From NCBI RefSeq assembly GCF_000759855.1, contig NZ_JNAI01000003.1:1-64000 (forward strand): a stretch of 64,000 bases of DNA, written 5' to 3'. Source of the DNA: Prochlorococcus marinus str. MIT 9107. GTDB lineage: Bacteria > Cyanobacteriota > Cyanobacteriia > PCC-6307 > Cyanobiaceae. Position 1 is the stretch's first letter, and every line of letters starts with the position of its first letter. The position numbers and the translations under genes were made by a program. Below are positions 1 through 64,000 of the stretch, one piece after another. The notes beneath the pieces were generated by a model. The model was not told where the DNA came from, did no database searches, and was given only the letters and a program-made list of their open reading frames with translations.

Positions 1-307
1 TTTTGCCATCCTCTTTTGGTTCAATGTTTCCCTCTTCTGTAACTTTCTCCTCTTCCTTCCCCTCTTCTGTAACTTGCTCCTCTTCCTTCCCCTCTTCTGT
101 AACTTGCTCCTCTTCCTTCCCCTCTTCTGTAACTTGCTCCTCTTCCTTCCCCTCTTCTGTAACTTGCTCCTCTTCCTTCCCCTCTTCTGTAACTTTTCTC
201 TCTTCCTTTATTTTTAATTCACTTCCTTTTCTTCCAAAATCATCTTTACCTGCAATAAAGAAAATAAGTGCGCTAATAAAGAAAAGTGCAAAAAGCAAAA
301 TTTCCAT
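1..307 (-). CDS. Membrane-anchored acidic repeat protein, C-terminus cut by window edge
   Basis: On the minus strand an ATG at 307 opens a frame that stays open to base 1, so the 3' end is missing. The first 20 residues form one hydrophobic helix (MEILLFALFFISALIFFIAG), then a short basic stretch, then a 10-residue acidic unit KEEEQVTEEG repeated about six times, then NIEPKEDGK. The plus-strand Ser/Phe-rich frame over the same bases is a shadow of the repeat. An N-terminal anchor with a Glu-rich tail suggests a membrane-tethered cytoplasmic or lumenal acidic tail; no family is recognised and no function is proposed. Confidence 0.7.
   Translation of the reverse strand, partial: MEILLFALFFISALIFFIAGKDDFGRKGSELKIKEERKVTEEGKEEEQVTEEGKEEEQVTEEGKEEEQVTEEGKEEEQVTEEGKEEEKVTEEGNIEPKEDGK
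31..210. repeat. Six tandem copies of a 30-bp unit, four of them identical
   Basis: The unit begins cctcttctgtaacttgctcc and has a period of exactly 30 bp. The four copies at 61-180 are identical; the outer copies at 31-60 and 181-210 carry substitutions. There are no variable spacers, so this is not CRISPR. The period is a multiple of three and lies inside the minus-strand acidic repeat gene, so copy-number change keeps that frame. Confidence 0.95.
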
Positions 308-660
308 TTACTAATACCATTGAATTAAATACAAACTAGTTTAAAAATCTAATTTTAATCAACATCAAATAATACAAATCATAGTAAATTTAGTTAAATC
401 AAAGTATTAATATAAACTTCTTTAATATCAATCAATTTAAATATTTAAAAACCAAAGAGTGTTATAAATTTTACTTTGATAAATATTTTTAAAATATAAT
501 TTTTGTGATTATTAAGTTTAATATTTACCTATTTTATTACATCTAGATCATTTATTCTTTATATTTAGGGATGATTTTCCCCTCCTCTATTTATAAATTT
601 TGCTCTTGAATAATTCGTTGAAGATCATTACTGTTACTTCAGTAATTAAATTTATATAAC
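308..660. other. AT-rich spacer, no gene seen
   Basis: About 350 bases of very AT-rich sequence between the divergent acidic-repeat gene and the PsbN-like gene. It presumably carries both promoters. No RNA structure, repeat or convincing reading frame was found; the minus-strand frame overlapping 587-790 is antisense to the PsbN-like gene and is discounted. Confidence 0.5.
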
Positions 661-876
661 ATGATAGAGACAATCCAAGATCCAACATTATTTTTACTTT
701 TCGGTAGTGTTGGACTTTTACTTTTTGATTCAATAGGTTATGGAATTTATACAACAGTTGGACCATCCTCCCATAAGTTAAGGGACACAATTAAAGATCA
801 TGCAAGAATGCATGAATTAGGGTTTGCCCAAGATCACAATGGTCAAAACGAAAATGAAGCAGAACATATTCATTGA
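661..876 (+). CDS. PsbN-like small thylakoid membrane protein
   Basis: 71 residues with one membrane helix (about residues 9-24) followed by GYGIYTTVGPSSHKLRD at 26-42, which matches the PsbN signature (GFGIYTxFGPPSxxLRD-like). PsbN is a one-helix stroma-exposed protein needed for photosystem II assembly. This copy is longer than the usual 43-46 residues: it has a C-terminal tail of about 25 residues rich in His, Asp, Glu and Asn. It may be the genome's psbN or a divergent paralog; the tail makes a paralog more likely. The next tiny gene follows after 5 bases. Confidence 0.65.
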   Translation: MIETIQDPTLFLLFGSVGLLLFDSIGYGIYTTVGPSSHKLRDTIKDHARMHELGFAQDHNGQNENEAEHIH

Positions 877-881
877 AATAT

Positions 882-1019
882 ATGTATTTATATTTCTTTG
901 ATTCGGAATTAACGACGCAATTCTTCTTTATTTCAATTCTCTCAGGAGCATTGTTATCATTCTTTATTTTTCTTCTATTTTGGTTGCCTAATCAAAATGC
1001 CATGTTTACAAAACAGTAG
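882..1019 (+). CDS. 45-residue single-helix membrane peptide
   Basis: ATG at 882 to TAG at 1017-1019, just after the PsbN-like gene and probably co-transcribed. Residues 13-36 are strongly hydrophobic (FFFISILSGALLSFFIFLLF) and end in a Trp-Leu-Pro boundary; the tail is short and polar. This layout is typical of tiny photosystem or cytochrome complex subunits, but no specific subunit is recognised. The gene could be chance, but its frame, position and helix argue for a real product. Confidence 0.5.
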   Translation: MYLYFFDSELTTQFFFISILSGALLSFFIFLLFWLPNQNAMFTKQ

Positions 1020-1180
1020 CTTTGCTTTTAGGGATTTTAAAAATTTAACTATTTAATTTTAAATAAACCGTTTGAAACCTTAAAAGTTGCTACATTTCTG
1101 TAACATTGAATCATTCTATACATTCATTCCCCGATTATTGTTTACAATTAGTAATATTTTATTAATATATCTTTACTTAA

Positions 1181-1297
1181 ATGAACACAAATAAGGACAT
1201 CCTCGATCGAGCCATAGGGAGACCAGCAATGATGGCTTTCATGCTCTTAGTGGGAACATATGTAACAACAGGTCAACTTATTCCAGGTATTTTTTAA
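1181..1297 (+). CDS. hli: High-light-inducible protein, short form (38 aa)
   Basis: One-helix chlorophyll a/b-binding-like protein. The C-terminal signature GTYVTTGQLIPGIF is diagnostic of Prochlorococcus hli proteins. The usual N-terminal ExxNGRxAM chlorophyll-binding block is altered here to DRAIGRPAMMAF. HLIPs bind chlorophyll and carotenoid in thylakoids and protect photosystems under excess light. The stop overlaps the start of the next hli gene by one base (TAATG), so the two are probably translationally coupled. A TTGTTTACAATTA element lies about 40 bases upstream. Confidence 0.85.
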   Translation: MNTNKDILDRAIGRPAMMAFMLLVGTYVTTGQLIPGIF

Positions 1298-1434
1298 TGG
1301 AAAATCAAAAAATAAACATTGATCCTCAAAAGACAAAAGCAGAGAAATTAAATGGTAGGTTTGCCATCATTGGTCTAGTTGCTCTTGTTGGAGCGTACAT
1401 AACAACCGGACAAATAGTTCCTGGGGTTATTTAA
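1297..1434 (+). CDS. hli: High-light-inducible protein (45 aa)
   Basis: Second gene of a TAATG-overlapped hli pair. It contains the full signature AEKLNGRFAIIGLVALVGAY followed by ITTGQIVPGVI. Glu and Asn/Arg of the ExxNGR block are the expected chlorophyll ligands. It closely resembles the 46-residue HLIP at 10523-10663 (about 30 identical positions in the aligned region), so the pair has been duplicated within the window. An intrinsic terminator follows directly. Confidence 0.9.
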   Translation: MENQKINIDPQKTKAEKLNGRFAIIGLVALVGAYITTGQIVPGVI

Positions 1435-1460
1435 AGGCTTATTTTTTTCTAACTTTCTAG

Positions 1461-1491
1461 GTCAGCTTTTTAAAAAAGTTGACTTTTTTTT
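1461..1491 (+). terminator. Rho-independent terminator of the hli pair
   Basis: An inverted repeat GTCAGCTTTTT / AAAAAAGTTGAC (one G-T pair) at 1461-1483 is followed by a run of T to 1491, 27 bases after the hli stop codon. Confidence 0.8.
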
Positions 1492-1533
1492 ATTAAAAAT
1501 AATTTTTTTTAAGTCTTTATTTGAACAGAACTT

Positions 1534-2400
1534 TTAATCTGAGATGTTTGATGATTTGATGATTTCCCATGCTTCTGATGCAGAATCTGCATATTCAAAA
1601 AGATTTAAGTGGTCATCTTCAATTAATCCAAGATCAGCTAGATATTCGAAATTAATTATCTTATTCCAATAATCTCTACCAAAAAGTATGATTGGGATTT
1701 TAGTTTTCATGCCTGTTTGACAAAGTGTTAATAGTTCAAATAATTCATCAAGTGTTCCAAATCCTCCAGGAAAAAATACAGCAGCCACTGATCGCATAAC
1801 AAAATGGATCTTTCTTAATGCAAAATAATTAAATTTAAAGCAAAGTCCGGGAGTTATAAAAGCATTTGGGATTTGTTCATTAGGGAGACTGATATTTAAA
1901 CCTATAGACTTACAATTAGCTTCAAATGCTCCTCTATTAGCAGCTTCCATAATTCCTGGCCCCCCACCTGTCACAATCACATGAGAATTACAGTTTTTAT
2001 CTTGATTACTAATTGAAGCAAGTTTTGAAAACTCTCTTGCGGATTGATAGTAGTGACTCATTAGAAGCAAATTTTCTAATCTATTTAAATTTCGTTTTAG
2101 AAGTATCGATTTAGGACTTTTTTTTATTAACTCTTCTATATTTTTAATTCTCTTTTTTGTATTTGTTTCTTCTCTAATGCTTGCGCCTCCAAAAATAATT
2201 ATGGTTGAAAGAATTTTATTTTCTTCAAGGATTAAATCTGGTTTAGTAATTTCAAGAAGCATTCTGACTCCTCGCATCTCATTTCGACTAAGTAAATCAA
2301 TATCTTCATGAGCCAATTTATAAGTATCAGAATTAATAATTAAATTCAGGTTTTTTAAATGATTTGTTTTAGGCGACATCTGCTTTTTTGTTTTTTTCAT
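1534..2400 (-). CDS. LOG family protein (cytokinin riboside 5'-monophosphate phosphoribohydrolase type)
   Basis: 288 residues from the ATG at 2400. It has the two LOG signatures: GGGPGIMEAANRG near residue 145-157 and PGGFGTLDE near 211-219, the nucleotide-binding and catalytic motif. LOG proteins hydrolyse nucleoside 5'-monophosphates to base and ribose 5-phosphate; many were first mislabelled lysine decarboxylases. An N-terminal extension of about 60 residues precedes the core. A frame extending to 2409 would start at TTG inside the upstream gene; the ATG one base after that gene's stop is preferred and implies coupling. Confidence 0.85.
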   Translation of the reverse strand: MKKTKKQMSPKTNHLKNLNLIINSDTYKLAHEDIDLLSRNEMRGVRMLLEITKPDLILEENKILSTIIIFGGASIREETNTKKRIKNIEELIKKSPKSILLKRNLNRLENLLLMSHYYQSAREFSKLASISNQDKNCNSHVIVTGGGPGIMEAANRGAFEANCKSIGLNISLPNEQIPNAFITPGLCFKFNYFALRKIHFVMRSVAAVFFPGGFGTLDELFELLTLCQTGMKTKIPIILFGRDYWNKIINFEYLADLGLIEDDHLNLFEYADSASEAWEIIKSSNISD

Positions 2401-2401
2401 T

Positions 2402-2920
2402 TCAAGCAAGAGTTTTAACTTTTCTTTCTAGAGGATTAAAACAGACTCTTTTAATTTTGTTATTTTCGTAAATCCAATAAACAGGTGGACTTTTTCTTGC
2501 CTTAACTAAATTAATTTTGTCTAATTTTTGAGGGATAAATTCTTTAGCAGGATCAAAAAATTTATCTCTTTTGGGTTGGTTTAAAACAATACTACCTTCT
2601 TTACCTGAGATTGATCTATGATAAGTTCCTATAGGAATTTCTAATGCTCCCATAGCTCTATTTAAATAAATCACATGATGAGGTTCATCCCAGGAAGGAT
2701 TTATTAAAACAAATTTCCTTTCTCCGGTGATAACTAAATTGTGATCAATTTGATGATTGTGAACGTAATATTGCTCTTCATTAAATTTAACTGGTGGAGA
2801 TATAGCTTCTCCAGAATGAATCACAACATCAGAACCATTAGAGATATCTAAGCCTGCATCGAAAAATGTGACCTTTGGAGTCTCTCTAAAAACATTTATT
2901 GGGAAGAATCTTAATTTCAT
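2402..2920 (-). CDS. Conserved hypothetical, cupin-like sugar-epimerase fold suggested
   Basis: 172 residues with a good ribosome binding site (GGGAG) before the ATG. The central part (about residues 50-115) alternates short strands and turns and contains HNHQIDHNLVITGERKFVLI and GTYHRSISG, a His-rich pattern reminiscent of cupins and dTDP-sugar 3,5-epimerases. That likeness is a weak inference; no catalytic set is certain. It is co-directional with, and one base upstream of, the LOG gene, so the two form an operon. Confidence 0.6.
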   Translation of the reverse strand: MKLRFFPINVFRETPKVTFFDAGLDISNGSDVVIHSGEAISPPVKFNEEQYYVHNHQIDHNLVITGERKFVLINPSWDEPHHVIYLNRAMGALEIPIGTYHRSISGKEGSIVLNQPKRDKFFDPAKEFIPQKLDKINLVKARKSPPVYWIYENNKIKRVCFNPLERKVKTLA

Positions 2921-2998
2921 AGTGCTAACTCCCTTTTAGAAAATTTACAAATACGATTAAAAAATTATTTACTTTTAAAAATCACTATTAAATTATTT

Positions 2999-3145
2999 TT
3001 AATTGCAACAAACCAAGCAATCTTCTTTATTTTTATAATCTATACATTCTTTATTTAAAGTTGCTTCTAGAAAATCCACTTTCTTAACATAATCAATATC
3101 TTTTAATTCTTTGTTTGGAACAGTGAATTGTGTTTGTAGTTTCAT
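2999..3145 (-). CDS. 48-residue protein with Cys-rich tail
   Basis: Starts at an ATG preceded by AGGAGA at good spacing. The C-terminus reads KEC-x8-C-x2-CC-N, a pattern shared with the product at 3348-3500 (KEC-x8-C-x3-C-D), so the two are probably paralogs. The N-terminal half is polar and charged with no membrane helix. The tail could bind a metal or form disulfides. It lies 15 bases after a 33-residue membrane peptide gene and is probably co-transcribed with it. Confidence 0.6.
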   Translation of the reverse strand: MKLQTQFTVPNKELKDIDYVKKVDFLEATLNKECIDYKNKEDCLVCCN

Positions 3146-3160
3146 TTTCTGTTCTCCTAA

Positions 3161-3262
3161 TTAATACTGTTTTTTGAATCCATTCCAAGTTTGAGAAAAC
3201 CTTAATCCCATATAAGAAATTAAAATTGTCCAAAATAAAATCTCTATACCTAAATTAGTCAT
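3161..3262 (-). CDS. 33-residue single-helix membrane peptide (paralog of 10208-10309)
   Basis: An ATG with a strong AGGAGG site upstream encodes MTNLGIEILFWTILISYMGL... ending QY. It aligns end to end without gaps to the peptide at 10208-10309 (MVNLGLEIVFWLILLIYIGA...), sharing NLG, E, FW, ILI/LLI and the final KQY/QQY. Two gap-free copies in one window show a real small membrane protein family. Function unknown. Confidence 0.7.
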   Translation of the reverse strand: MTNLGIEILFWTILISYMGLRFSQTWNGFKKQY

Positions 3263-3347
3263 TTGCCTAGCCTCCTTTCTATCTGATTAATCTTTAGTAT
3301 GTTTATTATGTAAAAATCAAGCGTAAGAATACCTAAAAGTTAAAGTG

Positions 3348-3500
3348 TTAATCACAAAAAATTTTGCAATGGTTGTTACTTGGATGCTCTGCACATTCTT
3401 TATGCCAATAAGCTCCAATTTCTTTTGGTTCAATATCATATGTAAGGTCTTTTTTATCCAAATTAATTTCTTGGATAGTAAATTTGTCTTTTAGTGCCAT
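3348..3500 (-). CDS. 50-residue protein with Cys-rich tail (paralog of 2999-3145)
   Basis: Uses ATG at 3500; the frame stays open to a TTG at 3605 (85 residues), but the shorter form matches the length and layout of the paralog at 2999-3145. The tail KECAEHPSNNHCKIFCD repeats the KEC-x8-C-x3-C-[DN]-stop arrangement. The N-terminal half is soluble and charged. The conserved cysteines suggest metal binding or disulfide formation. No family name is known to me. Confidence 0.6.
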   Translation of the reverse strand: MALKDKFTIQEINLDKKDLTYDIEPKEIGAYWHKECAEHPSNNHCKIFCD

Positions 3501-3737
3501 AAGACTTAACTCTTCACTACATCTATTTTCTAATTCATTTGAATAGTTAATTTCAAGTTTTATGTGTGCGGTTAGAGGAACAAAATTGTACGGATTAAGG
3601 ATCAAAAAAACCTCAAATTAAAAATAATTACAAGGAAGATATTTTAAAAAATATTGATTTCAACTTTAAAAAAATTCGGATAAGTTTCCATATAAATTCT
3701 GTTCCTTTATATCTTGTCTGAGATCAGCCATTATTAT

Positions 3738-3863
3738 TCATCCATCTAATCTATCTGCATATTCTCTTAAAACCTCAGCCATCTTTTGAGGTGGAATTTC
3801 TTGTTGATATTCTCTGCATAAATCAAAAAATTTATCCAAGAAATCTTTCATTAAAGAGGACAT
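3738..3863 (-). CDS. 41-residue amphipathic small protein
   Basis: Last gene of a four-gene chain on the minus strand, 5 bases after the previous stop. The product is charged and helical (FLDKFFDLCREYQQEI, then PPQKMAEVLREYADRLDG). It has no membrane helix, unlike the three genes before it, so it may be the soluble partner of the set. Not assigned to a named family. Confidence 0.6.
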   Translation of the reverse strand: MSSLMKDFLDKFFDLCREYQQEIPPQKMAEVLREYADRLDG

Positions 3864-3868
3864 GAAAA

Positions 3869-3964
3869 TTAGCGTTTCATTTTAAAAGTAAAGTATGCAA
3901 ACCCACCAAGAAATAAAAGACTCAGAACCTCATAAGTAATTGCTATTTCGTACATGTGAGTCAT
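3869..3964 (-). CDS. 31-residue membrane peptide
   Basis: Third gene of the tiny-gene chain; its ATG overlaps the previous stop (ATGA at 3961-3964). The peptide has one helix (VLSLLFLGGFAYFTF) and a basic end KMKR, fitting the positive-inside rule with a cytoplasmic C-terminus. Function unknown. Confidence 0.6.
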   Translation of the reverse strand: MTHMYEIAITYEVLSLLFLGGFAYFTFKMKR

Positions 3965-4101
3965 TTATTTATAAAGACATAAGCAGAATATAAATAAACT
4001 AAGAAAACTCCAATAGCAATCGAAGTTCCATAAATAAGAAAGTTCCAAATTTTATATAATTTAGGTTTTTTAAATTCTTTTTCTTCTTCTTTAGTAATCA
4101 T
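3961..4101 (-). CDS. 46-residue membrane peptide
   Basis: Second gene of the chain. A charged N-terminus (MITKEEEKEFKKPK) precedes one helix at about residues 19-40. It overlaps both neighbours by ATGA, at 4098-4101 and 3961-3964, which implies translational coupling along the set. Confidence 0.6.
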   Translation of the reverse strand: MITKEEEKEFKKPKLYKIWNFLIYGTSIAIGVFLVYLYSAYVFINK

Positions 4102-4214
4102 TTATTTCGTTTTTCTTTTCTGGCAGCATTACCTTTTGCTCTTAATACCAAAGTTATTGTAAGGGCAGCACTTAATATCACAGCATCAATTAATAGGTGT
4201 GGGGAGATATTCAT
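4098..4214 (-). CDS. 38-residue membrane peptide, first of a coupled chain
   Basis: One helix (LLIDAVILSAALTITLVL) followed by a strongly basic tail (RAKGNAARKEKRNK). It overlaps the next gene by ATGA. Immediately upstream, 4214-4243 encodes a nine-residue frame (MTLLISLMS) whose stop overlaps this ATG as TAATG, which could act as a coupled leader peptide. Confidence 0.6.
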   Translation of the reverse strand: MNISPHLLIDAVILSAALTITLVLRAKGNAARKEKRNK

Positions 4215-4389
4215 TAGCTCATAAGAGAAATAAGAAGAGTCATTATCTTTTCAGTAATAAATCTTTTATCCATTAAAAAAAGGTATTTTATTTATCTAAT
4301 TTTAGTTGTAATATCCTATCGTTTCAAGTTTTAAATGCAATAATTTTAAAAATAATTCGTTAAAATAATTTTATATTATTAAATTGTTA

Positions 4390-4521
4390 ATGCAAACTAC
4401 AGATAAGCCTTTTAAAAAATTATTACCCGCTGGGGAAAAGATCAAAAAATATTTGCCTTTTTTTATTGGATTTAAATTGTTTAAATTTACTGGTTTTCTT
4501 ACTTACATTATAAATCACTAA
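4390..4521 (+). CDS. Possible 43-residue peptide
   Basis: An ATG to TAA frame with a basic, proline-containing N-terminal half and a hydrophobic C-terminal half. No clear ribosome binding site and no relative seen in the window. It stands alone in an otherwise empty stretch. Listed as possible only. Confidence 0.3.
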   Translation: MQTTDKPFKKLLPAGEKIKKYLPFFIGFKLFKFTGFLTYIINH

Positions 4522-4875
4522 ATGATATTAACTGCATAAAAAATTGTATTTGATTTTCTCGCAGCAAATTTTTCTAGTTTTCAATTTTGATTTTAGATTT
4601 GATTTATTGAAAGATAAAAAATAGAATTTGATAAAGATCCAGTTTATAAAGAACAATGAACAGAAATATTCAATCATATTTCTAATAGAGAAATAAAGGC
4701 ATTAATTTGAAATAAATTTAAATTGCTAATTGCTTGAATTAGGAGAAAATATAAATAAAAATGATATATTTAAATTCTGAATAGCTTCTGCTTGCTCTTA
4801 TTTTTGATAATTTGCAAACTAACTGAAAATTTTTTTATAAATAAAAAATTATTTAGATTTATTTAATAAGGCTAT
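4522..4875. other. AT-rich spacer, no gene seen
   Basis: About 350 bases with stops in all frames and no convincing start, repeat or hairpin. Weakly coding-like fragments suggest at most a decayed remnant. Confidence 0.4.
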
Positions 4876-5256
4876 TTATATTGGTTCTCTCAATGCAGTA
4901 ATAACTAATCCACCTATCAATCCTAGATTCATAAGTACCGCTCTTTGATGGAAAGGGAATACATGAAAAATTATTGTAGTTGGGATGAGAAAAAGTAATA
5001 AAAATACTGAACCAATCTTTTGATTTTCTCCAAAGATAAAAAATCCAGAACCCAAGATAAGACATATAATTGCTCCCACTAGGAGTACAGATGATAATGG
5101 TTCAGAAATTCCTTTTGATGAAATATAGTCAACTGTTCTTTCAAAATCATTTATTTTGCCGTGGATTGCTGAGATAAATATAGCCGAGATGGCTAATCTT
5201 GAAAAAAAATCTAAAAGAGATTTGATACGTTTATTTTTGAAACTTAAATTTCTCAT
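4876..5256 (-). CDS. DoxX family membrane protein
   Basis: 126 residues with four predicted helices. The N-terminal RLAISAIFISAIHGKINDF corresponds to the DoxX pattern R-x-x-x-(G/A)-x-x-F-x-x-(A/G)-x-x-K. Related proteins sit in the inner membrane and are linked loosely to redox or thiosulfate functions, but none is established here. A second DoxX protein with a fuller signature is at 31701-32252. Confidence 0.75.
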   Translation of the reverse strand: MRNLSFKNKRIKSLLDFFSRLAISAIFISAIHGKINDFERTVDYISSKGISEPLSSVLLVGAIICLILGSGFFIFGENQKIGSVFLLLFLIPTTIIFHVFPFHQRAVLMNLGLIGGLVITALREPI

Positions 5257-5450
5257 AGTTTTATTATATTAAAAATATTATTTGTTAAACAAATACTTTG
5301 TTATTTATATAAATCTTTAGAAGATTCTCTAATAAGTTTTCTATATTAAAAAAAGTCTCCTAATTAATTTAAATCTTTTAAATATAATTTAGAGTATTTT
5401 TTATTTGTCTTTTTGTTTTCATGTAATAATGAATATAAGTTAAATTAAAA

Positions 5451-5927
5451 ATGTTTAATAAACTACTTTTATCTTTATTTTTACTTTTTAGTTCCTTTAT
5501 AACTATTTATCCTTCAAAAAAAGAAAATACTAATTTATTAGATTATTGTTATTCTCTAGAAAAAATAATTTCTAGAAATTCAGTAGAAAAAAATCAAAAA
5601 TTATCAAATAAATTTAAGCCTTTTGCAAAAGATATTACTGCATTTGGTTCTAATAAAACTAAAGGATCTTTGGCTAATAAGATAATTGATCAATATAAAA
5701 ATTCGAAAAAATTGTTTGTTATAACTCTAGTTCCTAATAAACTTTATTGTTTCGCTGGGTATTGGATTGAGGAGGTCAATCCAGGAATATTTAAAGCAAT
5801 TTTCTATGAGAAAAGCAAAGAAAGAATAAATGAATATAAAAATATAAAAAAAGAAGTCGATGAATTTATTAAGGATATTAATACAAAATATAATTCTATA
5901 AACATAGAAATTAATAATCTTTTTTAA
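5451..5927 (+). CDS. Hypothetical exported protein
   Basis: 158 residues. Residues 1-21 form a signal-peptide-like segment (basic Lys, hydrophobic core LLLSLFLLFSSFITI). The rest is lysine-rich and soluble with two cysteines, in DYCYSLEKI and LYCFAGYW. The middle (FVITLVPNKLYCFAGYWIEEV) looks like a compact beta domain. No family recognised. It stands alone with AT-rich spacers on both sides, as accessory genes often do. Confidence 0.6.
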   Translation: MFNKLLLSLFLLFSSFITIYPSKKENTNLLDYCYSLEKIISRNSVEKNQKLSNKFKPFAKDITAFGSNKTKGSLANKIIDQYKNSKKLFVITLVPNKLYCFAGYWIEEVNPGIFKAIFYEKSKERINEYKNIKKEVDEFIKDINTKYNSINIEINNLF

Positions 5928-6324
5928 TAAATTAAAATGCTTTTTTGAGGCTGAAATTTTTTTTTATATTTGATTAACTTTTTCTAGATGTCGAAATAAA
6001 AATTTTTCAAAAGCTAAAAATAAACATAAAGCAAATAATTGATAAAGAATAAATAAATTTTTATTGATTCTAAATTTTAGTTTGCCTTGTATAAGATTTC
6101 AAATAAGCTAAATTTTATATGTTTATAAATTATATTTTTTAATTTTTTTCTGATTTAAACTTTCTATAATTCTGACTATATTATTAATTTATTAAACATA
6201 TTTTTAAAATTTAATTTAAGTAAAAAAATTAGTGAGCGATTATACAAGTAAATTAGAACTTTAAAAAGAAACTCACAGATATTATTTGATAGACTTTATT
6301 ATTAATTAAACGTAATTGCATGTT
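5928..6324. other. AT-rich spacer, no gene seen
   Basis: Nearly 400 bases of extremely AT-rich sequence with no open frame worth reporting and no clear hairpin. Confidence 0.5.
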
Positions 6325-6468
6325 ATGAACATTTACCTTTTCTAGATTCTATTTTTAGCACTATGGGCAATAGTCCCATTAATTATTATTAAAGGGAAAA
6401 AAGACCAATCACCCAAAGTTCAGACTTCTCCTGAAGTTAAATCAAAGAAAAAAGGATGGTTTAATTAA
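6325..6468 (+). pseudogene. Small membrane peptide gene interrupted by an in-frame TAG
   Basis: ATG at 6325 reads MNIYLF, meets TAG at 6343-6345, then continues in the same frame as ILFLALWAIVPLIIIKGKKD and a Lys/Pro/Ser tail to TAA at 6466-6468. The helix plus basic tail after the stop looks like a genuine small membrane protein. No other ATG lies in the frame. A nonsense mutation, a sequencing error, or a rare start at ATT 6346 could explain it. Confidence 0.5.
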
Positions 6469-6592
6469 AGAACTATTTGAATTTAATTTAAACTTTTTAA
6501 GATTTAATCTGAAATTTTAATTATCATCAAAAACGTTTACTTAGTTAATTGACAGTTATAAAATTATTATTAAAGATTTAATTTTAATTTAA

Positions 6593-7270
6593 ATGAATGA
6601 AATAAGAACACCTTGGGGCTCAATTTCTTCAAAAGTTAATTTATTTCCAATTTATTACTTAATATTTATTTACGGGTTTGTATACATACTACCTTTTGGT
6701 AAAAATTTAATTGGTATAACTTGGTTTGATTTATTGAAAAAAGAAGATGGGCCATTGGAATGGTTGCAGTTTAGTGAGTTTTTTGTTTCCTTTCTAATTG
6801 GACTTTTTATTTTCTATAAATCAAAAAAAAAGAGATCAATCAATTCGTTGATTTGGTTATTTTTTAGTATATTTTGTTTCTTGATTGCTGCTGAAGAAAT
6901 AAGTTGGGGGGAGAGAATTACAGGCTTTACTTTGAATTCAATCTCAGAGTTAAGTATTCAAGGCGAGACAAATTTTCATAATCTTCCTTTTTTTCATAAT
7001 CTTTTTCTTGATCCTTTATTACATATTTTATGTATTTTCTTAGGTTGGGTTGGATGGAGAAAATGGTCACATTTAAGTGCGTTACCAAGTAGAAAATATA
7101 GCTTATTTTTTTTATTAGTATCTTTATATTTTGCCTACTATGATCTCTCCTGGGCTTCAACAATTCAGCATATTAGAAATGATCAAGAGATTTTCGAATT
7201 TCTCTTGTCTACTGGAATTTTTTTGCATTTTTTGCAGAATATACGATTATTAAAAAATTCAAAAAAATAA
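6593..7270 (+). CDS. Multi-spanning membrane protein with EEISWGER motif
   Basis: 225 residues with about six hydrophobic segments. Residues 99-111 read AAEEISWGERITG, a charged motif between helices that recurs in uncharacterised bacterial membrane proteins (EEISWGQR type). A cytoplasmic basic loop KSKKKR follows the second helix. The paired glutamates and the Trp at a membrane boundary suggest a functional site, but no activity is known to me. Monocistronic by spacing. Confidence 0.7.
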   Translation: MNEIRTPWGSISSKVNLFPIYYLIFIYGFVYILPFGKNLIGITWFDLLKKEDGPLEWLQFSEFFVSFLIGLFIFYKSKKKRSINSLIWLFFSIFCFLIAAEEISWGERITGFTLNSISELSIQGETNFHNLPFFHNLFLDPLLHILCIFLGWVGWRKWSHLSALPSRKYSLFFLLVSLYFAYYDLSWASTIQHIRNDQEIFEFLLSTGIFLHFLQNIRLLKNSKK

Positions 7271-7396
7271 ATTTTTCATTACTCAAATAGATAATTAAAA
7301 ATTCCTTTTAAGTTAAAATGGTTTACATATTTGAAGTGCCATTCAAAATATGAGAAATTTTAATCTTTAAAATACTTTTATAAGGTACTTAAATAA

Positions 7397-8599
7397 TTAT
7401 GTAGATGTCCTTTTTAAAAAATAAAATCCACCACCTAGAGAAATTACTAATGGAAACCAAGCTGCAATTATTGGAGAAAGTAATCCCTTAACGCCAAAAG
7501 AACTGCATACAAATGAAATTACATAATAAACCAATATTAGAATTACACTCAATCCAAACCCCTGACTTTTTGAAGATCTTAAATTAGATTTAGTTCCCAA
7601 AATACTACCTATTAATCCAAAAACCAAACATGCACAAGGCAAGGTAAATTTTTCTTGAATTCGTACTTGAATTTTTCTAATCTCTTTTTGATTTCCTATC
7701 TTTTTATATATTCTTTCAGCCTCTAAAGCTTCTTGTAAAGACATGTCACTTGCATCCTTTGGGACTTTTGCTAGATCTAATGGACCTTCAACGAAAGGAT
7801 ATATATATTGTTTGAATTTAATACTTGTTGTTTGGCCAATAGAGTCAGTTGAAACAATATTTCCATCTTTGAATATCCAAGAAGAATTGGATTTATCAAA
7901 GATGGCATTATTAGCAGTAAGGATCTGTTTTATATTTTCTCTTGAAAAGTCTAAAACTGTAACTTCTTTCATCATGTTATTTTCAAATTTGGAAGCATAG
8001 AAGATATGAGTCAAGAATGTATTTGTTTTTGTTGGTTTATTAGTAATGGGATCTATTCTTGATCCTTTTCTAGAAAAAATAATGTTATTTTTACCTTTCC
8101 CTTTATTGAAAGAACTTCCTATTCCGGATCTTAAAGTTGATTCAGCAAGCTTATTACTAGTGGGCACTAATTTATCATTGAAATAAAAAGTTAATCCTGT
8201 CATGAAAATTGAAACTGCAATAGCTGGAGCAATAATTCGAGATGTTGAAATTCCTAATGACCTTAAAGCTAATAATTCAGAATTGGCTGATAGTTTGCCA
8301 TAAGATAATAATGTTGACAATAAGACAGCCATTGGAAAAGATAAAACTAAAAAACTAGGAAGGCTATAAATTAAAGCTTGTATAGCTTGTAAAAGAGGTA
8401 AACCATACTCAACTATTTTCCTAATCAGATCAAACATTACACCCACAGAGAGAGAAATCACAGTAAAAGCAGAAATAGCAAATATCATAGGTGGTATTAT
8501 TTGCCCTAACAACCATCTATCTATTAGGGGTATTGAATACCAAGGAATAATTATTTTATTGATGGTTTTTTTTATTAGTGATTGATTTGAAAGTTTCAA
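7397..8599 (-). CDS. LptF/LptG (YjgP/YjgQ) family permease
   Basis: 400 residues with the family layout: an N-terminal transmembrane bundle including DRWLLGQIIPPMIFAIS and a block near residues 95-130 (SYGKLSANSELLALRSLGIS), a periplasmic beta-jellyroll of about 150 residues, and three C-terminal helices. LptF/G move lipopolysaccharide out of the inner membrane together with LptB and hand it to LptC/A. Cyanobacteria commonly have one such permease, which may work as a homodimer (inference). The lipid A genes are at 52.7-56 kb. Confidence 0.85.
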   Translation of the reverse strand: MKLSNQSLIKKTINKIIIPWYSIPLIDRWLLGQIIPPMIFAISAFTVISLSVGVMFDLIRKIVEYGLPLLQAIQALIYSLPSFLVLSFPMAVLLSTLLSYGKLSANSELLALRSLGISTSRIIAPAIAVSIFMTGLTFYFNDKLVPTSNKLAESTLRSGIGSSFNKGKGKNNIIFSRKGSRIDPITNKPTKTNTFLTHIFYASKFENNMMKEVTVLDFSRENIKQILTANNAIFDKSNSSWIFKDGNIVSTDSIGQTTSIKFKQYIYPFVEGPLDLAKVPKDASDMSLQEALEAERIYKKIGNQKEIRKIQVRIQEKFTLPCACLVFGLIGSILGTKSNLRSSKSQGFGLSVILILVYYVISFVCSSFGVKGLLSPIIAAWFPLVISLGGGFYFLKRTST

Positions 8600-8785
8600 A
8601 AGAAATTTATGTTATTTATACGTTCTTTTCTCTCATTATAAAATATCAATGATTTACAGACCAATATTACAATGCTTATTTAAAGCCTATTTTTTATATG
8701 TAATCCCTAAAGTAAATCAAAAAATGATTTTTCATACTTGCAGTTAAACAAAAGATTTGGTTTCTTTAGTATAAAAAGCAAATTA

Positions 8786-8917
8786 ATGCAAAATAAAACT
8801 TTTTTAAAAGAATGTAAGTGCATGCATTGCCAACAAAAATTAGAACAGATTAATATGTCAAGATTATATTGGAACAAAATAATTTTAAGAAAAAATAAAG
8901 CCCAATTTATATTCTAA
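8786..8917 (+). CDS. Possible 43-residue peptide with clustered cysteines
   Basis: The product begins MQNKTFLKECKCMHCQQKLEQI, with a CxCxxC cluster that could bind a metal, followed by a basic stretch. There is no strong ribosome binding site and no relative seen, so it may be a remnant. Confidence 0.35.
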   Translation: MQNKTFLKECKCMHCQQKLEQINMSRLYWNKIILRKNKAQFIF

Positions 8918-9220
8918 ATAATCTGGAATTTGCAAGTAATTCCACAATAGCAACTTTTTAAAATATATATGAAATGAAAGACATTAAAGTTGTTGAAGCG
9001 AGTCTTTAAATGCTCTTTTCAAGTTATTTTATTACTTAGCTTTTTGATTTCTTTTGTAGATTCTATTTTCTCTATTTAAAAGAAAAAGGATAATAAGGAT
9101 AAAAGAAGGAATGAGAATAAAATCTAAAGACACAAATTATATAGACTCTATTTTTTATTTAGCAAAAAATTTAAACTTTGACATTCTTTTAAGGCCTGAA
9201 AGCTTTTTTTTAATAAAAAA
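8918..9220. other. AT-rich spacer, no supported gene
   Basis: Only short frames broken by stops. A possible 36-codon plus-strand frame from 9110 runs into the pentanucleotide repeat and is not supported by a ribosome binding site. Confidence 0.4.
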
Positions 9221-9250
9221 AATCTAATCTAATCTAATCTAATCTAATCT
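9221..9250. repeat. (AATCT)6 pentanucleotide repeat
   Basis: Six perfect copies of AATCT, between a gene-poor spacer and the terminator of a minus-strand small RNA. Copy number of such a simple repeat is likely to vary by slippage. Confidence 0.95.
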
Positions 9251-9275
9251 AATGGTTTTTATATGGGTTGCTTTA

Positions 9276-9364
9276 AAAAATTAAAAGAGCTTGCAAGTAT
9301 CCCACCGGCAAGCTCATGACGACCAGGTTAATCACATTTCTGAGAACAACCAGCTAAGCACTTC
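9276..9364 (-). ncRNA. Probable small RNA with intrinsic terminator (Yfr2-like candidate)
   Basis: On the minus strand a GC-rich island reads about 50 bases into an 8-bp perfect stem GAGCTTGC / GCAAGCTC (9308-9315 with 9287-9294) followed by TTTTAATTTTTT, a standard terminator. A -10-like TATAGC at 9371-9376 would start the RNA near 9364, giving about 90 nt. No ribosome binding site or useful frame exists inside. GC content is well above its surroundings. Size, structure and location near hli genes resemble Prochlorococcus Yfr RNAs, particularly the Yfr2 family; the family label is recall, not a search. Confidence 0.6.
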
Positions 9365-9574
9365 CTAAATGCTATACATATATTACTAAGTAAAATTACT
9401 TACTGTGAGTATAAATGCTTATTTTGCAAATAAATCCGCAAAATAGATCAAAAGAAATAATTTAATTAGATTGTTTGGAGCAACTAGTTTTTGTCATAAT
9501 TGTCACATATTGTTCAATAAGTGATAGGTATAAAACCTTTTATCGCTTTCTGGTTTACGAAAATTAATATTTGT

Positions 9575-9592
9575 GTTACATTATTTAACAAT
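9575..9592 (+). promoter_or_regulatory. HLR1-like direct repeat before an hli gene
   Basis: GTTACATT-AT-TTAACAAT resembles the high-light regulatory HLR1 element (two GTTACAWW-type repeats separated by 2 bases) bound by RpaB in cyanobacteria. The second half has mismatches. It ends only 12 bases before the hli ATG, closer than usual, so the call is tentative. Confidence 0.3.
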
Positions 9593-9604
9593 TCAAACTT
9601 CTAA

Positions 9605-9811
9605 ATGTCAAACTCAGAAATTACAACAGAATCAGGTGGGAGACAAAATATGTTCCCTTCTGAAACAAGACCTTACATAGATGAAACTGTATCTTACGAT
9701 GGATATCCTCAAAATGCAGAAAAAGTAAATGGCAGATGGGCCATGATAGGATTAGTTGCACTTCTAGGGGCATACATAACAACAGGCCAGATTATACCAG
9801 GTATTTTTTGA
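9605..9811 (+). CDS. hli: High-light-inducible protein, long form (68 aa)
   Basis: A soluble N-terminal extension of about 35 residues precedes AEKVNGRWAMIGLVALLGAY and ITTGQIIPGIF, the chlorophyll-binding helix and the conserved hli tail. HLIPs accumulate under high light, nutrient stress or phage infection and dissipate excess excitation. This copy is monocistronic and keeps all signature residues (Glu, Asn, Arg). Confidence 0.92.
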   Translation: MSNSEITTESGGRQNMFPSETRPYIDETVSYDGYPQNAEKVNGRWAMIGLVALLGAYITTGQIIPGIF

Positions 9812-9930
9812 AAAAATCTTACTAACTTTATAATTTTCTCCTTTAAAAAAATAGTAAATGTTTTCATAATTAATGATCAAAAAAAATTAATTATAAAATT
9901 ATCAATTTCATACGTATATTTAAATTCTAT

Positions 9931-10059
9931 TTAACTTAATTTTGAAAATGAAAAAAACCAAATAAAGGTTATTGCATTAAGACCAAATATTATTCCTAGA
10001 AATAAATATGCAAATTTTTTGCCTATAAATGCTGTCTCAGGCTCAAGCTTTACTCTCAT
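9931..10059 (-). CDS. 42-residue membrane peptide
   Basis: Starts MRVKLEPETAFIGKKF, then one helix (AYLFLGIIFGLNAITFIWFFSF) and a short polar end. The polar charged N-terminus followed by one helix is plausible for a photosynthetic complex accessory peptide; no name is assigned. Confidence 0.5.
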   Translation of the reverse strand: MRVKLEPETAFIGKKFAYLFLGIIFGLNAITFIWFFSFSKLS

Positions 10060-10207
10060 CTAACCCTTAAATTCTAATTATTAAGATAGCATTATTTATA
10101 GAACAAAATTAAAAATGATTAAATTAATAGTTTTTGCCTAGATTATTTTTTAACTTTAATTTAATTACTATGGAGTTGTTTAAATACTTTAGTTAGGTAA
10201 AAATTTC

Positions 10208-10309
10208 TTAATATTGTTGTTTAAAAACCTTTTTAGTTTGTGTTAATCTGGCACCTATGTAAATTAGTAAAATTAGCCAAAATACTATTTCCAATCCTAG
10301 GTTTACCAT
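10208..10309 (-). CDS. 33-residue single-helix membrane peptide (paralog of 3161-3262)
   Basis: Encodes MVNLGLEIVFWLILLIYIGA and a basic tail ending KQQY. It aligns without gaps to the peptide at 3161-3262, mostly with conservative changes. Its ribosome binding site is weaker than the other copy's. The pair indicates an expanded tiny membrane family. Confidence 0.65.
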   Translation of the reverse strand: MVNLGLEIVFWLILLIYIGARLTQTKKVFKQQY

Positions 10310-10460
10310 TTCATTTAACTCCAATCAATATCATTAATCTAATGCTATTTCTACTATTGCGGTAGAGTTTTTATACTGATTTTGAGAATGTTATTTATAC
10401 TTGACTTTAGAATTTTTAAAAATCAGACAATTTAAAAAATTTTATTTCGATTAACTAGAG

Positions 10461-10497
10461 AAAAAAAAAGAACCAAATTTAATTTTAAATTTGGTTC
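10461..10497 (-). terminator. Rho-independent terminator of the minus-strand hli pair
   Basis: A 13-bp perfect stem GAACCAAATTTAA / TTAAATTTGGTTC at 10470-10497 with a 2-base loop is followed on the minus strand by a run of nine T at 10461-10469, 26 bases past the hli stop. Confidence 0.85.
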
Positions 10498-10522
10498 AAT
10501 ATATGAGTTTTTAAGTTTTTCC

Positions 10523-10663
10523 TTAAATGAAACCTGGAATAATTTGACCTGTTGTCAAGTAAGCTCCAACAAGTGCTATAAAACCTAACATCGCAAATCT
10601 CCCATTTAGCTTTTCAGCTACTATTTTTTCTTTTTCTATAATTTTGGTTTCCGTGTTTTTCAT
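10523..10663 (-). CDS. hli: High-light-inducible protein (46 aa)
   Basis: Uses the ATG at 10663; a longer open frame to 10741 runs out of frame through the preceding hli gene and is rejected. It has VAEKLNGRFAMLGFIALVGAY and LTTGQIIPGFI. It is the second member of a TAATG-overlapped pair and the nearest relative of the gene at 1297-1434. Confidence 0.9.
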   Translation of the reverse strand: MKNTETKIIEKEKIVAEKLNGRFAMLGFIALVGAYLTTGQIIPGFI

Positions 10664-10770
10664 TAGAACCAACCTGGAATAATTTGACCAGTTGTTACAT
10701 ATGCGCCAACTGCTGCGACGAAACCTAGCATTGCTGCCCAACCATTAAAACGTTCTGCTTCTGGAGTCAT
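10663..10770 (-). CDS. hli: High-light-inducible protein, minimal form (35 aa)
   Basis: MTPEAERFNGWAAMLGFVAA then VGAYVTTGQIIPGWF: almost nothing but the chlorophyll-binding helix and tail. The usual NGR is NGW here, so the Arg that pairs with the ligand Glu in related proteins is replaced. The stop overlaps the next start by one base. A good promoter lies just upstream at 10793-10821. Confidence 0.88.
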   Translation of the reverse strand: MTPEAERFNGWAAMLGFVAAVGAYVTTGQIIPGWF

Positions 10771-10792
10771 TTTTTTGTGTAATTTGTAAACA

Positions 10793-10821
10793 AATATAAC
10801 ATATTTATTTATTTTTGTAAA
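10793..10821 (-). promoter_or_regulatory. Sigma-70-type promoter of the hli pair
   Basis: On the minus strand TTTACA (10816-10821) and TATATT (10793-10798) are separated by exactly 17 bases; transcription would start near 10786, about 15 bases before the ATG. The sequence TGTTTACA occurs twice, at 10816-10823 over the -35 box and at 10785-10792 just after the -10 box, 31 bases apart, which suggests a regulator with two sites on one helix face. Confidence 0.6.
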
Positions 10822-10823
10822 CA

Positions 10824-11131
10824 AAAATATTAAATATCCCCTTCATCTCTCTTAATTTGTCAAATATGAGTCAAATATGTATCAGAATATACCCCTCTTG
10901 CGGTTTGCTTTCAAAGCTATTATTTGTAAATCATAAATAAAAAATATAAAGTACGTCCTTTTTATTTTTATGGTTTAATCCTCATCTAGAGGTAATTTAA
11001 ATTATTATAGATTTTAGAGTTAGCTAGTAGGTATACAGGCTGACTCTTTATTATGGATTTTAAGGTTTATACAAAGAACAGTTTTTATAACTCAAATAAT
11101 TGCTATTAATAAATAAGATGTTTAAATACTT
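10824..11131. other. Intergenic spacer, no gene seen
   Basis: About 300 bases between the hli promoter and a 54-residue membrane protein gene on the other strand. Nothing clear beyond regulatory potential. Confidence 0.4.
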
Positions 11132-11296
11132 ATGTCATTTGCAACTTATTACTTTCATTTAATTTTTGCGAGAATTCCTTCTCTATTAAGTTCTGATTTA
11201 ATACTTTATATAGTGCCCGCTCTTACAATTTTAATATTATTCTTTAGCTTCAAAATAATGTTTTTTAAGACTCCTAAGTTGAGAAAAGTTAAATAA
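11132..11296 (+). CDS. 54-residue membrane peptide
   Basis: ATG to TAA frame with one helix (LILYIVPALTILILFFSF) and a basic tail KTPKLRKVK. The Ser/Phe-rich N-terminus may be lumenal or periplasmic. It ends 46 bases before the DUF938 gene, possibly in the same transcript. No family known. Confidence 0.5.
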   Translation: MSFATYYFHLIFARIPSLLSSDLILYIVPALTILILFFSFKIMFFKTPKLRKVK

Positions 11297-11342
11297 ATTA
11301 GGATTTTAGAAGAATTTAAATTCATTTCCCATTTTTAAAATT

Positions 11343-11963
11343 TTGGACAATAGACTTTTTTTTTCGGCTACTGAGAGAAATAGAAACTGTATTGGAGATG
11401 TTCTATCTAGAGTTATAAAAAAAAATGGTTCAATATTGGAAATTGGAAGTGGAAGTGGTGAACATGGAGTATTCTTTCAAAAACGCTTTCCTAAAATAAT
11501 ATGGCAGACAAGTGATCCGGATTTATTACATAGAACAAGTATAAGTTCTTGGATTAATCATGAAGAATTAAATAATAAAATGCCTCAGCCTATAGTTATT
11601 GATTTAGAAAAAATCCCTTGGATAATTCCACTGAAGATATTAAATTCTTTGCAAGGTATAGTATGCATTAATGTGATTCATGTAGCAAAATGGACTAGTA
11701 CAATAGCGCTCTTTAAGGAGTCAGGAAAATTACTTAATAAGGGACAATTTCTGATATTCTATGGGCCATTTAAAATTGGTAATAAGCATACAAGTCAAAG
11801 TAATTATTCTTTTGATAATTTATTAAAAATAAAAAATGATCTTTGGGGTATTAGAAATCTTGAACATGTAAGTGATGAAGGTAAAAAAAATGGTTTTTTA
11901 AAAGAAGATACAATTATTATGCCTGCGAACAATTTTTTAATAATTTACAGAAAAATTTTTTGA
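11343..11963 (+). CDS. DUF938 SAM-dependent methyltransferase
   Basis: 206 residues, full length for DUF938. TTG start is chosen because DNRLFFSATERN at the N-terminus matches the family's RxxxAxxRNxxPI opening. The SAM-binding loop ILEIGSGSGEHGVFF is at about residues 31-45. The later VIHVAKW and LLNKGQFLIFYGPF blocks fit the class I fold. The substrate is not known for this family. Confidence 0.85.
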   Translation: MDNRLFFSATERNRNCIGDVLSRVIKKNGSILEIGSGSGEHGVFFQKRFPKIIWQTSDPDLLHRTSISSWINHEELNNKMPQPIVIDLEKIPWIIPLKILNSLQGIVCINVIHVAKWTSTIALFKESGKLLNKGQFLIFYGPFKIGNKHTSQSNYSFDNLLKIKNDLWGIRNLEHVSDEGKKNGFLKEDTIIMPANNFLIIYRKIF

Positions 11964-12014
11964 TTAAATTAAATTAAAAATATCAATAATTAATAAAAAG
12001 TATTTTTTTACTTG

Positions 12015-12176
12015 TCAAGCTGAGAGTTTTCTTCTCCATTCTTTATGCTTCTCATCTAAATCTGATACTTTTTCACCTAAAATCAACTGTTTTTCTAATA
12101 ATTCCACTTTTGTAAGAGTTATTATCTCTGAATAAAATTTAATAGGTTGTTTCCCAAGAAAATTGTCTCCACTCAT
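12015..12176 (-). CDS. 53-residue small charged protein
   Basis: MSGDNFLGKQPIKFYSEIIT is followed by a heptad-like helix (LTKVELLEKQLILGEKVSDL) and a basic end. No membrane segment. It looks like a short coiled coil, with no recognised family. Confidence 0.5.
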   Translation of the reverse strand: MSGDNFLGKQPIKFYSEIITLTKVELLEKQLILGEKVSDLDEKHKEWRRKLSA

Positions 12177-12291
12177 AAGATTTTTATTAACCAATTAATT
12201 TTTAAGATGAAAATTTGGTTATTGCTTGTTCTTTAATATTTATTTCAGGTTTGTGTAAATTAATGTGATAAAAAAATTAATTTTATTATGT

Positions 12292-13461
12292 TTATAATCC
12301 TCTTTTATTGTATGAAGATTGCCAGATATATCTCCCTTCTTTGAGGTCTGACTTAACAGCAACGCAATTACAAGCAATATTCCAGAGGGCTTTGGGTATA
12401 GGATCAGGATTAAAAAGATATGCTTTTTTAAAGGCTTTTTTAATTAAGACAGTAGCCTTTTTAGCATGATAATGAGGTATAGCTGGACAGACATGATGAA
12501 CGACATGGCTAGAACCTATATTGTGATGAAGGAAATCAAGTATTTTACCGTAAGGCCTGTCGATAGATAAAAATGCTCCTCTCATAAAGGAAAATTCTTG
12601 ATTAGAAAGATGAGGTACATCTGAATCTGTATGATGAAGCCATGTATAAACTACCAACCAACTATTAACTACTAATAAGGGGCCAATATACATTGCAAGT
12701 ACTGGAAATAATCCATACTTAGAAACAAAGAAGAAAATACCCAATAATGTGACAACTACACCAATATCTGATATCCAAACTTTTTTAGTCCAAATTGATG
12801 GCCATAAGGCTTTGGAAAATGGTTTAATTGGCCAAAAATGATTTGAAGTTCCATATTTAATACCCCCAGTACTCCCTGTAAGTAAATAAGCAGGCCAGCC
12901 AAATACTAGATGAAGAAGTAGTTGTAAAATTCCATAATTTTTCTTTCCTATCGAATGTGAAAAATGTAATTCTTTTTCTCCGCCAATCTTCTCTGTCACT
13001 CCATCCCCCTCAATTACTAAAGGAACGTGAGTTTCACCATTCGTTACATTATTTGTGAATCGATGATGAACAGCATGTGATCTCTGCCATGAAAAATAAG
13101 GAACTAGCAGTAATGAATGTAGTAAATATCCAGTTATAGTTTCCAACGCTTTGTTTTTAGAGAATGCTCCATGCCCACATTCATGGGCAATTACCCAGAA
13201 TCCCATAGCAGTGGTACCTGATAATAATGAGTAAATGATCCAAATTGGGATCATTTTTGCAGTAAATGGAATAGATAAACCTATTACGACTACTAATGAT
13301 TGAATTAAAGTTGATTGTAAAAGATACCTCAATGAGGTTTTGGTATCGCACTTAAAATAGTGTTTAGGGATAACATCCTGAAATTCTTTTATGCTTGGAA
13401 TATCTTTGTTTTCTATTACAAGCGCTTGGCCTTTAAGACCTGAAAATTTTATATTACTCAA
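12292..13461 (-). CDS. Acyl-lipid fatty acid desaturase (DesA-like)
   Basis: 389 residues, normal for membrane desaturases. The three histidine boxes that bind the di-iron centre are intact: HECGH at 93-97, HAVHH at 129-133 and HVVHH at 319-323, with hydrophobic pairs of helices between them. Acyl-lipid desaturases introduce double bonds into glycerolipid fatty acids in thylakoid and plasma membranes using ferredoxin. The box pattern and 89 residues before box 1 fit the delta-12 (DesA) group; exact regiospecificity is inferred. Monocistronic. Confidence 0.88.
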   Translation of the reverse strand: MSNIKFSGLKGQALVIENKDIPSIKEFQDVIPKHYFKCDTKTSLRYLLQSTLIQSLVVVIGLSIPFTAKMIPIWIIYSLLSGTTAMGFWVIAHECGHGAFSKNKALETITGYLLHSLLLVPYFSWQRSHAVHHRFTNNVTNGETHVPLVIEGDGVTEKIGGEKELHFSHSIGKKNYGILQLLLHLVFGWPAYLLTGSTGGIKYGTSNHFWPIKPFSKALWPSIWTKKVWISDIGVVVTLLGIFFFVSKYGLFPVLAMYIGPLLVVNSWLVVYTWLHHTDSDVPHLSNQEFSFMRGAFLSIDRPYGKILDFLHHNIGSSHVVHHVCPAIPHYHAKKATVLIKKAFKKAYLFNPDPIPKALWNIACNCVAVKSDLKEGRYIWQSSYNKRGL

Positions 13462-13602
13462 ATTTTTATAGATAAGAATTTAGTTTAATAAAAATGGATA
13501 TACATATTCTATTATCCATCAAAGGATCTCTTAATGAAAATTAATGTATAGTTTGTTTTTTTCAATGGAATTTTTACATGCCTATTTTTTTCTTCAAAAA
13601 AA

Positions 13603-13709
13603 TTAATTTGAGTAGAACATTTTTGCTTTTATACTTTTATCCGAATCTCTAAATTGCTCAATATAATCAGTTTTTGCTGTGCCTGACTTTCTTCTTCTTT
13701 AGAGCTCAT
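13603..13709 (-). pseudogene. Frameshifted 35-residue gene
   Basis: ATG at 13709 begins MSSKEEE; after the GAAGAAGAAAG run the plausible protein continues one frame over as KSGTAKTDYIEQFRDSD and ends KAKMFYSN at TAA 13603. Restoring one A in the run joins the two parts. Without it the frame gives a 26-residue product. It follows the membrane peptide gene at 13715 by 5 bases. Confidence 0.4.
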
Positions 13710-13714
13710 TTAAT

Positions 13715-13846
13715 TTAAAGACCGCGTATATATCTTTTTGGGAGTCCTTGTTGTTTTCTTGGTTTTACTAAAATAGGTAAAACAATTACTCCTACTGTAA
13801 AAAGACAAATTGGAGCCACTACCATTAATATAGATTCTAAAGACAT
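13715..13846 (-). CDS. 43-residue membrane peptide
   Basis: One helix (LMVVAPICLFTVGVIVLPIL) followed by a basic Pro/Gly-rich tail (VKPRKQQGLPKRYIRGL). Tiny but well-formed topology with a cytoplasmic C-terminus predicted. No named family. Confidence 0.6.
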   Translation of the reverse strand: MSLESILMVVAPICLFTVGVIVLPILVKPRKQQGLPKRYIRGL

Positions 13847-13909
13847 GAAAATATTTTGAATTTATTAATAAATAGCAGGATTTTTTTTTAAAGTCATGCG
13901 TATTTATAT

Positions 13910-13992
13910 CTATTTAATTCGAATTGCTGCAAATCCTCCACAAATTATTAAGCAAAAAAGAAAAAAATATTAAAAAACATCGATTTTTTCAT
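13910..13992 (-). pseudogene. Frameshifted 27-residue membrane peptide
   Basis: ATG at 13992 reads MKKSMFFNIF and stops, while the adjacent frame carries LFCLIICGGFAAIRIK to TAG at 13910. One extra T in the T7 run would fuse them into a single-helix peptide with a basic end. Weak on its own; it gains weight from similar one-base lesions nearby. Confidence 0.3.
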
Positions 13993-14044
13993 AATTCATC
14001 CTATTTATTTATTCATCTGTTTCCCTAAAGTGAAGGTATCTCTC

Positions 14045-14185
14045 ATGGATGAAGAAAAAAAATGGATGCTAATGACTTATTATTGTCCAACACATGGCGA
14101 TTCAGCCATAGCAAAACCGATTCAAATAACAAAAAAAGAAATTAGTGAAACACTCTTTAAAGAAGGTAAGTCCTCTAAAAATTAA
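14045..14185 (+). CDS. 46-residue small soluble protein
   Basis: GAAGG lies 8 bases before the ATG. The product (MDEEKKWMLMTYYCPTHGDS, then a KPIQITKKEISETLFKEGK-like segment) is soluble and charged with one Cys-Pro-Thr-His turn. No family recognised. Confidence 0.5.
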   Translation: MDEEKKWMLMTYYCPTHGDSAIAKPIQITKKEISETLFKEGKSSKN

Positions 14186-14477
14186 TTATTTAGAATTTAC
14201 TTAATGTCTTGAGAAAGGATTTAATGCATAGTTAAAAATCTTATAAAGTATCAATTTATCTTGTTCAATCGCCTAAGTTTTTTAATAAGCCATCTAAATA
14301 AAGCTATAGGAAAGGAAATTTTGAAATTCGATCCTTTTTTTTATTAAAAACATAGCTTAATACAAATTAATGTTTTTAAGAGTAATAAATAAAAAAAATT
14401 TTATCTAAATTCGACTTTAATTTCTGTGCGTAATTAATAATCTATTAACCTTAAAAAGGTTTTATTATGCTTAATTT
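14186..14477. other. AT-rich spacer, no gene seen
   Basis: No open frame, repeat or clear hairpin between a plus-strand tiny gene and the end of the Cys-motif operon. Confidence 0.4.
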
Positions 14478-14630
14478 TTAAGCTTGATCAGAATCGCAGG
14501 TTAATTTACATTGACTTAGCTCATTAGATGATATCCTCTCTAAAATTCTTAACATGTCAATTTCCGAAAGCTCTCCATTAGAGTTCCATTTAAGAGTTGT
14601 TTTCCTTTGCGGGGAATTTCTTTTATTCAT
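14478..14630 (-). CDS. 50-residue small protein, second gene of a Cys-motif pair
   Basis: A strong GGGAGG site precedes the ATG. The product is basic at the start (NKRNSPQRKTTLKWN), then helical (GELSEIDMLRILERI), with CKLTC near the end. It overlaps the upstream Cys-rich gene by 8 bases, so the two are co-translated. Both ends carry C-x3-C, suggesting related metal or disulfide chemistry. Confidence 0.65.
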   Translation of the reverse strand: MNKRNSPQRKTTLKWNSNGELSEIDMLRILERISSNELSQCKLTCDSDQA

Positions 14631-14781
14631 TTTGATAACCTCCCTTTAAATGAATTTCTAAACAACGAGTAATACATTTTTGATGACCATCTACAATACT
14701 GCATTCAGTAATACATTCAAAATATGAATTAATAGGATCTTTTTCTGTATTCTCGTAAGCAGAAATAAATGAATTATTCAT
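14623..14781 (-). CDS. 52-residue protein with twin CX3C motif
   Basis: Contains ECITEC and, eight residues after its last Cys, CITRC: C-x3-C-x8-C-x3-C within a predicted helical hairpin. This spacing resembles twin-CX3C metal- or disulfide-bonded helical hairpins, but homology to those eukaryotic families is not implied. It overlaps the next gene, whose ribosome binding site lies inside this coding sequence. Confidence 0.65.
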   Translation of the reverse strand: MNNSFISAYENTEKDPINSYFECITECSIVDGHQKCITRCLEIHLKGGYQNE

Positions 14782-15114
14782 AAATTTTTAAATTTATTTG
14801 AAAAAGATATATAGCACGAAATTATAATTAATAATTAACTTTATGAAGTAAATTAGAAAAAATAAGTATTATTTACTAAATTAGGATTTCACCTCATTTG
14901 CCTTAAGAAGGTTTGTAATAATATTCTTCTAAAAAATGGTGGAAAATAACAATTTTAATTTTACGAAGTAAATTCTCTGACTTTCGTTTCTTCCAATTTT
15001 GATTTTTGAATATTAATTTTTTCTAAATTAAACTTTCAAAAAATCAGCATAAAGACTGATTTACTTTTGAATAATTTAATTAGATGATAATAAAATACAC
15101 TTTTAGATTTTCAA
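14782..15114. other. AT-rich spacer, no gene seen
   Basis: About 330 bases containing the promoter of the minus-strand Cys-motif operon and probably that of the plus-strand gene at 15115. Nothing else stands out. Confidence 0.4.
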
Positions 15115-15267
15115 ATGAAATCAGCAACTTATTGGCTTTCGAAAATGTTTGAGAGTATGGCAAATGCTTTCATTCATCCTATAAAGAATGACTTGCCTCC
15201 ATCTATTGGAACACACGCATATAGTAGTATTCCTCTTAAGAGAAAATTTAGACGAAGATATAATTAA
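15115..15267 (+). CDS. 50-residue basic small protein
   Basis: MKSATYWLSKMFESMANAFI then a Pro-rich turn (HPIKNDLPPSIGTHAYSSIP) and a strongly basic end LKRKFRRRYN. It ends 3 bases before the stop of the minus-strand desaturase remnant. The basic tail could bind nucleic acid or lipid headgroups; unassigned. Confidence 0.5.
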   Translation: MKSATYWLSKMFESMANAFIHPIKNDLPPSIGTHAYSSIPLKRKFRRRYN

Positions 15268-15270
15268 GTA

Positions 15271-16377
15271 CTAACTTATTGAAATTAATCTTTCATTTTT
15301 ATTATCCCAAATAATATATTTGAAGCAGTTTGGAAAATCGCTTAATTTTAAGAACTTTGATTGCTTAAGCGAATGACTATTTGCGTTATGACAGGCTATT
15401 AAATTATAGTTTGGGATTCCTTCAGAAAGATGATGAATGCTATGGAATGATATGTCTGCTAAAAACCAATTTAGCAAATTAGGTATATTTAAATTGCTAC
15501 TACCTAAAATTGCACCTTCCAAGATGTCCCAATTTTTTGTATTTTTAGCATATGCATTTTTATAGTTATGTTGGACGAAAAAAATACATATTAGAATAGC
15601 GGCTGATAATGTGGATACTAAAGAATAAAATAACAGGAAAAATACTATTCCCAACCATTTAGACATAAACATCCATCCTGTTATTACTATGACGTTATTC
15701 GTTATTAATTCAAATAGCTCACTAAAATTATCACCGTAATCAGAAAAAGGGGGCTTGACTCTGGATTTGATAGCTAATAATTCAGAAAATTTTCGTTTCT
15801 TAAGTTTGATAAAAGCCTCTTTTACTAAATCATTAGAAAAATTAAGAATTATAATCAGCAATCCTAATCTAGGTTTCAAAACTAAATAATAAAATCCTCC
15901 AGGGAAAAGCATTATCCAATTTCTACTTAATCTGTAAAATAATTGTTCTCTTTTTGAGAGATGATTATAATCCTCAAGACTTATAAAATCTATGGGACCT
16001 TTATAGATTTCCCAATTACCATTATTTCTATGATGAAATGCATGGTCAATTGACCATGATTTTTGAGGAATGCCATTTACTAGGCCAAGCAAAAATCCAA
16101 AGAAGCTGTTTAACTTCGTTTTGTAAAAAGAGAGTTATTACCGCAATCATGCATTAGTGAAAATGTTCTAGATGAAAGTAGCGTTAGAAGACAGAGAATA
16201 GGTCCTAATAAGAAAACTTTAATTAAGAAAAAGAAAGGCGAATTTATTATTTGGTTAGCAATTAACCAAAGAGAGATAATTGGGACTATGGTAGAAGCGA
16301 TTTAAAAAAAAGCTCTACAATTATCTCTTTGTTAGAAATGGCTTTATTAAAAAATCACTTCTTCTTATTTTGGTCAT
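15271..16377 (-). pseudogene. Decayed fatty acid desaturase
   Basis: The main open part (15271-16092, 273 codons) has two desaturase histidine boxes, HAFHH near its residue 18 and HSIHH near 217, but lacks the N-terminus. Upstream, box 1 is found in another frame (SRTFSLMHDCGNNSLFTKRS then stop); one missing A at the CGAAGTT junction separates it from the LNSFFGFLLGLVNG continuation. Further upstream, MTKIRRSDFLIKPFLT and EIIVELFFKSLLP lie in two more frames back to an ATG at 16377. Box 1 reads HDCGN, so its last His is also lost. Multiple lesions indicate a dead gene. Confidence 0.8.
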
Positions 16378-16464
16378 ATTTTTTCTAGTACCTTTTAATG
16401 AAAATAACAAATTTCAAAAAAATATTTATTATTAATTAAGAAGGGCAATTTTTTTGATAAATCA

Positions 16465-16620
16465 CTAAAGAATAAATTCTTTAGACATAGTTCTCAATTG
16501 ATCTAAATTTAATCTCTTTAAGTAATTCTTAAAATCACAAAGAGTCTTCTTTGATTCAGAATCTTTATTCTTATAAAGAAGGCTATTAGAAATTAATTCT
16601 ACAAGATGATCTTTATCCAT
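16465..16620 (-). CDS. 51-residue helical small protein
   Basis: AAGGAG precedes the ATG at the right distance. The product is entirely soluble and helical (MDKDHLVELISNSLLYKNKD, then KTLCDFKNYLKRLNLDQLRT). The register suggests a short helical bundle. No family assigned. Confidence 0.6.
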   Translation of the reverse strand: MDKDHLVELISNSLLYKNKDSESKKTLCDFKNYLKRLNLDQLRTMSKEFIL

Positions 16621-16734
16621 AACTCCTTATAGACCATATTTCCTATTAAAAAAAATAAGGTCTTGAATTCGAGATCATTAAGTTATGTTTTAATAAGATT
16701 ATTTTTAAAAATTATTATTAATTAAATTTTTATT

Positions 16735-16953
16735 TCATAAATTTTTTAAATCTTGCTCTATTTTTTCTAGTCTTTCATTTAATTCTTTTTGTTCCATAAT
16801 TAAGCCTCTCTTATTTTTGTAAGTTCTTTGTTCAAAGGTGAATTCAAATATTTTTGATATGCGACAAAAAAAAACTATTATTGCTACTGCAATACCAAGA
16901 GCACCAATAATTAAAATTGGAGATGAAGGAAATTCATAAAACGGAATAGACAA
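16735..16953 (-). CDS. 72-residue membrane protein with C-terminal coiled coil
   Basis: TTG start; no ATG precedes the membrane segment in frame. One helix (PILIIGALGIAVAIIVFFC) is followed by a basic linker and a heptad segment MEQKELNERLEKIEQDLKNL. If initiation were at that internal Met only a 20-residue coil would be made. The membrane anchor plus coil suggests a self-assembling accessory protein. Confidence 0.55.
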   Translation of the reverse strand: MSIPFYEFPSSPILIIGALGIAVAIIVFFCRISKIFEFTFEQRTYKNKRGLIMEQKELNERLEKIEQDLKNL

Positions 16954-17082
16954 AGTTATTTAATAAAATTTAAGTTTAGCTATCTCTAAATAATAAAAAT
17001 AAGTAATAAATGCTCATTCTTGAGGGAATTTCATAGATAATTATTTTATATATTGTGCAAACAAAAAAAATTAAGGTTTTTC

Positions 17083-17107
17083 TTTAATTTAATTTAATTT
17101 AATTTAA
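17083..17107. repeat. (TTTAA)5 pentanucleotide repeat
   Basis: Five perfect copies of TTTAA in the spacer upstream of the 108-residue gene at 17183. It is the second 5-bp simple repeat in the window. Confidence 0.9.
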
Positions 17108-17182
17108 TTCATAAAAATGAGTAATTGTACAGCTGTCAAAGGAAGAAAAGCTAATAATGATTAAATTAGTAAAAATCTTTTC

Positions 17183-17509
17183 ATGAATAAAATCATTAAT
17201 AAAAATCATAATAAATATGAACCTTGGTTTAAATGGTTAACTAGAGAACTTAATTCTTATGAGGCTTTTAATGATTTCGACTCTGGTAAAAATCCAGAAG
17301 ATGTTGCAGAGGATTTTATCTCTAATAATAGGATTGCTATTTCGCAAGTTTTTGAGAATTTTGATGAAGAAGATAAAGATACACTCGATCAGTTTCTTAA
17401 ATTAACAGAATGTGAATGGCATGTTTTTAGAATTCTTGAAAAGCAAATAGCGTTAAGAAATAATATAAAATTTGTAGATTTTAAAAAAAGAAAAAAAATA
17501 AAGAGTTGA
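17183..17509 (+). CDS. Conserved hypothetical, paralog of 28080-28346
   Basis: 108 residues, soluble and acidic. The core KNPEDVAEDFISNNRIAISQ ... FLKLTECEWHVF aligns with the protein at 28080-28346 (LTPSQIAERFVNENNDGFIE ... FMKLSESKLHIL) with matching spacing. The N-terminal aromatic block PWFKWLTREL parallels WFFWFYEKWE in the paralog. A small helical domain is likely. Function unknown. Confidence 0.7.
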   Translation: MNKIINKNHNKYEPWFKWLTRELNSYEAFNDFDSGKNPEDVAEDFISNNRIAISQVFENFDEEDKDTLDQFLKLTECEWHVFRILEKQIALRNNIKFVDFKKRKKIKS

Positions 17510-17636
17510 TTTTCATTGAATTAGCATATAAATATTTTTTAGATAAAGTTAAATTAACTTAATTTAAATTTTTCTTTAGGATAAATTCAGCTCATATATA
17601 AATTAATTAATATGCTCTTGAATAATCTTTTAATTT

Positions 17637-17972
17637 CTATATAAATTTATTTTTGCCATTACCAGACTTCCCAAATCCTAACCAGATAAACCATAAAATC
17701 CATCCAAATATTGGTATTAAATTTATAAAGATCCATTTCCAATTCTTACCAAAATCTCTGATTCTTCTTATATCAATAGCTATTGTAGGAATAATACAAA
17801 CAATTCCATAAGCATTGAAACCAAAAGTCTTTAAAAATATTGGGATAGTAATGAAATAAATTATCAGATTTGCTAATTGAACATACCACCAGTCTGACCT
17901 TAATGTGAAACCTGTGAAGTCTGTAGCTTTAATCCAAAATTGTTGATATGCATTTAAAAAGTCTTTAAGCAT
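17637..17972 (-). CDS. DUF805 family membrane protein
   Basis: 111 residues with three to four helices. The N-terminal pattern NAYQQFWIKATDFTGFTLRSDWW is a DUF805 hallmark (aromatic-rich, F-x-G-R-x-x-R-S-x-F/Y-W). DIRRIRDFGKNWKWIF also fits the conserved RRLHDxGxSGW block. DUF805 proteins are inner membrane proteins of unknown role. Monocistronic. Confidence 0.8.
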   Translation of the reverse strand: MLKDFLNAYQQFWIKATDFTGFTLRSDWWYVQLANLIIYFITIPIFLKTFGFNAYGIVCIIPTIAIDIRRIRDFGKNWKWIFINLIPIFGWILWFIWLGFGKSGNGKNKFI

Positions 17973-18039
17973 AAATTAAGATTACAAGAATTTAATATTA
18001 TCAATTTGATCTTTAATTTATCAAAATGTTATTTATTTA

Positions 18040-18204
18040 CTAAATAGGATCAAATAGATTCATATCATTTGTATCTTGTTTTGTGATCTCTTCTCGATTT
18101 GGTAATGAACAGAATCCGTCTTTGCAAATCATCTTTTCTTTTGCAATATCTGTAGTCTCCGAGAATGTATTTTTATTATGGTTATTTGAAGATTCTTTCA
18201 GCAT
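18040..18204 (-). CDS. 54-residue protein with CKDGFC motif
   Basis: A polar Asn/Ser/Lys-rich N-terminus leads to MICKDGFCSLPNREE and an acidic end. The C-x4-C loop could form a disulfide or metal site. No membrane helix. Unassigned. Confidence 0.5.
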   Translation of the reverse strand: MLKESSNNHNKNTFSETTDIAKEKMICKDGFCSLPNREEITKQDTNDMNLFDPI

Positions 18205-18283
18205 TTATAATGGAAAAATTAAAGCCAATATTAAATTAATAACTTAATTTATATTGATAGGCAACAAAATTAATATTAATCAT

Positions 18284-18379
18284 TTACTTTTTTTGATTTG
18301 GTAAGTCTCTCCAAAATAGTGCCATTATGTAAATGAATAAAGATATAGAACAAATATAGAGTAAAGAATTTAAATGCAT
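18284..18379 (-). CDS. 31-residue membrane peptide
   Basis: MHLNSLLYICSISLFIYIMA then LFWRDLPNQKK: one helix with a basic C-terminal end, similar in size and layout to the other one-helix peptides in this half of the window. Confidence 0.45.
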   Translation of the reverse strand: MHLNSLLYICSISLFIYIMALFWRDLPNQKK

Positions 18380-18631
18380 GTTTATTTATGAAGGGAATAA
18401 AGCATAATAAGTCTCTCTTTAAAAAAAAGGAATAACTATGAATAGGTAATTGTTTGATTAAGCAATAAGATAAATTCTAATATTTATTTAAGGTTTTTAT
18501 GATTTTCCCAAACTTTCAAAAGTTCAAATAGTTATTTATTAGGAATATATTTAAGATAGTAAAACTTATAAAGCCTTTATATAAATAATGCTAATAAGAA
18601 AATTCTACATTTTTAATTTCTTTTTTGATAT

Positions 18632-18772
18632 TTAGGATGAATCCTTATTTATTTCTTCTAGAGCTTTTCTACCCTCTTTTAGAGTCTTTAAGACTAGTAA
18701 CGATAGAGAAGAGATAATCAGAATGGCAAGTGTAACTAAGGAGATAAGATTGGTATTGACATTATGAGCCAT
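18632..18772 (-). CDS. 46-residue membrane peptide
   Basis: MAHNVNTNLISLVTLAILII then SSLSLLVLKT and a charged helix LKEGRKALEEINKDSS. One transmembrane segment near the N-terminus and an amphipathic tail. No stop or spacing anomaly. No named family. Confidence 0.6.
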   Translation of the reverse strand: MAHNVNTNLISLVTLAILIISSLSLLVLKTLKEGRKALEEINKDSS

Positions 18773-18808
18773 TTAACTGACGTTAATTTGCTGCTGTGAT
18801 TTAGAAGA

Positions 18809-18991
18809 TTATACGTTAGATCTCGAATAAGCAGGAATTAGCATTCCACCATCTTGGTCATCATTATTATCATCATCGAAGCCACCTCCAAGAAGTAACT
18901 CTATAATTACGAGTACAGCTACGGGATAAAAACACCATAATAATGCTGTAAAAGGAATTACTGAGGATGAAGCTGAATACAAGTCTGTCAT
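18809..18991 (-). CDS. 60-residue membrane protein with Asp-rich GG tail (paralog-like to 20133-20267)
   Basis: One helix (ALLWCFYPVAVLVIIELLLG) precedes GGGFDDDNNDDQDGGMLIPA. The acidic run followed by Q-[DE]-G-G-x-L-I also ends the product at 20133-20267. An acidic, Gly-rich C-terminus just outside the membrane suggests divalent metal or protein contact. Function unknown. Confidence 0.65.
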   Translation of the reverse strand: MTDLYSASSSVIPFTALLWCFYPVAVLVIIELLLGGGFDDDNNDDQDGGMLIPAYSRSNV

Positions 18992-19273
18992 ATATAGATC
19001 TTAATCAAGAGAAACAACAATTGTGGATTCCTTGGGTAGTGGTATTATTTATCTCTATAGATATTTTTTAAAACTTTTTCTGTCATACTAATAAACCTTA
19101 GGTATATATTGACATTTTCATACTTGAAGATGAATTTGAATAATAATTGTCTTCTACACTACTAAGAAACTCATAATGACATAATGAATCATGCAATTGT
19201 TATTTTTTATACTTAACAATAATTGTACAATTTTGAATCAAAAACTATTATTTATCTTGATTTTATTAATTCT

Positions 19274-19405
19274 ATGTTTTCTTTCACTTTTGATCCTTTG
19301 GCTGCGATATTTGGTATATCAGGAATTGTAGGCTTCTTTTTCTTCGTTTCTGCTGCTAAGAAAACTTCAAGTATGAATACTAAGCCAAACAAGCAATTAG
19401 ATTAG
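19274..19405 (+). CDS. 43-residue membrane peptide
   Basis: ATG at 19274 is preferred to an upstream TTG at 19223. FSFTFDPLAAIFGISGIVGF then FFFVSAAKKTSSMN: one helix with a basic soluble C-terminus. No family named. Confidence 0.5.
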   Translation: MFSFTFDPLAAIFGISGIVGFFFFVSAAKKTSSMNTKPNKQLD

Positions 19406-19470
19406 AAATTCTCAGTCAGAAAAATAAATTGAGACTTTAAATCTATTATTTTTAAAGGGCTTGTTAATTA

Positions 19471-19641
19471 TTATTTATTCCATTTTCTAGAAATAAACTC
19501 AAGAAAATCTTTTAGGTCCTCTTCAGGACAATTTGTTTGTTTTTGTAAATCAATGCAAATTTGTTTAATATTTTCATATGCTTCTTTTACTGTTTCGTTT
19601 TTCTCGATAACCTCAAAATATTCTTGATCAGTAAAAGGCAT
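19471..19641 (-). CDS. 56-residue helical small protein
   Basis: MPFTDQEYFEVIEKNETVKE followed by AYENIKQICIDLQKQTNCPE and a DFLEFISRKW end. It is soluble and acidic with two cysteines. It resembles a small two-helix protein. Unassigned. Confidence 0.55.
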   Translation of the reverse strand: MPFTDQEYFEVIEKNETVKEAYENIKQICIDLQKQTNCPEEDLKDFLEFISRKWNK

Positions 19642-19645
19642 GATA

Positions 19646-20132
19646 TTAGTTTTCCTTTTGGAAATTATGTATTAACTATATTTTATCTGCATTGACTTAA
19701 TAATAAAACAAGAAAAAACTTTTTTTCTTACATTTTACTTCTCAACCGATAATTTTTTTTAAATACTTTGTTTAACGCCCACTTGCAGTAAAGCCCATCT
19801 TGAAACTCAACAAGAACTCCAGCTTTAATTCAATTACATAAATTGCACCTTTTGGGGAACTTATATTAGCTTGGAATTCAGTAATTTAGCAAATTTACTT
19901 ATTATCTTAATTCCATTGGAATTTGCTTAGCTAACATTCCCAAATAGGCCAACTTTTTATTCCATACTTAATTATTACGCTTGCACTACATTTAGAAGAG
20001 ATTAGAACTTTCAATAGTTCTGATATATTTTTATTTTATTTTTTTAAATAAAAGAAATCTTTATTTTCGAGAATGTATATTTATTTACTGTCTTTTATTC
20101 TTTTTCGTTTATTATTAAAAAAATCTAAATTT
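19646..20132. other. Intergenic stretch with no supported gene
   Basis: Nearly 490 bases. A slightly GC-richer part near 19780-19960 contains the palindrome AATTCCATTGGAATT (19909-19923) but no terminator-like run. No ATG-initiated frame with a ribosome binding site was found. It may hold an unrecognised RNA or a gene remnant. Confidence 0.4.
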
Positions 20133-20267
20133 ATGGATGAGCTTTCTGTATTATCAATTTCTTTATCTATAGCTTCTCTTGGGATATTTTTTTTATTTTT
20201 TGGGTCAAATGATGATGATGATCAAGAAGGAGGTAAGTTGATTAAATTAGCCCAAAGAATTAATTAA
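20133..20267 (+). CDS. 44-residue membrane protein with Asp-rich GG tail
   Basis: ATG at 20133 is preferred because the upstream in-frame ATG at 20073 would add an unrelated second hydrophobic run. MDELSVLSISLSIASLGIFF is the membrane helix; the tail GSNDDDDQEGGKLI repeats the motif of the product at 18809-18991. The stop overlaps the stop of a convergent minus-strand gene by 4 bases. Confidence 0.6.
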   Translation: MDELSVLSISLSIASLGIFFLFFGSNDDDDQEGGKLIKLAQRIN

Positions 20268-20386
20268 TTTAAAGTAAATAGAGCGTTCAATAAAGATTTA
20301 TAACCTATAAAGCCTGCATAAATACAGCTTAGAAAAATAACATAAACTTCAAAAGTTCCAAGTTTTTTCTTCTTTAAAATTTTCAT
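20264..20386 (-). CDS. 40-residue membrane peptide
   Basis: A basic start (MKILKKKKLG) is followed by one helix (VYVIFLSCIYAGFIGYKSLL). The topology is N-in by the positive-inside rule. The stop codons of this gene and the plus-strand gene at 20133 share TTAA. Confidence 0.5.
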   Translation of the reverse strand: MKILKKKKLGTFEVYVIFLSCIYAGFIGYKSLLNALFTLN

Positions 20387-20463
20387 TATTCTAAGTATTT
20401 ACAAGACAATTTTATTTAATCTTATTTCTATTAACATGAGTATTTATTACATTAACCCCGACA

Positions 20464-21336
20464 TTACAGAACTATTAATATCAAGCCAAAGAATAAAAAA
20501 CAAGTAAAAAATATTATTTTTTTAGTAATTTCTCTTTCCTCATTCTTAGCAAAAAATAAAGAAATTACTGGAGATATACTTAATAAAGCCCATCCCACTC
20601 CTATGGGAAGTGTTTTAAATACAATTTGTTGTAGCAATATTCCTAAATTGGTTCCAAGCAATATTGAAACCAAAAATCTTTTTCGTTGATTTTTTTCCAT
20701 TTTTTTTAAGAAAAAATTAATTTTAAATCTTTCTAAAGTAATTAAAAAAATTATTGCACCTAATAATCTAATCTCAGTTGTAAGGAGAGGAGATAAATTG
20801 CTTTGAAGGAAAACTATCCTTGAAAATAGACCTCCTAAAACAGCACATAAAACTGATAAAATAGGAAATGCATAAATCTTAAATTTATTTTTTTCTGAAA
20901 AAGGTGAGTTTCCCTCCTTATAATTATTCCCTTTTTTGAGAATTATGAAAAGCGAAATCGATACAATGATTATTCCAATCCATGATTTGGGTTTTAAATT
21001 TTCATTAATAAAAATTTCACCCGATAAAGCAGCCATTAAAGGAGAAAGAGTTTCTACAGATAGAGTTTTTCTTGTGCCAATTGTTTGTAATGACTTTAGG
21101 TAGAAGGTATCACCTAAACCAATACCTATTATTCCACTAAATAGCAGGATAAATATGTATTTCAATTCAGTTGAAGAACTGAGATTTACAAAAGACGGAA
21201 TAAAAATTAAAAAAGCTATTGTATTTTTTATTAAATTTATATCTATTGCTTTATATTTTTGAGTTTGCGATCGCCAAATAAAGCATGCATAAGTCCAAGA
21301 TGTAGCAGCTCCAAAAGCAGAAAGGATTCCAATCAA
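20464..21336 (-). CDS. EamA/DMT-superfamily transporter
   Basis: 290 residues with ten predicted helices arranged as two five-helix EamA repeats: residues 1-130 ending ENLKPKSWIGIIIVSISLFI, and 150-290. DMT permeases export or import small metabolites (amino acids, nucleotides, sugars), and the substrate cannot be read from sequence. The loop GLGDTFYLKSLQTIGTRKTL matches the helix 3-4 block of the family. Confidence 0.85.
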   Translation of the reverse strand: MIGILSAFGAATSWTYACFIWRSQTQKYKAIDINLIKNTIAFLIFIPSFVNLSSSTELKYIFILLFSGIIGIGLGDTFYLKSLQTIGTRKTLSVETLSPLMAALSGEIFINENLKPKSWIGIIIVSISLFIILKKGNNYKEGNSPFSEKNKFKIYAFPILSVLCAVLGGLFSRIVFLQSNLSPLLTTEIRLLGAIIFLITLERFKINFFLKKMEKNQRKRFLVSILLGTNLGILLQQIVFKTLPIGVGWALLSISPVISLFFAKNEEREITKKIIFFTCFLFFGLILIVL

Positions 21337-21358
21337 AACGAGTAATCTCTAGAAAATT

Positions 21359-21457
21359 TTATTTTATAAATTGAGTTAGTGCTAAAAAAAATACATACAT
21401 AAGAATTAAGACTCCAGGCAAGTACTGAATTAAAGATTTTAAATTATTTATTTTCAT
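21359..21457 (-). CDS. 32-residue membrane peptide
   Basis: MKINNLKSLIQYLPGVLILM then YVFFLALTQFIK. One helix with a basic N-terminus. The size is within the range of tiny photosystem subunits, but neither PsaM nor PetN nor Psb30 matches. Confidence 0.45.
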   Translation of the reverse strand: MKINNLKSLIQYLPGVLILMYVFFLALTQFIK

Positions 21458-21481
21458 GTTTACGTAAAATGAATTTTTATT

Positions 21482-21718
21482 TTAAAAATTTTTTTTTCTA
21501 ATAGGGTATAAACTTTCTAATTTTTTTCTTCTTTGCACTTTTGCATTAATTCTTTCTTCTTTTTCTTTTTTCTTGATTTCATCATTTATCTTATTTTGCC
21601 TGTATCCAAACCAGAGCAGAATCCAAATAAAAGAGGTTATTAAAAGAAGAACTGTATATTGACCAGTCATGGGGAAGCTGGCCTCAGAATATTTAACGTA
21701 AGAAAATATTGGACTCAT
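21482..21718 (-). CDS. Small membrane protein with basic coiled tail
   Basis: 78 residues from 21718, or 62 from the internal ATG at 21670 (MTGQYTVLLLITSFIWILLW). One helix is followed by a long strongly basic helix (KINDEIKKKEKEERINAKVQ). The shorter form begins directly before the helix and is a good alternative. Charged-tail one-helix proteins often interact with ribosomes or photosystems; that is speculation here. Confidence 0.6.
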   Translation of the reverse strand: MSPIFSYVKYSEASFPMTGQYTVLLLITSFIWILLWFGYRQNKINDEIKKKEKEERINAKVQRRKKLESLYPIRKKNF

Positions 21719-21906
21719 TTAATTAAAATAGAGCATAAAAATACCGACTGCGTTGATTTTTTTTAAAAATTCAAAATGACAATAAATTGCTGCTATGTAA
21801 TTTATGGTTTCTTAAGTTTTTATATATTTTTTTATAATTTTCGGGAAGAATCTTTCTAGGTATCACCTTGCTATTATCAGATTAAGGAATATTGTAGGAT
21901 AAGTTT

Positions 21907-23154
21907 TTGGAACCTTTTGATTTAGCAGTTGTAGGCGGCGGTGCAGCTGGTTTTATGACTGCAATAATTGCTGCTGAAAATGGAGTGAAAAGAATAATAA
22001 TTCTTGAGGGGACTTCAAAACTTATGGAGAAAGTAAGGATTAGTGGAGGTGGAAGATGTAATGTAACCAATGCAACATGGGTACCAAATGAACTAGTTGA
22101 GAATTATCCTAGAGGTGGTATTCAGCTCTTGGAAGCATTTAATCGCTTTGCGGCTGGAGATGTATTTGATTGGTTTGAGAAAAGAGGGTTAAAGTTGAAA
22201 ATTGAAGATGATCTAAGAGTATTCCCTGAGTCTAATTCTTCTTCAGATGTTATTGATTGCTTGAGAAAAAGTGCTTTATCAAAAAAAGTGGAGATATTAA
22301 CAAAATTTTTTGTAAAAGAAATTTTGAAAACTCCAGATAATATATTTAATATTTTTAGTCTTAAAAAAGAAAAGGTAATTTCAAAAAATGTAATTCTCTC
22401 AACTGGTGGCCACCCTAGCGGATATAAATTAGCTGCAAATCTTGGGCACAGTATTGTAAAACCAGTACCATCACTTTTTACTTTTTCTACAAAAGAGCCA
22501 AATTTGGAAAAATGTAGAGGTGTATCTATAAAGGATATAGATATTGAAATTAAATTAAAAAATAAGACCTTTTATAATAGAGGTGATTTACTAATTACTC
22601 ACTGGGGTTTTAGTGGACCTGCTGTGTTAAAACTTTCATCAATTGCAGCGAGGGAACTTTTTAGTCAAAAATATAAATTTAATCTAATAATAAAATGGTC
22701 AGTTTTAAGTTTTGAAGAGTTAAAAGAAAAAATTAATTATTTAAGATTAAATAAAGGTAAGGTGAATTTAATAAATAGTAGACCTGTTCCATTATTAACA
22801 AAAAGATTATGGATTTTTTTATTAAATAAAATAGGTCTTGATAAAGAGAAAAAGTGGTCTGATTTAATGGCGGATGAAAGAGATAAAATGATAAATATTC
22901 TTATGAAGGATAAATATATTATTTCGGGCAAAGGTCCATTTGGGGAGGAATTTGTTACTTCTGGAGGCGTAAAAATTAATGAAGTTAGTTTTAAAAGTAT
23001 GGAGAGCTTAATTTGTCCAGGATTATTTTTTTCTGGAGAAGTTTTAGATGTTGATGGGATCACAGGTGGATTTAATTTTCAACATTGTTGGACAAGTGGA
23101 TGGATCGCTGGAATTGCAGTTTCAAAGTTAAATAATAAAGTAACAAATCAATAA
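21907..23154 (+). CDS. BaiN/YhiN-family FAD-dependent oxidoreductase (HI0933 type)
   Basis: 415 residues from a TTG start that places the dinucleotide-binding motif VVGGGAAGFMTAI at residue 8. GGRCNVTN at about residue 49 and DVDGITGGFNFQ near the C-terminus are diagnostic for the HI0933 family. These flavoproteins are predicted NAD(P)H-linked reductases; E. coli YhiN has no firm function. The closing block ITGGFNFQHCWTSGWIAG contacts FAD. Monocistronic. Confidence 0.9.
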   Translation: MEPFDLAVVGGGAAGFMTAIIAAENGVKRIIILEGTSKLMEKVRISGGGRCNVTNATWVPNELVENYPRGGIQLLEAFNRFAAGDVFDWFEKRGLKLKIEDDLRVFPESNSSSDVIDCLRKSALSKKVEILTKFFVKEILKTPDNIFNIFSLKKEKVISKNVILSTGGHPSGYKLAANLGHSIVKPVPSLFTFSTKEPNLEKCRGVSIKDIDIEIKLKNKTFYNRGDLLITHWGFSGPAVLKLSSIAARELFSQKYKFNLIIKWSVLSFEELKEKINYLRLNKGKVNLINSRPVPLLTKRLWIFLLNKIGLDKEKKWSDLMADERDKMINILMKDKYIISGKGPFGEEFVTSGGVKINEVSFKSMESLICPGLFFSGEVLDVDGITGGFNFQHCWTSGWIAGIAVSKLNNKVTNQ

Positions 23155-23239
23155 GTTTATCTTTTTTTATTAAGTATTAGCTGGAAAAAGTTTTTTGGAG
23201 AAAATTTAATTTTAAAGTTTTAATTATTGGTTAAGATTA

Positions 23240-23989
23240 ATGAAGAATCTTGTATCAAAGAAAGAAGAAGAGGAAAGAAGACTAAAAGCTTTAGCAGAGT
23301 ACAGGATTTTAGGAACCAAGCCAGAATCATGTTATGACGATATTACCAAAATTGCTGCTAAAACATGTAATGTCCCTATTTCTCTAATGACTTTGGTAGA
23401 CAAAGATAAGCAATGGTTTAAATCTAAAGTTGGACTTCAAATATCAGAAACTAGAAGAGATTGGTCTTTTTGTACCCATGCAATAAAAGAAAATAGTCCA
23501 TTAATTATTCATGATGCTTTCCAAGATGAAAGATTTATAAATAATCCATTGGTAACTGGAGATCCAAAGATTCGTTTTTATGCAGGTTTTCCTCTTAGAA
23601 ATAGTGATGGTAATAAACTCGGAACTCTTTGTGTAATTGATAGAAAGCCAGGAAATTTAACTACGCAACAATTTAATATTATGGAATTATTATCCAAGCA
23701 AATAGTTTCATTTTTAGAGCTTAGAAAAAAATCATTAAACTTGCTTGATGCATTGTCTAATTTGCATAAACAAGAAGGGATTTTATCTGTATGTTCATAT
23801 TGCAGAGAAGTAAAAAATAAAGAGGGCGATTGGATGCATTTGGAAAAATATCTCTCAAACATTAGTGATATTAGATTTAGTCATGGGGTTTGTGATAAAT
23901 GTATGGAAAAACATTTCCCAGATGTAATAGAGGTATGGAATAAAAAGGATTTTTTTGAAGATGTTCAAAAAAGGTATTTAGATTCTTAG
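23240..23989 (+). CDS. GAF-domain sensor with C-terminal zinc-ribbon-like module
   Basis: 249 residues. Residues 15-165 form a GAF domain with the FCTHAIKENSPLIIHDA block and TLCVIDRKPG common in bilin-free signalling GAFs. Residues 180-240 carry CSYCREVKNKEGDW and SHGVCDKCMEKHFP, a four-cysteine motif often found after receiver or GAF domains in cyanobacteria and deltaproteobacteria. No catalytic output domain follows. It probably senses a small ligand or redox state and interacts with a partner. Confidence 0.85.
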   Translation: MKNLVSKKEEEERRLKALAEYRILGTKPESCYDDITKIAAKTCNVPISLMTLVDKDKQWFKSKVGLQISETRRDWSFCTHAIKENSPLIIHDAFQDERFINNPLVTGDPKIRFYAGFPLRNSDGNKLGTLCVIDRKPGNLTTQQFNIMELLSKQIVSFLELRKKSLNLLDALSNLHKQEGILSVCSYCREVKNKEGDWMHLEKYLSNISDIRFSHGVCDKCMEKHFPDVIEVWNKKDFFEDVQKRYLDS

Positions 23990-24076
23990 ATTAAATACTT
24001 TGCTTTTAAATTATTAATATATTTCCAAGCAAATTATTCATTTGGTGGTTAGTATTGTATAAATTTTGACTAGAGA

Positions 24077-24562
24077 ATGTTATTAGGAACTTTATTTACA
24101 GGTGAAATTGTTAAAAGTGCATTGGTAGCATATGTTCATTATTTAGGAATTATATTGTGTTTTGGTTCTTTATTGTTTGAAAGATTGACTCTCAAAGTAG
24201 GTCTTAATAGAAATGAGACGATCTCAATGATAATTGCAGATGTGGTTTATGGTTTGGCCGGAGTTGCAATATTAGTAACTGGTATATTGCGAGTTAAGTA
24301 TTTTGGCCAAGGAGGTGATTTCTATACAGCTAATCCTGTGTTTTGGATAAAGGTTTCTCTTTACATTTTGGTAGGATTACTTTCTTTATACCCAACAACA
24401 ACCTATATCTTATGGGCAATTCCATTAACTAAGAATAAATTACCTGAAATTTCTGTGAACCTTGTTAAGAGGTTTAGACTAATTATTACCACCGAATTAG
24501 TTGGTTTTGCAACAATACCTTTGTTTGCAACTCTTATGGCTAGAGGTGTAGGTTTAGGTTGA
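24077..24562 (+). CDS. DUF2214 family membrane protein
   Basis: 161 residues with four helices. HYLGIILCFGSLLFERLTLK and GILRVKYFGQGGDFYTANPVFWIK are characteristic of DUF2214. The family consists of predicted integral membrane proteins of unknown function, common in cyanobacteria. The stop overlaps the TTG start of the DUF1643 gene by 4 bases. Confidence 0.85.
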   Translation: MLLGTLFTGEIVKSALVAYVHYLGIILCFGSLLFERLTLKVGLNRNETISMIIADVVYGLAGVAILVTGILRVKYFGQGGDFYTANPVFWIKVSLYILVGLLSLYPTTTYILWAIPLTKNKLPEISVNLVKRFRLIITTELVGFATIPLFATLMARGVGLG

Positions 24563-25095
24563 AAAATTTATTTCTAGAAAGAAATTGTTTAATAAGTAAA
24601 AACAAAAGATATAGATGGAGTTTAAGTTATAAGATTTCTAAATCTATTAAAGAAATTATTTTTATTGGTTTAAATCCTTCATTATCGGATGCAGCTTTTT
24701 TGGATAATACAACAAAAAAGGTAATCAAAATTTCGAAAAACAATAATTATGGCAAAGTAAAATTAATAAATCTATTCGCTCTAATTTCAAGTAAGCCAGA
24801 TAAACTTTTTAATCACAAAAACCCTGTTGGTTATCTAAACAATAAACATATTGATAAAAACTTAAAACACTGGTCTGAAAATAAAAATTGTGATTTATGG
24901 TTAGGTTGGGGCAACAAAGGAAAATTCCTAAATAGAAATAAAAAAATATCAAAAAAAATAATCCAATATAACTCAATTAGGAGAAATAATTTTGAAAATC
25001 CTCTTGGACCGCTTTTTATTAAGAAAACAATCAAAGATAATCCAATACATCCTCTATATTGTTCCGATAATTCTATCTTCAATTCTTATTTTTAG
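24559..25095 (+). CDS. DUF1643 family protein
   Basis: 178 residues from TTG. FIGLNPSLSDAAFLDNTTKK at residues 34-53 and KLINLFALISSKPDKL match the conserved GLNPS...DDPT and NLFA-x-RSxxP blocks of DUF1643. LWLGWGNKG is the third family block. The function is unknown. It is probably co-expressed with DUF2214. Confidence 0.8.
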   Translation: MKNLFLERNCLISKNKRYRWSLSYKISKSIKEIIFIGLNPSLSDAAFLDNTTKKVIKISKNNNYGKVKLINLFALISSKPDKLFNHKNPVGYLNNKHIDKNLKHWSENKNCDLWLGWGNKGKFLNRNKKISKKIIQYNSIRRNNFENPLGPLFIKKTIKDNPIHPLYCSDNSIFNSYF

Positions 25096-25177
25096 GTAAT
25101 AAGGATGAAATCCAAACCATTACTTTTAGCTATTCCATTTGATATGTGTTATTTTTTACTTGGTAATTAAAACTTTT

Positions 25178-25306
25178 ATGAAAGTTTCAAAGCAATTAAA
25201 TAAACTAAAAAACTTAAATGTTGAGGCAGAAAAATGTTCTACAAGAGAAGAAGCAAAAAAAATAATTAATAAAGCGAATAAAGCACAAAGTAAAATTAAC
25301 AAATAA
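25178..25306 (+). CDS. 42-residue basic helical protein
   Basis: MKVSKQLNKLKNLNVEAEKC then STREEAKKIINKANKAQSKI: lysine-rich and helical, no membrane segment. The product could bind nucleic acid non-specifically. No recognised family. Confidence 0.5.
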   Translation: MKVSKQLNKLKNLNVEAEKCSTREEAKKIINKANKAQSKINK

Positions 25307-25392
25307 ATAAAAATAATTTTCCTTATTCATTATTTATAAATCTCATAAATATTTATTTAACACAAGAATACAATATTTATTTCTGATCATTG

Positions 25393-26087
25393 ATGTCTTT
25401 GAAAATAATTAAAATGAGGAAATCGGCTGAAAGATTTAGATCAAATATAGAATGGTTAAATTCTATGCATTCATTTTCTTTTGCAGAGCATAGAGATCCA
25501 AAATGGGATAATTTTGGGAATATTAGAGTTATAAACGAAGATATTATTTCTCCTAATGCAGGTTTTAATACACATTCTCATGCAAATATGGAAATAATTA
25601 ATGTCGTAACAAAAGGAGTAATAACTCATAGAGACTCTTTAAACAATCTTGGAAAGATTCACCAAAATGAAGTGCAAGTTATTTCCGCGGGTACTGGAAT
25701 ATCACATAGCTAGAAGAATGAAGAAAATGAGACCTGCAAGTTGTTCCAGATTTGGATATTCCCTCAAAAAGAAAATATCAAACCTCGCTATGACCAAATA
25801 TCATTAAATGAAAAGTTGTGTGATAATATTATTTTTGATTACAAAAACGATAAAAATAATAAACTTTTCATAAATCAAAATATCTCTTTATGGCGTTGTA
25901 AATATAAATATATTAAAGAAAAAAATTACCATTAAAAATCGATAAATATAATTGGATACAAATAATAGAAGGTAATCTTTTATTAAAAAGTAAATATCCT
26001 AATTCTGATATATGTCTCTCTTCTGGAGATGGCTTGGGATTCGAAGTTATTAATTTTAAAGATATTTCTATAGATACAGAGAAATAA
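25393..26087 (+). pseudogene. Pirin family (YhaK-like) cupin, broken
   Basis: Reads as a pirin: RKSAERFRSNIEWLNSMHSF, HSHANMEIINVV and QVISAGTGISHS, which carry the metal-binding His and Glu of the N-terminal cupin. A TAG at 25711-25713 interrupts it in frame; the same frame resumes KNEENETCKLFQIWIFP. At the A7 run near 25920 the frame shifts by one base and the C-terminal cupin (WIQIIEGNLLL ... SSGDGLGFEV) ends at TAA 26085-26087. Two independent lesions make an active pirin unlikely. Intact pirins are Fe/Cu quercetin dioxygenase-like proteins. Confidence 0.85.
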
Positions 26088-26141
26088 CTAGATTTTCTTT
26101 TATTTTCAATGCCTTCATTATAGTTTATTTAACTTTATTTA

Positions 26142-26456
26142 TTACTGATCAACTCCTTTATTAAATGCATTTAAGGCTTGCAAAGCCATATTAAGGTGAA
26201 CTTCCATAGCTCCAAGAGCAATTAATGAATTAGGTGATTTATCTTTTAGTAAGTTTTCTTTTCTTTTTGATAGCACTTTAACTAATTTCTTAGTTGAGGC
26301 TTCCCAATTGTTTGTTAACTCGTCAAATTCTCTTTTTTCGGGGCTTTCTATTTCTGCTAATTCATCAGAAAAATGAGAATCTTTTTGCGCCTTCAGCATC
26401 AAGTAACTTAATTTTTTATGACTTATTGCTTGAGGTAATTTGTTAGATTCACTCAT
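26142..26456 (-). CDS. Conserved hypothetical helical protein
   Basis: 104 residues, soluble, highly charged and predicted all-helical (ISHKKLSYLMLKAQKDSHFS, later GAMEVHLNMALQALNAFNKG). No Cys, no signal peptide. It may be a small helical-bundle accessory protein. The family is not recognised. Confidence 0.6.
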   Translation of the reverse strand: MSESNKLPQAISHKKLSYLMLKAQKDSHFSDELAEIESPEKREFDELTNNWEASTKKLVKVLSKRKENLLKDKSPNSLIALGAMEVHLNMALQALNAFNKGVDQ

Positions 26457-26572
26457 TGTTAGAAATAAATTTATATTTAAAATCTAACTAATTAAGCAAA
26501 TATTTGCTAGTGGGGAAAGGGTTGTAATGACCGACCTGAAAAATACCTAATGATCTTTAAATAAAAACTGAA

Positions 26573-27979
26573 TTAATTAATCTTTAATCTTTCACTTATT
26601 AGTTTCTTGAAATAATCTCCTCGCTCTTCATAATTTTTAAATTGATCAAAACTTGAGCATGAAGGTGAGAATAATAACGTCCCAAACTTATTATTTCGTA
26701 AATAATGAAAAACAAAATTTAAAAGCTCTTTGAGTTCTGAAAATTGAAAAATATCTTTTTTAAATCCTTCATTAATAAGCGCCATTTTTAGAACTTTTGA
26801 GCTTTCTCCAAAAAGAAAAACACACTTAACTTTTTTCTTTACAACTTTTATCCACTCGTTGTATTCATTGCCTTTTAATCTGCCTCCAGAAATTATTATA
26901 ATTTGACCTTCAATTGAATTTATTCCCGCAATAGATGAATCAAAATTTGTAGCTTTACTATCATTAATTATTTCCAGATCATTATTCTTGTAAATTGTTT
27001 CCATCCTATGTGGTAATTGTTTGTAATTAGATAAAGAATCTTTAATCTTCTTTCCAGTTAATCCAACTTTTCTTGCTGCTGCTATTACTAATAGAAGATT
27101 TTGAAGATTATGCATTCCTTTTAAAGAAAAATGTTTAAGTTTGAATAGTTTCTTTCCTTTCTCAACAATGAATGCTTGATCATCTATCCAATAATCACAT
27201 TTAATGTAATTTGATTTATCTAAACTAGTTGTTATCCATACCCCTCTTGATAATGAACTATAGTGATTTCTTAGATTTTTATCATCATAATTATAAATTC
27301 TAAAATGTGATTTTTCTAGCAAGCTTTTTTTTATGTTGAAATAGTTTTCAAGTGTTTTATGTCTTTCAAGATGATCTTCTGTGAAGGTTGTCCAGATTCC
27401 AATATTAGGTTTTACTTCTGGAGATATTTCTATTTGATAACTACTTAATTCAGATACAATCCAGTCAATTTCTTCGTGTTTTTTGGAGTAAGCATATTTA
27501 CATAAAGGGGTACCAATATTGCCAGCAAAAGGAGCATACAATCCATTATCGCAGAGTATATGGCTTAGTAAATGAGTAACAGTAGTCTTGCCATTAGTGC
27601 CAGTAATACCTATACAATTTGTATCTTTTAAAATTGCCCATGCAATATTAATTTCTCCAATTACTTTAATTCCATTTTTTTTTAATTTAATAATAGTTTC
27701 ATGGTCATAAGGTATTGATGGACTTACAACAACAGATTCAATCTCTTTCACAAAAGGATGAATTTCTTCAAAAACAAATTCTTTATTCAGCGAAACTAGT
27801 ATATTAAGTTCTTCCAATTCTGTTTTTCTTTCTAAGAATTCTTTCCCATCTTTACTTTCCCAAACAATTACTCTCTTATTTATGCTTCTCAAATATTTGG
27901 CAGCCCAAAATCCAGAGTTACCTAATCCAATTACAAGATTAATATTTTTTCTTTTAATTAAATGATTATTATCTACCAT
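26573..27979 (-). CDS. murD: UDP-N-acetylmuramoylalanine-D-glutamate ligase (MurD)
   Basis: 468 residues. The ATP loop [15 protein letters not shown] is at 124-138 and the central ligase block [21 protein letters not shown] follows. MurD adds D-glutamate to UDP-MurNAc-L-alanine in the cytoplasmic stage of peptidoglycan synthesis. The C-terminal domain contains [10 protein letters not shown], typical of MurD. It stands alone here rather than in a mur cluster, as is common in cyanobacteria. Confidence 0.95.
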
Positions 27980-28079
27980 TAAATTTATAATTGCATTTAT
28001 ATTAAGTGTGTTTGAGTGTTAATTCAATCATGAGATGTTTCTTAAGTATTTATATAATTTGCCAAATAAAAGTTAATTA

Positions 28080-28346
28080 ATGGAAGATAATACTGCAAAA
28101 TATTGGTTCTTTTGGTTTTATGAAAAGTGGGAGAAAAATGCTCCAGGTGAATTAATAGAGAAGGGTTTAACTCCATCTCAGATTGCTGAGCGCTTTGTTA
28201 ATGAAAATAATGATGGTTTTATTGAATTATCAAAAAAAATTGATGAAAAAAATTATGTTGCCTTAACAGAATTTATGAAACTTTCAGAGAGTAAATTACA
28301 TATCTTGAAGTATTTTCTAAAGTTAGTAAAAATGAAAAATTTATAA
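28080..28346 (+). CDS. Conserved hypothetical, paralog of 17183-17509
   Basis: 88 residues with an aromatic start (YWFFWFYEKWEKN) and the helical core LTPSQIAERFVNENNDGFIE ... FMKLSESKLHILKYF. The core aligns over about 55 residues with the product at 17183-17509. Its stop overlaps the convergent dehydrogenase gene by 6 bases. Function unknown. Confidence 0.7.
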   Translation: MEDNTAKYWFFWFYEKWEKNAPGELIEKGLTPSQIAERFVNENNDGFIELSKKIDEKNYVALTEFMKLSESKLHILKYFLKLVKMKNL

Positions 28347-29270
28347 GAAGTCACAGAGTATTTCAAGGCTTTTTTCCCACAAATTTTTTCTTTCTTTTTT
28401 ATTAATAGCGAAATGAGAAGTAGGGGATAGTTTTGGATGACCTCTGAAATTAAATTTAGGACCATAATGATCACCGCCTCTTGCATCTGGTGAAGTAGCT
28501 GCAAAAAGTTGAGGTAAAGCACCCATCTCAGCAGATTGAAAAATAGGGCTAAATAATTCCATGGAGAATGTTTCTATTGGACTAGGTTTAGGTTTTTGAG
28601 CAGTAAAGAGATTTGTTTTTGCAATTCCTGGGTGAGCAGCTAAAGAAAGTATATTTTTGTGTTTTAAGTTCTCATTGAGTTCAAAAGCAAACATTACGTT
28701 TGCCAATTTGCTATTGGAGTAAGATTCCCATTTGTTGTAATAGTTCTCTGCTTTCAGATTTTTCCAGCCAACTTTGCCAAAAAATTGCGCACCAGAAGTA
28801 ACTGTTACTATTCTCGATTCATCTTTTTTTTCAATAATTGGGAGAAGCTTTAGGGTCAAAAGCATATGAGCTAGATGATTAACTGCAAATTGTATTTCAT
28901 ATCCTTGGACACTTAGTGTTTTAGGCGGATGCATTATGCCTGCATTATTGATAAGTAAATCCAAATTTTCAAAATCATCAAAAATTTTTGACTGAGCTTC
29001 AATAACATTTTTTAAATCTGACAAATCTAACTCTAAAGATGTAAATATTCCTTTTGGATTAAGACCTTTAAGTTTTTTGATAGTTTGATTAGCTTTTTCA
29101 AGAGATCTACAAGCTACAACTACATGAGCATTTTTTTCGGCTAAGGCCTTTGCGGTGTAGTATCCAAGACCACTATTTGCACCAGTAATTAGTGCTGTTT
29201 TGCCTGTAAGGTTTGGAATATTAGATGTTTCCCAGTTAGAGATTTTAGGTCTTGAAATAGTGGCAGTCAT
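28341..29270 (-). CDS. Short-chain dehydrogenase (protochlorophyllide-reductase/retinol-dehydrogenase-like)
   Basis: 309 residues. TGANSGLGYYTAKAL at 29-43 is the NADP loop, NNAGIMHPP the structural motif, and YSNSKLANV supplies the catalytic Tyr and Lys with a preceding Ser. The extended C-terminus resembles the retinol dehydrogenase/POR-like branch. Light-dependent POR itself needs an active-site Cys region not clearly present, so a general SDR is the safer call. Substrate unknown. Confidence 0.85.
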   Translation of the reverse strand: MTATISRPKISNWETSNIPNLTGKTALITGANSGLGYYTAKALAEKNAHVVVACRSLEKANQTIKKLKGLNPKGIFTSLELDLSDLKNVIEAQSKIFDDFENLDLLINNAGIMHPPKTLSVQGYEIQFAVNHLAHMLLTLKLLPIIEKKDESRIVTVTSGAQFFGKVGWKNLKAENYYNKWESYSNSKLANVMFAFELNENLKHKNILSLAAHPGIAKTNLFTAQKPKPSPIETFSMELFSPIFQSAEMGALPQLFAATSPDARGGDHYGPKFNFRGHPKLSPTSHFAINKKERKNLWEKSLEILCDFL

Positions 29271-29378
29271 TTAGTAATCGTGCAAGTTGCTTTGGGATTT
29301 AACCAAAATTTAATTACTTTTCCACTGTAAATACTGTAAGTCAGTATCGTGAGCTCTTTTTGAAGGTACTATTTAATA

Positions 29379-30128
29379 TTATTTTTCAATTGCATATTGC
29401 CATTCGTTATTTTGAGATAAACTTTTCTCTCTAAGTAACTGTAGTTTCCTACTATTTATTTTAATAACTATCCCATTAGTTGGATATTTCGCAAATATTT
29501 TTCTCTCTAACCAATTTTTTTTATATATTTCGATTTCGCTTGTAAGATTTGTGAAGTAACTATGAGGGGTGCTGAAGCCACATTTTTTAAGATAGTTAAG
29601 GGTTTCATATTGGTTAAGTCTTCCATTAAGTATTTGGAAACAGCAAAAGCTGAGACTTTCTCCAATCCCTTTCTTCTCATTGAGGTATTTTCTTGCAATT
29701 CTTTGGGAAATTCCGGCAATTTGGTTTGGAGTGTAAAGTTCACCTCTAATTTGAAAATCTCGTTTGATAGGAATACAATCGGGGACATTTTTAATTTGTT
29801 TAATCTTGCTTGAGACATTAAATCCTCTTTTTGTAATAGCTTTATTAAACTTGCCATTTATATATCTAATTGCTATAGCGCAACCGTCAATTTTTGGTTG
29901 AATGCTTAATCTTGTTTTTGTTAATAAACTTCCCAAAAAATCTTTGTAATTTTCTTTAGCTAATTTCGGCAGGATTCTATTATTTTTTTGACTAAAGTAG
30001 TCATATTTTGTATCAGCAGGTATGTAAAGTTTCTCGAGTTGTCTAAATGCTTCATCTGATATTACTTCTTCACCTATTCTATATTGCTCATCAAGATACT
30101 TAACATCTCTCTCTAATAAAGTATTCAT
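29379..30128 (-). CDS. Minimal NAD+-dependent DNA ligase-like adenylation protein
   Basis: 249 residues. YRIGEEVISDEAFRQLEKLY resembles the start of LigA. The nucleotidyltransferase motifs follow: KIDG at 79-82 (adenylated Lys), RG at 101-102, RGELY at 128-132, NGIVIKIN and EWQYAIEK near the end. The OB-fold, zinc finger, HhH and BRCT domains of a 670-residue LigA are absent. It could be a nick-sealing accessory, an adenylating enzyme with another target, or a remnant kept in frame. All core motifs survive, which argues against decay. Confidence 0.75.
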   Translation of the reverse strand: MNTLLERDVKYLDEQYRIGEEVISDEAFRQLEKLYIPADTKYDYFSQKNNRILPKLAKENYKDFLGSLLTKTRLSIQPKIDGCAIAIRYINGKFNKAITKRGFNVSSKIKQIKNVPDCIPIKRDFQIRGELYTPNQIAGISQRIARKYLNEKKGIGESLSFCCFQILNGRLNQYETLNYLKKCGFSTPHSYFTNLTSEIEIYKKNWLERKIFAKYPTNGIVIKINSRKLQLLREKSLSQNNEWQYAIEK

Positions 30129-30409
30129 AATATTTTAAAAAATATTTAAATATCTTCTAGAAAAAATTTTCTCTTATTTAAAATTTTTAAGATTAAAATT
30201 AAAACTAGATTTAAAAAGTGATTAACAACTAAATATCCTCCTACGCAGAGAGCAAATTAAGAGTATAAAATGAACATATTGAGAGTTTAAATTAAATACT
30301 TCAATCAAACATATTTACCTAAATTTGAATAAGGAAAATTTCAATGCTTAATTTTTAAAATAGTTTTTGAGGTTACTATTTATCCAAAAAAATTTAAATT
30401 TATCAGAAA

Positions 30410-31564
30410 ATGTCATTTTTATTAAAAGCTCAAAGTATCTGGGATAATTTTGCGAAATATAAAATTAATCATTATGCAAAATTAAGAAATTTTGACTTTG
30501 GCCCAAATAGCGAAAGTTCAGTTTCAAAATTATCACCTTTCATTACGCATAGAATATTATCGGAATATGATTTGATTTATGATATTAAAAGTAAATACCA
30601 AAGAAAAAATTCAACTAAATTTGTTGAAGAAATATTTTGGAGAGTTTACTGGAAAGGGTCGATGGAAAATAGACCTGAAGTTTGGCAAAATTTTATTTCA
30701 GAAAAAAATCTTGATTTTGATTATGAGCTATATGAAAGTGCAATTAATGGTAATACAGAAATAGATTTTTTTAATGCCTGGGTTCTTGAATTAAAGAGGT
30801 ACAACTATCTGCATAACCATACAAGAATGTGGTTTGCAAGTACTTGGATATTTAATTTAGGCCTCCCATGGCAATTGGGATCAAAGTTTTTCTTTAAATA
30901 TCTTTTTGATGGTGATGCTGCATCTAATCTTCTTAGCTGGAGATGGTTCGGAGGATTGCAAACTAAGGGAAAGCAATATCTTTTTTCATCATCAAACCTC
31001 AGAAAATTTTCAAATAATAGATTTAATGCAGAAAAAATAATTAATAAACAAATTTTTCTTGAGGAATTGAATCAAATTCCATTAGAAGATGAGATTTATA
31101 AAAGTAATATGGATCCTAAATCAGATAATCTGATTATGTTTGAAAATGATCTGCACCTTGCAACCCTTAAAAATTTAATTCCAAGCTATAAAAAAGTATT
31201 TATTATCCTTCTAAAGAATGAACAAAGACAAATTAAATTGTCTGAATCTGTTTTGAAATTTAAACAAGATTTGGTCTCTGAATTTGTAGAGCAATTTGAT
31301 AATGTTAAACAGATTGATCCATTTTCACTGGAAATTACTTTTAAAAATAATAAAGATATAGATATTATTTATCCTGGAGTGGGAGAAAATTATGATTTCA
31401 TAACTGAGTTTAAAAATTTAAATAATAAAAAAATTTTTAATCTTGTTAGAGATGAAGATTTATTTGCGTGGAAATTTGCCAAAAAAGGGTTTTTCAAATT
31501 TAAAGATAATATTCCGAAAATCAATCAGAGAATATTCGAAAATTATTCAAAAAATAATTTTTAA
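30410..31564 (+). CDS. Photolyase/cryptochrome-like flavoprotein with apparently swapped domains
   Basis: 384 residues. Residues 38-195 match the FAD-binding domain: SVSKLSPFITHRILSEYDLI, YNYLHNHTRMWFASTWIFNL and FDGDAASNLLSWRWFGGLQT. The usual N-terminal alpha/beta antenna domain is missing, but residues 240-250 read NLIMFENDLHL, resembling the first strand of that domain (LxWFRxDLRL), followed by an alternating alpha/beta pattern to FAKKGFFKFKDNIPKI. This suggests circular permutation. Photolyases repair UV dimers with FADH- and light; activity here is not assured. Confidence 0.75.
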   Translation: MSFLLKAQSIWDNFAKYKINHYAKLRNFDFGPNSESSVSKLSPFITHRILSEYDLIYDIKSKYQRKNSTKFVEEIFWRVYWKGSMENRPEVWQNFISEKNLDFDYELYESAINGNTEIDFFNAWVLELKRYNYLHNHTRMWFASTWIFNLGLPWQLGSKFFFKYLFDGDAASNLLSWRWFGGLQTKGKQYLFSSSNLRKFSNNRFNAEKIINKQIFLEELNQIPLEDEIYKSNMDPKSDNLIMFENDLHLATLKNLIPSYKKVFIILLKNEQRQIKLSESVLKFKQDLVSEFVEQFDNVKQIDPFSLEITFKNNKDIDIIYPGVGENYDFITEFKNLNNKKIFNLVRDEDLFAWKFAKKGFFKFKDNIPKINQRIFENYSKNNF

Positions 31565-31700
31565 CTTAGTTGAATTCTTAATCAGAAAAAGAATCCCTTA
31601 TTTAAGTAAGTATAAATACTTAATTAGGCGCGACTTTTGCTTTTTAATCCACGATGGATACTGTGACTAGTTATTTTTACTTAAGGTTAATTTTTTTATA

Positions 31701-32252
31701 GTGCTTTCAACAATTCTTACTAAGTCGTTTAGCAAAGATACTGCTTTATTAATTCTTAGAGTTATAACCGGAACTGTTCTTATTCATCACGGTTATGAGA
31801 AATTAGCAAATATAGAAAATTTTGCTGACGCTTTTGTTAGACCACTACACCTTCCATTCCCAATATTTTTATCATACATAGCGGCATTCTCAGAGATAGG
31901 TGGTAGTTGGTTACTAATTATCGGTCTAGCTACAAGATTCGGAGCTTTGGCAATTGTTGGAACAATTTCTGTAGCTATATATCATGCACTTGTTACTGCA
32001 GGTTTTAATATTTTTTTACTAGAGCTTTTACTTTTGTATTTCTCTTCAGCAACTTCAATTGCTTTAACAGGGCCTGGTAATTTCTCCTTGGATGAAGTTA
32101 TTATTAGAATTTTGAAATCAGAAGATGAAGAGGAAATTATATCTTCAACAAGATCAAAATCTTTTAAGGAAGTTGAAATTAAAGAAGATACAAGCGAAGG
32201 TGGTTTATTTCAATTCCTTCAAGAGAACCTATTCTCAGATATTTCAAGCTAA
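31701..32252 (+). CDS. DoxX family membrane protein
   Basis: 183 residues from GTG. ILRVITGTVLIHHGYEKLAN at about residues 19-38 is the classic DoxX opening (R-x-x-x-G-x-x-F/L-x-x-x-G-x-x-K), followed by three further helices and FSEIGGSWLLIIGLATRFGA. An unusual acidic cytoplasmic tail of about 50 residues (EDEEEIIS..., EIKEDTSEGG) follows the DoxX core. Its 3' end overlaps the minus-strand tiny gene by 9 bases. Confidence 0.85.
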   Translation: MLSTILTKSFSKDTALLILRVITGTVLIHHGYEKLANIENFADAFVRPLHLPFPIFLSYIAAFSEIGGSWLLIIGLATRFGALAIVGTISVAIYHALVTAGFNIFLLELLLLYFSSATSIALTGPGNFSLDEVIIRILKSEDEEEIISSTRSKSFKEVEIKEDTSEGGLFQFLQENLFSDISS

Positions 32253-32417
32253 CTTTTTAGGATAAAGGCTATTTATTAGTTCTAACCTTTTGCGATAACT
32301 GTTTCTCTTCTCGAGTTTTATCTTAATTGTTGCTTCAGAAAGACTTATAAAAAGTCCTAAAGCAGTCACCCAAGATAAGAAAATAAAGGGGTTTTCTGGA
32401 ATTTCCGAGAAATTCAT
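32244..32417 (-). CDS. 57-residue membrane protein with basic tail
   Basis: MNFSEIPENPFIFLSWVTAL then GLFISLSEATIKIKLEKRNS: one helix with a conserved-looking Pro-Phe entry, and a basic helix to the end. It is antisense and convergent to the DoxX gene. No named family. Confidence 0.6.
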   Translation of the reverse strand: MNFSEIPENPFIFLSWVTALGLFISLSEATIKIKLEKRNSYRKRLELINSLYPKKLA

Positions 32418-32491
32418 ATGAATAATACTTCTTTTTTAAAACTGACCGATCACTAAATGTTTTTCAACCTAAATATACAATTTAGAAATAT

Positions 32492-33043
32492 TTAAGGATT
32501 AATTTCAACCTTTTCCCATTTCTTAATCTTTTCCCAAAGATATCTTTTATGAATAGGCTGTTCTAATTTAAGAAGATCTACTGAATCGATTTCAAAATTT
32601 AGAACTACAAAATTTTCTGACTTGGGTAGATTGGATAATATTTCATAACCAGATTGAACTTTTGGGTTTACTTTCTCTCCAGGAGATCCCCAAAACCAAG
32701 GAGATTTTGATTTTTCTGATAATGAATCCCAATAATTTTTGTTATCAAATAATTCACGTATTTTCCCTTTGAATCTATATTGTGATTTTGTTTTCAAAAA
32801 GAACCATAATATTTCTGCATTAGGGTTAGATTTTAAATGCCCAATTTTTTCACTTCTTCTATCTGTAAAAATAATCATTGAACTATCTTTATGCCATCCT
32901 CTGAAAACAACTGTTCTTAATCTTGGCTCATTTTCTTCGCTAACTGTTGCAAGCTGTATCCATCTATTAGAGGTTGATTTGCCCTCTTTTTTTCTAGAAG
33001 ATTTTAAATCTTGTCTCCAACTTGGTAAGTGATTATAAAGCAT
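32492..33043 (-). CDS. Pyridoxamine 5'-phosphate oxidase-family FMN protein (Npun_F5749 type)
   Basis: 183 residues. WIQLATVSEENEPRLRTVVF and IIFTDRRSEKIGHLKSNPNA are the FMN-binding split-barrel blocks of the PNPOx-like family, and ILWFFLKTKSQYRFKGKI is a conserved strand pair. Length and PWFWGSPGE region fit the cyanobacterial/plant pyridoxamine oxidase-related group rather than PdxH. It overlaps the upstream ICMT-like gene by 11 bases. Confidence 0.85.
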   Translation of the reverse strand: MLYNHLPSWRQDLKSSRKKEGKSTSNRWIQLATVSEENEPRLRTVVFRGWHKDSSMIIFTDRRSEKIGHLKSNPNAEILWFFLKTKSQYRFKGKIRELFDNKNYWDSLSEKSKSPWFWGSPGEKVNPKVQSGYEILSNLPKSENFVVLNFEIDSVDLLKLEQPIHKRYLWEKIKKWEKVEINP

Positions 33044-33653
33044 TTAATTTAGGCAAAATAAGACCACTTTTCTTTTTATATTCTTCGAATGAATCATATT
33101 TTGAGAGCGATTTATCTTTTTTTGTCATTCTTGGTAGAAAAACTATAAAGAAAAATATTGCAAGGATTACTAATGGAATGAAACTCATTGAGAGGATAGC
33201 GAATGATAGATAAATTAAAATTTCACCTAGATAATTTGTATTTCTTATATTTTTGAAAAATCCTTCTTTAATTAGATCTTTTTTTAATTTAAGAGAAAAA
33301 TATTTTTGGGCATCACTAGCGAAGTGTAAAAACACCCCAACTATATTTGTAGATATAGATACAGCAATTACCACATTTGGAACAGATTTCTGAGATGAGA
33401 TAAGAATGAAGGGAGCTATCCAGTAACTCCCAAGGAAAATAAAACCAGTAACTGAAGTTAAAAAATTGATTTTTTCTTTAAAATAGGGATCTGGAAATAT
33501 CTTTTCTTTGAGTAGCCAAAGCAATCCATAAGTACCATGCAATGCTAAATAAACGTAGGGCGCGATTGTAAAATTATCAAAAAATATCATAAGTCCTATC
33601 ACTACAAAAGCAGTGAGCCCTTTGTGAAGATTAATTATTTGATTAAGTTTCAT
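33033..33653 (-). CDS. Isoprenylcysteine carboxyl methyltransferase-like (DUF1295/steroid reductase-like) membrane protein
   Basis: 206 residues with five to six helices. The C-terminal block DLIKEGFFKNIRNTNYLGEI followed by YDSFEEYKKKSG matches the SAM-binding end of ICMT/phospholipid methyltransferase-like enzymes (G-x-x-RNPxYxG ... Y-x-x-Y-x-x-x-T/S). Substrate unknown; a lipid or quinone-like molecule is plausible. Its overlap with the PPOx gene indicates one operon. Confidence 0.75.
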   Translation of the reverse strand: MKLNQIINLHKGLTAFVVIGLMIFFDNFTIAPYVYLALHGTYGLLWLLKEKIFPDPYFKEKINFLTSVTGFIFLGSYWIAPFILISSQKSVPNVVIAVSISTNIVGVFLHFASDAQKYFSLKLKKDLIKEGFFKNIRNTNYLGEILIYLSFAILSMSFIPLVILAIFFFIVFLPRMTKKDKSLSKYDSFEEYKKKSGLILPKLNAL

Positions 33654-33720
33654 CTTTTTTAATAATCTAAAAAATGAAATTATTTTCTGTGGATATAACC
33701 TAAGTCGCCAAAAAATTTCA

Positions 33721-33792
33721 TGGGCGATACTGGATTCGAACCAGTGGCCACTACCGTGTCGAGGTAGTGCTCTACCACTGAGCTAATCGCCC
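33721..33792 (-). tRNA. tRNA-Val (anticodon GAC), with C33
   Basis: 72 nt on the minus strand with a 7-bp acceptor stem GGGCGAT/ATCGCCC, D arm GCTC...GAGC, anticodon stem CTACC/GGTAG, T arm ACTGG-TTCGAAT-CCAGT and discriminator A. CCA is not encoded. The seven-base anticodon loop reads TCGACAC, so positions 34-36 are GAC (Val, reading GUC and GUU). Position 33 is C where nearly all tRNAs have U. Confidence 0.9.
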
Positions 33793-33841
33793 AAATTGAA
33801 GAATTTTTAATCCCCCTTATATGAAAATAGCAGGTTGCGTT

Positions 33842-34633
33842 TCATTTTCTAAGTAATTTAACTTTCCATCGTTCTCTTTTGGTGATTTCTAAATTTAGAA
33901 TTTCGATAAATCCTTTATTTTCAAGTTCTAGTTTGTCGCCAATTTTTAAATTAATAGTTGGCTTATTAACTTTGCTTCCATTTAATCTGAGCATTCCATT
34001 TTCTATCCTTTCAATAATTTTGGTTCGTGATATCCTAAAACCTGCTGAAGCTATAGCGTCTATTCTTGTTGAAGCTTCTACTGTATTAACTAGTTTTTTT
34101 GATCTTCCAGAAGGTATTTGTAATTCGTCTATACCAATCAAATTTATTTTTACTTTTACGTCTCTCAAATAAAAAATCTTTTCATTTAGATATTCAATAT
34201 CTAAACTATCTATTATCCCTTGTGCTCCCCTATCGCCAATAGTCCATATATCTCCAACTTTTATTTTATTTACCCCATTTTCAATTAAGAGGGATCTAAA
34301 ATCGTCTTGTGAAGCATTATCAAATAAAAAATTGCCATTAATTTTTAACCCTTGAGCAGGAAAATTATTTTTTAGCGCATTCTCTTCAGGAATATTATCT
34401 CCTCTATAGCAAGCTATTCTAGATCTTTGAGAAGAGGAGAATCCTCCATAAATAAAAAATTTAAAATCATTTAAATTTTCAAAATCTTTTAAAATCTCTT
34501 CGCAAATATAAGTTGAATTAAATCCAGTCCAATAAGTTTCCCAGTGTTTGTAAGCTAAGCTAGCAATATTTATTAATTCCTCAGTTTCTTTTTTGTAGTT
34601 TGAATTTATTAAGATTTCTTTTAAGTCAATCAT
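33842..34633 (-). CDS. Photosystem II S4-domain protein
   Basis: 263 residues. The C-terminal S4 RNA-binding domain is clear: STRIDAIASAGFRISRTKII followed by GMLRLNGSKVNKPTINLKIGD. The N-terminal two-thirds match the cyanobacterial/plastid PSII S4 family related to YlmH, including FFIYGGFSSSQRSRIACYRG. The family is associated with photosystem II biogenesis and found in oxygenic phototrophs. A one-base-tight junction with the preceding gene at 34634 indicates an operon. Confidence 0.88.
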   Translation of the reverse strand: MIDLKEILINSNYKKETEELINIASLAYKHWETYWTGFNSTYICEEILKDFENLNDFKFFIYGGFSSSQRSRIACYRGDNIPEENALKNNFPAQGLKINGNFLFDNASQDDFRSLLIENGVNKIKVGDIWTIGDRGAQGIIDSLDIEYLNEKIFYLRDVKVKINLIGIDELQIPSGRSKKLVNTVEASTRIDAIASAGFRISRTKIIERIENGMLRLNGSKVNKPTINLKIGDKLELENKGFIEILNLEITKRERWKVKLLRK

Positions 34634-35200
34634 TTAACCTTCTAAAAAAATTATATCTTTTGCTTCTGATTGTTTTATCAAAGCCCAAGGTAATTCGGTC
34701 CCAATTTGATTTTCAATTAGAACAAGCCATTTGCCCTCTTTATTAAAGTTAATAATTGATCGCAATTCTTTATTTCTATTGATGTTGATACTTGCAGCAG
34801 AAACAATGCTTCCTAAATATCCTGAACCCATGCCTAAAAGACCTCCAATTAATGATTCCCCTATGTTATTTAAACCAAGAAAGCTGAAGGTAGATAAATT
34901 TGTCATATTAGAAAAAGCTATTCCAGCTATAAACCCAAATGGCATCAGCCATCTACTCATTTCTTTTTGTCTAATCTTTCTATCAAGTTTAGGATTTAAG
35001 ATTCTTATATCTTCAAAATTTTGAGATTTGAATAAGATATTTGCTTTCGCATTTAGCAATTCTGTTTCGTCTGATGATATTTTCTCACTTATTGGTGGGA
35101 TCAAAATAGCTTCTGAAAGCATTACTGATTTTTCTTTGAAAACATCAAATAGTTGAACACATTTATCGATGTCTTCAAATATCACAATACTTTTTGTCAA
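34634..35200 (-). CDS. Conserved hypothetical with glycine-zipper membrane segment
   Basis: 188 residues. The N-terminal 70 residues are soluble (alternating strand/helix), then WLMPFGFIAGIAFSNM and a Gly-rich stretch GESLIGGLLGMGSGYLGSIV form one or two membrane or zipper segments. The end returns to a soluble alpha/beta pattern. Glycine zippers favour oligomerisation. It is co-transcribed with the PSII S4 gene, so a thylakoid link is a reasonable guess. No family name known. Confidence 0.65.
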   Translation of the reverse strand: MTKSIVIFEDIDKCVQLFDVFKEKSVMLSEAILIPPISEKISSDETELLNAKANILFKSQNFEDIRILNPKLDRKIRQKEMSRWLMPFGFIAGIAFSNMTNLSTFSFLGLNNIGESLIGGLLGMGSGYLGSIVSAASININRNKELRSIINFNKEGKWLVLIENQIGTELPWALIKQSEAKDIIFLEG

Positions 35201-35299
35201 ATCTCAATCCTCAAATGTTTGTGTGTTATTCAAATTAATAAAATAAGATACATACACTATAGATTAAGTTAAAGTAAAAGATTAAAGAACCAATCTTAA

Positions 35300-36886
35300 A
35301 TGACAAAAGTTCTCATTACAGATCCAATTGATCAAACAGGAATCGATATTCTTTCACAAGTTGCTCAGGTTGATGAGAAGATAGGAATCTCAGACTCTGA
35401 GTTAGCTTCCATTATTAAAGATTATGATGCTTTAATGATTCGCTCTGGTACTCAAGTGACTGAAGAAATTATTAACTCTTCAAGCAAACTGAGAATTATT
35501 GGAAGAGCAGGAGTTGGAGTCGATAATGTAGATGTTAAGTCTGCTACGCAAAAAGGCGTTCTTGTTGTTAATTCTCCAGGAGGTAACACAATAGCCGCTG
35601 CTGAGCATACCATAGCTATGATGTTGGCCTTATCTAGGCATATTCCAATAGCTAATAGCAGTACTTTGTCAGGTAAATGGGAGAGAAAGAAATTTGTTGG
35701 AAATGAGCTTTATGAGAAAAAATTAGGAGTCGTAGGTTTAGGAAAAATTGGTGCTCATGTAGCGAAAGTTGCTAATGCATTAGGAATGGAAGTTTACGGA
35801 TATGATCCCTTTGTTTCAAATGAAAGAGCTCAACAAATACAAGTTAAACTTTCTGAACTAGAGGTCTTATTCCAACAATCCGATTATGTGACTTTGCATT
35901 TGCCTCGCACACCAGAGACAGAGAATTTAGTAAATATGAAGGTGCTTAAAAGTATGAAAAGTAGCGCAAAATTAATTAATTGTGCTCGAGGAGGCTTGAT
36001 TGACGAAGAAGCATTAGCAGAAGCTTTAAATAAATCCTTGATTGGAGGAGCAGCAATAGATGTCTTTGCTAAAGAACCTTTGGAATCGAATTCACCACTT
36101 CTAAAAGTTAAAAAAAATCTTATTCTTACCCCTCATTTAGGAGCATCTACTAGGGAAGCACAAGAGAATGTAGCTGTTGATGTAGCCGAACAAATAAGAG
36201 ATGTCTTGCTTGGTTTATCTGCTAGAACCGCCGTTAATATTCCTGGTTTAAGTCCTGACATTATGGATAGTCTAAAACCTCATTTGCAGTTGGCTGAAAC
36301 AATGGGACTGCTTATAAGTCAGCTTTCGGGCGGACAGATACAGAAACTAGAGGTAAAGCTTCAAGGTGAATTTGTTCAACATCCTTCCCAGCCATTGATA
36401 ATAGCTAGTTTAAAAGGGCTACTAAGTAAGGCTTTGGGAGATAGGATAAATTATGTGAATGCTTCTCTAGAAGCAGAATCTAGAGGTATTTCAGTTGTTG
36501 AGAGTAAAGATGAGGCAAGACCTGAATTTGCTAGTGGATCGCTTCAGTTAACTACTTATGGGAATAATGGCGACCATAGCGTCGCAGGGAGTATCTTTGC
36601 TGATGGAGAATTAAGAATTATTAGTATTGATCAATATCCAGTTAATGTATCGCCAAGCAGATATATGTTGGTTACAAGGCATAGAGATATGCCGGGTATT
36701 ATTGGCAAGCTGGGGTCTTTATTAGGTAGCAACAATGTAAATATTGCCTCTATGCAGGTTGGACGCAAAATTGTTAGAGGAGAAGCTGTTATGGTTTTAA
36801 GTATTGATGATCCAATACCTAATAAGTTGCTTGACACCATTATTGATGTAGAGGGTATTACTAGTGCTAATCCAGTTACTTTGTGA
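35300..36886 (+). CDS. serA: D-3-phosphoglycerate dehydrogenase
   Basis: 528 residues, the long form. The NAD-binding fold has GVVGLGKIGAHVAK at 143-156; RGGLIDEEAL and PHLGASTREAQENV carry catalytic Arg/His blocks. The intervening ASB-like domain is followed by a C-terminal ACT domain beginning RYMLVTRHRDMPGIIGKLGS, which normally binds serine for feedback inhibition. SerA makes 3-phosphohydroxypyruvate, the first step of serine synthesis. prmA follows 17 bases later. Confidence 0.96.
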   Translation: MTKVLITDPIDQTGIDILSQVAQVDEKIGISDSELASIIKDYDALMIRSGTQVTEEIINSSSKLRIIGRAGVGVDNVDVKSATQKGVLVVNSPGGNTIAAAEHTIAMMLALSRHIPIANSSTLSGKWERKKFVGNELYEKKLGVVGLGKIGAHVAKVANALGMEVYGYDPFVSNERAQQIQVKLSELEVLFQQSDYVTLHLPRTPETENLVNMKVLKSMKSSAKLINCARGGLIDEEALAEALNKSLIGGAAIDVFAKEPLESNSPLLKVKKNLILTPHLGASTREAQENVAVDVAEQIRDVLLGLSARTAVNIPGLSPDIMDSLKPHLQLAETMGLLISQLSGGQIQKLEVKLQGEFVQHPSQPLIIASLKGLLSKALGDRINYVNASLEAESRGISVVESKDEARPEFASGSLQLTTYGNNGDHSVAGSIFADGELRIISIDQYPVNVSPSRYMLVTRHRDMPGIIGKLGSLLGSNNVNIASMQVGRKIVRGEAVMVLSIDDPIPNKLLDTIIDVEGITSANPVTL

Positions 36887-36903
36887 AAGTCTTATTCTAG
36901 TTA

Positions 36904-37815
36904 ATGGCAATTAAAGACTGGTATAAAATAACCTTTCAGATAGAAAGTGATTTAGAAGATATTATTATTTGGAAATTAAACGAACTAGGAATTTTCAGTT
37001 TTTCATTCGAATATTTAAAAAAAACTGAAAATAAAAAAGAAGTGAATATTTGGCTTCCAATTGATGCATGGGACAAGAATTCTAGAAGTGATTTTGAAAA
37101 AATAATTAGCAAACTTCTAAATATTAACGACTCTAAAAATCAATTTTTTAACTGGAGTCTTATTAAAGAAGAGGATTGGTTAACAAGCTGGAAAAAATAT
37201 TGGGCTCCTGAATTAGTAGGGAATCATTTTTTAATATTGCCTTGTTGGATAAATTTGAATGAAAAATTTAAGGATAAGCAAATTATAAAAATTGACCCCG
37301 GTGCGGCCTTTGGTACTGGTAGTCACCCTTCAACCTATCTTTGTTTAGAAAAAATGGAGAATATTCTATTTTATGATAAAAAGGTATTAGATATTGGAAG
37401 CGGTAGCGGGATTTTGAGCATTGCTGCAAGATTACTTGGAGCAAAAGAGGTTTGTGCATTAGATAATGATTATCTAGCTGTAAATTCTACTAACTCTAAT
37501 TTTCAACTAAATTTCGGAAATTTAAATAACCTAAAAACATATTTGGGATCTTTTGATGAGGTAATTTTAAAAAATCAACTCGAACAATTTGATTGTGTTT
37601 TATGCAATATTCTTGCTGATGTAATAAAAGGAATGATTCCAAATATTTATAAGTGTTTAAGAAATAATGGGGAAGTCATTTTCAGTGGAATTCTGAATTC
37701 ACAAAAAGATGAAATTATAAAAATATTAATTCAAAATAACTTGAAATTATTGGACGTATCATCTAGAAAAGATTGGGCGTGTATTTCTGCGCAAAAAGCC
37801 AGTAAGTTGCCCTAA
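36904..37815 (+). CDS. prmA: Ribosomal protein L11 methyltransferase
   Basis: 303 residues. [20 protein letters not shown] is the PrmA signature, [20 protein letters not shown] the SAM loop and CNILADVI the post-motif II block. PrmA trimethylates lysines and the N-terminus of ribosomal protein L11. The N-terminal 100 residues form the L11-recognition domain, which is divergent as expected. It probably shares a transcript with serA. Confidence 0.93.
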
Positions 37816-37949
37816 GCATAAGTTTTACTTATCGATACTCTTAAATACATTTTATTGTGTCATTTTTTACTTCAAAATCTCACATATCGTCCTAATCGAT
37901 GTTAAAAATGTAATTGATAGGTATTAGTTACCAACAATTTTTTATTAAA

Positions 37950-38249
37950 ATGGCTTCTTACAAAGTTACATTCATCAGCGAAGGCGAAGGTCTCAATTCA
38001 ACTATTGAAGTACCTGATGATCAATACATTCTTGACGCAGCTGAGGAGCAGGGTATAGATCTCCCTTATTCGTGTAGAGCTGGAGCATGTTCAACATGTG
38101 CTGGGAAAGTGACTTCAGGGAGTGTTGATCAATCAGACCAGAGTTTCTTAGATGATGATCAACTAGCAGCTGGTTTTGTACTTACATGTGTTGCTTATCC
38201 AACATCTGATGTAACTATTACTACTCACGCTGAGGAAGAATTGTATTAA
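37950..38249 (+). CDS. petF: Plant-type [2Fe-2S] ferredoxin
   Basis: 99 residues from the ATG at 37950; a 12-residue upstream extension is rejected because photosynthetic ferredoxins begin near MASYKV. The cluster ligands are in [14 protein letters not shown] and the distal [10 protein letters not shown]. The product is acidic with the conserved EEELY end. Ferredoxin carries electrons from photosystem I to FNR, nitrite reductase and desaturases (including the one at 12292). A strong terminator follows. Confidence 0.95.
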
Positions 38250-38294
38250 TTATAAAAAATTAACTTTTTTAAGTTGATAATTTATTATTTCTCT

Positions 38295-38321
38295 GCCACC
38301 ATCTATGAAGGTGGCTTTTTT
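38295..38321 (+). terminator. Rho-independent terminator after ferredoxin
   Basis: A 6-bp GC stem GCCACC / GGTGGC with a 9-base loop is followed by TTTTTT, 46 bases after the petF stop. It should isolate the highly expressed ferredoxin message. Confidence 0.9.
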
Positions 38322-38327
38322 ATGTAA

Positions 38328-38696
38328 ATGAATAAATTTGAATTTTTTAAAACTGGAAGTATTCAATCAAGTTACGGTGGCCAGTACAGTTATAAGGTTA
38401 TTGGACCATGCTGCAGACTTTACGATAGGGAAGAGTTACCTTGGCCCTGTTCAAGGCTTGCTTGGAGAAGTAAGGAACCAAGTTGGAGAAGGATAGGGTC
38501 TAGGTTTGTAGCAGATATGGCTTCGAGAAAATGTCCATCTTATTCGGTTAAGATCTTAGAGCCTGGTTCAAAACAAGTTGAAACCGTAATTACCCTTTTC
38601 TCAAAGAAATTTTCTTCTGATATACAGGAATGGTGGTATAGCAAAAAGCCAGCCTCAAAAGAGCCTGGCAATATCTTCCCTTTTGAAGTTAATTAG
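38328..38696 (+). CDS. Conserved cyanobacterial hypothetical protein
   Basis: 122 residues. SSYGGQYSYKVIGPCCRLYD and WPCSRLAWRSKEPSWRRIGS are dense in Cys, Trp and Arg, unlike random sequence, and suggest a structured soluble domain. CPSYSVKILEP follows. A CCR pair and two more cysteines could bind metal. The ATG is only 7 bases past the ferredoxin terminator run. Function unknown to me. Confidence 0.7.
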   Translation: MNKFEFFKTGSIQSSYGGQYSYKVIGPCCRLYDREELPWPCSRLAWRSKEPSWRRIGSRFVADMASRKCPSYSVKILEPGSKQVETVITLFSKKFSSDIQEWWYSKKPASKEPGNIFPFEVN

Positions 38697-38704
38697 CTTT
38701 AATA

Positions 38705-39307
38705 CTATGCTTTTGGTTTAGGAGGCATATAACCTTTTAAACCAGTGCATTCCAGACTATCTATTGTATCAACTCCAGTTTTCGGGTTAGTTCCACTAGC
38801 TCTTTCACATAATGATTTTCTCTGAGAAAGATCAAGATTTGCATCAGTAAAGTCTGCCCCATCAATAATTGCTCCATCAAAAACACTTTTCATTAGCTCT
38901 CCATTAGTTAGATTTGCATCTGTAAAATCAGCATTATCGAAGCGGGTTGCATACGCAATAAGGTCCTTCATGTTGGCCCCTTTAAAACTAGAGTTTTTTG
39001 CTGTTGTTACGCTCATATATGCGCCTTGTAGATTAGCTTCACCTAAATCTTGATTAGACAAATCATACTTAACATATTCAGTATTATGAAGGTCGGCACC
39101 GTGAAGATCGTCTTTTAGTACGTCAACTGATGAAGGATCACTAGGATAAAGAGCATTAGCAGAAATTGGATTAAGAAGTAAACCAATAATTAAGGGAAGA
39201 AAAATAAGTAGTCTTTTACAAGACTTATGTAGTGATGAAAAAATAGAAACCATTTCGATCAACATCAATATAGAAAACCTATGACTATTATTCCATGGGT
39301 TGGTCAT
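38705..39307 (-). CDS. Exported pentapeptide-repeat protein, probably thylakoid lumenal
   Basis: 200 residues from 39307; internal ATGs at 39265 and 39253 give better placed signal peptides. The signal core LLIFLPLIIGLLL ends at ANA before LYPSD. Repeats A(D/N)LxN/x fill residues 70-150 (HGADLHNTEY, GEANLQGAYM, NADFTDANLTNG, DGADFTDANLDL), forming a right-handed beta helix. Two C-terminal cysteines (SLCERAS and LECTGL) could pair. Related lumenal pentapeptide proteins occur in cyanobacteria and plant thylakoids; exact role unknown. Confidence 0.85.
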   Translation of the reverse strand: MTNPWNNSHRFSILMLIEMVSIFSSLHKSCKRLLIFLPLIIGLLLNPISANALYPSDPSSVDVLKDDLHGADLHNTEYVKYDLSNQDLGEANLQGAYMSVTTAKNSSFKGANMKDLIAYATRFDNADFTDANLTNGELMKSVFDGAIIDGADFTDANLDLSQRKSLCERASGTNPKTGVDTIDSLECTGLKGYMPPKPKA

Positions 39308-39339
39308 TTACGACTCTTCTTCTCACGAACTGTTGCAGT

Positions 39340-40278
39340 TTATTTAATTTCTGCAGTAAGAAAATCTTTTGCAAGTTGAGTATTTGGAAAAACTTTTTGC
39401 GCCTCTTTAAGCAAATCGCTTGGCGTAATTGCATTTTTATTAGAGTATCTCGGACTTAAATGAGTAATAATTAATTTTTTTGTATTAGATAATAATGCTG
39501 TTTTAGCAGCCATGATTGTTGTGGAATGTAATTTTTCGTAGGCCATGCTCTCATCTTCCTCTGAAAATGTCGATTCATGTACCAATAAATCGGCATTTTC
39601 TGATAATGAAACCGCTGATTCGCTAAAGACAGTATCTGTACAATAAACAAAACTTTTACCCTTCCTAGGAGGTCCACAAAAATCTTTTCCATTAAATGAC
39701 CTGCCATCCGCCAATACGACTTTTTTACCTTGTTGCAGTTCTGAATAGATTGGCCCAGGTTTTATATTCATATATTGTGCCTTTTTTATATCAAATATAC
39801 CCGGCTTATCTTTTTCACTTACTCGATAACCATAAGCAGGTATTTTATGTTTAAGGCGAGCGCAATTAACCTTTATAGCGTTATTCTCAAATAAAATTTG
39901 ATTTTTTGATGCACAATTTTCAACTTCCACGAAATGCAATGGAAACGATAATTTGCAAAAACTACTTCTAAGTGCAGAATTTAAAAACCCTCGCAGCTCT
40001 GAAGGACCGAAAATTTCAATACCCTTACTATTTCCTGATAAACCTAAGGTAGCTAAAAGTCCTGGTAAACCATAAATATGATCTCCATGCATATGGGTAA
40101 TAAATATTTTCTTGATTTGTGAAGATTTAATATTACTTTTCATTATTTGATGCTGTGTTCCCTCTCCACAGTCAAAAAGCCAAACTTCTGAAGATTGTGA
40201 TAATTTAAGTGCTAATGAAGAAACATTTCTAGTTAAGGAGGGAACTCCTGAACTTGTTCCTAAGAAGGTAACATTCAC
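39340..40278 (-). CDS. rnz: Ribonuclease Z
   Basis: 312 residues from GTG. HMHGDH at 62-67 is the metallo-beta-lactamase zinc motif and GTSSGVPS at 8-15 the typical N-terminal loop. SPRYSNK and HESTFSEED supply further zinc ligands. RNase Z removes 3' trailers from tRNA precursors lacking encoded CCA, which fits the tRNA in this window. Full length for the short form. Confidence 0.95.
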   Translation of the reverse strand: MNVTFLGTSSGVPSLTRNVSSLALKLSQSSEVWLFDCGEGTQHQIMKSNIKSSQIKKIFITHMHGDHIYGLPGLLATLGLSGNSKGIEIFGPSELRGFLNSALRSSFCKLSFPLHFVEVENCASKNQILFENNAIKVNCARLKHKIPAYGYRVSEKDKPGIFDIKKAQYMNIKPGPIYSELQQGKKVVLADGRSFNGKDFCGPPRKGKSFVYCTDTVFSESAVSLSENADLLVHESTFSEEDESMAYEKLHSTTIMAAKTALLSNTKKLIITHLSPRYSNKNAITPSDLLKEAQKVFPNTQLAKDFLTAEIK

Positions 40279-40365
40279 TTATTATGATATTTTTATTTGA
40301 AATATGGATTAAATCTAGACTTTTAGTCAAACTTAGGCAAATTAAGAATTCGTTTTTCAAACAAA

Positions 40366-41751
40366 GTGAAATTTAAATATATAAAAATTACTCATAATTA
40401 CTTTTTAATATTTATTTTAAATTTTTGCGTTTTTCAGACAAGACCTTTACTTGCTTCAAGAATACCTACTATAAGGGTTTTAATTTCAAAAAATAAAAAA
40501 ATCAGGATTAGAGCTGATAGAGCAATCCCATTGACTGTTGAAGGGCAAAAATTTTCTAATAAAAAATTTAAAGGTTTAACTTTAAAAATGGAAAGTAATA
40601 GAAAATTTATGTTTTTTGATAATAACAAACAAAAAATTTATGATCTGAAGAATAAAGATAAATTTGTAATTAAAACTTCAGACCTTAGAGGTATTTGGGT
40701 TGGTCAGAAAAGATATGCAGGAAAATTGAAGATTTTTGTAATTGATAATGAGATATTGGTAGTTAATGTTCTTGGGGTTGAGAATTATCTGAGTAGTGTT
40801 GTTGGTTCAGAAATGCCAACTAAATGGCCTATTGAAGCATTAAAAGCACAAGCAATTGCTTCAAGAACTTATGCTTTGAAGCAAAAAGGCAATGCTCAAT
40901 ATGATATTGATTCGACAAATAAGAATCAGGTTTATAGTGGCCTTGAGGCAAGAACTTATAAAACTACAAAAGCTGTAAATAGTACAAAAGCATTAGTCTT
41001 GGTCTATAAAAACAAATTAATTAATTCTTTATTTCATAGTAGTTCAGCTGGAATGACCGAAAATAGTCAAGATGTATGGGAGAATGAATACCCATATTTA
41101 TCAAGCGTTAAAGACTTTGATAAAAACAACCCTAAACTTCGATGGCAGAAAAGATTTTCAAATAAACAATTACAAAAATTATTTCCAAAGATTGGAGGCA
41201 TAAAACAAATTGAGATTTTAAAAATAACGGATACAGGAAGAGTACAAAATGTAAAAATTCAAGGTGATTATGGATCGGATCAAATTTCAGGAGTAAATAT
41301 ACGAAAAAGATTGAATCTTAAAAGTACTTTAGTAAGATTTAAATTAACTGAAGATAATGGAACTAAATCAGATAATGAGAATAACAAACTATTATCAACT
41401 ACATTATTAGAAGACAAACCCTTAACCCATATTGTTAAACCAGGCGATAGCTTATTTGATATCGCGGATCAATACAAAGTAAGTTTTCATGAAATAGTTA
41501 CCTTCAATAATATTAAAGATCCATCAGTAATAAATATAAATCAAAAATTATTAATTCCAAGAAACCCTGGAAATAATTTACCCAACGTAGAAAAGATTTT
41601 AGTGGTTTCAGGATATGGTTCTGGTCATGGTGTAGGAATGAGCCAATGGGGAGCAAAATATATGGCTACTAAAGGAGCAAAAGCTAAGGCAATATTAAAA
41701 CATTTTTATAGAGGAGTTAAAATAAAACCTTTTAAAAGATATTTTTTATAA
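40366..41751 (+). CDS. SpoIID/LytB-domain protein with inserted LysM
   Basis: 461 residues from GTG with an N-terminal membrane/signal segment (FLIFILNFCVF). The SpoIID domain spans about 130-430: GSEMPTKWPIEALKAQAIAS at 147-166, HSSSAGMTENSQDVW at 224-238 and GSGHGVGMSQWGA at 418-430. A LysM module (HIVKPGDSLFDIADQYKVSF ... INQKLLIPR, 355-399) sits inside it, just before the last motif. SpoIID proteins cut peptidoglycan glycan strands; LysM binds them. It probably remodels the cell wall. Confidence 0.88.
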   Translation: MKFKYIKITHNYFLIFILNFCVFQTRPLLASRIPTIRVLISKNKKIRIRADRAIPLTVEGQKFSNKKFKGLTLKMESNRKFMFFDNNKQKIYDLKNKDKFVIKTSDLRGIWVGQKRYAGKLKIFVIDNEILVVNVLGVENYLSSVVGSEMPTKWPIEALKAQAIASRTYALKQKGNAQYDIDSTNKNQVYSGLEARTYKTTKAVNSTKALVLVYKNKLINSLFHSSSAGMTENSQDVWENEYPYLSSVKDFDKNNPKLRWQKRFSNKQLQKLFPKIGGIKQIEILKITDTGRVQNVKIQGDYGSDQISGVNIRKRLNLKSTLVRFKLTEDNGTKSDNENNKLLSTTLLEDKPLTHIVKPGDSLFDIADQYKVSFHEIVTFNNIKDPSVININQKLLIPRNPGNNLPNVEKILVVSGYGSGHGVGMSQWGAKYMATKGAKAKAILKHFYRGVKIKPFKRYFL

Positions 41752-41754
41752 AAA

Positions 41755-42678
41755 TCATTTTGCATTAAGTACTAATTTTGGACTTATATAAGTTTGTTCT
41801 TCATTTAGGAAGCCTATCCCAAGAAGTGTTTTTCTTTTATCTATAACCTTTATGGGTTTTTTATAATCAAAAGTATTGCTTTTACTTAAGTAATTAATAT
41901 CAATTTGAATAGCTCTTCCCGTTTGCCAAAAATTTAGTTCCTCTTCTTTATTTATGACTAATGTTGAAATATGATTAAGAGCAGAAATTGTTGGAATAAT
42001 AATATTTCCCGCGTTTTTTTTACCGATTTCTTTTGCCATATGAGATATTTTTATAGAGTTTTGTTCATGAAAACCACAAGCTGAAATTCTTTTTAATTGA
42101 AGAAGGCAACCCTCGGAATTGAGAATTTTACCCAAATCTCTTGCAATTGACCTTATATACGTACCTGCGGAACATTTGATTTGTGTTTCTATAATTCCGT
42201 TTGATTGGTCCCATTTTATTAAAACAAGTTCGTCTATTTTTACTTCTTTTGGAGCCAATTCAAAATTTTCATTATTAAAAGATTTTTTATAAGCTCTCTC
42301 TCCATTCACATGCACACTAGATACTTTTGGCGGAATTTGTTTAATTATTCCTCTAAATTGATTTAAATATTGATCTAATTTCTCATCACTGATTTTGGGC
42401 CAACCTTTTTGATTTATTATTTCTCCATGAATATCATCAGTGTTAGTTCTTATCCCTAATTTAATCTGCCCTATATAAGTTTTCCCCTGAGGAAGATATT
42501 GAATAAATCTGGTTGCACTGCCTATCGCAATTGGTAATGTTCCTGTGACCTCTGGATCAAGAGTTCCAGTGTGCCCAACTTTTTTTGTATTTAGTAATTT
42601 CCTTATTTGTTTTACACAATCATGGGAGGTACAGCCTTTATCTTTATTAATTACTAAAAATCCATCTTTAGTTTCCAT
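41755..42678 (-). CDS. truB: tRNA pseudouridine-55 synthase
   Basis: 307 residues. [19 protein letters not shown] has the catalytic Asp at residue 41, and [15 protein letters not shown] is the second signature. TruB isomerises U55 in the T loop, which is present as TTCGAA in the tRNA here. It converges on the SpoIID gene with a 3-base gap. Divergent from the methyltransferase at 42722, sharing a 43-base promoter region. Confidence 0.95.
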
Positions 42679-42721
42679 TTTTAATATTAAGAATACTTTG
42701 AGAAAGATTTATTTCCATCTT

Positions 42722-43495
42722 ATGATTTTTATATTGGAAATTAAAAGTAATAAATTGAAAAAAGATAGTTTTATATTAAAAGAGTTTTTAGAAAATGCTT
42801 TTAATTTGAAATCACATTTAATGGAATTCTTTTCAATGAAAGAATCTGATTTAGATGGATTCCTCACAAACGCAAAGATGAATTTGGCAAATTTACATCC
42901 AGGAGTTGCTTTAAGTGATGTTTCAGATTTTTATACGGAGATTGTGGGAGATCGACATGTTGCAGATTTAGCTGCTTGGCATATTACAAGTAAGGATTAT
43001 ATCTCTGATACTTTAAAGCTTCAGCAGAGATTTTCTAGAAATTTGGTTTTAGATTTTGGAGGGGGAATTGGAACACATGCCTTAGCTAATGCTATGTCTT
43101 CAAAAGTTGAACATGTTTTTTTTGTAGATATAAATGAAACAAATAGAAGCTTTGTTGAATACAGGGCTAAGAAATTAGGAGTCAATAAAAAACTTACTTT
43201 TTGTCGAACAATCAAAGATACACAAATATCAAAATTTGATACGATAGTCTGTCTTGACGTTTTAGAGCATCTTGCCGATCCATCTTCTCAAATTGAGATT
43301 TTCAATCAGATTATGGATTGTGATTCTATTGCTATATTTAATTGGTATTTCTATAAAGGAGAGAAAAATGAATATCCATTTCATATTGACGATAATCAAA
43401 TAGTTGAAAGGTTTTTCAATACACTGCAATCAAAGTTTTTAGAAGTTTTTCATCCCATACTTATAACTACAAGAGCTTATAAGAAAATTAGATAA
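42722..43495 (+). CDS. SAM-dependent methyltransferase
   Basis: 257 residues from the ATG at 42722; a longer frame back to 42545 is antisense to truB and is discarded. [18 protein letters not shown] is the SAM loop and [13 protein letters not shown] the class I post-II motif. The N-terminal 90 residues, including [20 protein letters not shown], form a family-specific region. Substrate unknown. It converges with rpmA with an 8-base overlap. Confidence 0.8.
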
Positions 43496-43748
43496 CTATA
43501 TTAACTCTTTTTCTATTCCTTAAATTCCTTTTAATGCTTTCGAAACTTACGGTTCCTTCTTTAAGTGCAAAAAGCGTGTCATCTTTGCCTTTGCCAACAT
43601 TTATTCCTGGCAAAAAGGATGTACCTCTTTGGCGGATTAAAATTGATCCAGCAGTTACTTTTTCTCCACCATAAGCTTTTACGCCTAATCTTTTAGAATT
43701 TGAATCTCGACCGTTTCTGGTGGAACCTGTTCCTTTTTTATGTGCCAT
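43488..43748 (-). CDS. rpmA: 50S ribosomal protein L27
   Basis: 86 residues. [20 protein letters not shown] is diagnostic, with the basic N-terminus reaching the peptidyl transferase centre. It lies 9 bases downstream of rplU, the universal L21-L27 operon. Confidence 0.97.
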
Positions 43749-43757
43749 TAGAAATTT

Positions 43758-44198
43758 TTAACTAGTAGATTTTTCAGTTTTGGGTTTAGTTCCCTTTTTA
43801 ACAGAACTCTTTTTAGAGGGAGACTTAGGAGCACTTTTACCTAATGTTATAGATTTTACCATAACTCTTGTGAGTTCTTGTCTGTGACCCATCTTTCTTC
43901 TTGTCTTTTTTTTAGGACGCATCTTGTAGACAAGAATTTTTTTATCTCTTTTGTGAGAAACGACTTCTAATTCAATTTTTGCATCTTTAATATAAGGTTT
44001 ACCAATAGTGATGGTATCTTTATCTTTTAAAAGTAAAACTTTTTCTAGTGTTATTTTATCTTTTTCTTTTGCATTTAACCTGTCAATATCATAGTATCTA
44101 TTAACTTCAAACCAAAATTGTTGACCTGAGGTTTCTGCTATTGCATACAATTCATTATTTTTAGAAGAATTGTTTAGAGAGTTTTTAGAATTTGTCAT
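43758..44198 (-). CDS. rplU: 50S ribosomal protein L21
   Basis: 146 residues. The L21 core starts at ELYAIAETSGQQFWFEVNRY and ends with KTRRKMGHRQELTRVMV. An Asn/Ser-rich N-terminal extension of about 14 residues and a Lys/Ser-rich C-terminal extension of about 30 are longer than in E. coli L21 (103 aa). It precedes rpmA. Divergent from kaiB across 143 bases. Confidence 0.95.
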   Translation of the reverse strand: MTNSKNSLNNSSKNNELYAIAETSGQQFWFEVNRYYDIDRLNAKEKDKITLEKVLLLKDKDTITIGKPYIKDAKIELEVVSHKRDKKILVYKMRPKKKTRRKMGHRQELTRVMVKSITLGKSAPKSPSKKSSVKKGTKPKTEKSTS

Positions 44199-44341
44199 AT
44201 TTTAGAGACACTATTAGGCTCAAATTTATAATTTGATTTAGCCAAATAAGCAGTCATGATTGTTTGTTTATTTTCTTATTTTGTAGTGTAATAAGTCAAG
44301 GGCTTTTTTTATCTTTTATATCTATTTCAGGAATAATAACA

Positions 44342-44659
44342 ATGGCAGCAAGAAAAACATATATTTTAAAACTCTATGTTGCTGGGAATACTCCCAATTC
44401 AATGAGGGCTTTAAATACTTTAAGAGAAATTTTAGAAAATGAATTTAAAGGAGTTTATGCCTTGAAGGTTATCGATGTACTTAAGCAACCTCAACTTGCA
44501 GAGGAAGATAAGATTTTGGCTACACCAACCTTAGCTAAAATTTTACCTCCACCAGTAAGAAGAATCATTGGTGATCTTTCAGATAGAGATAAAGTTTTAA
44601 TAGGTTTAGATCTACTTTTTGATGAATTAACTGAAACTCAATATAGTGGAGATAAATAA
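44342..44659 (+). CDS. kaiB: Circadian clock protein KaiB
   Basis: 105 residues from the ATG at 44342, giving [20 protein letters not shown] as in other cyanobacteria. An in-frame extension from 44264 is hydrophobic and unlike KaiB. The thioredoxin-like fold-switching core ([40 protein letters not shown]) is intact. KaiB binds the CI ring of KaiC during the dephosphorylation phase. kaiA is absent from the expected upstream site. Confidence 0.97.
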
Positions 44660-44731
44660 CTTATAGAAAACTTTTATCATTAAATATAAATTTAATGTTT
44701 ATGTTTTATTAAATTTTATTTGAACAAAACT

Positions 44732-46261
44732 ATGAAAGATAAGAAACTTGGTAAATCAAATAAAATGCAAGTACAAAAACTACCTACTGGCATAGAGGGT
44801 TTTGATGATGTTTGTAGAGGTGGGTTGCCTGTATCTCGAAGTACTCTTGTTAGTGGGACATCCGGGACTGGTAAAACTGTTTTTTCACTCCAATACTTAC
44901 ACCATGGAATTTGTAATTTTGATGAGCCAGGGATTTTAGTTACTTTTGAAGAATCACCTTTAGATATAATAAGAAACGCTGCTAGCTTCGGATGGGATTT
45001 ACAAGAATTAATTGATCAAAATAAGTTATTTATATTGGATGCTTCCCCTGATCCTGATGGTCAAGATGTTGCGGGCAACTTTGATTTGTCTGGTCTTATT
45101 GAAAGAATAAGTTACGCTATAAGAAAATACAAAGCTAAAAGAGTCGCGATAGATTCAATAACTGCTGTTTTTCAACAATATGACGCTATTTACGTTGTTA
45201 GAAGGGAAATATTTAGACTCATAGCAAGATTAAAAGAAATAGGAGTAACAACAGTTATGACTACAGAAAGGGTCGATGATTACGGACCTATCGCGAGATA
45301 TGGAGTAGAAGAATTTGTTTCTGATAATGTTGTCTTGTTAAGAAATGTTCTAGAGTCAGAGAAGAGACGAAGAACTCTAGAAGTTTTGAAGTTAAGAGGT
45401 ACTGTACACATGAAAGGGGAATACCCATTCACTATGGGTGCAGATGGTATAAGTGTATTTGCTCTTGGTGCAATGAGACTTACGCAAAGATCTTCAAATA
45501 TTAGAATTAGTTCTGGAGTTAAAGATCTCGACGATATGTGTGGAGGGGGTTATTTTCAAGATTCCATTATCCTCGCTACAGGAGCTACCGGTACAGGTAA
45601 GACAATGCTTGTATCAAAATTTGTAGAAGATGCTTATAACAATAGTGAAAGAGCAATACTTTTTGCATACGAAGAATCTAGAGCTCAATTGCTTAGGAAT
45701 GCTACTAGTTGGGGAATAGACTTTGAAAAGATGGAAAGTGATGGGTTATTAAAAATTATTTGTGCATATCCTGAGTCAACTGGCTTGGAAGATCACTTGC
45801 AAATCATAAAAACGCAAATTAATCAATTTAAACCAAAGAGAATGGCAATAGATTCTCTCTCAGCATTAGCCCGAGGTGTCAGTTTGAATGCATTTAGACA
45901 GTTTGTAATTGCAGTCACTGGTTACACAAAACAAGAAGAGATAGCGGGCTTTTTTACTAATACTGCAGAAGAATTCATGGGAAGTCATTCTATTACTGAT
46001 TCTCACATCTCAACAATTACTGATACTATATTATTGCTCCAATATGTTGAAATAAAAGGAGAGATGGCTAGAGCTTTAAACGTTTTTAAAATGCGAGGAT
46101 CATGGCATGATAAACGAATAAGAGAATTTATTATCACTAATAGAGGTCCTGAAATAAAAGATTCTTTTTCAAATTTTGAACAGATATTTAGTGGTGCCCC
46201 CCATAGAATTGTTCCTGACCAAAATGTTCAGAATATTTTTAAAGGGGTAGATAATAATTAG
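44732..46261 (+). CDS. kaiC: Circadian clock ATPase/autokinase KaiC
   Basis: 509 residues from the ATG at 44732 (a TTG 12 bases earlier is possible). It has two RecA-like domains with Walker A loops GTSGTGKT (42-49) and GATGTGKT (284-291). TFEES and AYEES provide the catalytic glutamate pairs. The autophosphorylation sites correspond to Ser427 and Thr428 in DSHISTITDT. Without KaiA, Prochlorococcus KaiC is known to act as part of a damped, hourglass-like timer. The stop overlaps the nblS stop by 4 bases. Confidence 0.97.
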   Translation: MKDKKLGKSNKMQVQKLPTGIEGFDDVCRGGLPVSRSTLVSGTSGTGKTVFSLQYLHHGICNFDEPGILVTFEESPLDIIRNAASFGWDLQELIDQNKLFILDASPDPDGQDVAGNFDLSGLIERISYAIRKYKAKRVAIDSITAVFQQYDAIYVVRREIFRLIARLKEIGVTTVMTTERVDDYGPIARYGVEEFVSDNVVLLRNVLESEKRRRTLEVLKLRGTVHMKGEYPFTMGADGISVFALGAMRLTQRSSNIRISSGVKDLDDMCGGGYFQDSIILATGATGTGKTMLVSKFVEDAYNNSERAILFAYEESRAQLLRNATSWGIDFEKMESDGLLKIICAYPESTGLEDHLQIIKTQINQFKPKRMAIDSLSALARGVSLNAFRQFVIAVTGYTKQEEIAGFFTNTAEEFMGSHSITDSHISTITDTILLLQYVEIKGEMARALNVFKMRGSWHDKRIREFIITNRGPEIKDSFSNFEQIFSGAPHRIVPDQNVQNIFKGVDNN

Positions 46262-48324
46262 ATTATTTTACTGACTTCAGAGTTTGAAAAATTATCTGTA
46301 TTATTTATAGTTTGAGTCAATAATTCGTCTTTATCAGATTGTGCAAGCGCTAAATCAAACCAGAATGTAGTTCCAACTCCTAATTCACTAGCCATTCGAA
46401 TTTCTCCACCATGTTTTTCAATTATTCCTCTCACTATAGATAACCCCAAACCAGTCCCTTGCTCAGTATGAACGGCATTCTCCACTCTATAAAAACGGTC
46501 AAAAATCTTTTCTTGGTCCGCTTGAGATATCCCAGAACCTGTATCTGCAATCTCAATTCTTACTTTTGGTAATGGAGAAACTAACTCACATTGAGGTGCC
46601 CCATCATTGTTATTACTTGGTGGAAAAGCAGGGCATGAATCTGGCCAAGTATAAGCTCTTATAATTAGGTTGCTGTTTTTTGGACTAAATTTCAATCCAT
46701 TACCTAGCAAATTATCAAAAACTTGTAAAAGTAAGTCAAAATTTCCAAGAATGGAAGGGATCGTTTCTTCTATATCGTGGGCCAATGAAACATTTTTTTC
46801 TGTTGCATTAAGTCTGTAATTCCTAAGAGTTTGTTCTATTGCAGATTTAATATCCATTTCCTCTAGTTGAATTATTTTCCCGGACTCCAATCTTGATAAA
46901 TCTAATACATCATTAACGAGTCTTGTTAACCTATCAGTCTCTGAATTTGCAATACCTAGAAATTCAAGTTGTTCTTCATTAGAAAGCTGATCTTTTAGAT
47001 CATATAAAGTCTCTACGTAACTTTTAATATTAAAAAGTGGTGTCCTTAATTCATGAGAAACATTACTAATAAATCTATTTTGTGCTGCATTGAGTTCTAC
47101 CTCTCTTGTTAGGTCTTGAATTGTCACGGCAATTCCTTTTAATTCAACTTTGTTTGTATCTAGTACTGATTGTAAGACAATTCTTAAAGTTCTAGCCGGT
47201 TCTCCTAAGCTAAACCTTAAATCATCTTTTTCCTTTTCTCTGTTTAAAATTGATTCTATGTTTGTATGTAAGTCATTAGATAAAATTTCGGGGATTTCAT
47301 TTAAAAAATATTTTCCTTCTAGGAATCTTCCTTCCCAACGAAATAATCTTTTTGCTGTCGGATTAGTAAGTACAATTTTACCTTTGGAATCCAATAATAT
47401 CGCACCATCAGCCATAGTGGCTATTAGTGACTCCTGCTTTATTTGAGCTGCCTTAAGTTCTTCAATATTTGCCTCGTCATAGTTTTCTAACTGAGTAGCC
47501 ATTCGGTTAAATCCATTTAGAAGTTCTCCTAGATCTCCAGTCATAGGTAAAGAAATTCTTGATTTAAAGTTTCCTTTTGAAATTTCCCTAACACCTCTCA
47601 CTAATTCTCTTACAGGCCTAGTAATTGTAAGTGCATTGAATACTGCTCCAAGTATTACTAAAACCCAAATAGAGATGAAAACTGCTATTGTAACTTCTCT
47701 TGTTAATGCAGCACTGGCGAGGGCTTTTTTATTAGGTGTAACTCCTAGAGCCAAAGTTCCAAGATATTTTCCTTTCCATAGCATTGGGACAAATACATCT
47801 GTTACTTGACCTTGAGGTGTAACATGCTGTCTGACTAGTGGGAATTGAGGCCGTTTCTTTAATTCTGATGGTAGTTTTAATCTTCTAGTGAGTTGGAATT
47901 GACTCTCTGAACTTGTTGGCGTAGCACTAATCGGTATCCCAAGTTGAACTATGTCTTCAGCATCAGTAAAAAATATATAACGTAAATTTCTACTAGATCT
48001 CCAAAACTTTTCAGCTACATTTGAAATTTCTTTTTTTTGGTTATTAGCAACTAATTCTGTCACATTCCCCGATAGCAATAATCCGAGATCTCGAGCATAT
48101 CTTGTATCATTCATTCCTGCATCTCTTTGAATACTATTTAGCGCAAAAAACGTTATTCCTGTCATTAAAAGGCTTACAACTAGAGTGGCTATTGCTAATA
48201 ATTTTGTTCTTAAACTAAAACCGCTCCACCAAGAAAAAAGTCTATTAACCCAATAATTATTATTAATATCTTCATTATCTTCGATGTTATATTCTCTACT
48301 TTCTGGATTCTTTATATCTAGCAT
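46258..48324 (-). CDS. nblS: Sensor histidine kinase NblS/DspA (Hik33) type
   Basis: 688 residues. Order: TM helix (residues 38-65), a periplasmic/lumenal sensor of about 140 residues, second TM near 215-235, HAMP (TITRPVRELVRGVREISKGN), PAS (ATMADGAILLDSKGKIVLTN), HisKA (ISNVSHELRTPLFNIKSYVE) and HATPase (NLLGNGLKFSPKN, ADTGSGISQADQEKIFDRFY, GTGLGLSIV). NblS responds to high light and stress and acts through the regulator RpaB, which binds HLR1 sites upstream of hli and photosystem genes. The hli genes in this window are thus plausible targets. Confidence 0.93.
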   Translation of the reverse strand: MLDIKNPESREYNIEDNEDINNNYWVNRLFSWWSGFSLRTKLLAIATLVVSLLMTGITFFALNSIQRDAGMNDTRYARDLGLLLSGNVTELVANNQKKEISNVAEKFWRSSRNLRYIFFTDAEDIVQLGIPISATPTSSESQFQLTRRLKLPSELKKRPQFPLVRQHVTPQGQVTDVFVPMLWKGKYLGTLALGVTPNKKALASAALTREVTIAVFISIWVLVILGAVFNALTITRPVRELVRGVREISKGNFKSRISLPMTGDLGELLNGFNRMATQLENYDEANIEELKAAQIKQESLIATMADGAILLDSKGKIVLTNPTAKRLFRWEGRFLEGKYFLNEIPEILSNDLHTNIESILNREKEKDDLRFSLGEPARTLRIVLQSVLDTNKVELKGIAVTIQDLTREVELNAAQNRFISNVSHELRTPLFNIKSYVETLYDLKDQLSNEEQLEFLGIANSETDRLTRLVNDVLDLSRLESGKIIQLEEMDIKSAIEQTLRNYRLNATEKNVSLAHDIEETIPSILGNFDLLLQVFDNLLGNGLKFSPKNSNLIIRAYTWPDSCPAFPPSNNNDGAPQCELVSPLPKVRIEIADTGSGISQADQEKIFDRFYRVENAVHTEQGTGLGLSIVRGIIEKHGGEIRMASELGVGTTFWFDLALAQSDKDELLTQTINNTDNFSNSEVSKII

Positions 48325-48328
48325 AAGC

Positions 48329-49660
48329 TTAATTCTCCTTCGAAAGGTTTCCCCTCACCTGATGACCTATATCTCTTCTGAAGTAAATACCATCAAAGTT
48401 TATTTCTTTTAAATTTTTGTATGCTTTTTCAAAAACTAAATCGAAATTTATATCTTGACAAACAATACTTAAGACTCTTCCCCCATCAGTTAGTAATTCC
48501 CCATTCTCATTTAAAGAAGTACCTGAGTCAAAAATTTGACAATCGCTTAAGTCAATTTTTCCAATTTTTATTGGAAAGCCAGTTTTATATTCGTGAGGAT
48601 AACCTTTTGAGGTCGCTATTACACAACCACTAACCTTGTCAGAAATATCAATTTTCTCCTCACCAGTTAAATTTCCCATTGAACATTTTTCTAAAAGAAG
48701 TACAAAATTTTGATCCATTAAGGGCATTATTGTTTGGCATTCTGGATCTCCAAATCTGCAGTTATATTCTATAACTTTGGGCCCATATTCTGTGATCATT
48801 AAGCCAAAATAAATTACTCCTCGATAATTAATATTTTTTTTATTTAGTTGATCTATTGTCGGTTCAATTATCTCCTTTATGATTTTATCAAGGTAAGTCT
48901 CTGTTAATAGCGGAGCAGGAGAATAAGCTCCCATCCCTCCTGTATTTGGACCTTTATCTTTCTCCTTTAATCTTTTGTGATCTTGTGCTGAAGGAAGTAA
49001 TATGTACCTCTTCCCATCACATAGAGCAAAAATTGAAACTTCTGGACCCTCGATTTTTTCCTCTAGAACTACCATATTTCCAGAGTTGCCAAACTTACCA
49101 TTAAAGATTGATTCTGCTGCTCTAATACATTCTTCTTTTGAATCGGGAATAAAAACACCTTTTCCTGAAGCGAGACCATCCGCCTTTACTACCAGAGGAA
49201 TCGATGATGAATCGATAATTTTTCTTGCTTCCTCAAGAGAATTGACTTTCCAAAAGTTTGCAGTTGGAATATTTGCGTCATGCATAAATTCTTTTGCCCA
49301 AGATTTGCTATATTCCAATTTCGCTCCATCTTTATCAGGTCCAAATACTTTAAAGTTTTTTTTGCGAAGCAAATCTGCTAATCCGTTCGCTAAAGGTATT
49401 TCTGGGCCTATTACAATTAAATCTGTCTCTAAAAATTCAAGCTTTTCTACTAGTTCATTTCTATTGTTTATATCAATTTTTATTCTTTCACATTTGTTTA
49501 TTCTTTCTGATCCTGCATTACCAGGTATTAAATAAACTTTTTTGACTAATTCATTTTTTTGGATAACCCAAGCCAAAGAGTTTTCTCTTCCTCCATTCCC
49601 AATTATTACAATATTTCCTAATCTACTGAATCTTTGAGAACTTGTTGAATTAATGCTCAT
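48329..49660 (-). CDS. purD: Phosphoribosylamine-glycine ligase
   Basis: 443 residues. NIVIIGNGGRENSLAWVI is the N-terminal dinucleotide-like loop and VVKADGLASGKGVFIPDSKE the ATP-grasp phosphate loop. LKEKDKGPNTGGMGAYSPAP is the PurD signature. It forms GAR in purine synthesis. It lies 4 bases upstream of nblS on the same strand, so the two are co-transcribed. An extra 15 residues precede the core. Confidence 0.96.
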   Translation of the reverse strand: MSINSTSSQRFSRLGNIVIIGNGGRENSLAWVIQKNELVKKVYLIPGNAGSERINKCERIKIDINNRNELVEKLEFLETDLIVIGPEIPLANGLADLLRKKNFKVFGPDKDGAKLEYSKSWAKEFMHDANIPTANFWKVNSLEEARKIIDSSSIPLVVKADGLASGKGVFIPDSKEECIRAAESIFNGKFGNSGNMVVLEEKIEGPEVSIFALCDGKRYILLPSAQDHKRLKEKDKGPNTGGMGAYSPAPLLTETYLDKIIKEIIEPTIDQLNKKNINYRGVIYFGLMITEYGPKVIEYNCRFGDPECQTIMPLMDQNFVLLLEKCSMGNLTGEEKIDISDKVSGCVIATSKGYPHEYKTGFPIKIGKIDLSDCQIFDSGTSLNENGELLTDGGRVLSIVCQDINFDLVFEKAYKNLKEINFDGIYFRRDIGHQVRGNLSKEN

Positions 49661-49794
49661 AAATTTTTTTTGGAAGGTTATGAGGTCTAGATAAATAATC
49701 AGTTAAAATGAAATAAACTATTTGAAAAGTTAATCTCTAATAAATATGTTAATTATAAATTGTAGTTTTAGTAATCAAATGAGGTTTTAAATTA

Positions 49795-50523
49795 ATGAAT
49801 GATAAATATAGATTGATCTATGAAGGTAAAGCAAAAAAAGTATTTTTTCATGATGATGCAGATAAAGTAATAATTGAATTTAAAGATGATGCTACAGCTT
49901 TTAATTCTCTTAAAAAAGCTAAATTTGAAGGAAAGGGCAAACTTAATTGCTTAATAAGCGCAAGAATTTTTGAACTTCTTATAAAGAATAATATTCCAAC
50001 TCATTTTCTTGAACTTAAAAATGAAAATACAATGATAGCAAGAAAAATAAAAGTAATTCCTTTAGAAATTGTTCTAAGAAATACTGCTTTTGGTTCCTTG
50101 TGTAAACAAACGACTATTAAACCTGGAACTGTCTTAGCAAAACCGTTAATTGATATCTATCTTAAAAATGATGAACTTAATGATCCTTTAATTACAAAAG
50201 ATAGAATTGAATTAATGAACATATTAAGTCTTAAAGATTTAGATTTAATAATAGATTTAACTTTAAAAATTAATGTCATCCTGAAAAGTTTTTTTAAGAA
50301 TATTCAGCTTGACCTTGTAGATTTCAAATTGGAGTTTGGTTATGATTCTAAAAAGAATATGCTTCTTGGTGACGAAATAAGTCCTGATAATTGTAGATTT
50401 TGGGATCTTAAGCAAAAAAATGATACAATTGTAAGCTTAGATAAAGATAGATTTAGAAATGATTTAGGTGGTTTAATTGAAGCTTATAGTGAAATCAACC
50501 GAAGAATAAATGATTTCATTTAG
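49795..50523 (+). CDS. purC: SAICAR synthase
   Basis: 242 residues. LIYEGKAKKVF is the opening motif, VIPLEIVLRNTAFGSLCKQT the CAIR/aspartate-binding block, and LLGDEISPDNCRFWD the conserved C-terminal signature. PurC condenses CAIR with aspartate. It is divergent from purD across 134 bases, which probably hold both purine-gene promoters. Confidence 0.96.
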   Translation: MNDKYRLIYEGKAKKVFFHDDADKVIIEFKDDATAFNSLKKAKFEGKGKLNCLISARIFELLIKNNIPTHFLELKNENTMIARKIKVIPLEIVLRNTAFGSLCKQTTIKPGTVLAKPLIDIYLKNDELNDPLITKDRIELMNILSLKDLDLIIDLTLKINVILKSFFKNIQLDLVDFKLEFGYDSKKNMLLGDEISPDNCRFWDLKQKNDTIVSLDKDRFRNDLGGLIEAYSEINRRINDFI

Positions 50524-50569
50524 CTTAATTCAATAGATAATGCTCAATTAATCTTAATTCAAAAATACT

Positions 50570-52711
50570 ATGCAAAAACATTTTTTAAAATCTAGAAAGT
50601 TTTTCACAAGTATTGCTTGCTCTCCCTTGATTTTCATATCAAATAATTCAGAACTGGCTGCTAAGTACTTGTTAAGTGATGATGACCAATTAAGCACAAC
50701 GTTTGAAATGAAAGATATTAATAATGGTTTATTTCATGGGGTTGATATTAAACAAGATAGAAACTTCTTTATTGCAGAAAACAAAAAAAATACTAATCAA
50801 GAAAGTGTTCTTATCTCAGAAATAATTATTGAAGGTTGGGAAAATCATCCTGAGGGCAGAAAGCTTGAATTGGCTGCATATGATTCTATGAGTATAAAAC
50901 CAGGAAGTATTGTTGATAATAAGATATTAAGTCAAGATCTTAATTCAATATATGCTAGTGGTTGGTTCTCAGGAGTCAAAATAAAGTCACAAGAAGGGCC
51001 ATTAGGAGTAAGACTAATTGTAAATGTAGTACCTAATCCGATTTTGAAGAAAGTTGAACTTAAACCAATAAACTCTGTAATTACTAATGAATACTTAGAC
51101 AATATTTTTAATAATTTTTATGGTACAACTTTGAACCTAAAAGAATTACAAAATAAAATAGAAATAATAAAAAAGCGTTATGAAAGTGAAGGTTATTCTT
51201 TAGCTAGAATTAGTGGACCTGAAAGAATTTCAGAAAATGGGATAGTAATATTAAAAATTTCTGAAGGTATAATATCTGATATTAAGTTGAGATTTCCAGG
51301 CGCTGATGGCGAATCTATTATCGACGGAAAACCTAGAAAAGGGAAAACAAAAGAGTGGGTTATAAAAAGAGAGTTGAAAACCCAACCCGGTACCATATTT
51401 AATAGAAAAATATTAGAAGCAGATATCAAAAGACTGTATGCAACATCATTATTTGATGATGTCAAGGTATCCCTTGGTCCTGATAATTCAAATCCTGGCC
51501 AGGTCATAATTTTTTTAGATTTGAGCGAGCAAAGAACAGGCTCATTAACTGGAGGTCTTGGTTATAGCAATAGTTCAGGAGTTTTTGCCTCAATTGGTTT
51601 GCAGGAAACAAATGCGTTTGGTAGAGCATGGTCGACAAAGGTCAACCTAAATTTTGGAGAATATTCAACAACCTATAATTTTTCTTTATCTGATCCATGG
51701 ATCAAAGGAGATAAATATAAAACTTCTTTTAGAACAAATATTTTTCTAAGTAGAGATTATCCACAAGAATTTAAAAGTGAAAAGAGTGGAAAGTTATACG
51801 CTGTAGATGATAAAACACCCTCTAGCACAGACACTTTTTCATCAATAGTTTTGCAAAAAACTGGAGGTGGATTTTCTTTTTCAAGGCCTCTTAATGGTGG
51901 AGATCCATTTAAGGTTTCCAAATGGAGAGTTCTTGCAGGTATGAATTTTAAGAAAGTAGAGATGATTGATGGTAGTGGTAACAAAAAACCTTATGCTGAT
52001 AAGACTCCAACTACAACAAGAGAAAATTTAACAGATATTATCTGTATTGGATTCACTCCAAATGAAGGGTCATGCCCAGCAGAAAACACATTATTAAGCT
52101 TTATCGCAACTACATCTAGAAATAATTTGAATAATTCTGTAAACCCAACTTCAGGAAATAAATTAAGCTTGGGTACTGAACAGTTTGTTTCAATAGGAGA
52201 AAACTCTCCAACTTTTAATAGATTGAGAGCCTCATATTCATATTTTATACCAACAAAATTGATCAATTTAACCAAAGGATGCAGGTCTTCTAGTGATGCT
52301 TCTAATGAAGATTGTCTGCAAGCTTTAGGGTTTCAACTTAAGACTGGAACAATTATTGGGGAATTGCCTCCATATGAAGCATATTGTATGGGTGGAACAT
52401 CATCAGTAAGAGGTTGGGGTTCTTGTGAATTAGCTGTAAGTAAAAGTTTTGTTGAGGGTACAGCAGAGTATAGAGTCCCTATTTGGAGAATGATATCAGG
52501 AGCGTTATTCGTTGATGCAGGAAGTGATTTAGGTTCTCAAAAGGATGTTCCTGGAAAACCTGGGAAATTATTGCGAAAATCAGGTTCTGGTTTTTCACTA
52601 GGAGGGGGAGTTGGAGTGAAAACCCCAATTGGTCCACTCAGATTAGATGTTGCTAGTAAGGATCTAAGTGGAGATTGGAGGTATACACTTGGTGTTGGAT
52701 GGAAGTTTTAA
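50570..52711 (+). CDS. bamA: BamA/Omp85-family outer membrane assembly protein
   Basis: 713 residues. A short signal-like N-terminus is followed by POTRA repeats (starting SVLISEIIIEGWENHPEGRK; second and third near 165 and 235) and a C-terminal 16-strand barrel from about residue 325, ending in the C-terminal beta signal YTLGVGWKF. The barrel contains GLQETNAFGRAWSTKVNLNF and YCMGGTSSVRGWGSCEL (the VRGF/Y-type lid motif as VRGW). It inserts outer membrane proteins. lpxC follows without a gap, so envelope biogenesis genes share an operon. Confidence 0.93.
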   Translation: MQKHFLKSRKFFTSIACSPLIFISNNSELAAKYLLSDDDQLSTTFEMKDINNGLFHGVDIKQDRNFFIAENKKNTNQESVLISEIIIEGWENHPEGRKLELAAYDSMSIKPGSIVDNKILSQDLNSIYASGWFSGVKIKSQEGPLGVRLIVNVVPNPILKKVELKPINSVITNEYLDNIFNNFYGTTLNLKELQNKIEIIKKRYESEGYSLARISGPERISENGIVILKISEGIISDIKLRFPGADGESIIDGKPRKGKTKEWVIKRELKTQPGTIFNRKILEADIKRLYATSLFDDVKVSLGPDNSNPGQVIIFLDLSEQRTGSLTGGLGYSNSSGVFASIGLQETNAFGRAWSTKVNLNFGEYSTTYNFSLSDPWIKGDKYKTSFRTNIFLSRDYPQEFKSEKSGKLYAVDDKTPSSTDTFSSIVLQKTGGGFSFSRPLNGGDPFKVSKWRVLAGMNFKKVEMIDGSGNKKPYADKTPTTTRENLTDIICIGFTPNEGSCPAENTLLSFIATTSRNNLNNSVNPTSGNKLSLGTEQFVSIGENSPTFNRLRASYSYFIPTKLINLTKGCRSSSDASNEDCLQALGFQLKTGTIIGELPPYEAYCMGGTSSVRGWGSCELAVSKSFVEGTAEYRVPIWRMISGALFVDAGSDLGSQKDVPGKPGKLLRKSGSGFSLGGGVGVKTPIGPLRLDVASKDLSGDWRYTLGVGWKF

Positions 52712-53560
52712 GTGTTTTCTTGGCCAACTAATTATGATTCTTGTTATACCTTGGCTGGTGTTATCTCCAGAGAAGGTGTAGGCCTTCATAGTGGAGAAAA
52801 AACGAGAGTTTCAATCTCACCTTATGATAAAGAAGGATATTATGTTTCTTTTAGGGAAAATCCTAAAGAGATTTTTAAGTTAACTCAAGATTTAATTGGA
52901 AGCACGATGCTTTGTACGGCAGTTAAATTAGGAGGGAGAAATTTATATACTATTGAACATTTATTATCTTCAATGGCAGGTTGCGGTTTAAGTTATATAC
53001 ATATTGAGGTTGATGGCAAAGAGATCCCGCTTTTAGACGGATCGGCAATACAGTGGGTAAGGTCTTTTGAAGAAGTAGGGATAAAAAAGGTGCTTAAACC
53101 AGATAATTTTTTTCGAGAGATCAACAAATCAATAATCTTAAATAAAGAAGGCTCAGTTATTGCCGCAACACCCTCTGAAAAGACTGAAATTATATCCACC
53201 ATAAGTTTTTCCTATAAAGCAATTGGAAATCAAACTTTTGTTATAGATTTAAATCCAAAAACTTTCGTTGAAATGATTGCTCCAGCAAGAACATTTGGTT
53301 TTAAGGATCAATTTCAAGAATTAAGTGAACTTGGATTAATTAAAGGCGGAAATTTAGAAAATGCCCTTGTTTGTGACGGTGATGGATGGGTTAATCCACC
53401 ATTAAGATTTGATAATGAACCAATAAGACATAAAATTTTAGACCTAATTGGGGACTTGGCTTTGGTAGGGTTACCTAAGGCACAAATTTTAGTTTATAAA
53501 GGATCACATTCTTTAAACGCTTTGTTAGCCTCATCGCTTAAAAATCAACTTTATCTTTAA
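52712..53560 (+). CDS. lpxC: UDP-3-O-acyl-N-acetylglucosamine deacetylase
   Basis: 282 residues, GTG start immediately after the bamA stop. TIEHLLSSMAGCGLSYIHIE contains a zinc His; NEPIRHKILDLIGDLAL has the second His and Asp; HSLNALLASSL closes the active site. LpxC catalyses the committed step of lipid A synthesis. Its presence shows this organism makes lipid A-like lipopolysaccharide. Confidence 0.95.
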   Translation: MFSWPTNYDSCYTLAGVISREGVGLHSGEKTRVSISPYDKEGYYVSFRENPKEIFKLTQDLIGSTMLCTAVKLGGRNLYTIEHLLSSMAGCGLSYIHIEVDGKEIPLLDGSAIQWVRSFEEVGIKKVLKPDNFFREINKSIILNKEGSVIAATPSEKTEIISTISFSYKAIGNQTFVIDLNPKTFVEMIAPARTFGFKDQFQELSELGLIKGGNLENALVCDGDGWVNPPLRFDNEPIRHKILDLIGDLALVGLPKAQILVYKGSHSLNALLASSLKNQLYL

Positions 53561-53566
53561 ATAGTT

Positions 53567-54025
53567 TTGGAAAAGAAATTATCCAGTGAAAATAATCAAA
53601 TCTCCTCTGAGAAAATACTAGGTTTATTACCTCACAGATATCCTTTTGCTCTTGTGGATAAAGTTATAGAAAATATCCCTGGGGAGAGGGCTGTCGCAGT
53701 AAAAAATGTGACTATAAATGAGCCTCAATTTCAAGGACACTTTCCTGAAAGACCCTTAATGCCTGGAGTTCTTATTGTTGAATCAATGGCTCAAGTTGGG
53801 GGAATAATAGTTACGCAAATGCCCGATCTCCCTAAAGGACTTTTCGTTTTTGCGGGAATCAATAATGTTAAATTTAGAAAACCTGTTGTACCTGGAGATC
53901 AATTGATAATTACTTGCGAATTACTCAGTATTAAAAGACAAAGATTTGGAAAGGTTAAAGGAGAGGCACATGTTGATGGGAATTTAGTTTGTGCTGGAGA
54001 ATTAATGTTCTCATTAGTTGATTAA
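53567..54025 (+). CDS. fabZ: 3-hydroxyacyl-ACP dehydratase FabZ
   Basis: 152 residues from [16 protein letters not shown] carries the catalytic His and [20 protein letters not shown] the catalytic Glu in the hot-dog helix. FabZ dehydrates 3-hydroxyacyl-ACP, and competes with LpxA for 3-hydroxyacyl-ACP, hence the common lpxC-fabZ-lpxA grouping. 6 bases separate it from lpxC. Confidence 0.96.
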
Positions 54026-54029
54026 GTAT

Positions 54030-54869
54030 ATGGAGAATAAAAATATTGAACTAATGTCAAATTTCGGGAGTGTAAAAGTCCACCCAGATGCTTTTGTTGA
54101 TCCAAGTGCCGAATTACATGATGGGGTTATTATCTCTCAAGGAGCTATCGTTGGTCCTAATGTAACAATTGGGAAAGGGACTAAAATAGGACCAAATGCT
54201 GTTATTTCTGGCAGAACTAAAATTGGTAACAATAATAAAGTTTTCCCAAATGTTTTTATAGGGCTGGATCCCCAAGATCTTAAATATGAAGGGGCGCCTA
54301 CTGAAGTAATTATTGGAGATAATAATACTTTTAGAGAATGTGTAACTATAAATAAGGCAACTTATGAAGGAGAAAAAACTATTATTGGTAATAATAATTT
54401 GCTAATGGCCTATACTCACATAGGCCATAATTGTGAACTTGGAAATAGGATAGTTTTATCAAATAGTGTGCAAGTTGCAGGCCATGTAAAGGTTGAAGAT
54501 AAAGCTATTATTGGAGGCTGTTTAGGTGTGCATCAATTTGTACATATTGGATATTTAGCGATGATTGGAGGGATGACTAGAGTAGACAGAGATGTACCTC
54601 CTTTTTGTTTAGCTGAAGGACATCCAGGAAGATTGAGAGGTTTAAATAGAATTGGAATCAAAAGGAGTGGTTTGATGGAAAATAAGGATTTTGATTTAAA
54701 AAATTTGCAAAGTACCTGGAATCTTCTGTTTAAATCTAAGGATGCAATTTCAAATTCATTAGAAAAAGCATTAAAAGGAGAATTAGATCTTTCATCTTCA
54801 AAATTATGTAGTTTTTTAAAAGATTCAATATCAAAAGAAAGACGCGGCCCAATGCCTCTAGCAAATTAA
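54030..54869 (+). CDS. lpxA: UDP-N-acetylglucosamine O-acyltransferase
   Basis: 279 residues from the ATG at 54030; a TTG at 54018 would overlap fabZ. Left-handed beta-helix hexapeptides dominate residues 20-180, with the catalytic His in MAYTHIGHNCELG and GGMTRVDRDVPPF as the family end of the helix. LpxA transfers a 3-hydroxyacyl chain to UDP-GlcNAc. Extra N-terminal residues make it slightly longer than E. coli LpxA (262). Confidence 0.95.
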   Translation: MENKNIELMSNFGSVKVHPDAFVDPSAELHDGVIISQGAIVGPNVTIGKGTKIGPNAVISGRTKIGNNNKVFPNVFIGLDPQDLKYEGAPTEVIIGDNNTFRECVTINKATYEGEKTIIGNNNLLMAYTHIGHNCELGNRIVLSNSVQVAGHVKVEDKAIIGGCLGVHQFVHIGYLAMIGGMTRVDRDVPPFCLAEGHPGRLRGLNRIGIKRSGLMENKDFDLKNLQSTWNLLFKSKDAISNSLEKALKGELDLSSSKLCSFLKDSISKERRGPMPLAN

Positions 54870-56047
54870 TGAATAAAAAGATATTTATCAGTACCGGAGA
54901 AGTCTCTGGAGATTTACATGGGAGTTTGTTGTCAAAAGCATTATTTGATGAAGCTAGAAAATACTCAATTAACTTAGAGATATATGGACTAGGCGGCCAG
55001 AAGATGAAGAATGAAGGAGTGCAAATTTTTCAAGATACAACATCCATAAGTTCAATAGGGATATGGGAGGCTTTACCACTAATTATTCCAATAATGAAAG
55101 TTCAGAAAAAATTTTATAAGTTCATAAAGAAATATCGGCCAAATTGCTTAATATTGATCGACTATATGGGCCCCAATATTAAAATTGGTACAAAATTAAA
55201 AAAATTGAGAAATAATATTCCTATTTATTATTACATTGCTCCTCAAGAATGGGCTTGGAGAGTTGGTAATAATAGCACTACAAATTTAATAAATTTTTCA
55301 GATAAAATTTTTGCGATTTTTAAGCAGGAAGCAATTTTTTATAAAAGAAGAGGTGGAAATGTATTTTGGATTGGACATCCAATGATTGATTTGACTAAAA
55401 ACCTACCCTCGAAGAAAGATTCGAGAATAATATTAAAACTTCGAGCAAATCAGAATATCTTACTTTTAATGCCTGCATCAAGATCCCAAGAGTTAAGATA
55501 TATATTACCTACCTTCTTAAAAACTGCAAAAAAACTACAATTAAGATATCCAAGTCTTGTTGTTTATATTCCCTCCTGTAGGAAAGTTTTTGATAAAAAA
55601 TTTAGAAAGGGTCTAGAAAAATATGGAATCCAAGGTAAGGTTATTTCTCAACAAGATGATTCTGAATTGATGCCTTATATTTATTCATTATCAAAATTAG
55701 CTTTATGCAAATCAGGAACAGTTAATATGGAATTGGCATTACATGGAATACCTCAGATTGTTGGATATAGAGTGAGTAGGGTTACTGCTTTTATTGCAAA
55801 AAAAATTCTTAATTTTAAGGTAAAGTTTATTTCTCCTGTGAATCTTTTATTAAAGAAATTAATCATACCTGAGTTTGTACAGCAAAATTTTAATGAAAAG
55901 AAAATTTTTAATAAAGCTTGCAGACTTCTCAATACGACATCAGAAAAAGCAAAAGTCAAAAAAGGTTATGCTCTTTTAAAAAAAGAATTAGGGGAGGAAG
56001 GAGTAGTTGAGAGGGCAGCTAAAGAAATTATTAATTCTATAATTTGA
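54869..56047 (+). CDS. lpxB: Lipid-A-disaccharide synthase
   Basis: 392 residues. FISTGEVSGDLHGSLLSKAL and LLMPASRSQELRYILPTFLK are LpxB signatures; YIAPQEWAWRVGN and CKSGTVNMELALHGIPQIVG follow in order. LpxB is a GT-B glycosyltransferase that joins UDP-2,3-diacylglucosamine to lipid X. The start overlaps the lpxA stop by one base (TAATG). Confidence 0.95.
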   Translation: MNKKIFISTGEVSGDLHGSLLSKALFDEARKYSINLEIYGLGGQKMKNEGVQIFQDTTSISSIGIWEALPLIIPIMKVQKKFYKFIKKYRPNCLILIDYMGPNIKIGTKLKKLRNNIPIYYYIAPQEWAWRVGNNSTTNLINFSDKIFAIFKQEAIFYKRRGGNVFWIGHPMIDLTKNLPSKKDSRIILKLRANQNILLLMPASRSQELRYILPTFLKTAKKLQLRYPSLVVYIPSCRKVFDKKFRKGLEKYGIQGKVISQQDDSELMPYIYSLSKLALCKSGTVNMELALHGIPQIVGYRVSRVTAFIAKKILNFKVKFISPVNLLLKKLIIPEFVQQNFNEKKIFNKACRLLNTTSEKAKVKKGYALLKKELGEEGVVERAAKEIINSII

Positions 56048-56063
56048 ACTTTATAATAAAAAA

Positions 56064-56666
56064 ATGAAATATTTTTTACCTCTATTAATTGTTTTTTCAA
56101 TATTAATAAACCCTTTAAATACTCTTGCAGAAGAATTAATTCTTGGAGGAGGTTGTTTCTGGTGTTTAGAGCATGACTTAGAGTCCCTAGAAGGTATAAA
56201 TTATGTACAAAGTGGATATTCAGGAGGAAATTTACAAAATCCTACCTACGAAAATCATGATGGGCATCAGGAAGTAGTTCTTGTTAATTATGACTCTAAA
56301 TTGGTAACTTTACCTGATATACTCAGGCTATACTTGAGAAATATTGATCCTCTAGACGGTAAGGGTCAATTTTGTGATCGTGGAGATTCTTACAGGCCAG
56401 TTATCTTTTTCAAAGATTCAATGGAGCAAAGTGATGCAAAAAATGCACTTATTTCGGCCTCTAATGAATTGAGAGTGCCATTGGAAAGAATATCTGTAGA
56501 ACTAAAATCTAAAGATCAATTTTGGTTAGCTGAAGAATATCATCAGAATTTTGCTGAGAGAAATGAATTAAAATATAAGTTTTACAGATTCTCATGTGGG
56601 AGAGATCAGAAATTGGATAAGTTATGGAGGGATAACGCCAGATCTACCAATCTTTGGTCTGAATGA
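56064..56666 (+). CDS. msrA: Peptide methionine sulfoxide reductase A, exported form
   Basis: 200 residues. LILGGGCFWCLEHDL holds the catalytic Cys in GCFWC; YSGGNLQNPTYEN and AEEYHQNF are the other MsrA blocks. An N-terminal signal peptide (MKYFLPLLIVFSILINPLNT then LAEE) is clear, so this MsrA should act in the periplasm or thylakoid lumen rather than the cytoplasm. It repairs oxidised methionine. 16 bases follow lpxB, possibly sharing its transcript. Confidence 0.92.
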   Translation: MKYFLPLLIVFSILINPLNTLAEELILGGGCFWCLEHDLESLEGINYVQSGYSGGNLQNPTYENHDGHQEVVLVNYDSKLVTLPDILRLYLRNIDPLDGKGQFCDRGDSYRPVIFFKDSMEQSDAKNALISASNELRVPLERISVELKSKDQFWLAEEYHQNFAERNELKYKFYRFSCGRDQKLDKLWRDNARSTNLWSE

Positions 56667-56674
56667 TTCCAAAT

Positions 56675-58147
56675 TTATTTATTTTTAATCCATTGAACTA
56701 GAGTTTTAACTCCAAAACCAGTTGCGCCTGAAGGATTAATCCCATTATTTTTATCAGTCCAACAAGTGCCAGCTATATCAATATGAGCCCATTTTATCTC
56801 TTTATCAAAGAATTCCTCTAAAAATAAAGCAGCAGTTATTGAACCACCTGCTCTGGGCCCTGTATTTTTCATGTCTGCTATATGAGACTTTAAACCTTCT
56901 TTATAGGATTTCTGTAAAGGCATTTGCCATAATTCTTCTCCAGCCTGAGTTGATGCAGTTTTTAGATCATCTGCTAGATCATCATTATTACTCCAGAATC
57001 CAGCTACATCATTCCCTAATGCAATAACAATTGCTCCTGTTAACGTAGCAAGATCTATAATTGAATCCGGTTTTAAATTTGATGCGTAAGTTAAAGCATC
57101 AGCCAATGTAAGCCTTCCCTCTGCATCAGTATTATTTATTTCAATTGTCTTACCATTTGATGCTTTAACTACGTCTCCTGGATGAACTGCAGATCCATTT
57201 ATCATGTTTTCGCAAGCTGCCACAATAAAATGTATTTCTAATCCCTTTGGTTTTATAGCTCCAAGTGCTTTTGCCGCTCCTAAAACTGCTGCGCTGCCGC
57301 CCATGTCATATTTCATCATCTCAATTTGAGATGCTCCTACCTTCAGATTGTATCCTCCAGAATCAAAGGTTAAACCCTTCCCAACAAGAGCTATCTTTTC
57401 TTTAATAGGTCCATCTGCCTTTAAAGTAAGGTGTATAAATTTAGGTTTTAGATCAGAACCTTTTGCTACAGCTAAATATGCACCCATTCCTAAATCTTCA
57501 CATTCTTTCGCATCTAAAATTTTTACTTCTAAATCATGTTCTTTTCCTATTTTGGAAGCTATTATAGACATTTCTTGGGGCGTAAGACTATTTGGAGGGG
57601 CCGCTACAAGTCTTCTGGCTAGTTCTACACCTTCACATATGTTTTCGGTCTCTTCAAAGCTAATATTCTTAAATTTATTTAAATTCAAAAACTCTATTTC
57701 ATTAAGAACATTCTTTTCATCTTTTTTCTTATTGAATCTATTGTCCTTGTAAGCTGATAATCTTGCTGACTCAGCTAGATTATGTATTTCTAGTTTTGAA
57801 TTTATTAATTCCCATGGCAACAAGATGCTTATTTTATCATTTTTATCAACAAGCTTTCTTACTAGATCTCCTAAGGAGTTTTTAATGAGGCCTTTATTCA
57901 GGTCTCCTGATTTGCCAAGGCCTATTATTATTAAAGTTTCTAATTTCTGATCTAAAAATTCAAAATCTAAAATTTCCCCTTTTTCTCCTTTAAATTTTTT
58001 TTTGGTAATTTTTTTTAGTAGTAACTGTGGGTCAAGCACGAATTTTATCTTTTCTACTTGGATTTCGATGTCTTCCTCTACAACTCCAAATATTAATGAA
58101 TTACCATGCCAGTCATTTAGATCGTTTTGGAAAGTGGAAAATTGCAT
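56675..58147 (-). CDS. pepA: Leucyl (cytosol) aminopeptidase
   Basis: 490 residues. The C-terminal catalytic domain has [14 protein letters not shown] and [17 protein letters not shown], the dizinc M17 signature. The N-terminal 170 residues form the less conserved hexamer domain. M17 peptidases remove N-terminal Leu and other residues in protein turnover. Near full length for the family (about 500). Confidence 0.95.
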
Positions 58148-58171
58148 TGTTGAAATGGATTTAATTAACTT

Positions 58172-58783
58172 TTAGTTATTTGTGAAAGTAGTTGTCCACC
58201 TATCTCGGGTTTCTTTATTAAAAGGCGGCAACCATAAATATATCAGTTGCTGTTCTAATTTACGTCTTAATTTTACTTCTTTGGGTACATCTAGGTAGAA
58301 ACGTATATCTTGGTGACTTGAGAGATTGTTATCAGCTAGGGCTTCTTTATAGTTAGTGAGGTAATTTTTACAGTCATGCTCTCCCTTCCATCTTTTATTA
58401 GCTGAATTTGTTTCTCCTATATAGAGTATTATTTTAGAATTTATCATTGTGTCAATTACAAAGTACATAGCTGGACCATTGTGTATATGTTGATTCGTTC
58501 TCCAGAAGTTCAATGATAAAGGCTGCAGAGAAAACGGATCAATTTTTTTTTCATAAGAAATTTTTTTAATAGGAAGAATTGTTTGTTGCATATTTTTATT
58601 TTGACTATCTTCCGAAATTTTGAGTTGGTGATTATGTATTTTTTTTCTCCATTCAGTTAAGGTCTCACCTTCTATTTTTAGATTATTTGTGTGTTGAAAA
58701 TTAATTGATGTATTTGTATTTGAACCAAATAATTCAAATTGTCTATTTTGGTTTGAAATATTATTTATGTTGAAGTTTTCCAA
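58172..58783 (-). CDS. GIY-YIG-like domain protein
   Basis: 203 residues. An Asn/Gln-rich N-terminal part of 100 residues is low-complexity. The C-terminal half has PAMYFVIDTMINSKIILYIG and ETNSANKRWKGEHDC, matching GIY-YIG nuclease strands and the catalytic Arg region; RRKLEQQLIYLWLPPFNKET supplies a Glu. These proteins are conserved in marine cyanobacteria without a known role. A DNA or RNA end-processing job is inferred, not shown. Confidence 0.7.
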   Translation of the reverse strand: MENFNINNISNQNRQFELFGSNTNTSINFQHTNNLKIEGETLTEWRKKIHNHQLKISEDSQNKNMQQTILPIKKISYEKKIDPFSLQPLSLNFWRTNQHIHNGPAMYFVIDTMINSKIILYIGETNSANKRWKGEHDCKNYLTNYKEALADNNLSSHQDIRFYLDVPKEVKLRRKLEQQLIYLWLPPFNKETRDRWTTTFTNN

Positions 58784-59194
58784 AAATTCTGATTCATGTT
58801 TTCTAAATTTAATTCTGAATAAATATAAATCAGAGAATTATTTATAAACTTAAATTTTATTAATGCTTTAATAAATTTTTAAGATGATTTCGTTCTTTTA
58901 AATAATCTTTTGTCCTCGCGAAGTTAAACAATATAAATGGGATTTTATGAGTCTAAAAAAACTTATAAATTAATCTTTTTGTTTAAAAAATTTAGGTAGT
59001 ACTTTCTACCTTTCAATTCTTGTTAATATAGATTAGTTTAGGATGACATAAGTTTAACTTCAATCCAAACCATATGGTGTCAAGGTGTGCAAAACATCAA
59101 AAGTTTCACCGTTGCAACAACTTATTTAAAACATGCAAATCAGGCAAGTCAGTTGTAATTTTGTTACTCAGAGATTAGAGGGAGGAACATAATC
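58784..59194. other. Intergenic stretch, no gene seen
   Basis: About 410 bases upstream of the DUF1825 gene. A weak hairpin GGTAG-TACTTT-CTACC sits at 58995-59010. A strong ribosome binding site (GAGGGAGGAAC) lies just before 59195. No supported reading frame or RNA gene. Confidence 0.5.
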
Positions 59195-59518
59195 ATGGGA
59201 TTCTTCGAGTCAGACATCGTACAAGAAGAAGCTAAAAAGCTTTTTACTGATTACCAAGAACTTATGAAGCTTGGTTCTGATTATGGCAAATTTGATAGAG
59301 AAGGGAAAAAAATGTTTATAAAAAAAATGGAATCTCTCATGGATCGTTATAAGGTTTTTATGAAGAGATTTGAATTGTCTGAGGATTTTCAAGCAAAAAT
59401 GACAGTAGAGCAATTAAAGACGCAGTTAAGCCAATTTGGTATTACGCCTGATCAGATGTTTGATCAGATGAATAAAACCTTAATTAGAATGAAGGATGAA
59501 CTCGATAAAACTTCTTAA
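59195..59518 (+). CDS. DUF1825 family protein
   Basis: 107 residues. MGFFESDIVQEEAKKLFTDY and YQELMKLGSDYGKFDREGKK are the conserved opening, and the C-terminal coiled segment (MFDQMNKTLIRMKDELDK) closes the domain. DUF1825 is a small all-helical family restricted to cyanobacteria and algae, function unknown. An excellent ribosome binding site implies high expression. 19 bases before tyrS. Confidence 0.85.
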   Translation: MGFFESDIVQEEAKKLFTDYQELMKLGSDYGKFDREGKKMFIKKMESLMDRYKVFMKRFELSEDFQAKMTVEQLKTQLSQFGITPDQMFDQMNKTLIRMKDELDKTS

Positions 59519-59537
59519 AGTTTACAATTAAAGCTTC

Positions 59538-60776
59538 ATGTCCGATAAATTAATATTGCCAAAATGGATTTCGAGAGGAATCGAAGAATACTTTCCAATT
59601 AAGGGTACAAATCAAACTTTTGCAGAGATAATCGATGATGCCGAAAAAAACAATAGAAAATTAAGGATTAAACTCGGAATCGATCCGACTGGAACCGATA
59701 TTCACCTCGGGCACAGTATATTGTTTAAAAAACTTAGGGCATTTCAAGATAACGGACATATTGCAGTTTTAATTATTGGCGATTTTACTGCTCAAATAGG
59801 AGACCCAACTGGAAAAAATAAAACAAGAGTTCAGTTATCTGAAAAACAGGTTAAGGAAAATGCAAAAACATACTTAACCCAACTAGGGATGGGGAAACCA
59901 TCTAATGAATCTATTTTAGATTTTGATTCAAAAGATAGAATTGAAATTAGATATAACAGTGAGTGGTTAAAAGAATTAAATCTTAATTCGATAATTGAAT
60001 TGATGGGGAGTGCAACGGTTAGTCAAATGCTAGCTAAGGAGGACTTTAATAAAAGGTATAATGCACAAGTTCCAATTGCTTTGCATGAATTTTTATATCC
60101 ACTATTACAAGGTTTTGATTCGGTAGCAGTTCAATCAGATATCGAGCTTGGTGGCACAGATCAGAAATTTAATATTGCAATAGGTAGGGATCTTCAAAGG
60201 CATTTTAAACAAAAACCTCAATACGGCATTCTGTTACCAATTTTGACAGGTTTAGATGGAATTAAGAAGATGAGTAAATCTGAATTTAATACTGTAGGTT
60301 TGAGCGAAGATTCTCTTTCAATGTATTCAAAATTAGAAAAAGTTCCTGATAATATAATTCCTACATATTTTGAATTACTTACAGAATTAGATTTAAATAT
60401 TCTCAAGGACGAAAATCCTCGCGAGTTGCAGAGAAGAATGGCTTTGGAGGTTACTTCTTTATTCCACGGCGCTGAAGAAGCATTAAAAGCACAATCAAAC
60501 TGCGAGAAATTGTTTCTTGGACATAAAGAGAAAGTTGGAGACATCCCAGAGATTTCATTAAAAGAAATAGTTTTCCCCGTTAAATTTTTTTACTTACTGA
60601 GTGCTTTAGAGTTATTTAAATCTAGCAGTGAATCCAAAAGATCTATTAAAGGTGGCGGTGTAAAGATTGATAGCCAGAAAGTAATCAACCCTGATCTAGT
60701 TTTTGACTCTAAAAAAGATTTAGAGGGTAAAATTTTGCAAATTGGAAAAAAAATAATTAAGAGGTTTGAAAACTAA
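59538..60776 (+). CDS. tyrS: Tyrosyl-tRNA synthetase
   Basis: 412 residues. Class Ic motifs: HLGHS (HIGH) and KKMSKSEFN (KMSKS). [17 protein letters not shown] and [15 protein letters not shown] form the ATP and tyrosine pockets. A C-terminal S4-like tail contacts the tRNA. Overlaps the TTG alternative start of pyrF. Confidence 0.96.
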
Positions 60777-60783
60777 TAAAGAA

Positions 60784-61512
60784 ATGAATAACAGATTTAA
60801 TTCGGGAGATAAGATAATATTGGCAATTGATGGCCTAGATGTAAGTCAAGCAAAATTACTTTTAGAAAAATGCCCTGATATTAAGTGGGTAAAAGTTGGT
60901 TTAGAGCTTTTTGTTAGAGAAGGCCCAAGAGTTATTGAACTATTGAAAGGTTTAAATAAAAATATTTTTTTGGACTTAAAGTTTCATGACATTCCAAATA
61001 CTATGAGTGCAGCTTGTTATCAAGTTTCAAAATTAGGAGTTGATATAATTTCTGTTCATGCTTCGGCAGGTCTTAAGGCTCTGAAGGATTCGAAAAAAGC
61101 ATCTTTAGAAGGAGCAACTTTATCTAATGTAAAAGTTCCATTAATTGTAGGCATCACTGTATTAACAAGTTTTTCTCTTAAAGATTTTCAAACTGATCTT
61201 GATAGGAATAATTCAATTGAGGATAATGTTTTGAGACTTGCAAAGTTGTCTTTTGATGCGGGATTAGATGGATGTGTCTGTTCCCCATGGGAGGCGAAAA
61301 TGTTGAGATCAATCTATAAGGATAATTTTGAACTAATTACTCCAGGTATCAGGTTAAAGATTGAAAATAAAGATGATCAAAATAGAATTATGACTCCCTA
61401 TGAAGCCATATATAATGGTGCTTCTAAATTGGTCATTGGTAGATCTATATCAAAAGCCACAGATCCTAATAAAGCTCTCACAGAAATATTTAAATCTATT
61501 AATTCTGGTTGA
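60784..61512 (+). CDS. pyrF: Orotidine 5'-phosphate decarboxylase
   Basis: 242 residues from the ATG at 60784. [16 protein letters not shown] contains the catalytic Asp-Lys-Asp network and [20 protein letters not shown] the phosphate loop. PyrF makes UMP. It overlaps the convergent plsY gene by 14 bases. Confidence 0.95.
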
Positions 61513-62089
61513 TTTTAGATTCTTCTCCCTTAAGCAATCTTATTATGTTTGCTCTATGTTTCCAGATAACTAACAATGTCACAATTAAACTTATAAAAAA
61601 GTACGAGTCCATAAAATTATCGAGGTAAAAAAACATAAAAACAGGAAGTAAGATTGCAGCTGAAATACTGGATAAAGATACAAATTTAGTTTTTGCTAAT
61701 ACGATTAAAAAAATGCCAAGCGATGCCAATCCAACTTTCCAAGAAATAGCTAAAAACATACCTAATCCAGTCGCAACAGCTTTTCCTCCCTTCCCTTTAA
61801 GCCATATTGGCCATATATGACCTGTTATAGCGGATATGCCTGCCATTACTTCTATAAACCCTTGATCAGTAAAAGTTTGAGCAATTTTTACTGCAAAAAG
61901 ACCCTTTCCAACGTCAATTATAAAAACAAAAAGTGCTGGCCATTTCCCTACATTTCTTAAGACATTTGTGGCACCTGTAGATCCAGAGCCTATAGTCCTG
62001 AGATCTATATTTTTGAGGTATTTCCCAATTAAAAAGCCTGTGGGAAGAGATCCTAAAAGATAACTTACAGAAATTATTAAAATATTCAT
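61499..62089 (-). CDS. plsY: Acyl-phosphate:glycerol-3-phosphate acyltransferase
   Basis: 196 residues with five helices. [16 protein letters not shown] and [15 protein letters not shown] are the glycine-rich PlsY motifs facing the cytoplasm. PlsY begins phospholipid and galactolipid synthesis by acylating glycerol-3-phosphate. 5 bases separate it from the DUF3086 gene. Confidence 0.94.
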
Positions 62090-62094
62090 AAGTA

Positions 62095-63105
62095 TCAGTT
62101 TAGTTCAAGATCATCGTAAATTTCACTATCCGAACCAGCGAATGCAAGCCATAATGGGAATTGAAGTATTGGAATTTCAACAGATGTTTCTGCTGCATCA
62201 ATAATAATAAATGGCAATTCTTCATTGGATTCTAATCTATCAGCTCTTTCGATAACTCCCTCAGGTCTTTCAAAAAGTACAATCCCACTATTAGGTCCAA
62301 AGTCATCTCTTGTAAGACCAAGTGAATCTTGAAGAATTCTTCTCCACTCTCCTAATCGTTCAGGCTGGGAAGCTAAGATAAGCGTCTGAAACTGATCTCC
62401 ATATAATTCGCCAAGAATAGATATTAAACCAGCTGATAATAAGGCATTTTTTTGTCGAGATCCTCTACTTTCAAGAGAACCTCTCCCACCCATATTGAAG
62501 AACCAATCTTCCATGATTTCTATATCTGATGAATCAAGACTTCGTCTTAATTTCCATGGTTCAGCATAAAAATCAGGTTGTTCTGTAAAAGCTGAAAAGC
62601 AGCTTTTTATAATCTTTTCATCTGGCTTAAATGTTTCAGAGAGAGCAGGAACATTAACCGAATTATTTATGCTAATGTCCTGCTTTTTTTCATCAAGCGG
62701 AGATGGCTTTACAATTATTGGTTGAGAAACTAATTCAAGTTTCTCCACATTTTGTGAAAGGTTCTGCAAAGATCCCGTTAAATATTCTTGAAAGCCTTTA
62801 ACTCTTTTAGCAATATTATCTGACTGTCCTTTAAAATTTGACTCAATATCTTTTTCTAGTTCATTTTTTTTTGTTTTTAATTCTTTTATTTCTTTAACTA
62901 AAGAGTCTTTTTTTGAAATGAGATCGCTAAAGATCTCATTAGAAATTTCATCAAAGGATTTAATTGACTTGTCGTTTTTTGAAGTATTTTTTCTATTTTG
63001 AGTTGACTTTTTCTTATTAATTTGATTTGTTTTATCATCTGAAATCGTCTTGTCTGGGATTAACTCCTTCTCAGGATGATTGTTTGAAATTTCTGTATTG
63101 GTCAT
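62095..63105 (-). CDS. DUF3086 family protein
   Basis: 336 residues. A Lys/Asn-rich disordered N-terminus of 60 residues leads to a coiled coil ([20 protein letters not shown]), then the DUF3086 domain with [40 protein letters not shown] and [17 protein letters not shown]. The family is cyanobacteria-specific with no known function. It sits between DUF3119 and plsY, close to an MlaE permease, so a membrane or lipid connection is possible. Confidence 0.85.
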
Positions 63106-63140
63106 TTAAATAATTTTGATGATTAAGCAAATACTGGATT

Positions 63141-63557
63141 TTAGGAATTTTTAATTTCTAAGGAGTCAACTTTTTTTAAAAGTTCATCTTTTAATTGCTT
63201 TGGATTAAATAATATTGGTAATAAATGGGGACTGGACTTTTCTCTAAAATAAAAAATACCCGGGATTACAGGAAAAAAGAATTTCCAAGATATCCAGTTC
63301 TTGAATGGGAAAGTTCTAATCTCTTTTCCTAGTTGTAAAACGACAAAATCATCACTTGTTATTTTTATTCTTAGGGTAAATGATTGCAGTAATAAAAAAA
63401 AGCTAAAAGATGCAGAAACTATTGTTGGCAAAGAACCAATATTCAAGAATAAAAGCATAAAACTTAAAACTATCAGAATAATTGGTAATTGAAATGATGG
63501 TGATATTATTACTGGCTCTTCTTTTTTTGATTTAGTGTTAATCATAGAATCATCCAA
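63141..63557 (-). CDS. DUF3119 family membrane protein
   Basis: 138 residues. Two adjacent helices (LPIILIVLSFMLLFLNIG, IVSASFSFFLLLQSFTL) are followed by a PH-like or beta domain with LQLGKEIRTFPFKNWISWKF. DUF3119 is found in cyanobacteria and chloroplasts. Its start overlaps the MlaE gene's stop by 8 bases, so a joint role in lipid transport is a reasonable inference. Confidence 0.82.
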   Translation of the reverse strand: MDDSMINTKSKKEEPVIISPSFQLPIILIVLSFMLLFLNIGSLPTIVSASFSFFLLLQSFTLRIKITSDDFVVLQLGKEIRTFPFKNWISWKFFFPVIPGIFYFREKSSPHLLPILFNPKQLKDELLKKVDSLEIKNS

Positions 63558-64000
63558 ATAAAATTTGTGTTAGTAATACATCCATTAAAGATACAGTAAC
63601 GAGAGTCATTACAACTGCCCCTGTAGTACTTGTTCCAACTTCTTTTGGACCACCTTTAGTTGTAAGTCCATATCCACAAGAAATAATTGAAATAAGTAAT
63701 CCGAACACTACAGATTTTATTAACATTGAGTTTAAATCTGTATTTGTCAAACTTACATTACCTGATCTTACAGATGTCCAAAAAACTATTGGAGGAACGT
63801 TATAAAAAATTGTGCTCCAAATTTGTCCACTCCACAAAGCTACAGATAAAAACAAAAGACACTGTATCGGAGACATTATTACCATCGATAGTAACCTCGG
63901 GACTACCAAATATTGGACTGGTTCCGTTCTTAACATTGTTATAGCCTCAATTTGTTCTGTAACTTTCATAGTGCCTAGTTGAGCAGCATAAGCGGTAGCA
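63550..64000 (-). CDS. MlaE-type ABC lipid transport permease, N-terminus cut by window edge
   Basis: Open to the right edge; the first complete Met is at 63969 but coding continues upstream as YAAQLGTMKVTEQIEAITML, the MlaE family hallmark (ELGTMKVTEQIDAL). VVPRLLSMVIMSPIQCLLF and GYGLTTKGGPKEVGTSTTGAV are further family blocks. MlaE/TGD1-type permeases pass phospholipids between membranes; in chloroplasts TGD1 imports lipid. About 100 N-terminal residues are outside the window. Confidence 0.9.
   Translation of the reverse strand, partial: ATAYAAQLGTMKVTEQIEAITMLRTEPVQYLVVPRLLSMVIMSPIQCLLFLSVALWSGQIWSTIFYNVPPIVFWTSVRSGNVSLTNTDLNSMLIKSVVFGLLISIISCGYGLTTKGGPKEVGTSTTGAVVMTLVTVSLMDVLLTQILFG

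Follow-up and report, generated by a model that had tools for sequence, protein, structure and literature searches.

Psb34 and Psb35 of Synechocystis are small accessory proteins that modulate the binding of high-light-inducible proteins (Hlips) to CP47, or their stability on it (PMC9458560). In cyanophages, the families T4-GC 437/273 and T4-GC 272 (PHROG 7843, 905, 17393) lie in the hli cassette, mostly upstream of psbA, and are annotated solely as hypothetical proteins; we found no description, in the papers searched, of a linkage of these families to hli in both phage and host. A survey of small ORFs in MED4 lists PSSM4_181 and PSSM2_278 as homologues of PMED4_15491 (Steglich et al., 2008) and, in the portion of that study available, notes these phage homologues without the context of the hli cassette or the companion family. 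The first MED4 annotation is reported to have lacked 113 small ORFs, 89 of which were added by later annotation. On a larger scale, high light and phosphorus starvation have both been reported to elicit a response of genomic island 5 (ISL5) of MED4, and the small RNA Yfr20 is reported to be upregulated upon a shift to high light.

The window analysed here comprises 64,000 nucleotides of Prochlorococcus marinus str. MIT 9107 (GCF_000759855.1, contig NZ_JNAI01000003.1, positions 1–64,000, forward strand). A segment at its left resembles ISL5 of MED4 and MIT9312 (hli11/12, Yfr20 and small hypothetical genes); it differs from ISL5 in that its right half is conserved and collinear in all HL genomes examined. 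Judged from genome comparison, about 35 tiny genes subject to purifying selection are clustered in the segment, which flanks a MED4-type genomic island 5 on its core-genome side. It includes two homologues of the phage families, and a paralogue of the first:

18809–18991, minus strand: 60 aa acidic-tailed single-helix protein, homologue of cyanophage T4-GC 437/273 (omega 0.13)
20133–20267, plus strand: 44 aa single-helix protein with a DDDDQ[DE]GG tail motif as in 18809 (40/43 loci)
16735–16953, minus strand: 72-codon single-helix protein, homologue of cyanophage T4-GC 272, its middle scrambled in MIT 9107

The 18809–18991 gene is most likely the orthologue of PMED4_15491. Psb34 and Psb35 offer a precedent for small proteins acting with Hlips, as we propose for 18809 and 16735, but 18809 has an acidic C-terminal tail in place of an HliA/B-like N-terminus.

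A dense cluster of conserved small genes

Frames were projected onto up to 43 relatives' loci, collected with an anchor gene over whole genomes (an LptG anchor in a contig scan gave few loci). About 35 small frames of 31–78 codons, between 2.9 and 21.7 kb, keep their start, stop and frame, and are conserved at the codon level, with omega mostly 0.04–0.5; shadow ORFs in the same projection have, in contrast, omega of about 1 or above and broken frames. It is because of this comparative evidence that we judge the tiny frames to be real, in agreement with the initial annotation, which had placed many tiny coding units at 2.9–21.5 kb. Moreover, 56 ATG ORFs of 31–60 aa were observed against 34.8 ± 4.9 in first-order Markov simulations, and a single pipeline counted 19 conserved genes no longer than 60 aa at 2.4–21.9 kb as against 2 and 0 in two adjacent 20 kb blocks. 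The coding fraction is 49% in the segment and 89–90% in those two blocks. Conserved proteins of 30–60 residues are thus crowded into a long stretch that is otherwise half empty, in a genome that is considered streamlined.

The left part contains the following genes (fractions are relatives in which a frame is intact, unless loci are named):

2999–3145, minus: 48 aa, C-terminal cysteine motif CLVCCN, paralogue of the 3348 gene (4/4, omega 0.35); copies near hli in MED4 and MIT9312
3161–3262, minus: 33 aa single-helix protein, paralogue of 10208–10309 (5/5, omega 0.18); distant cyanophage homologues, including in P-HM2, and 37 IMG/VR loci
3348–3500, minus: 50 aa paired-cysteine protein, ATG start within an 85-aa frame (omega 0.61, whole frame)
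3738–3863, minus: 41 aa soluble protein (omega 0.41; just 3/6 by DNA projection; protein matches in relatives)
3869–3964, minus: 31 aa single-helix protein overlapping the next gene by 4 nt (5/6, omega 0.60); MIT9312 homologue in unchanged gene order
3961–4101, minus: 46 aa single-helix protein, 4-nt overlaps on both sides (6/7, omega 0.42; LL homologue 63%)
4098–4214, minus: 38 aa single-helix protein (9/10, omega 0.23)
4390–4521, plus: 43 aa, helix at the C-terminus, variable N-terminus (matches in 32/43 loci; third-position excess; omega 0.37)
6325–6468, plus: 47-codon single-helix gene broken at codon 7, TAG in MIT 9107 and TGG in 28/28 relatives (matches in 30/43 loci)
8786–8917, plus: 43 aa CxC..CxxC protein, variable C-terminus (matches in 34/43 loci; enclosing frame omega 0.53, with frameshifts)
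9032–9133, minus: 33 aa single-helix protein (23/29, omega 0.22)

The case for 3348–3500 is the weaker, given the omega of 0.61 over the whole frame. The hli genes and Yfr20 follow:

9288–9374, minus: Yfr20 small RNA (Rfam RF02367, 69.3 bits)
9605–9811, plus: hli gene, 68 aa, counterpart of phage hli03a (E 9.4e-16; 30/30, omega 0.09)
9931–10059, minus: 42 aa single-helix protein (30/31, omega 0.17; HLI 6/7)
10208–10309, minus: 33 aa single-helix protein, paralogue of 3161–3262 (HLI 8/8, omega 0.19; HLII 7/16)
10523–10663, minus: hli gene, 46 aa, counterpart of phage hli04 of P-SSM4 (E 6.6e-19; omega 0.18)
10663–10770, minus: hli gene, 35 aa, counterpart of phage hli03b (E 1.3e-18; omega 0.15 for the enclosing frame)

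In a search confined to this region, the best matches of the phage hli genes are the hli genes of the segment. The right half, in addition to the three genes introduced above, comprises:

11132–11296, plus: 54 aa membrane protein (31/31 and 8/8, omega 0.21)
12015–12176, minus: 53 aa soluble protein (omega 0.20, 8/8; weak IMG/VR homologue, viral E 1.4e-4)
13715–13846, minus: 43 aa single-helix protein (31/31, omega 0.13)
14045–14185, plus: 46 aa, CPTHGD motif (omega 0.45; kept in HLII and HLI)
14478–14630, minus: 50 aa protein, family in 103/120 picocyanobacterial genomes (omega 0.22); IMG/VR matches by HMM, no match in a direct viral scan
14623–14781, minus: 52 aa twin-CX3C protein, all four cysteines invariant (30/31 and 8/8); no viral relative by direct search, a weak PHROG match alone
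15115–15267, plus: 50 aa soluble protein (31/31 and 8/8, omega 0.23)
15271–16383, minus: fatty acid desaturase whose 5′ half has decayed through frameshifts and stops (relatives have an intact gene, about 370 aa)
16465–16620, minus: 51 aa soluble protein (30/31, omega 0.28)
17183–17509, plus: 108 aa soluble protein, paralogue at 28080–28346 (omega 0.25)
18040–18204, minus: 54 aa CKDGFC protein (30/31, omega 0.45)
18284–18379, minus: 31 aa single-helix protein (omega 0.04; LL homologues)
18632–18772, minus: 46 aa single-helix protein (25/32, omega 0.32)
19274–19405, plus: 43 aa single-helix protein (matches in 40/43 loci including LL; omega 0.37)
19471–19641, minus: 56 aa soluble protein, two cysteines (29/29, omega 0.16; LL homologues)
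20264–20386, minus: 40 aa single-helix protein (omega 0.17; LL homologues); 20/29 HLII carry in-frame stops, close to the 3′ end in the cases located
21359–21457, minus: 32 aa single-helix protein (29/29 and 6/6, omega 0.18)
21482–21718, minus: 78 aa single-helix protein (29/29, omega 0.15)

Several other features read from the MIT 9107 sequence hold up. Hydropathy points to a probable membrane helix in 20 of 36 small proteins, and paired cysteines occur in several; local paralogue pairs are present (3161/10208, 2999/3348 and 18809/20133), as are three hli genes in the same range. Two of the units listed at the outset, 6325–6468 and 16735–16953, are damaged in MIT 9107. The good ribosome binding sites ascribed to many of the units were not borne out, an SD-like motif preceding 6/36 small frames, 6/50 shadow ORFs and 6/50 large genes. 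Pfam and NCBIfam scans returned nothing credible among the small proteins scanned.

Core genome at the border of an island

The segment had been likened to a stress-related genomic island. Its interspersed hli genes, Yfr20 and decayed desaturase fit that description, and so does its position at the border of MED4 ISL5, the MED4 locus homologous to the Yfr20 region at 9288–9374 spanning the published Yfr20 position. The desaturase is indeed decayed in MIT 9107, at 15271–16092, although the gene is intact in relatives. However, the reading as a variable island fails for the stretch of about 9–21.9 kb, because synteny across high-light isolates shows it to be collinear in every HL genome examined (about 30 HLII and 8 HLI-type loci); its right end is collinear also in LL-type loci. 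Loss or replacement of genes from one close strain to another, the hallmark of a hypervariable island, was not found for the right half, which is collinear and conserved throughout the HL genomes examined and therefore behaves as core genome. The left part, 2.9–9 kb, shows insertions and displaced copies among relatives; in MIT9312 the gene set of 2.9–4.2 kb lies about 21 kb from the right-hand anchor, with an hli gene interspersed.

Two families linked to hli in hosts and phages

With the MED4 version as query in a looser search, the acidic-tailed 18809 family has cyanophage homologues with E down to 4e-7. A strict-E phage tblastn with 18809 and 20133 gave no match, probably because the acidic tail is masked as low-complexity; since the proteins are short and the tail is of low complexity, distant matches are to be read with care. 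In P-SSM4, P-HM1, P-SSM7, S-SSM7 and P-HM2 the phage homologue immediately follows hli03/04 or hli05-cluster genes and precedes psbA; in P-SSM2 it is inside the hli cluster. In the IMG/VR contigs, hli ORFs are found within 241 nt of the homologue in 75/80, and psbA is present in 22/80 of these short contigs. The family occurs, usually in single copy, in nearly all Prochlorococcus-type genomes examined, LL clades included. In LL-type hosts, whose genomes have just 4–9 hli matches each, the gene is less than 2 kb from hli in 15/17 genomes; in HL hosts the nearest hli gene is about 8 kb away. A third acidic-tailed paralogue sits inside hli operons.

T4-GC 272, the phage counterpart of 16735–16953, is a second gene of the phage hli cassette that carries the 18809 homologue. 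An hli gene lies within 600 nt in 35/80 viral contigs with this family, the other 45 viral copies not being beside hli; extra host copies adjoin hli clusters in 5/5 HL loci fetched. Most other small genes of the segment have no link to hli or phages.

No Pfam match was obtained for 18809. Profiles of the 18809 and 16735 families matched no photosystem chain, Psb34 included, in solved structures, and searches of solved structures returned nothing beyond chance matches for the 18809, 20133 and 16735 families. On inspection, the 18809 and 16735 families lack the ExxNGR chlorophyll-binding helix of high-light-inducible (CAB-like) proteins.

A possible role alongside Hlips

The recurrence of two tiny membrane proteins beside hli in cyanobacteria and viruses suggests that they may help protect photosynthesis. 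We propose that the 18809 and 16735 proteins are Hlip companions exchanged between host and phage: at least these two belong to a module moving with hli genes in hosts and cyanophages, and both would be seated in the thylakoid beside Hlips and in contact with them. Under light stress they would assist Hlips in binding, stabilising or releasing assembly intermediates of photosystem II, thereby protecting it. Phages would take both genes along with hli and psbA, so that photosystem II repair could be kept going during infection. Taken as one explanation, a cluster of real tiny genes, a module that travels with hli and this thylakoid mechanism form the account that we consider probable. That Hlip complexes of Prochlorococcus have partner subunits not recognised before, namely the acidic-tailed family (18809, its paralogues and T4-GC 437/273) and the T4-GC 272 family, and that cyanophages import these with hli and psbA as one photoprotection kit, is a more tentative suggestion, about which we are somewhat doubtful. 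Few photosynthetic cells in the sea are as abundant as Prochlorococcus, and few marine viruses as abundant as its myoviruses. There is as yet no settled reason for the many hli genes of phages, and two small membrane proteins that accompany hli in hosts and phages alike are concrete targets in the search for Hlip partners.

It is highly improbable that the frames are chance ORFs of AT-rich intergenic DNA: the frequency of SD motifs, no higher than in shadow ORFs, would agree with such an origin, but conserved frames, starts and stops and low omega in dozens of genomes refute it for most of them, and the excess of ATG ORFs also speaks against it. The genes could instead be unrelated leftovers of a mobile genomic island, decaying phage and transferred DNA kept together solely by the region's tolerance of insertions, as the low GC, the coding fraction of about 49%, the decaying units (6325, 16735 and the desaturase), the phage homologues of several families and the displaced MIT9312 gene set would lead one to expect. 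Strong purifying selection, with starts and stops preserved in about 30 HLII and 8 HLI-type genomes, makes this unlikely, and for the right half, collinear and partly reaching LL clades, it is contradicted.

Slightly less likely again is that the 18809 and 16735 families derive from phages and hitch-hike in hli cassettes: their function, for example hijacking or membrane remodelling, would serve the phage, and hosts would retain them without a photoprotective role. They are widespread in cyanophages, with 316 confirmed IMG/VR stretches for the 18809 family, and the tree requires at least two host–phage exchanges. The 18809 family is, however, kept in nearly all the Prochlorococcus-type genomes, under an omega of 0.13 in HL, and the hosts themselves hold the gene beside hli.

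A dense cluster of conserved tiny genes

The window comes from a high-light Prochlorococcus close to HLII strains, because the anchor gene (21907-23154) shows ~90% identity in one group of same-genus relatives and ~79% in a second, and because the published position of the Yfr20 sRNA falls inside the locus of the MED4 relative; names of strains and clades other than MED4 are those that we take the relatives' genomes to bear. The genome measures 1.70 Mb in 13 contigs, and GC is ~31% across most of the window. The initial annotation had placed many tiny genes at 2.9-21.5 kb, and their existence is borne out by projecting every ORF of at least 25 aa onto relatives' stretches (40 of up to 20 kb adjoining the anchor gene, plus three named loci): about 35 small frames are open across relatives, with start and stop kept and omega mostly 0.04-0.5; shadow ORFs, lying over larger genes, have omega of ~1 or above and are broken in most relatives. 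Protein-level searches agree, and several gene starts were refined; frames 3348-3500, 3738-3863, 3869-3964, 4390-4521 and 8786-8917 are less well supported. In one set of ten genomes, and under one rule for all blocks, 2.4-21.9 kb contains 19 conserved genes no longer than 60 aa and is 49% coding; the following two 20 kb blocks contain 2 and 0 and are 89-90% coding. The count for 2.4-4.3 kb is too low, because few of the ten stretches extend there. The good ribosome binding sites also claimed for these genes do not stand out, an SD-like motif occurring at 6/36 small genes versus 6/50 shadow ORFs and 6/50 large genes. The 52-aa protein of 14623-14781 (-) carries a twin CX3C pattern uncommon in bacteria, CITEC...CITRC, which is invariant; its phrog_665 match is weak.

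Two small-protein families associated with hli genes

18809-18991 (-), 60-aa acidic-tailed membrane protein
16735-16953 (-), 72-codon gene for a single-helix protein
9605, 10523 and 10663, hli (high-light-inducible) genes
9288-9374 (-), Yfr20 sRNA

The 18809 protein combines a single hydrophobic helix, which starts with WCFYP, and a DDDNNDDQDGGMLIPAY tail. Its family occurs in all same-genus genomes of the sample but one, and in other genera whose genomes measure ~1.7-2.0 Mb; in the larger picocyanobacterial genomes of the sample it was not found, except for one weak partial match. Cyanophages carry homologues (PSSM4_181, PHM1_203, PSSM7_220, PSSM2_278, SSSM7_271 and PHM2_202), which in five of six phages follow hli genes and precede psbA; in P-SSM2 the homologue lies inside the hli cluster, in a stretch shown without psbA. 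Among the best 80 IMG/VR contigs, hli ORFs lie within 241 nt of the homologue in 75. In LL-type hosts, 15/17 genomes have an hli gene no more than 2 kb from it (several having one common arrangement, so that the cases are not all independent), although the six counted have only 4-9 hli hits per genome; in HL genomes it now lies several kb away from hli. A tree of the family (46 members, 58 columns; weak on details) sets some phage genes beside HL hosts and others beside LL hosts, a split that requires at least two exchanges between hosts and phages. The matching PHROG families are of unknown function.

The 16735 protein matches phage T4-GC 272 (PSSM7_218, PSSM2_277), which in phages sits between hli genes and T4-GC 437/273. 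Of the 80 IMG/VR copies, 35 have an hli gene no more than 600 nt away, with an 18809 relative also close by in 31; the others are located elsewhere. In each of the five HL loci retrieved, additional host copies lie next to hli clusters; hli operons also contain a third paralogue with the acidic tail. The best matches of phage hli genes in the host segment, the only region searched, are 9605, 10523, 10663 and 1181. The 33-aa family (3161, 10208) has cyanophage relatives too, away from hli; a homologous small ORF in P-HM2 (L197 2706-2798) lacks its own annotated gene in the phage record. Beyond the cluster, host and phage have another gene in common, the membrane protein gene at 31671-32249 (+) (E 3.9e-46 to PHM1_207 of P-HM1, between hli and psbA).

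Steglich et al. (2008) already report small ORFs for this stretch of MED4, along with phage homology of PMED4_15491, the most likely orthologue of 18809. Neither the linkage with hli cassettes across phages and hosts nor the second companion family (16735) was found described in the literature searched, chiefly the main texts of open papers.

A possible role beside Hlips

Synechocystis offers two precedents (PMC9458560): Psb34, a competitor of HliA/B at CP47, and Psb35, by which Hlips are stabilised. Neither the 18809 nor the 16735 protein is itself an Hlip, and solved-structure searches gave no sequence support for Psb34-type membership. By analogy, we infer that both may act in the thylakoid as Psb34/Psb35 do, as small accessory proteins tuning Hlips, and that phages would carry such genes to support PSII during infection. 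A function common to the whole cluster is putative, the other small genes being unexplained as a group.

Island, core and decay

The region had been likened to a stress-related genomic island. The stress component fits published expression: according to Steglich et al., Yfr20 and hli11/12 belong to MED4 island 5, for which high-light and phosphorus responses are reported, with PMED4_15491 in its vicinity. A variable island, however, does not describe the right half, because ~9 to 21.9 kb is collinear in every HL locus aligned; collinearity of its last few kb also extends to loci from three more distant genomes. The left part is conserved less tightly: additional DNA occurs near 4.3 kb in most relatives, and in MIT9312 the genes corresponding to 2.9-4.2 kb, with an hli gene among them, are ~21 kb away from the anchor. 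The 225-aa membrane protein of 6593-7270 (+), without a Pfam match, is present in only 4/43 relatives' loci.

Several genes are damaged. As the initial annotation held, the desaturase (15271-16092) is decayed in MIT 9107, frameshifts and stops having removed the 5' half of a frame with ~370 uninterrupted codons in relatives. Codon 7 of the 6325-6468 gene is TAG, and TGG in 28/28 relatives. The 16735-16953 gene is scrambled in its middle, and several other HLII genomes also carry this copy in broken form, together with an intact one elsewhere. Sequencing error could be the source of the single-base damage in MIT 9107 genes. In MED4, two near-identical hli clusters (L343 and L344) both have a small frame after them that weakly resembles the 6325 gene.

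Short tandem runs occur at 9218-9252 (AATCT, next to Yfr20) and at 17083-17110 (TTTAA, upstream of the 17183 gene), and ~30-base repeats (CCCTCTTCTGTAACTTGCTCCTCTTCCTTC) lie within a coding-looking region at 1-230. The 17183-17509 gene has a paralogue at 28080-28346 (+) (E 7.3e-14).
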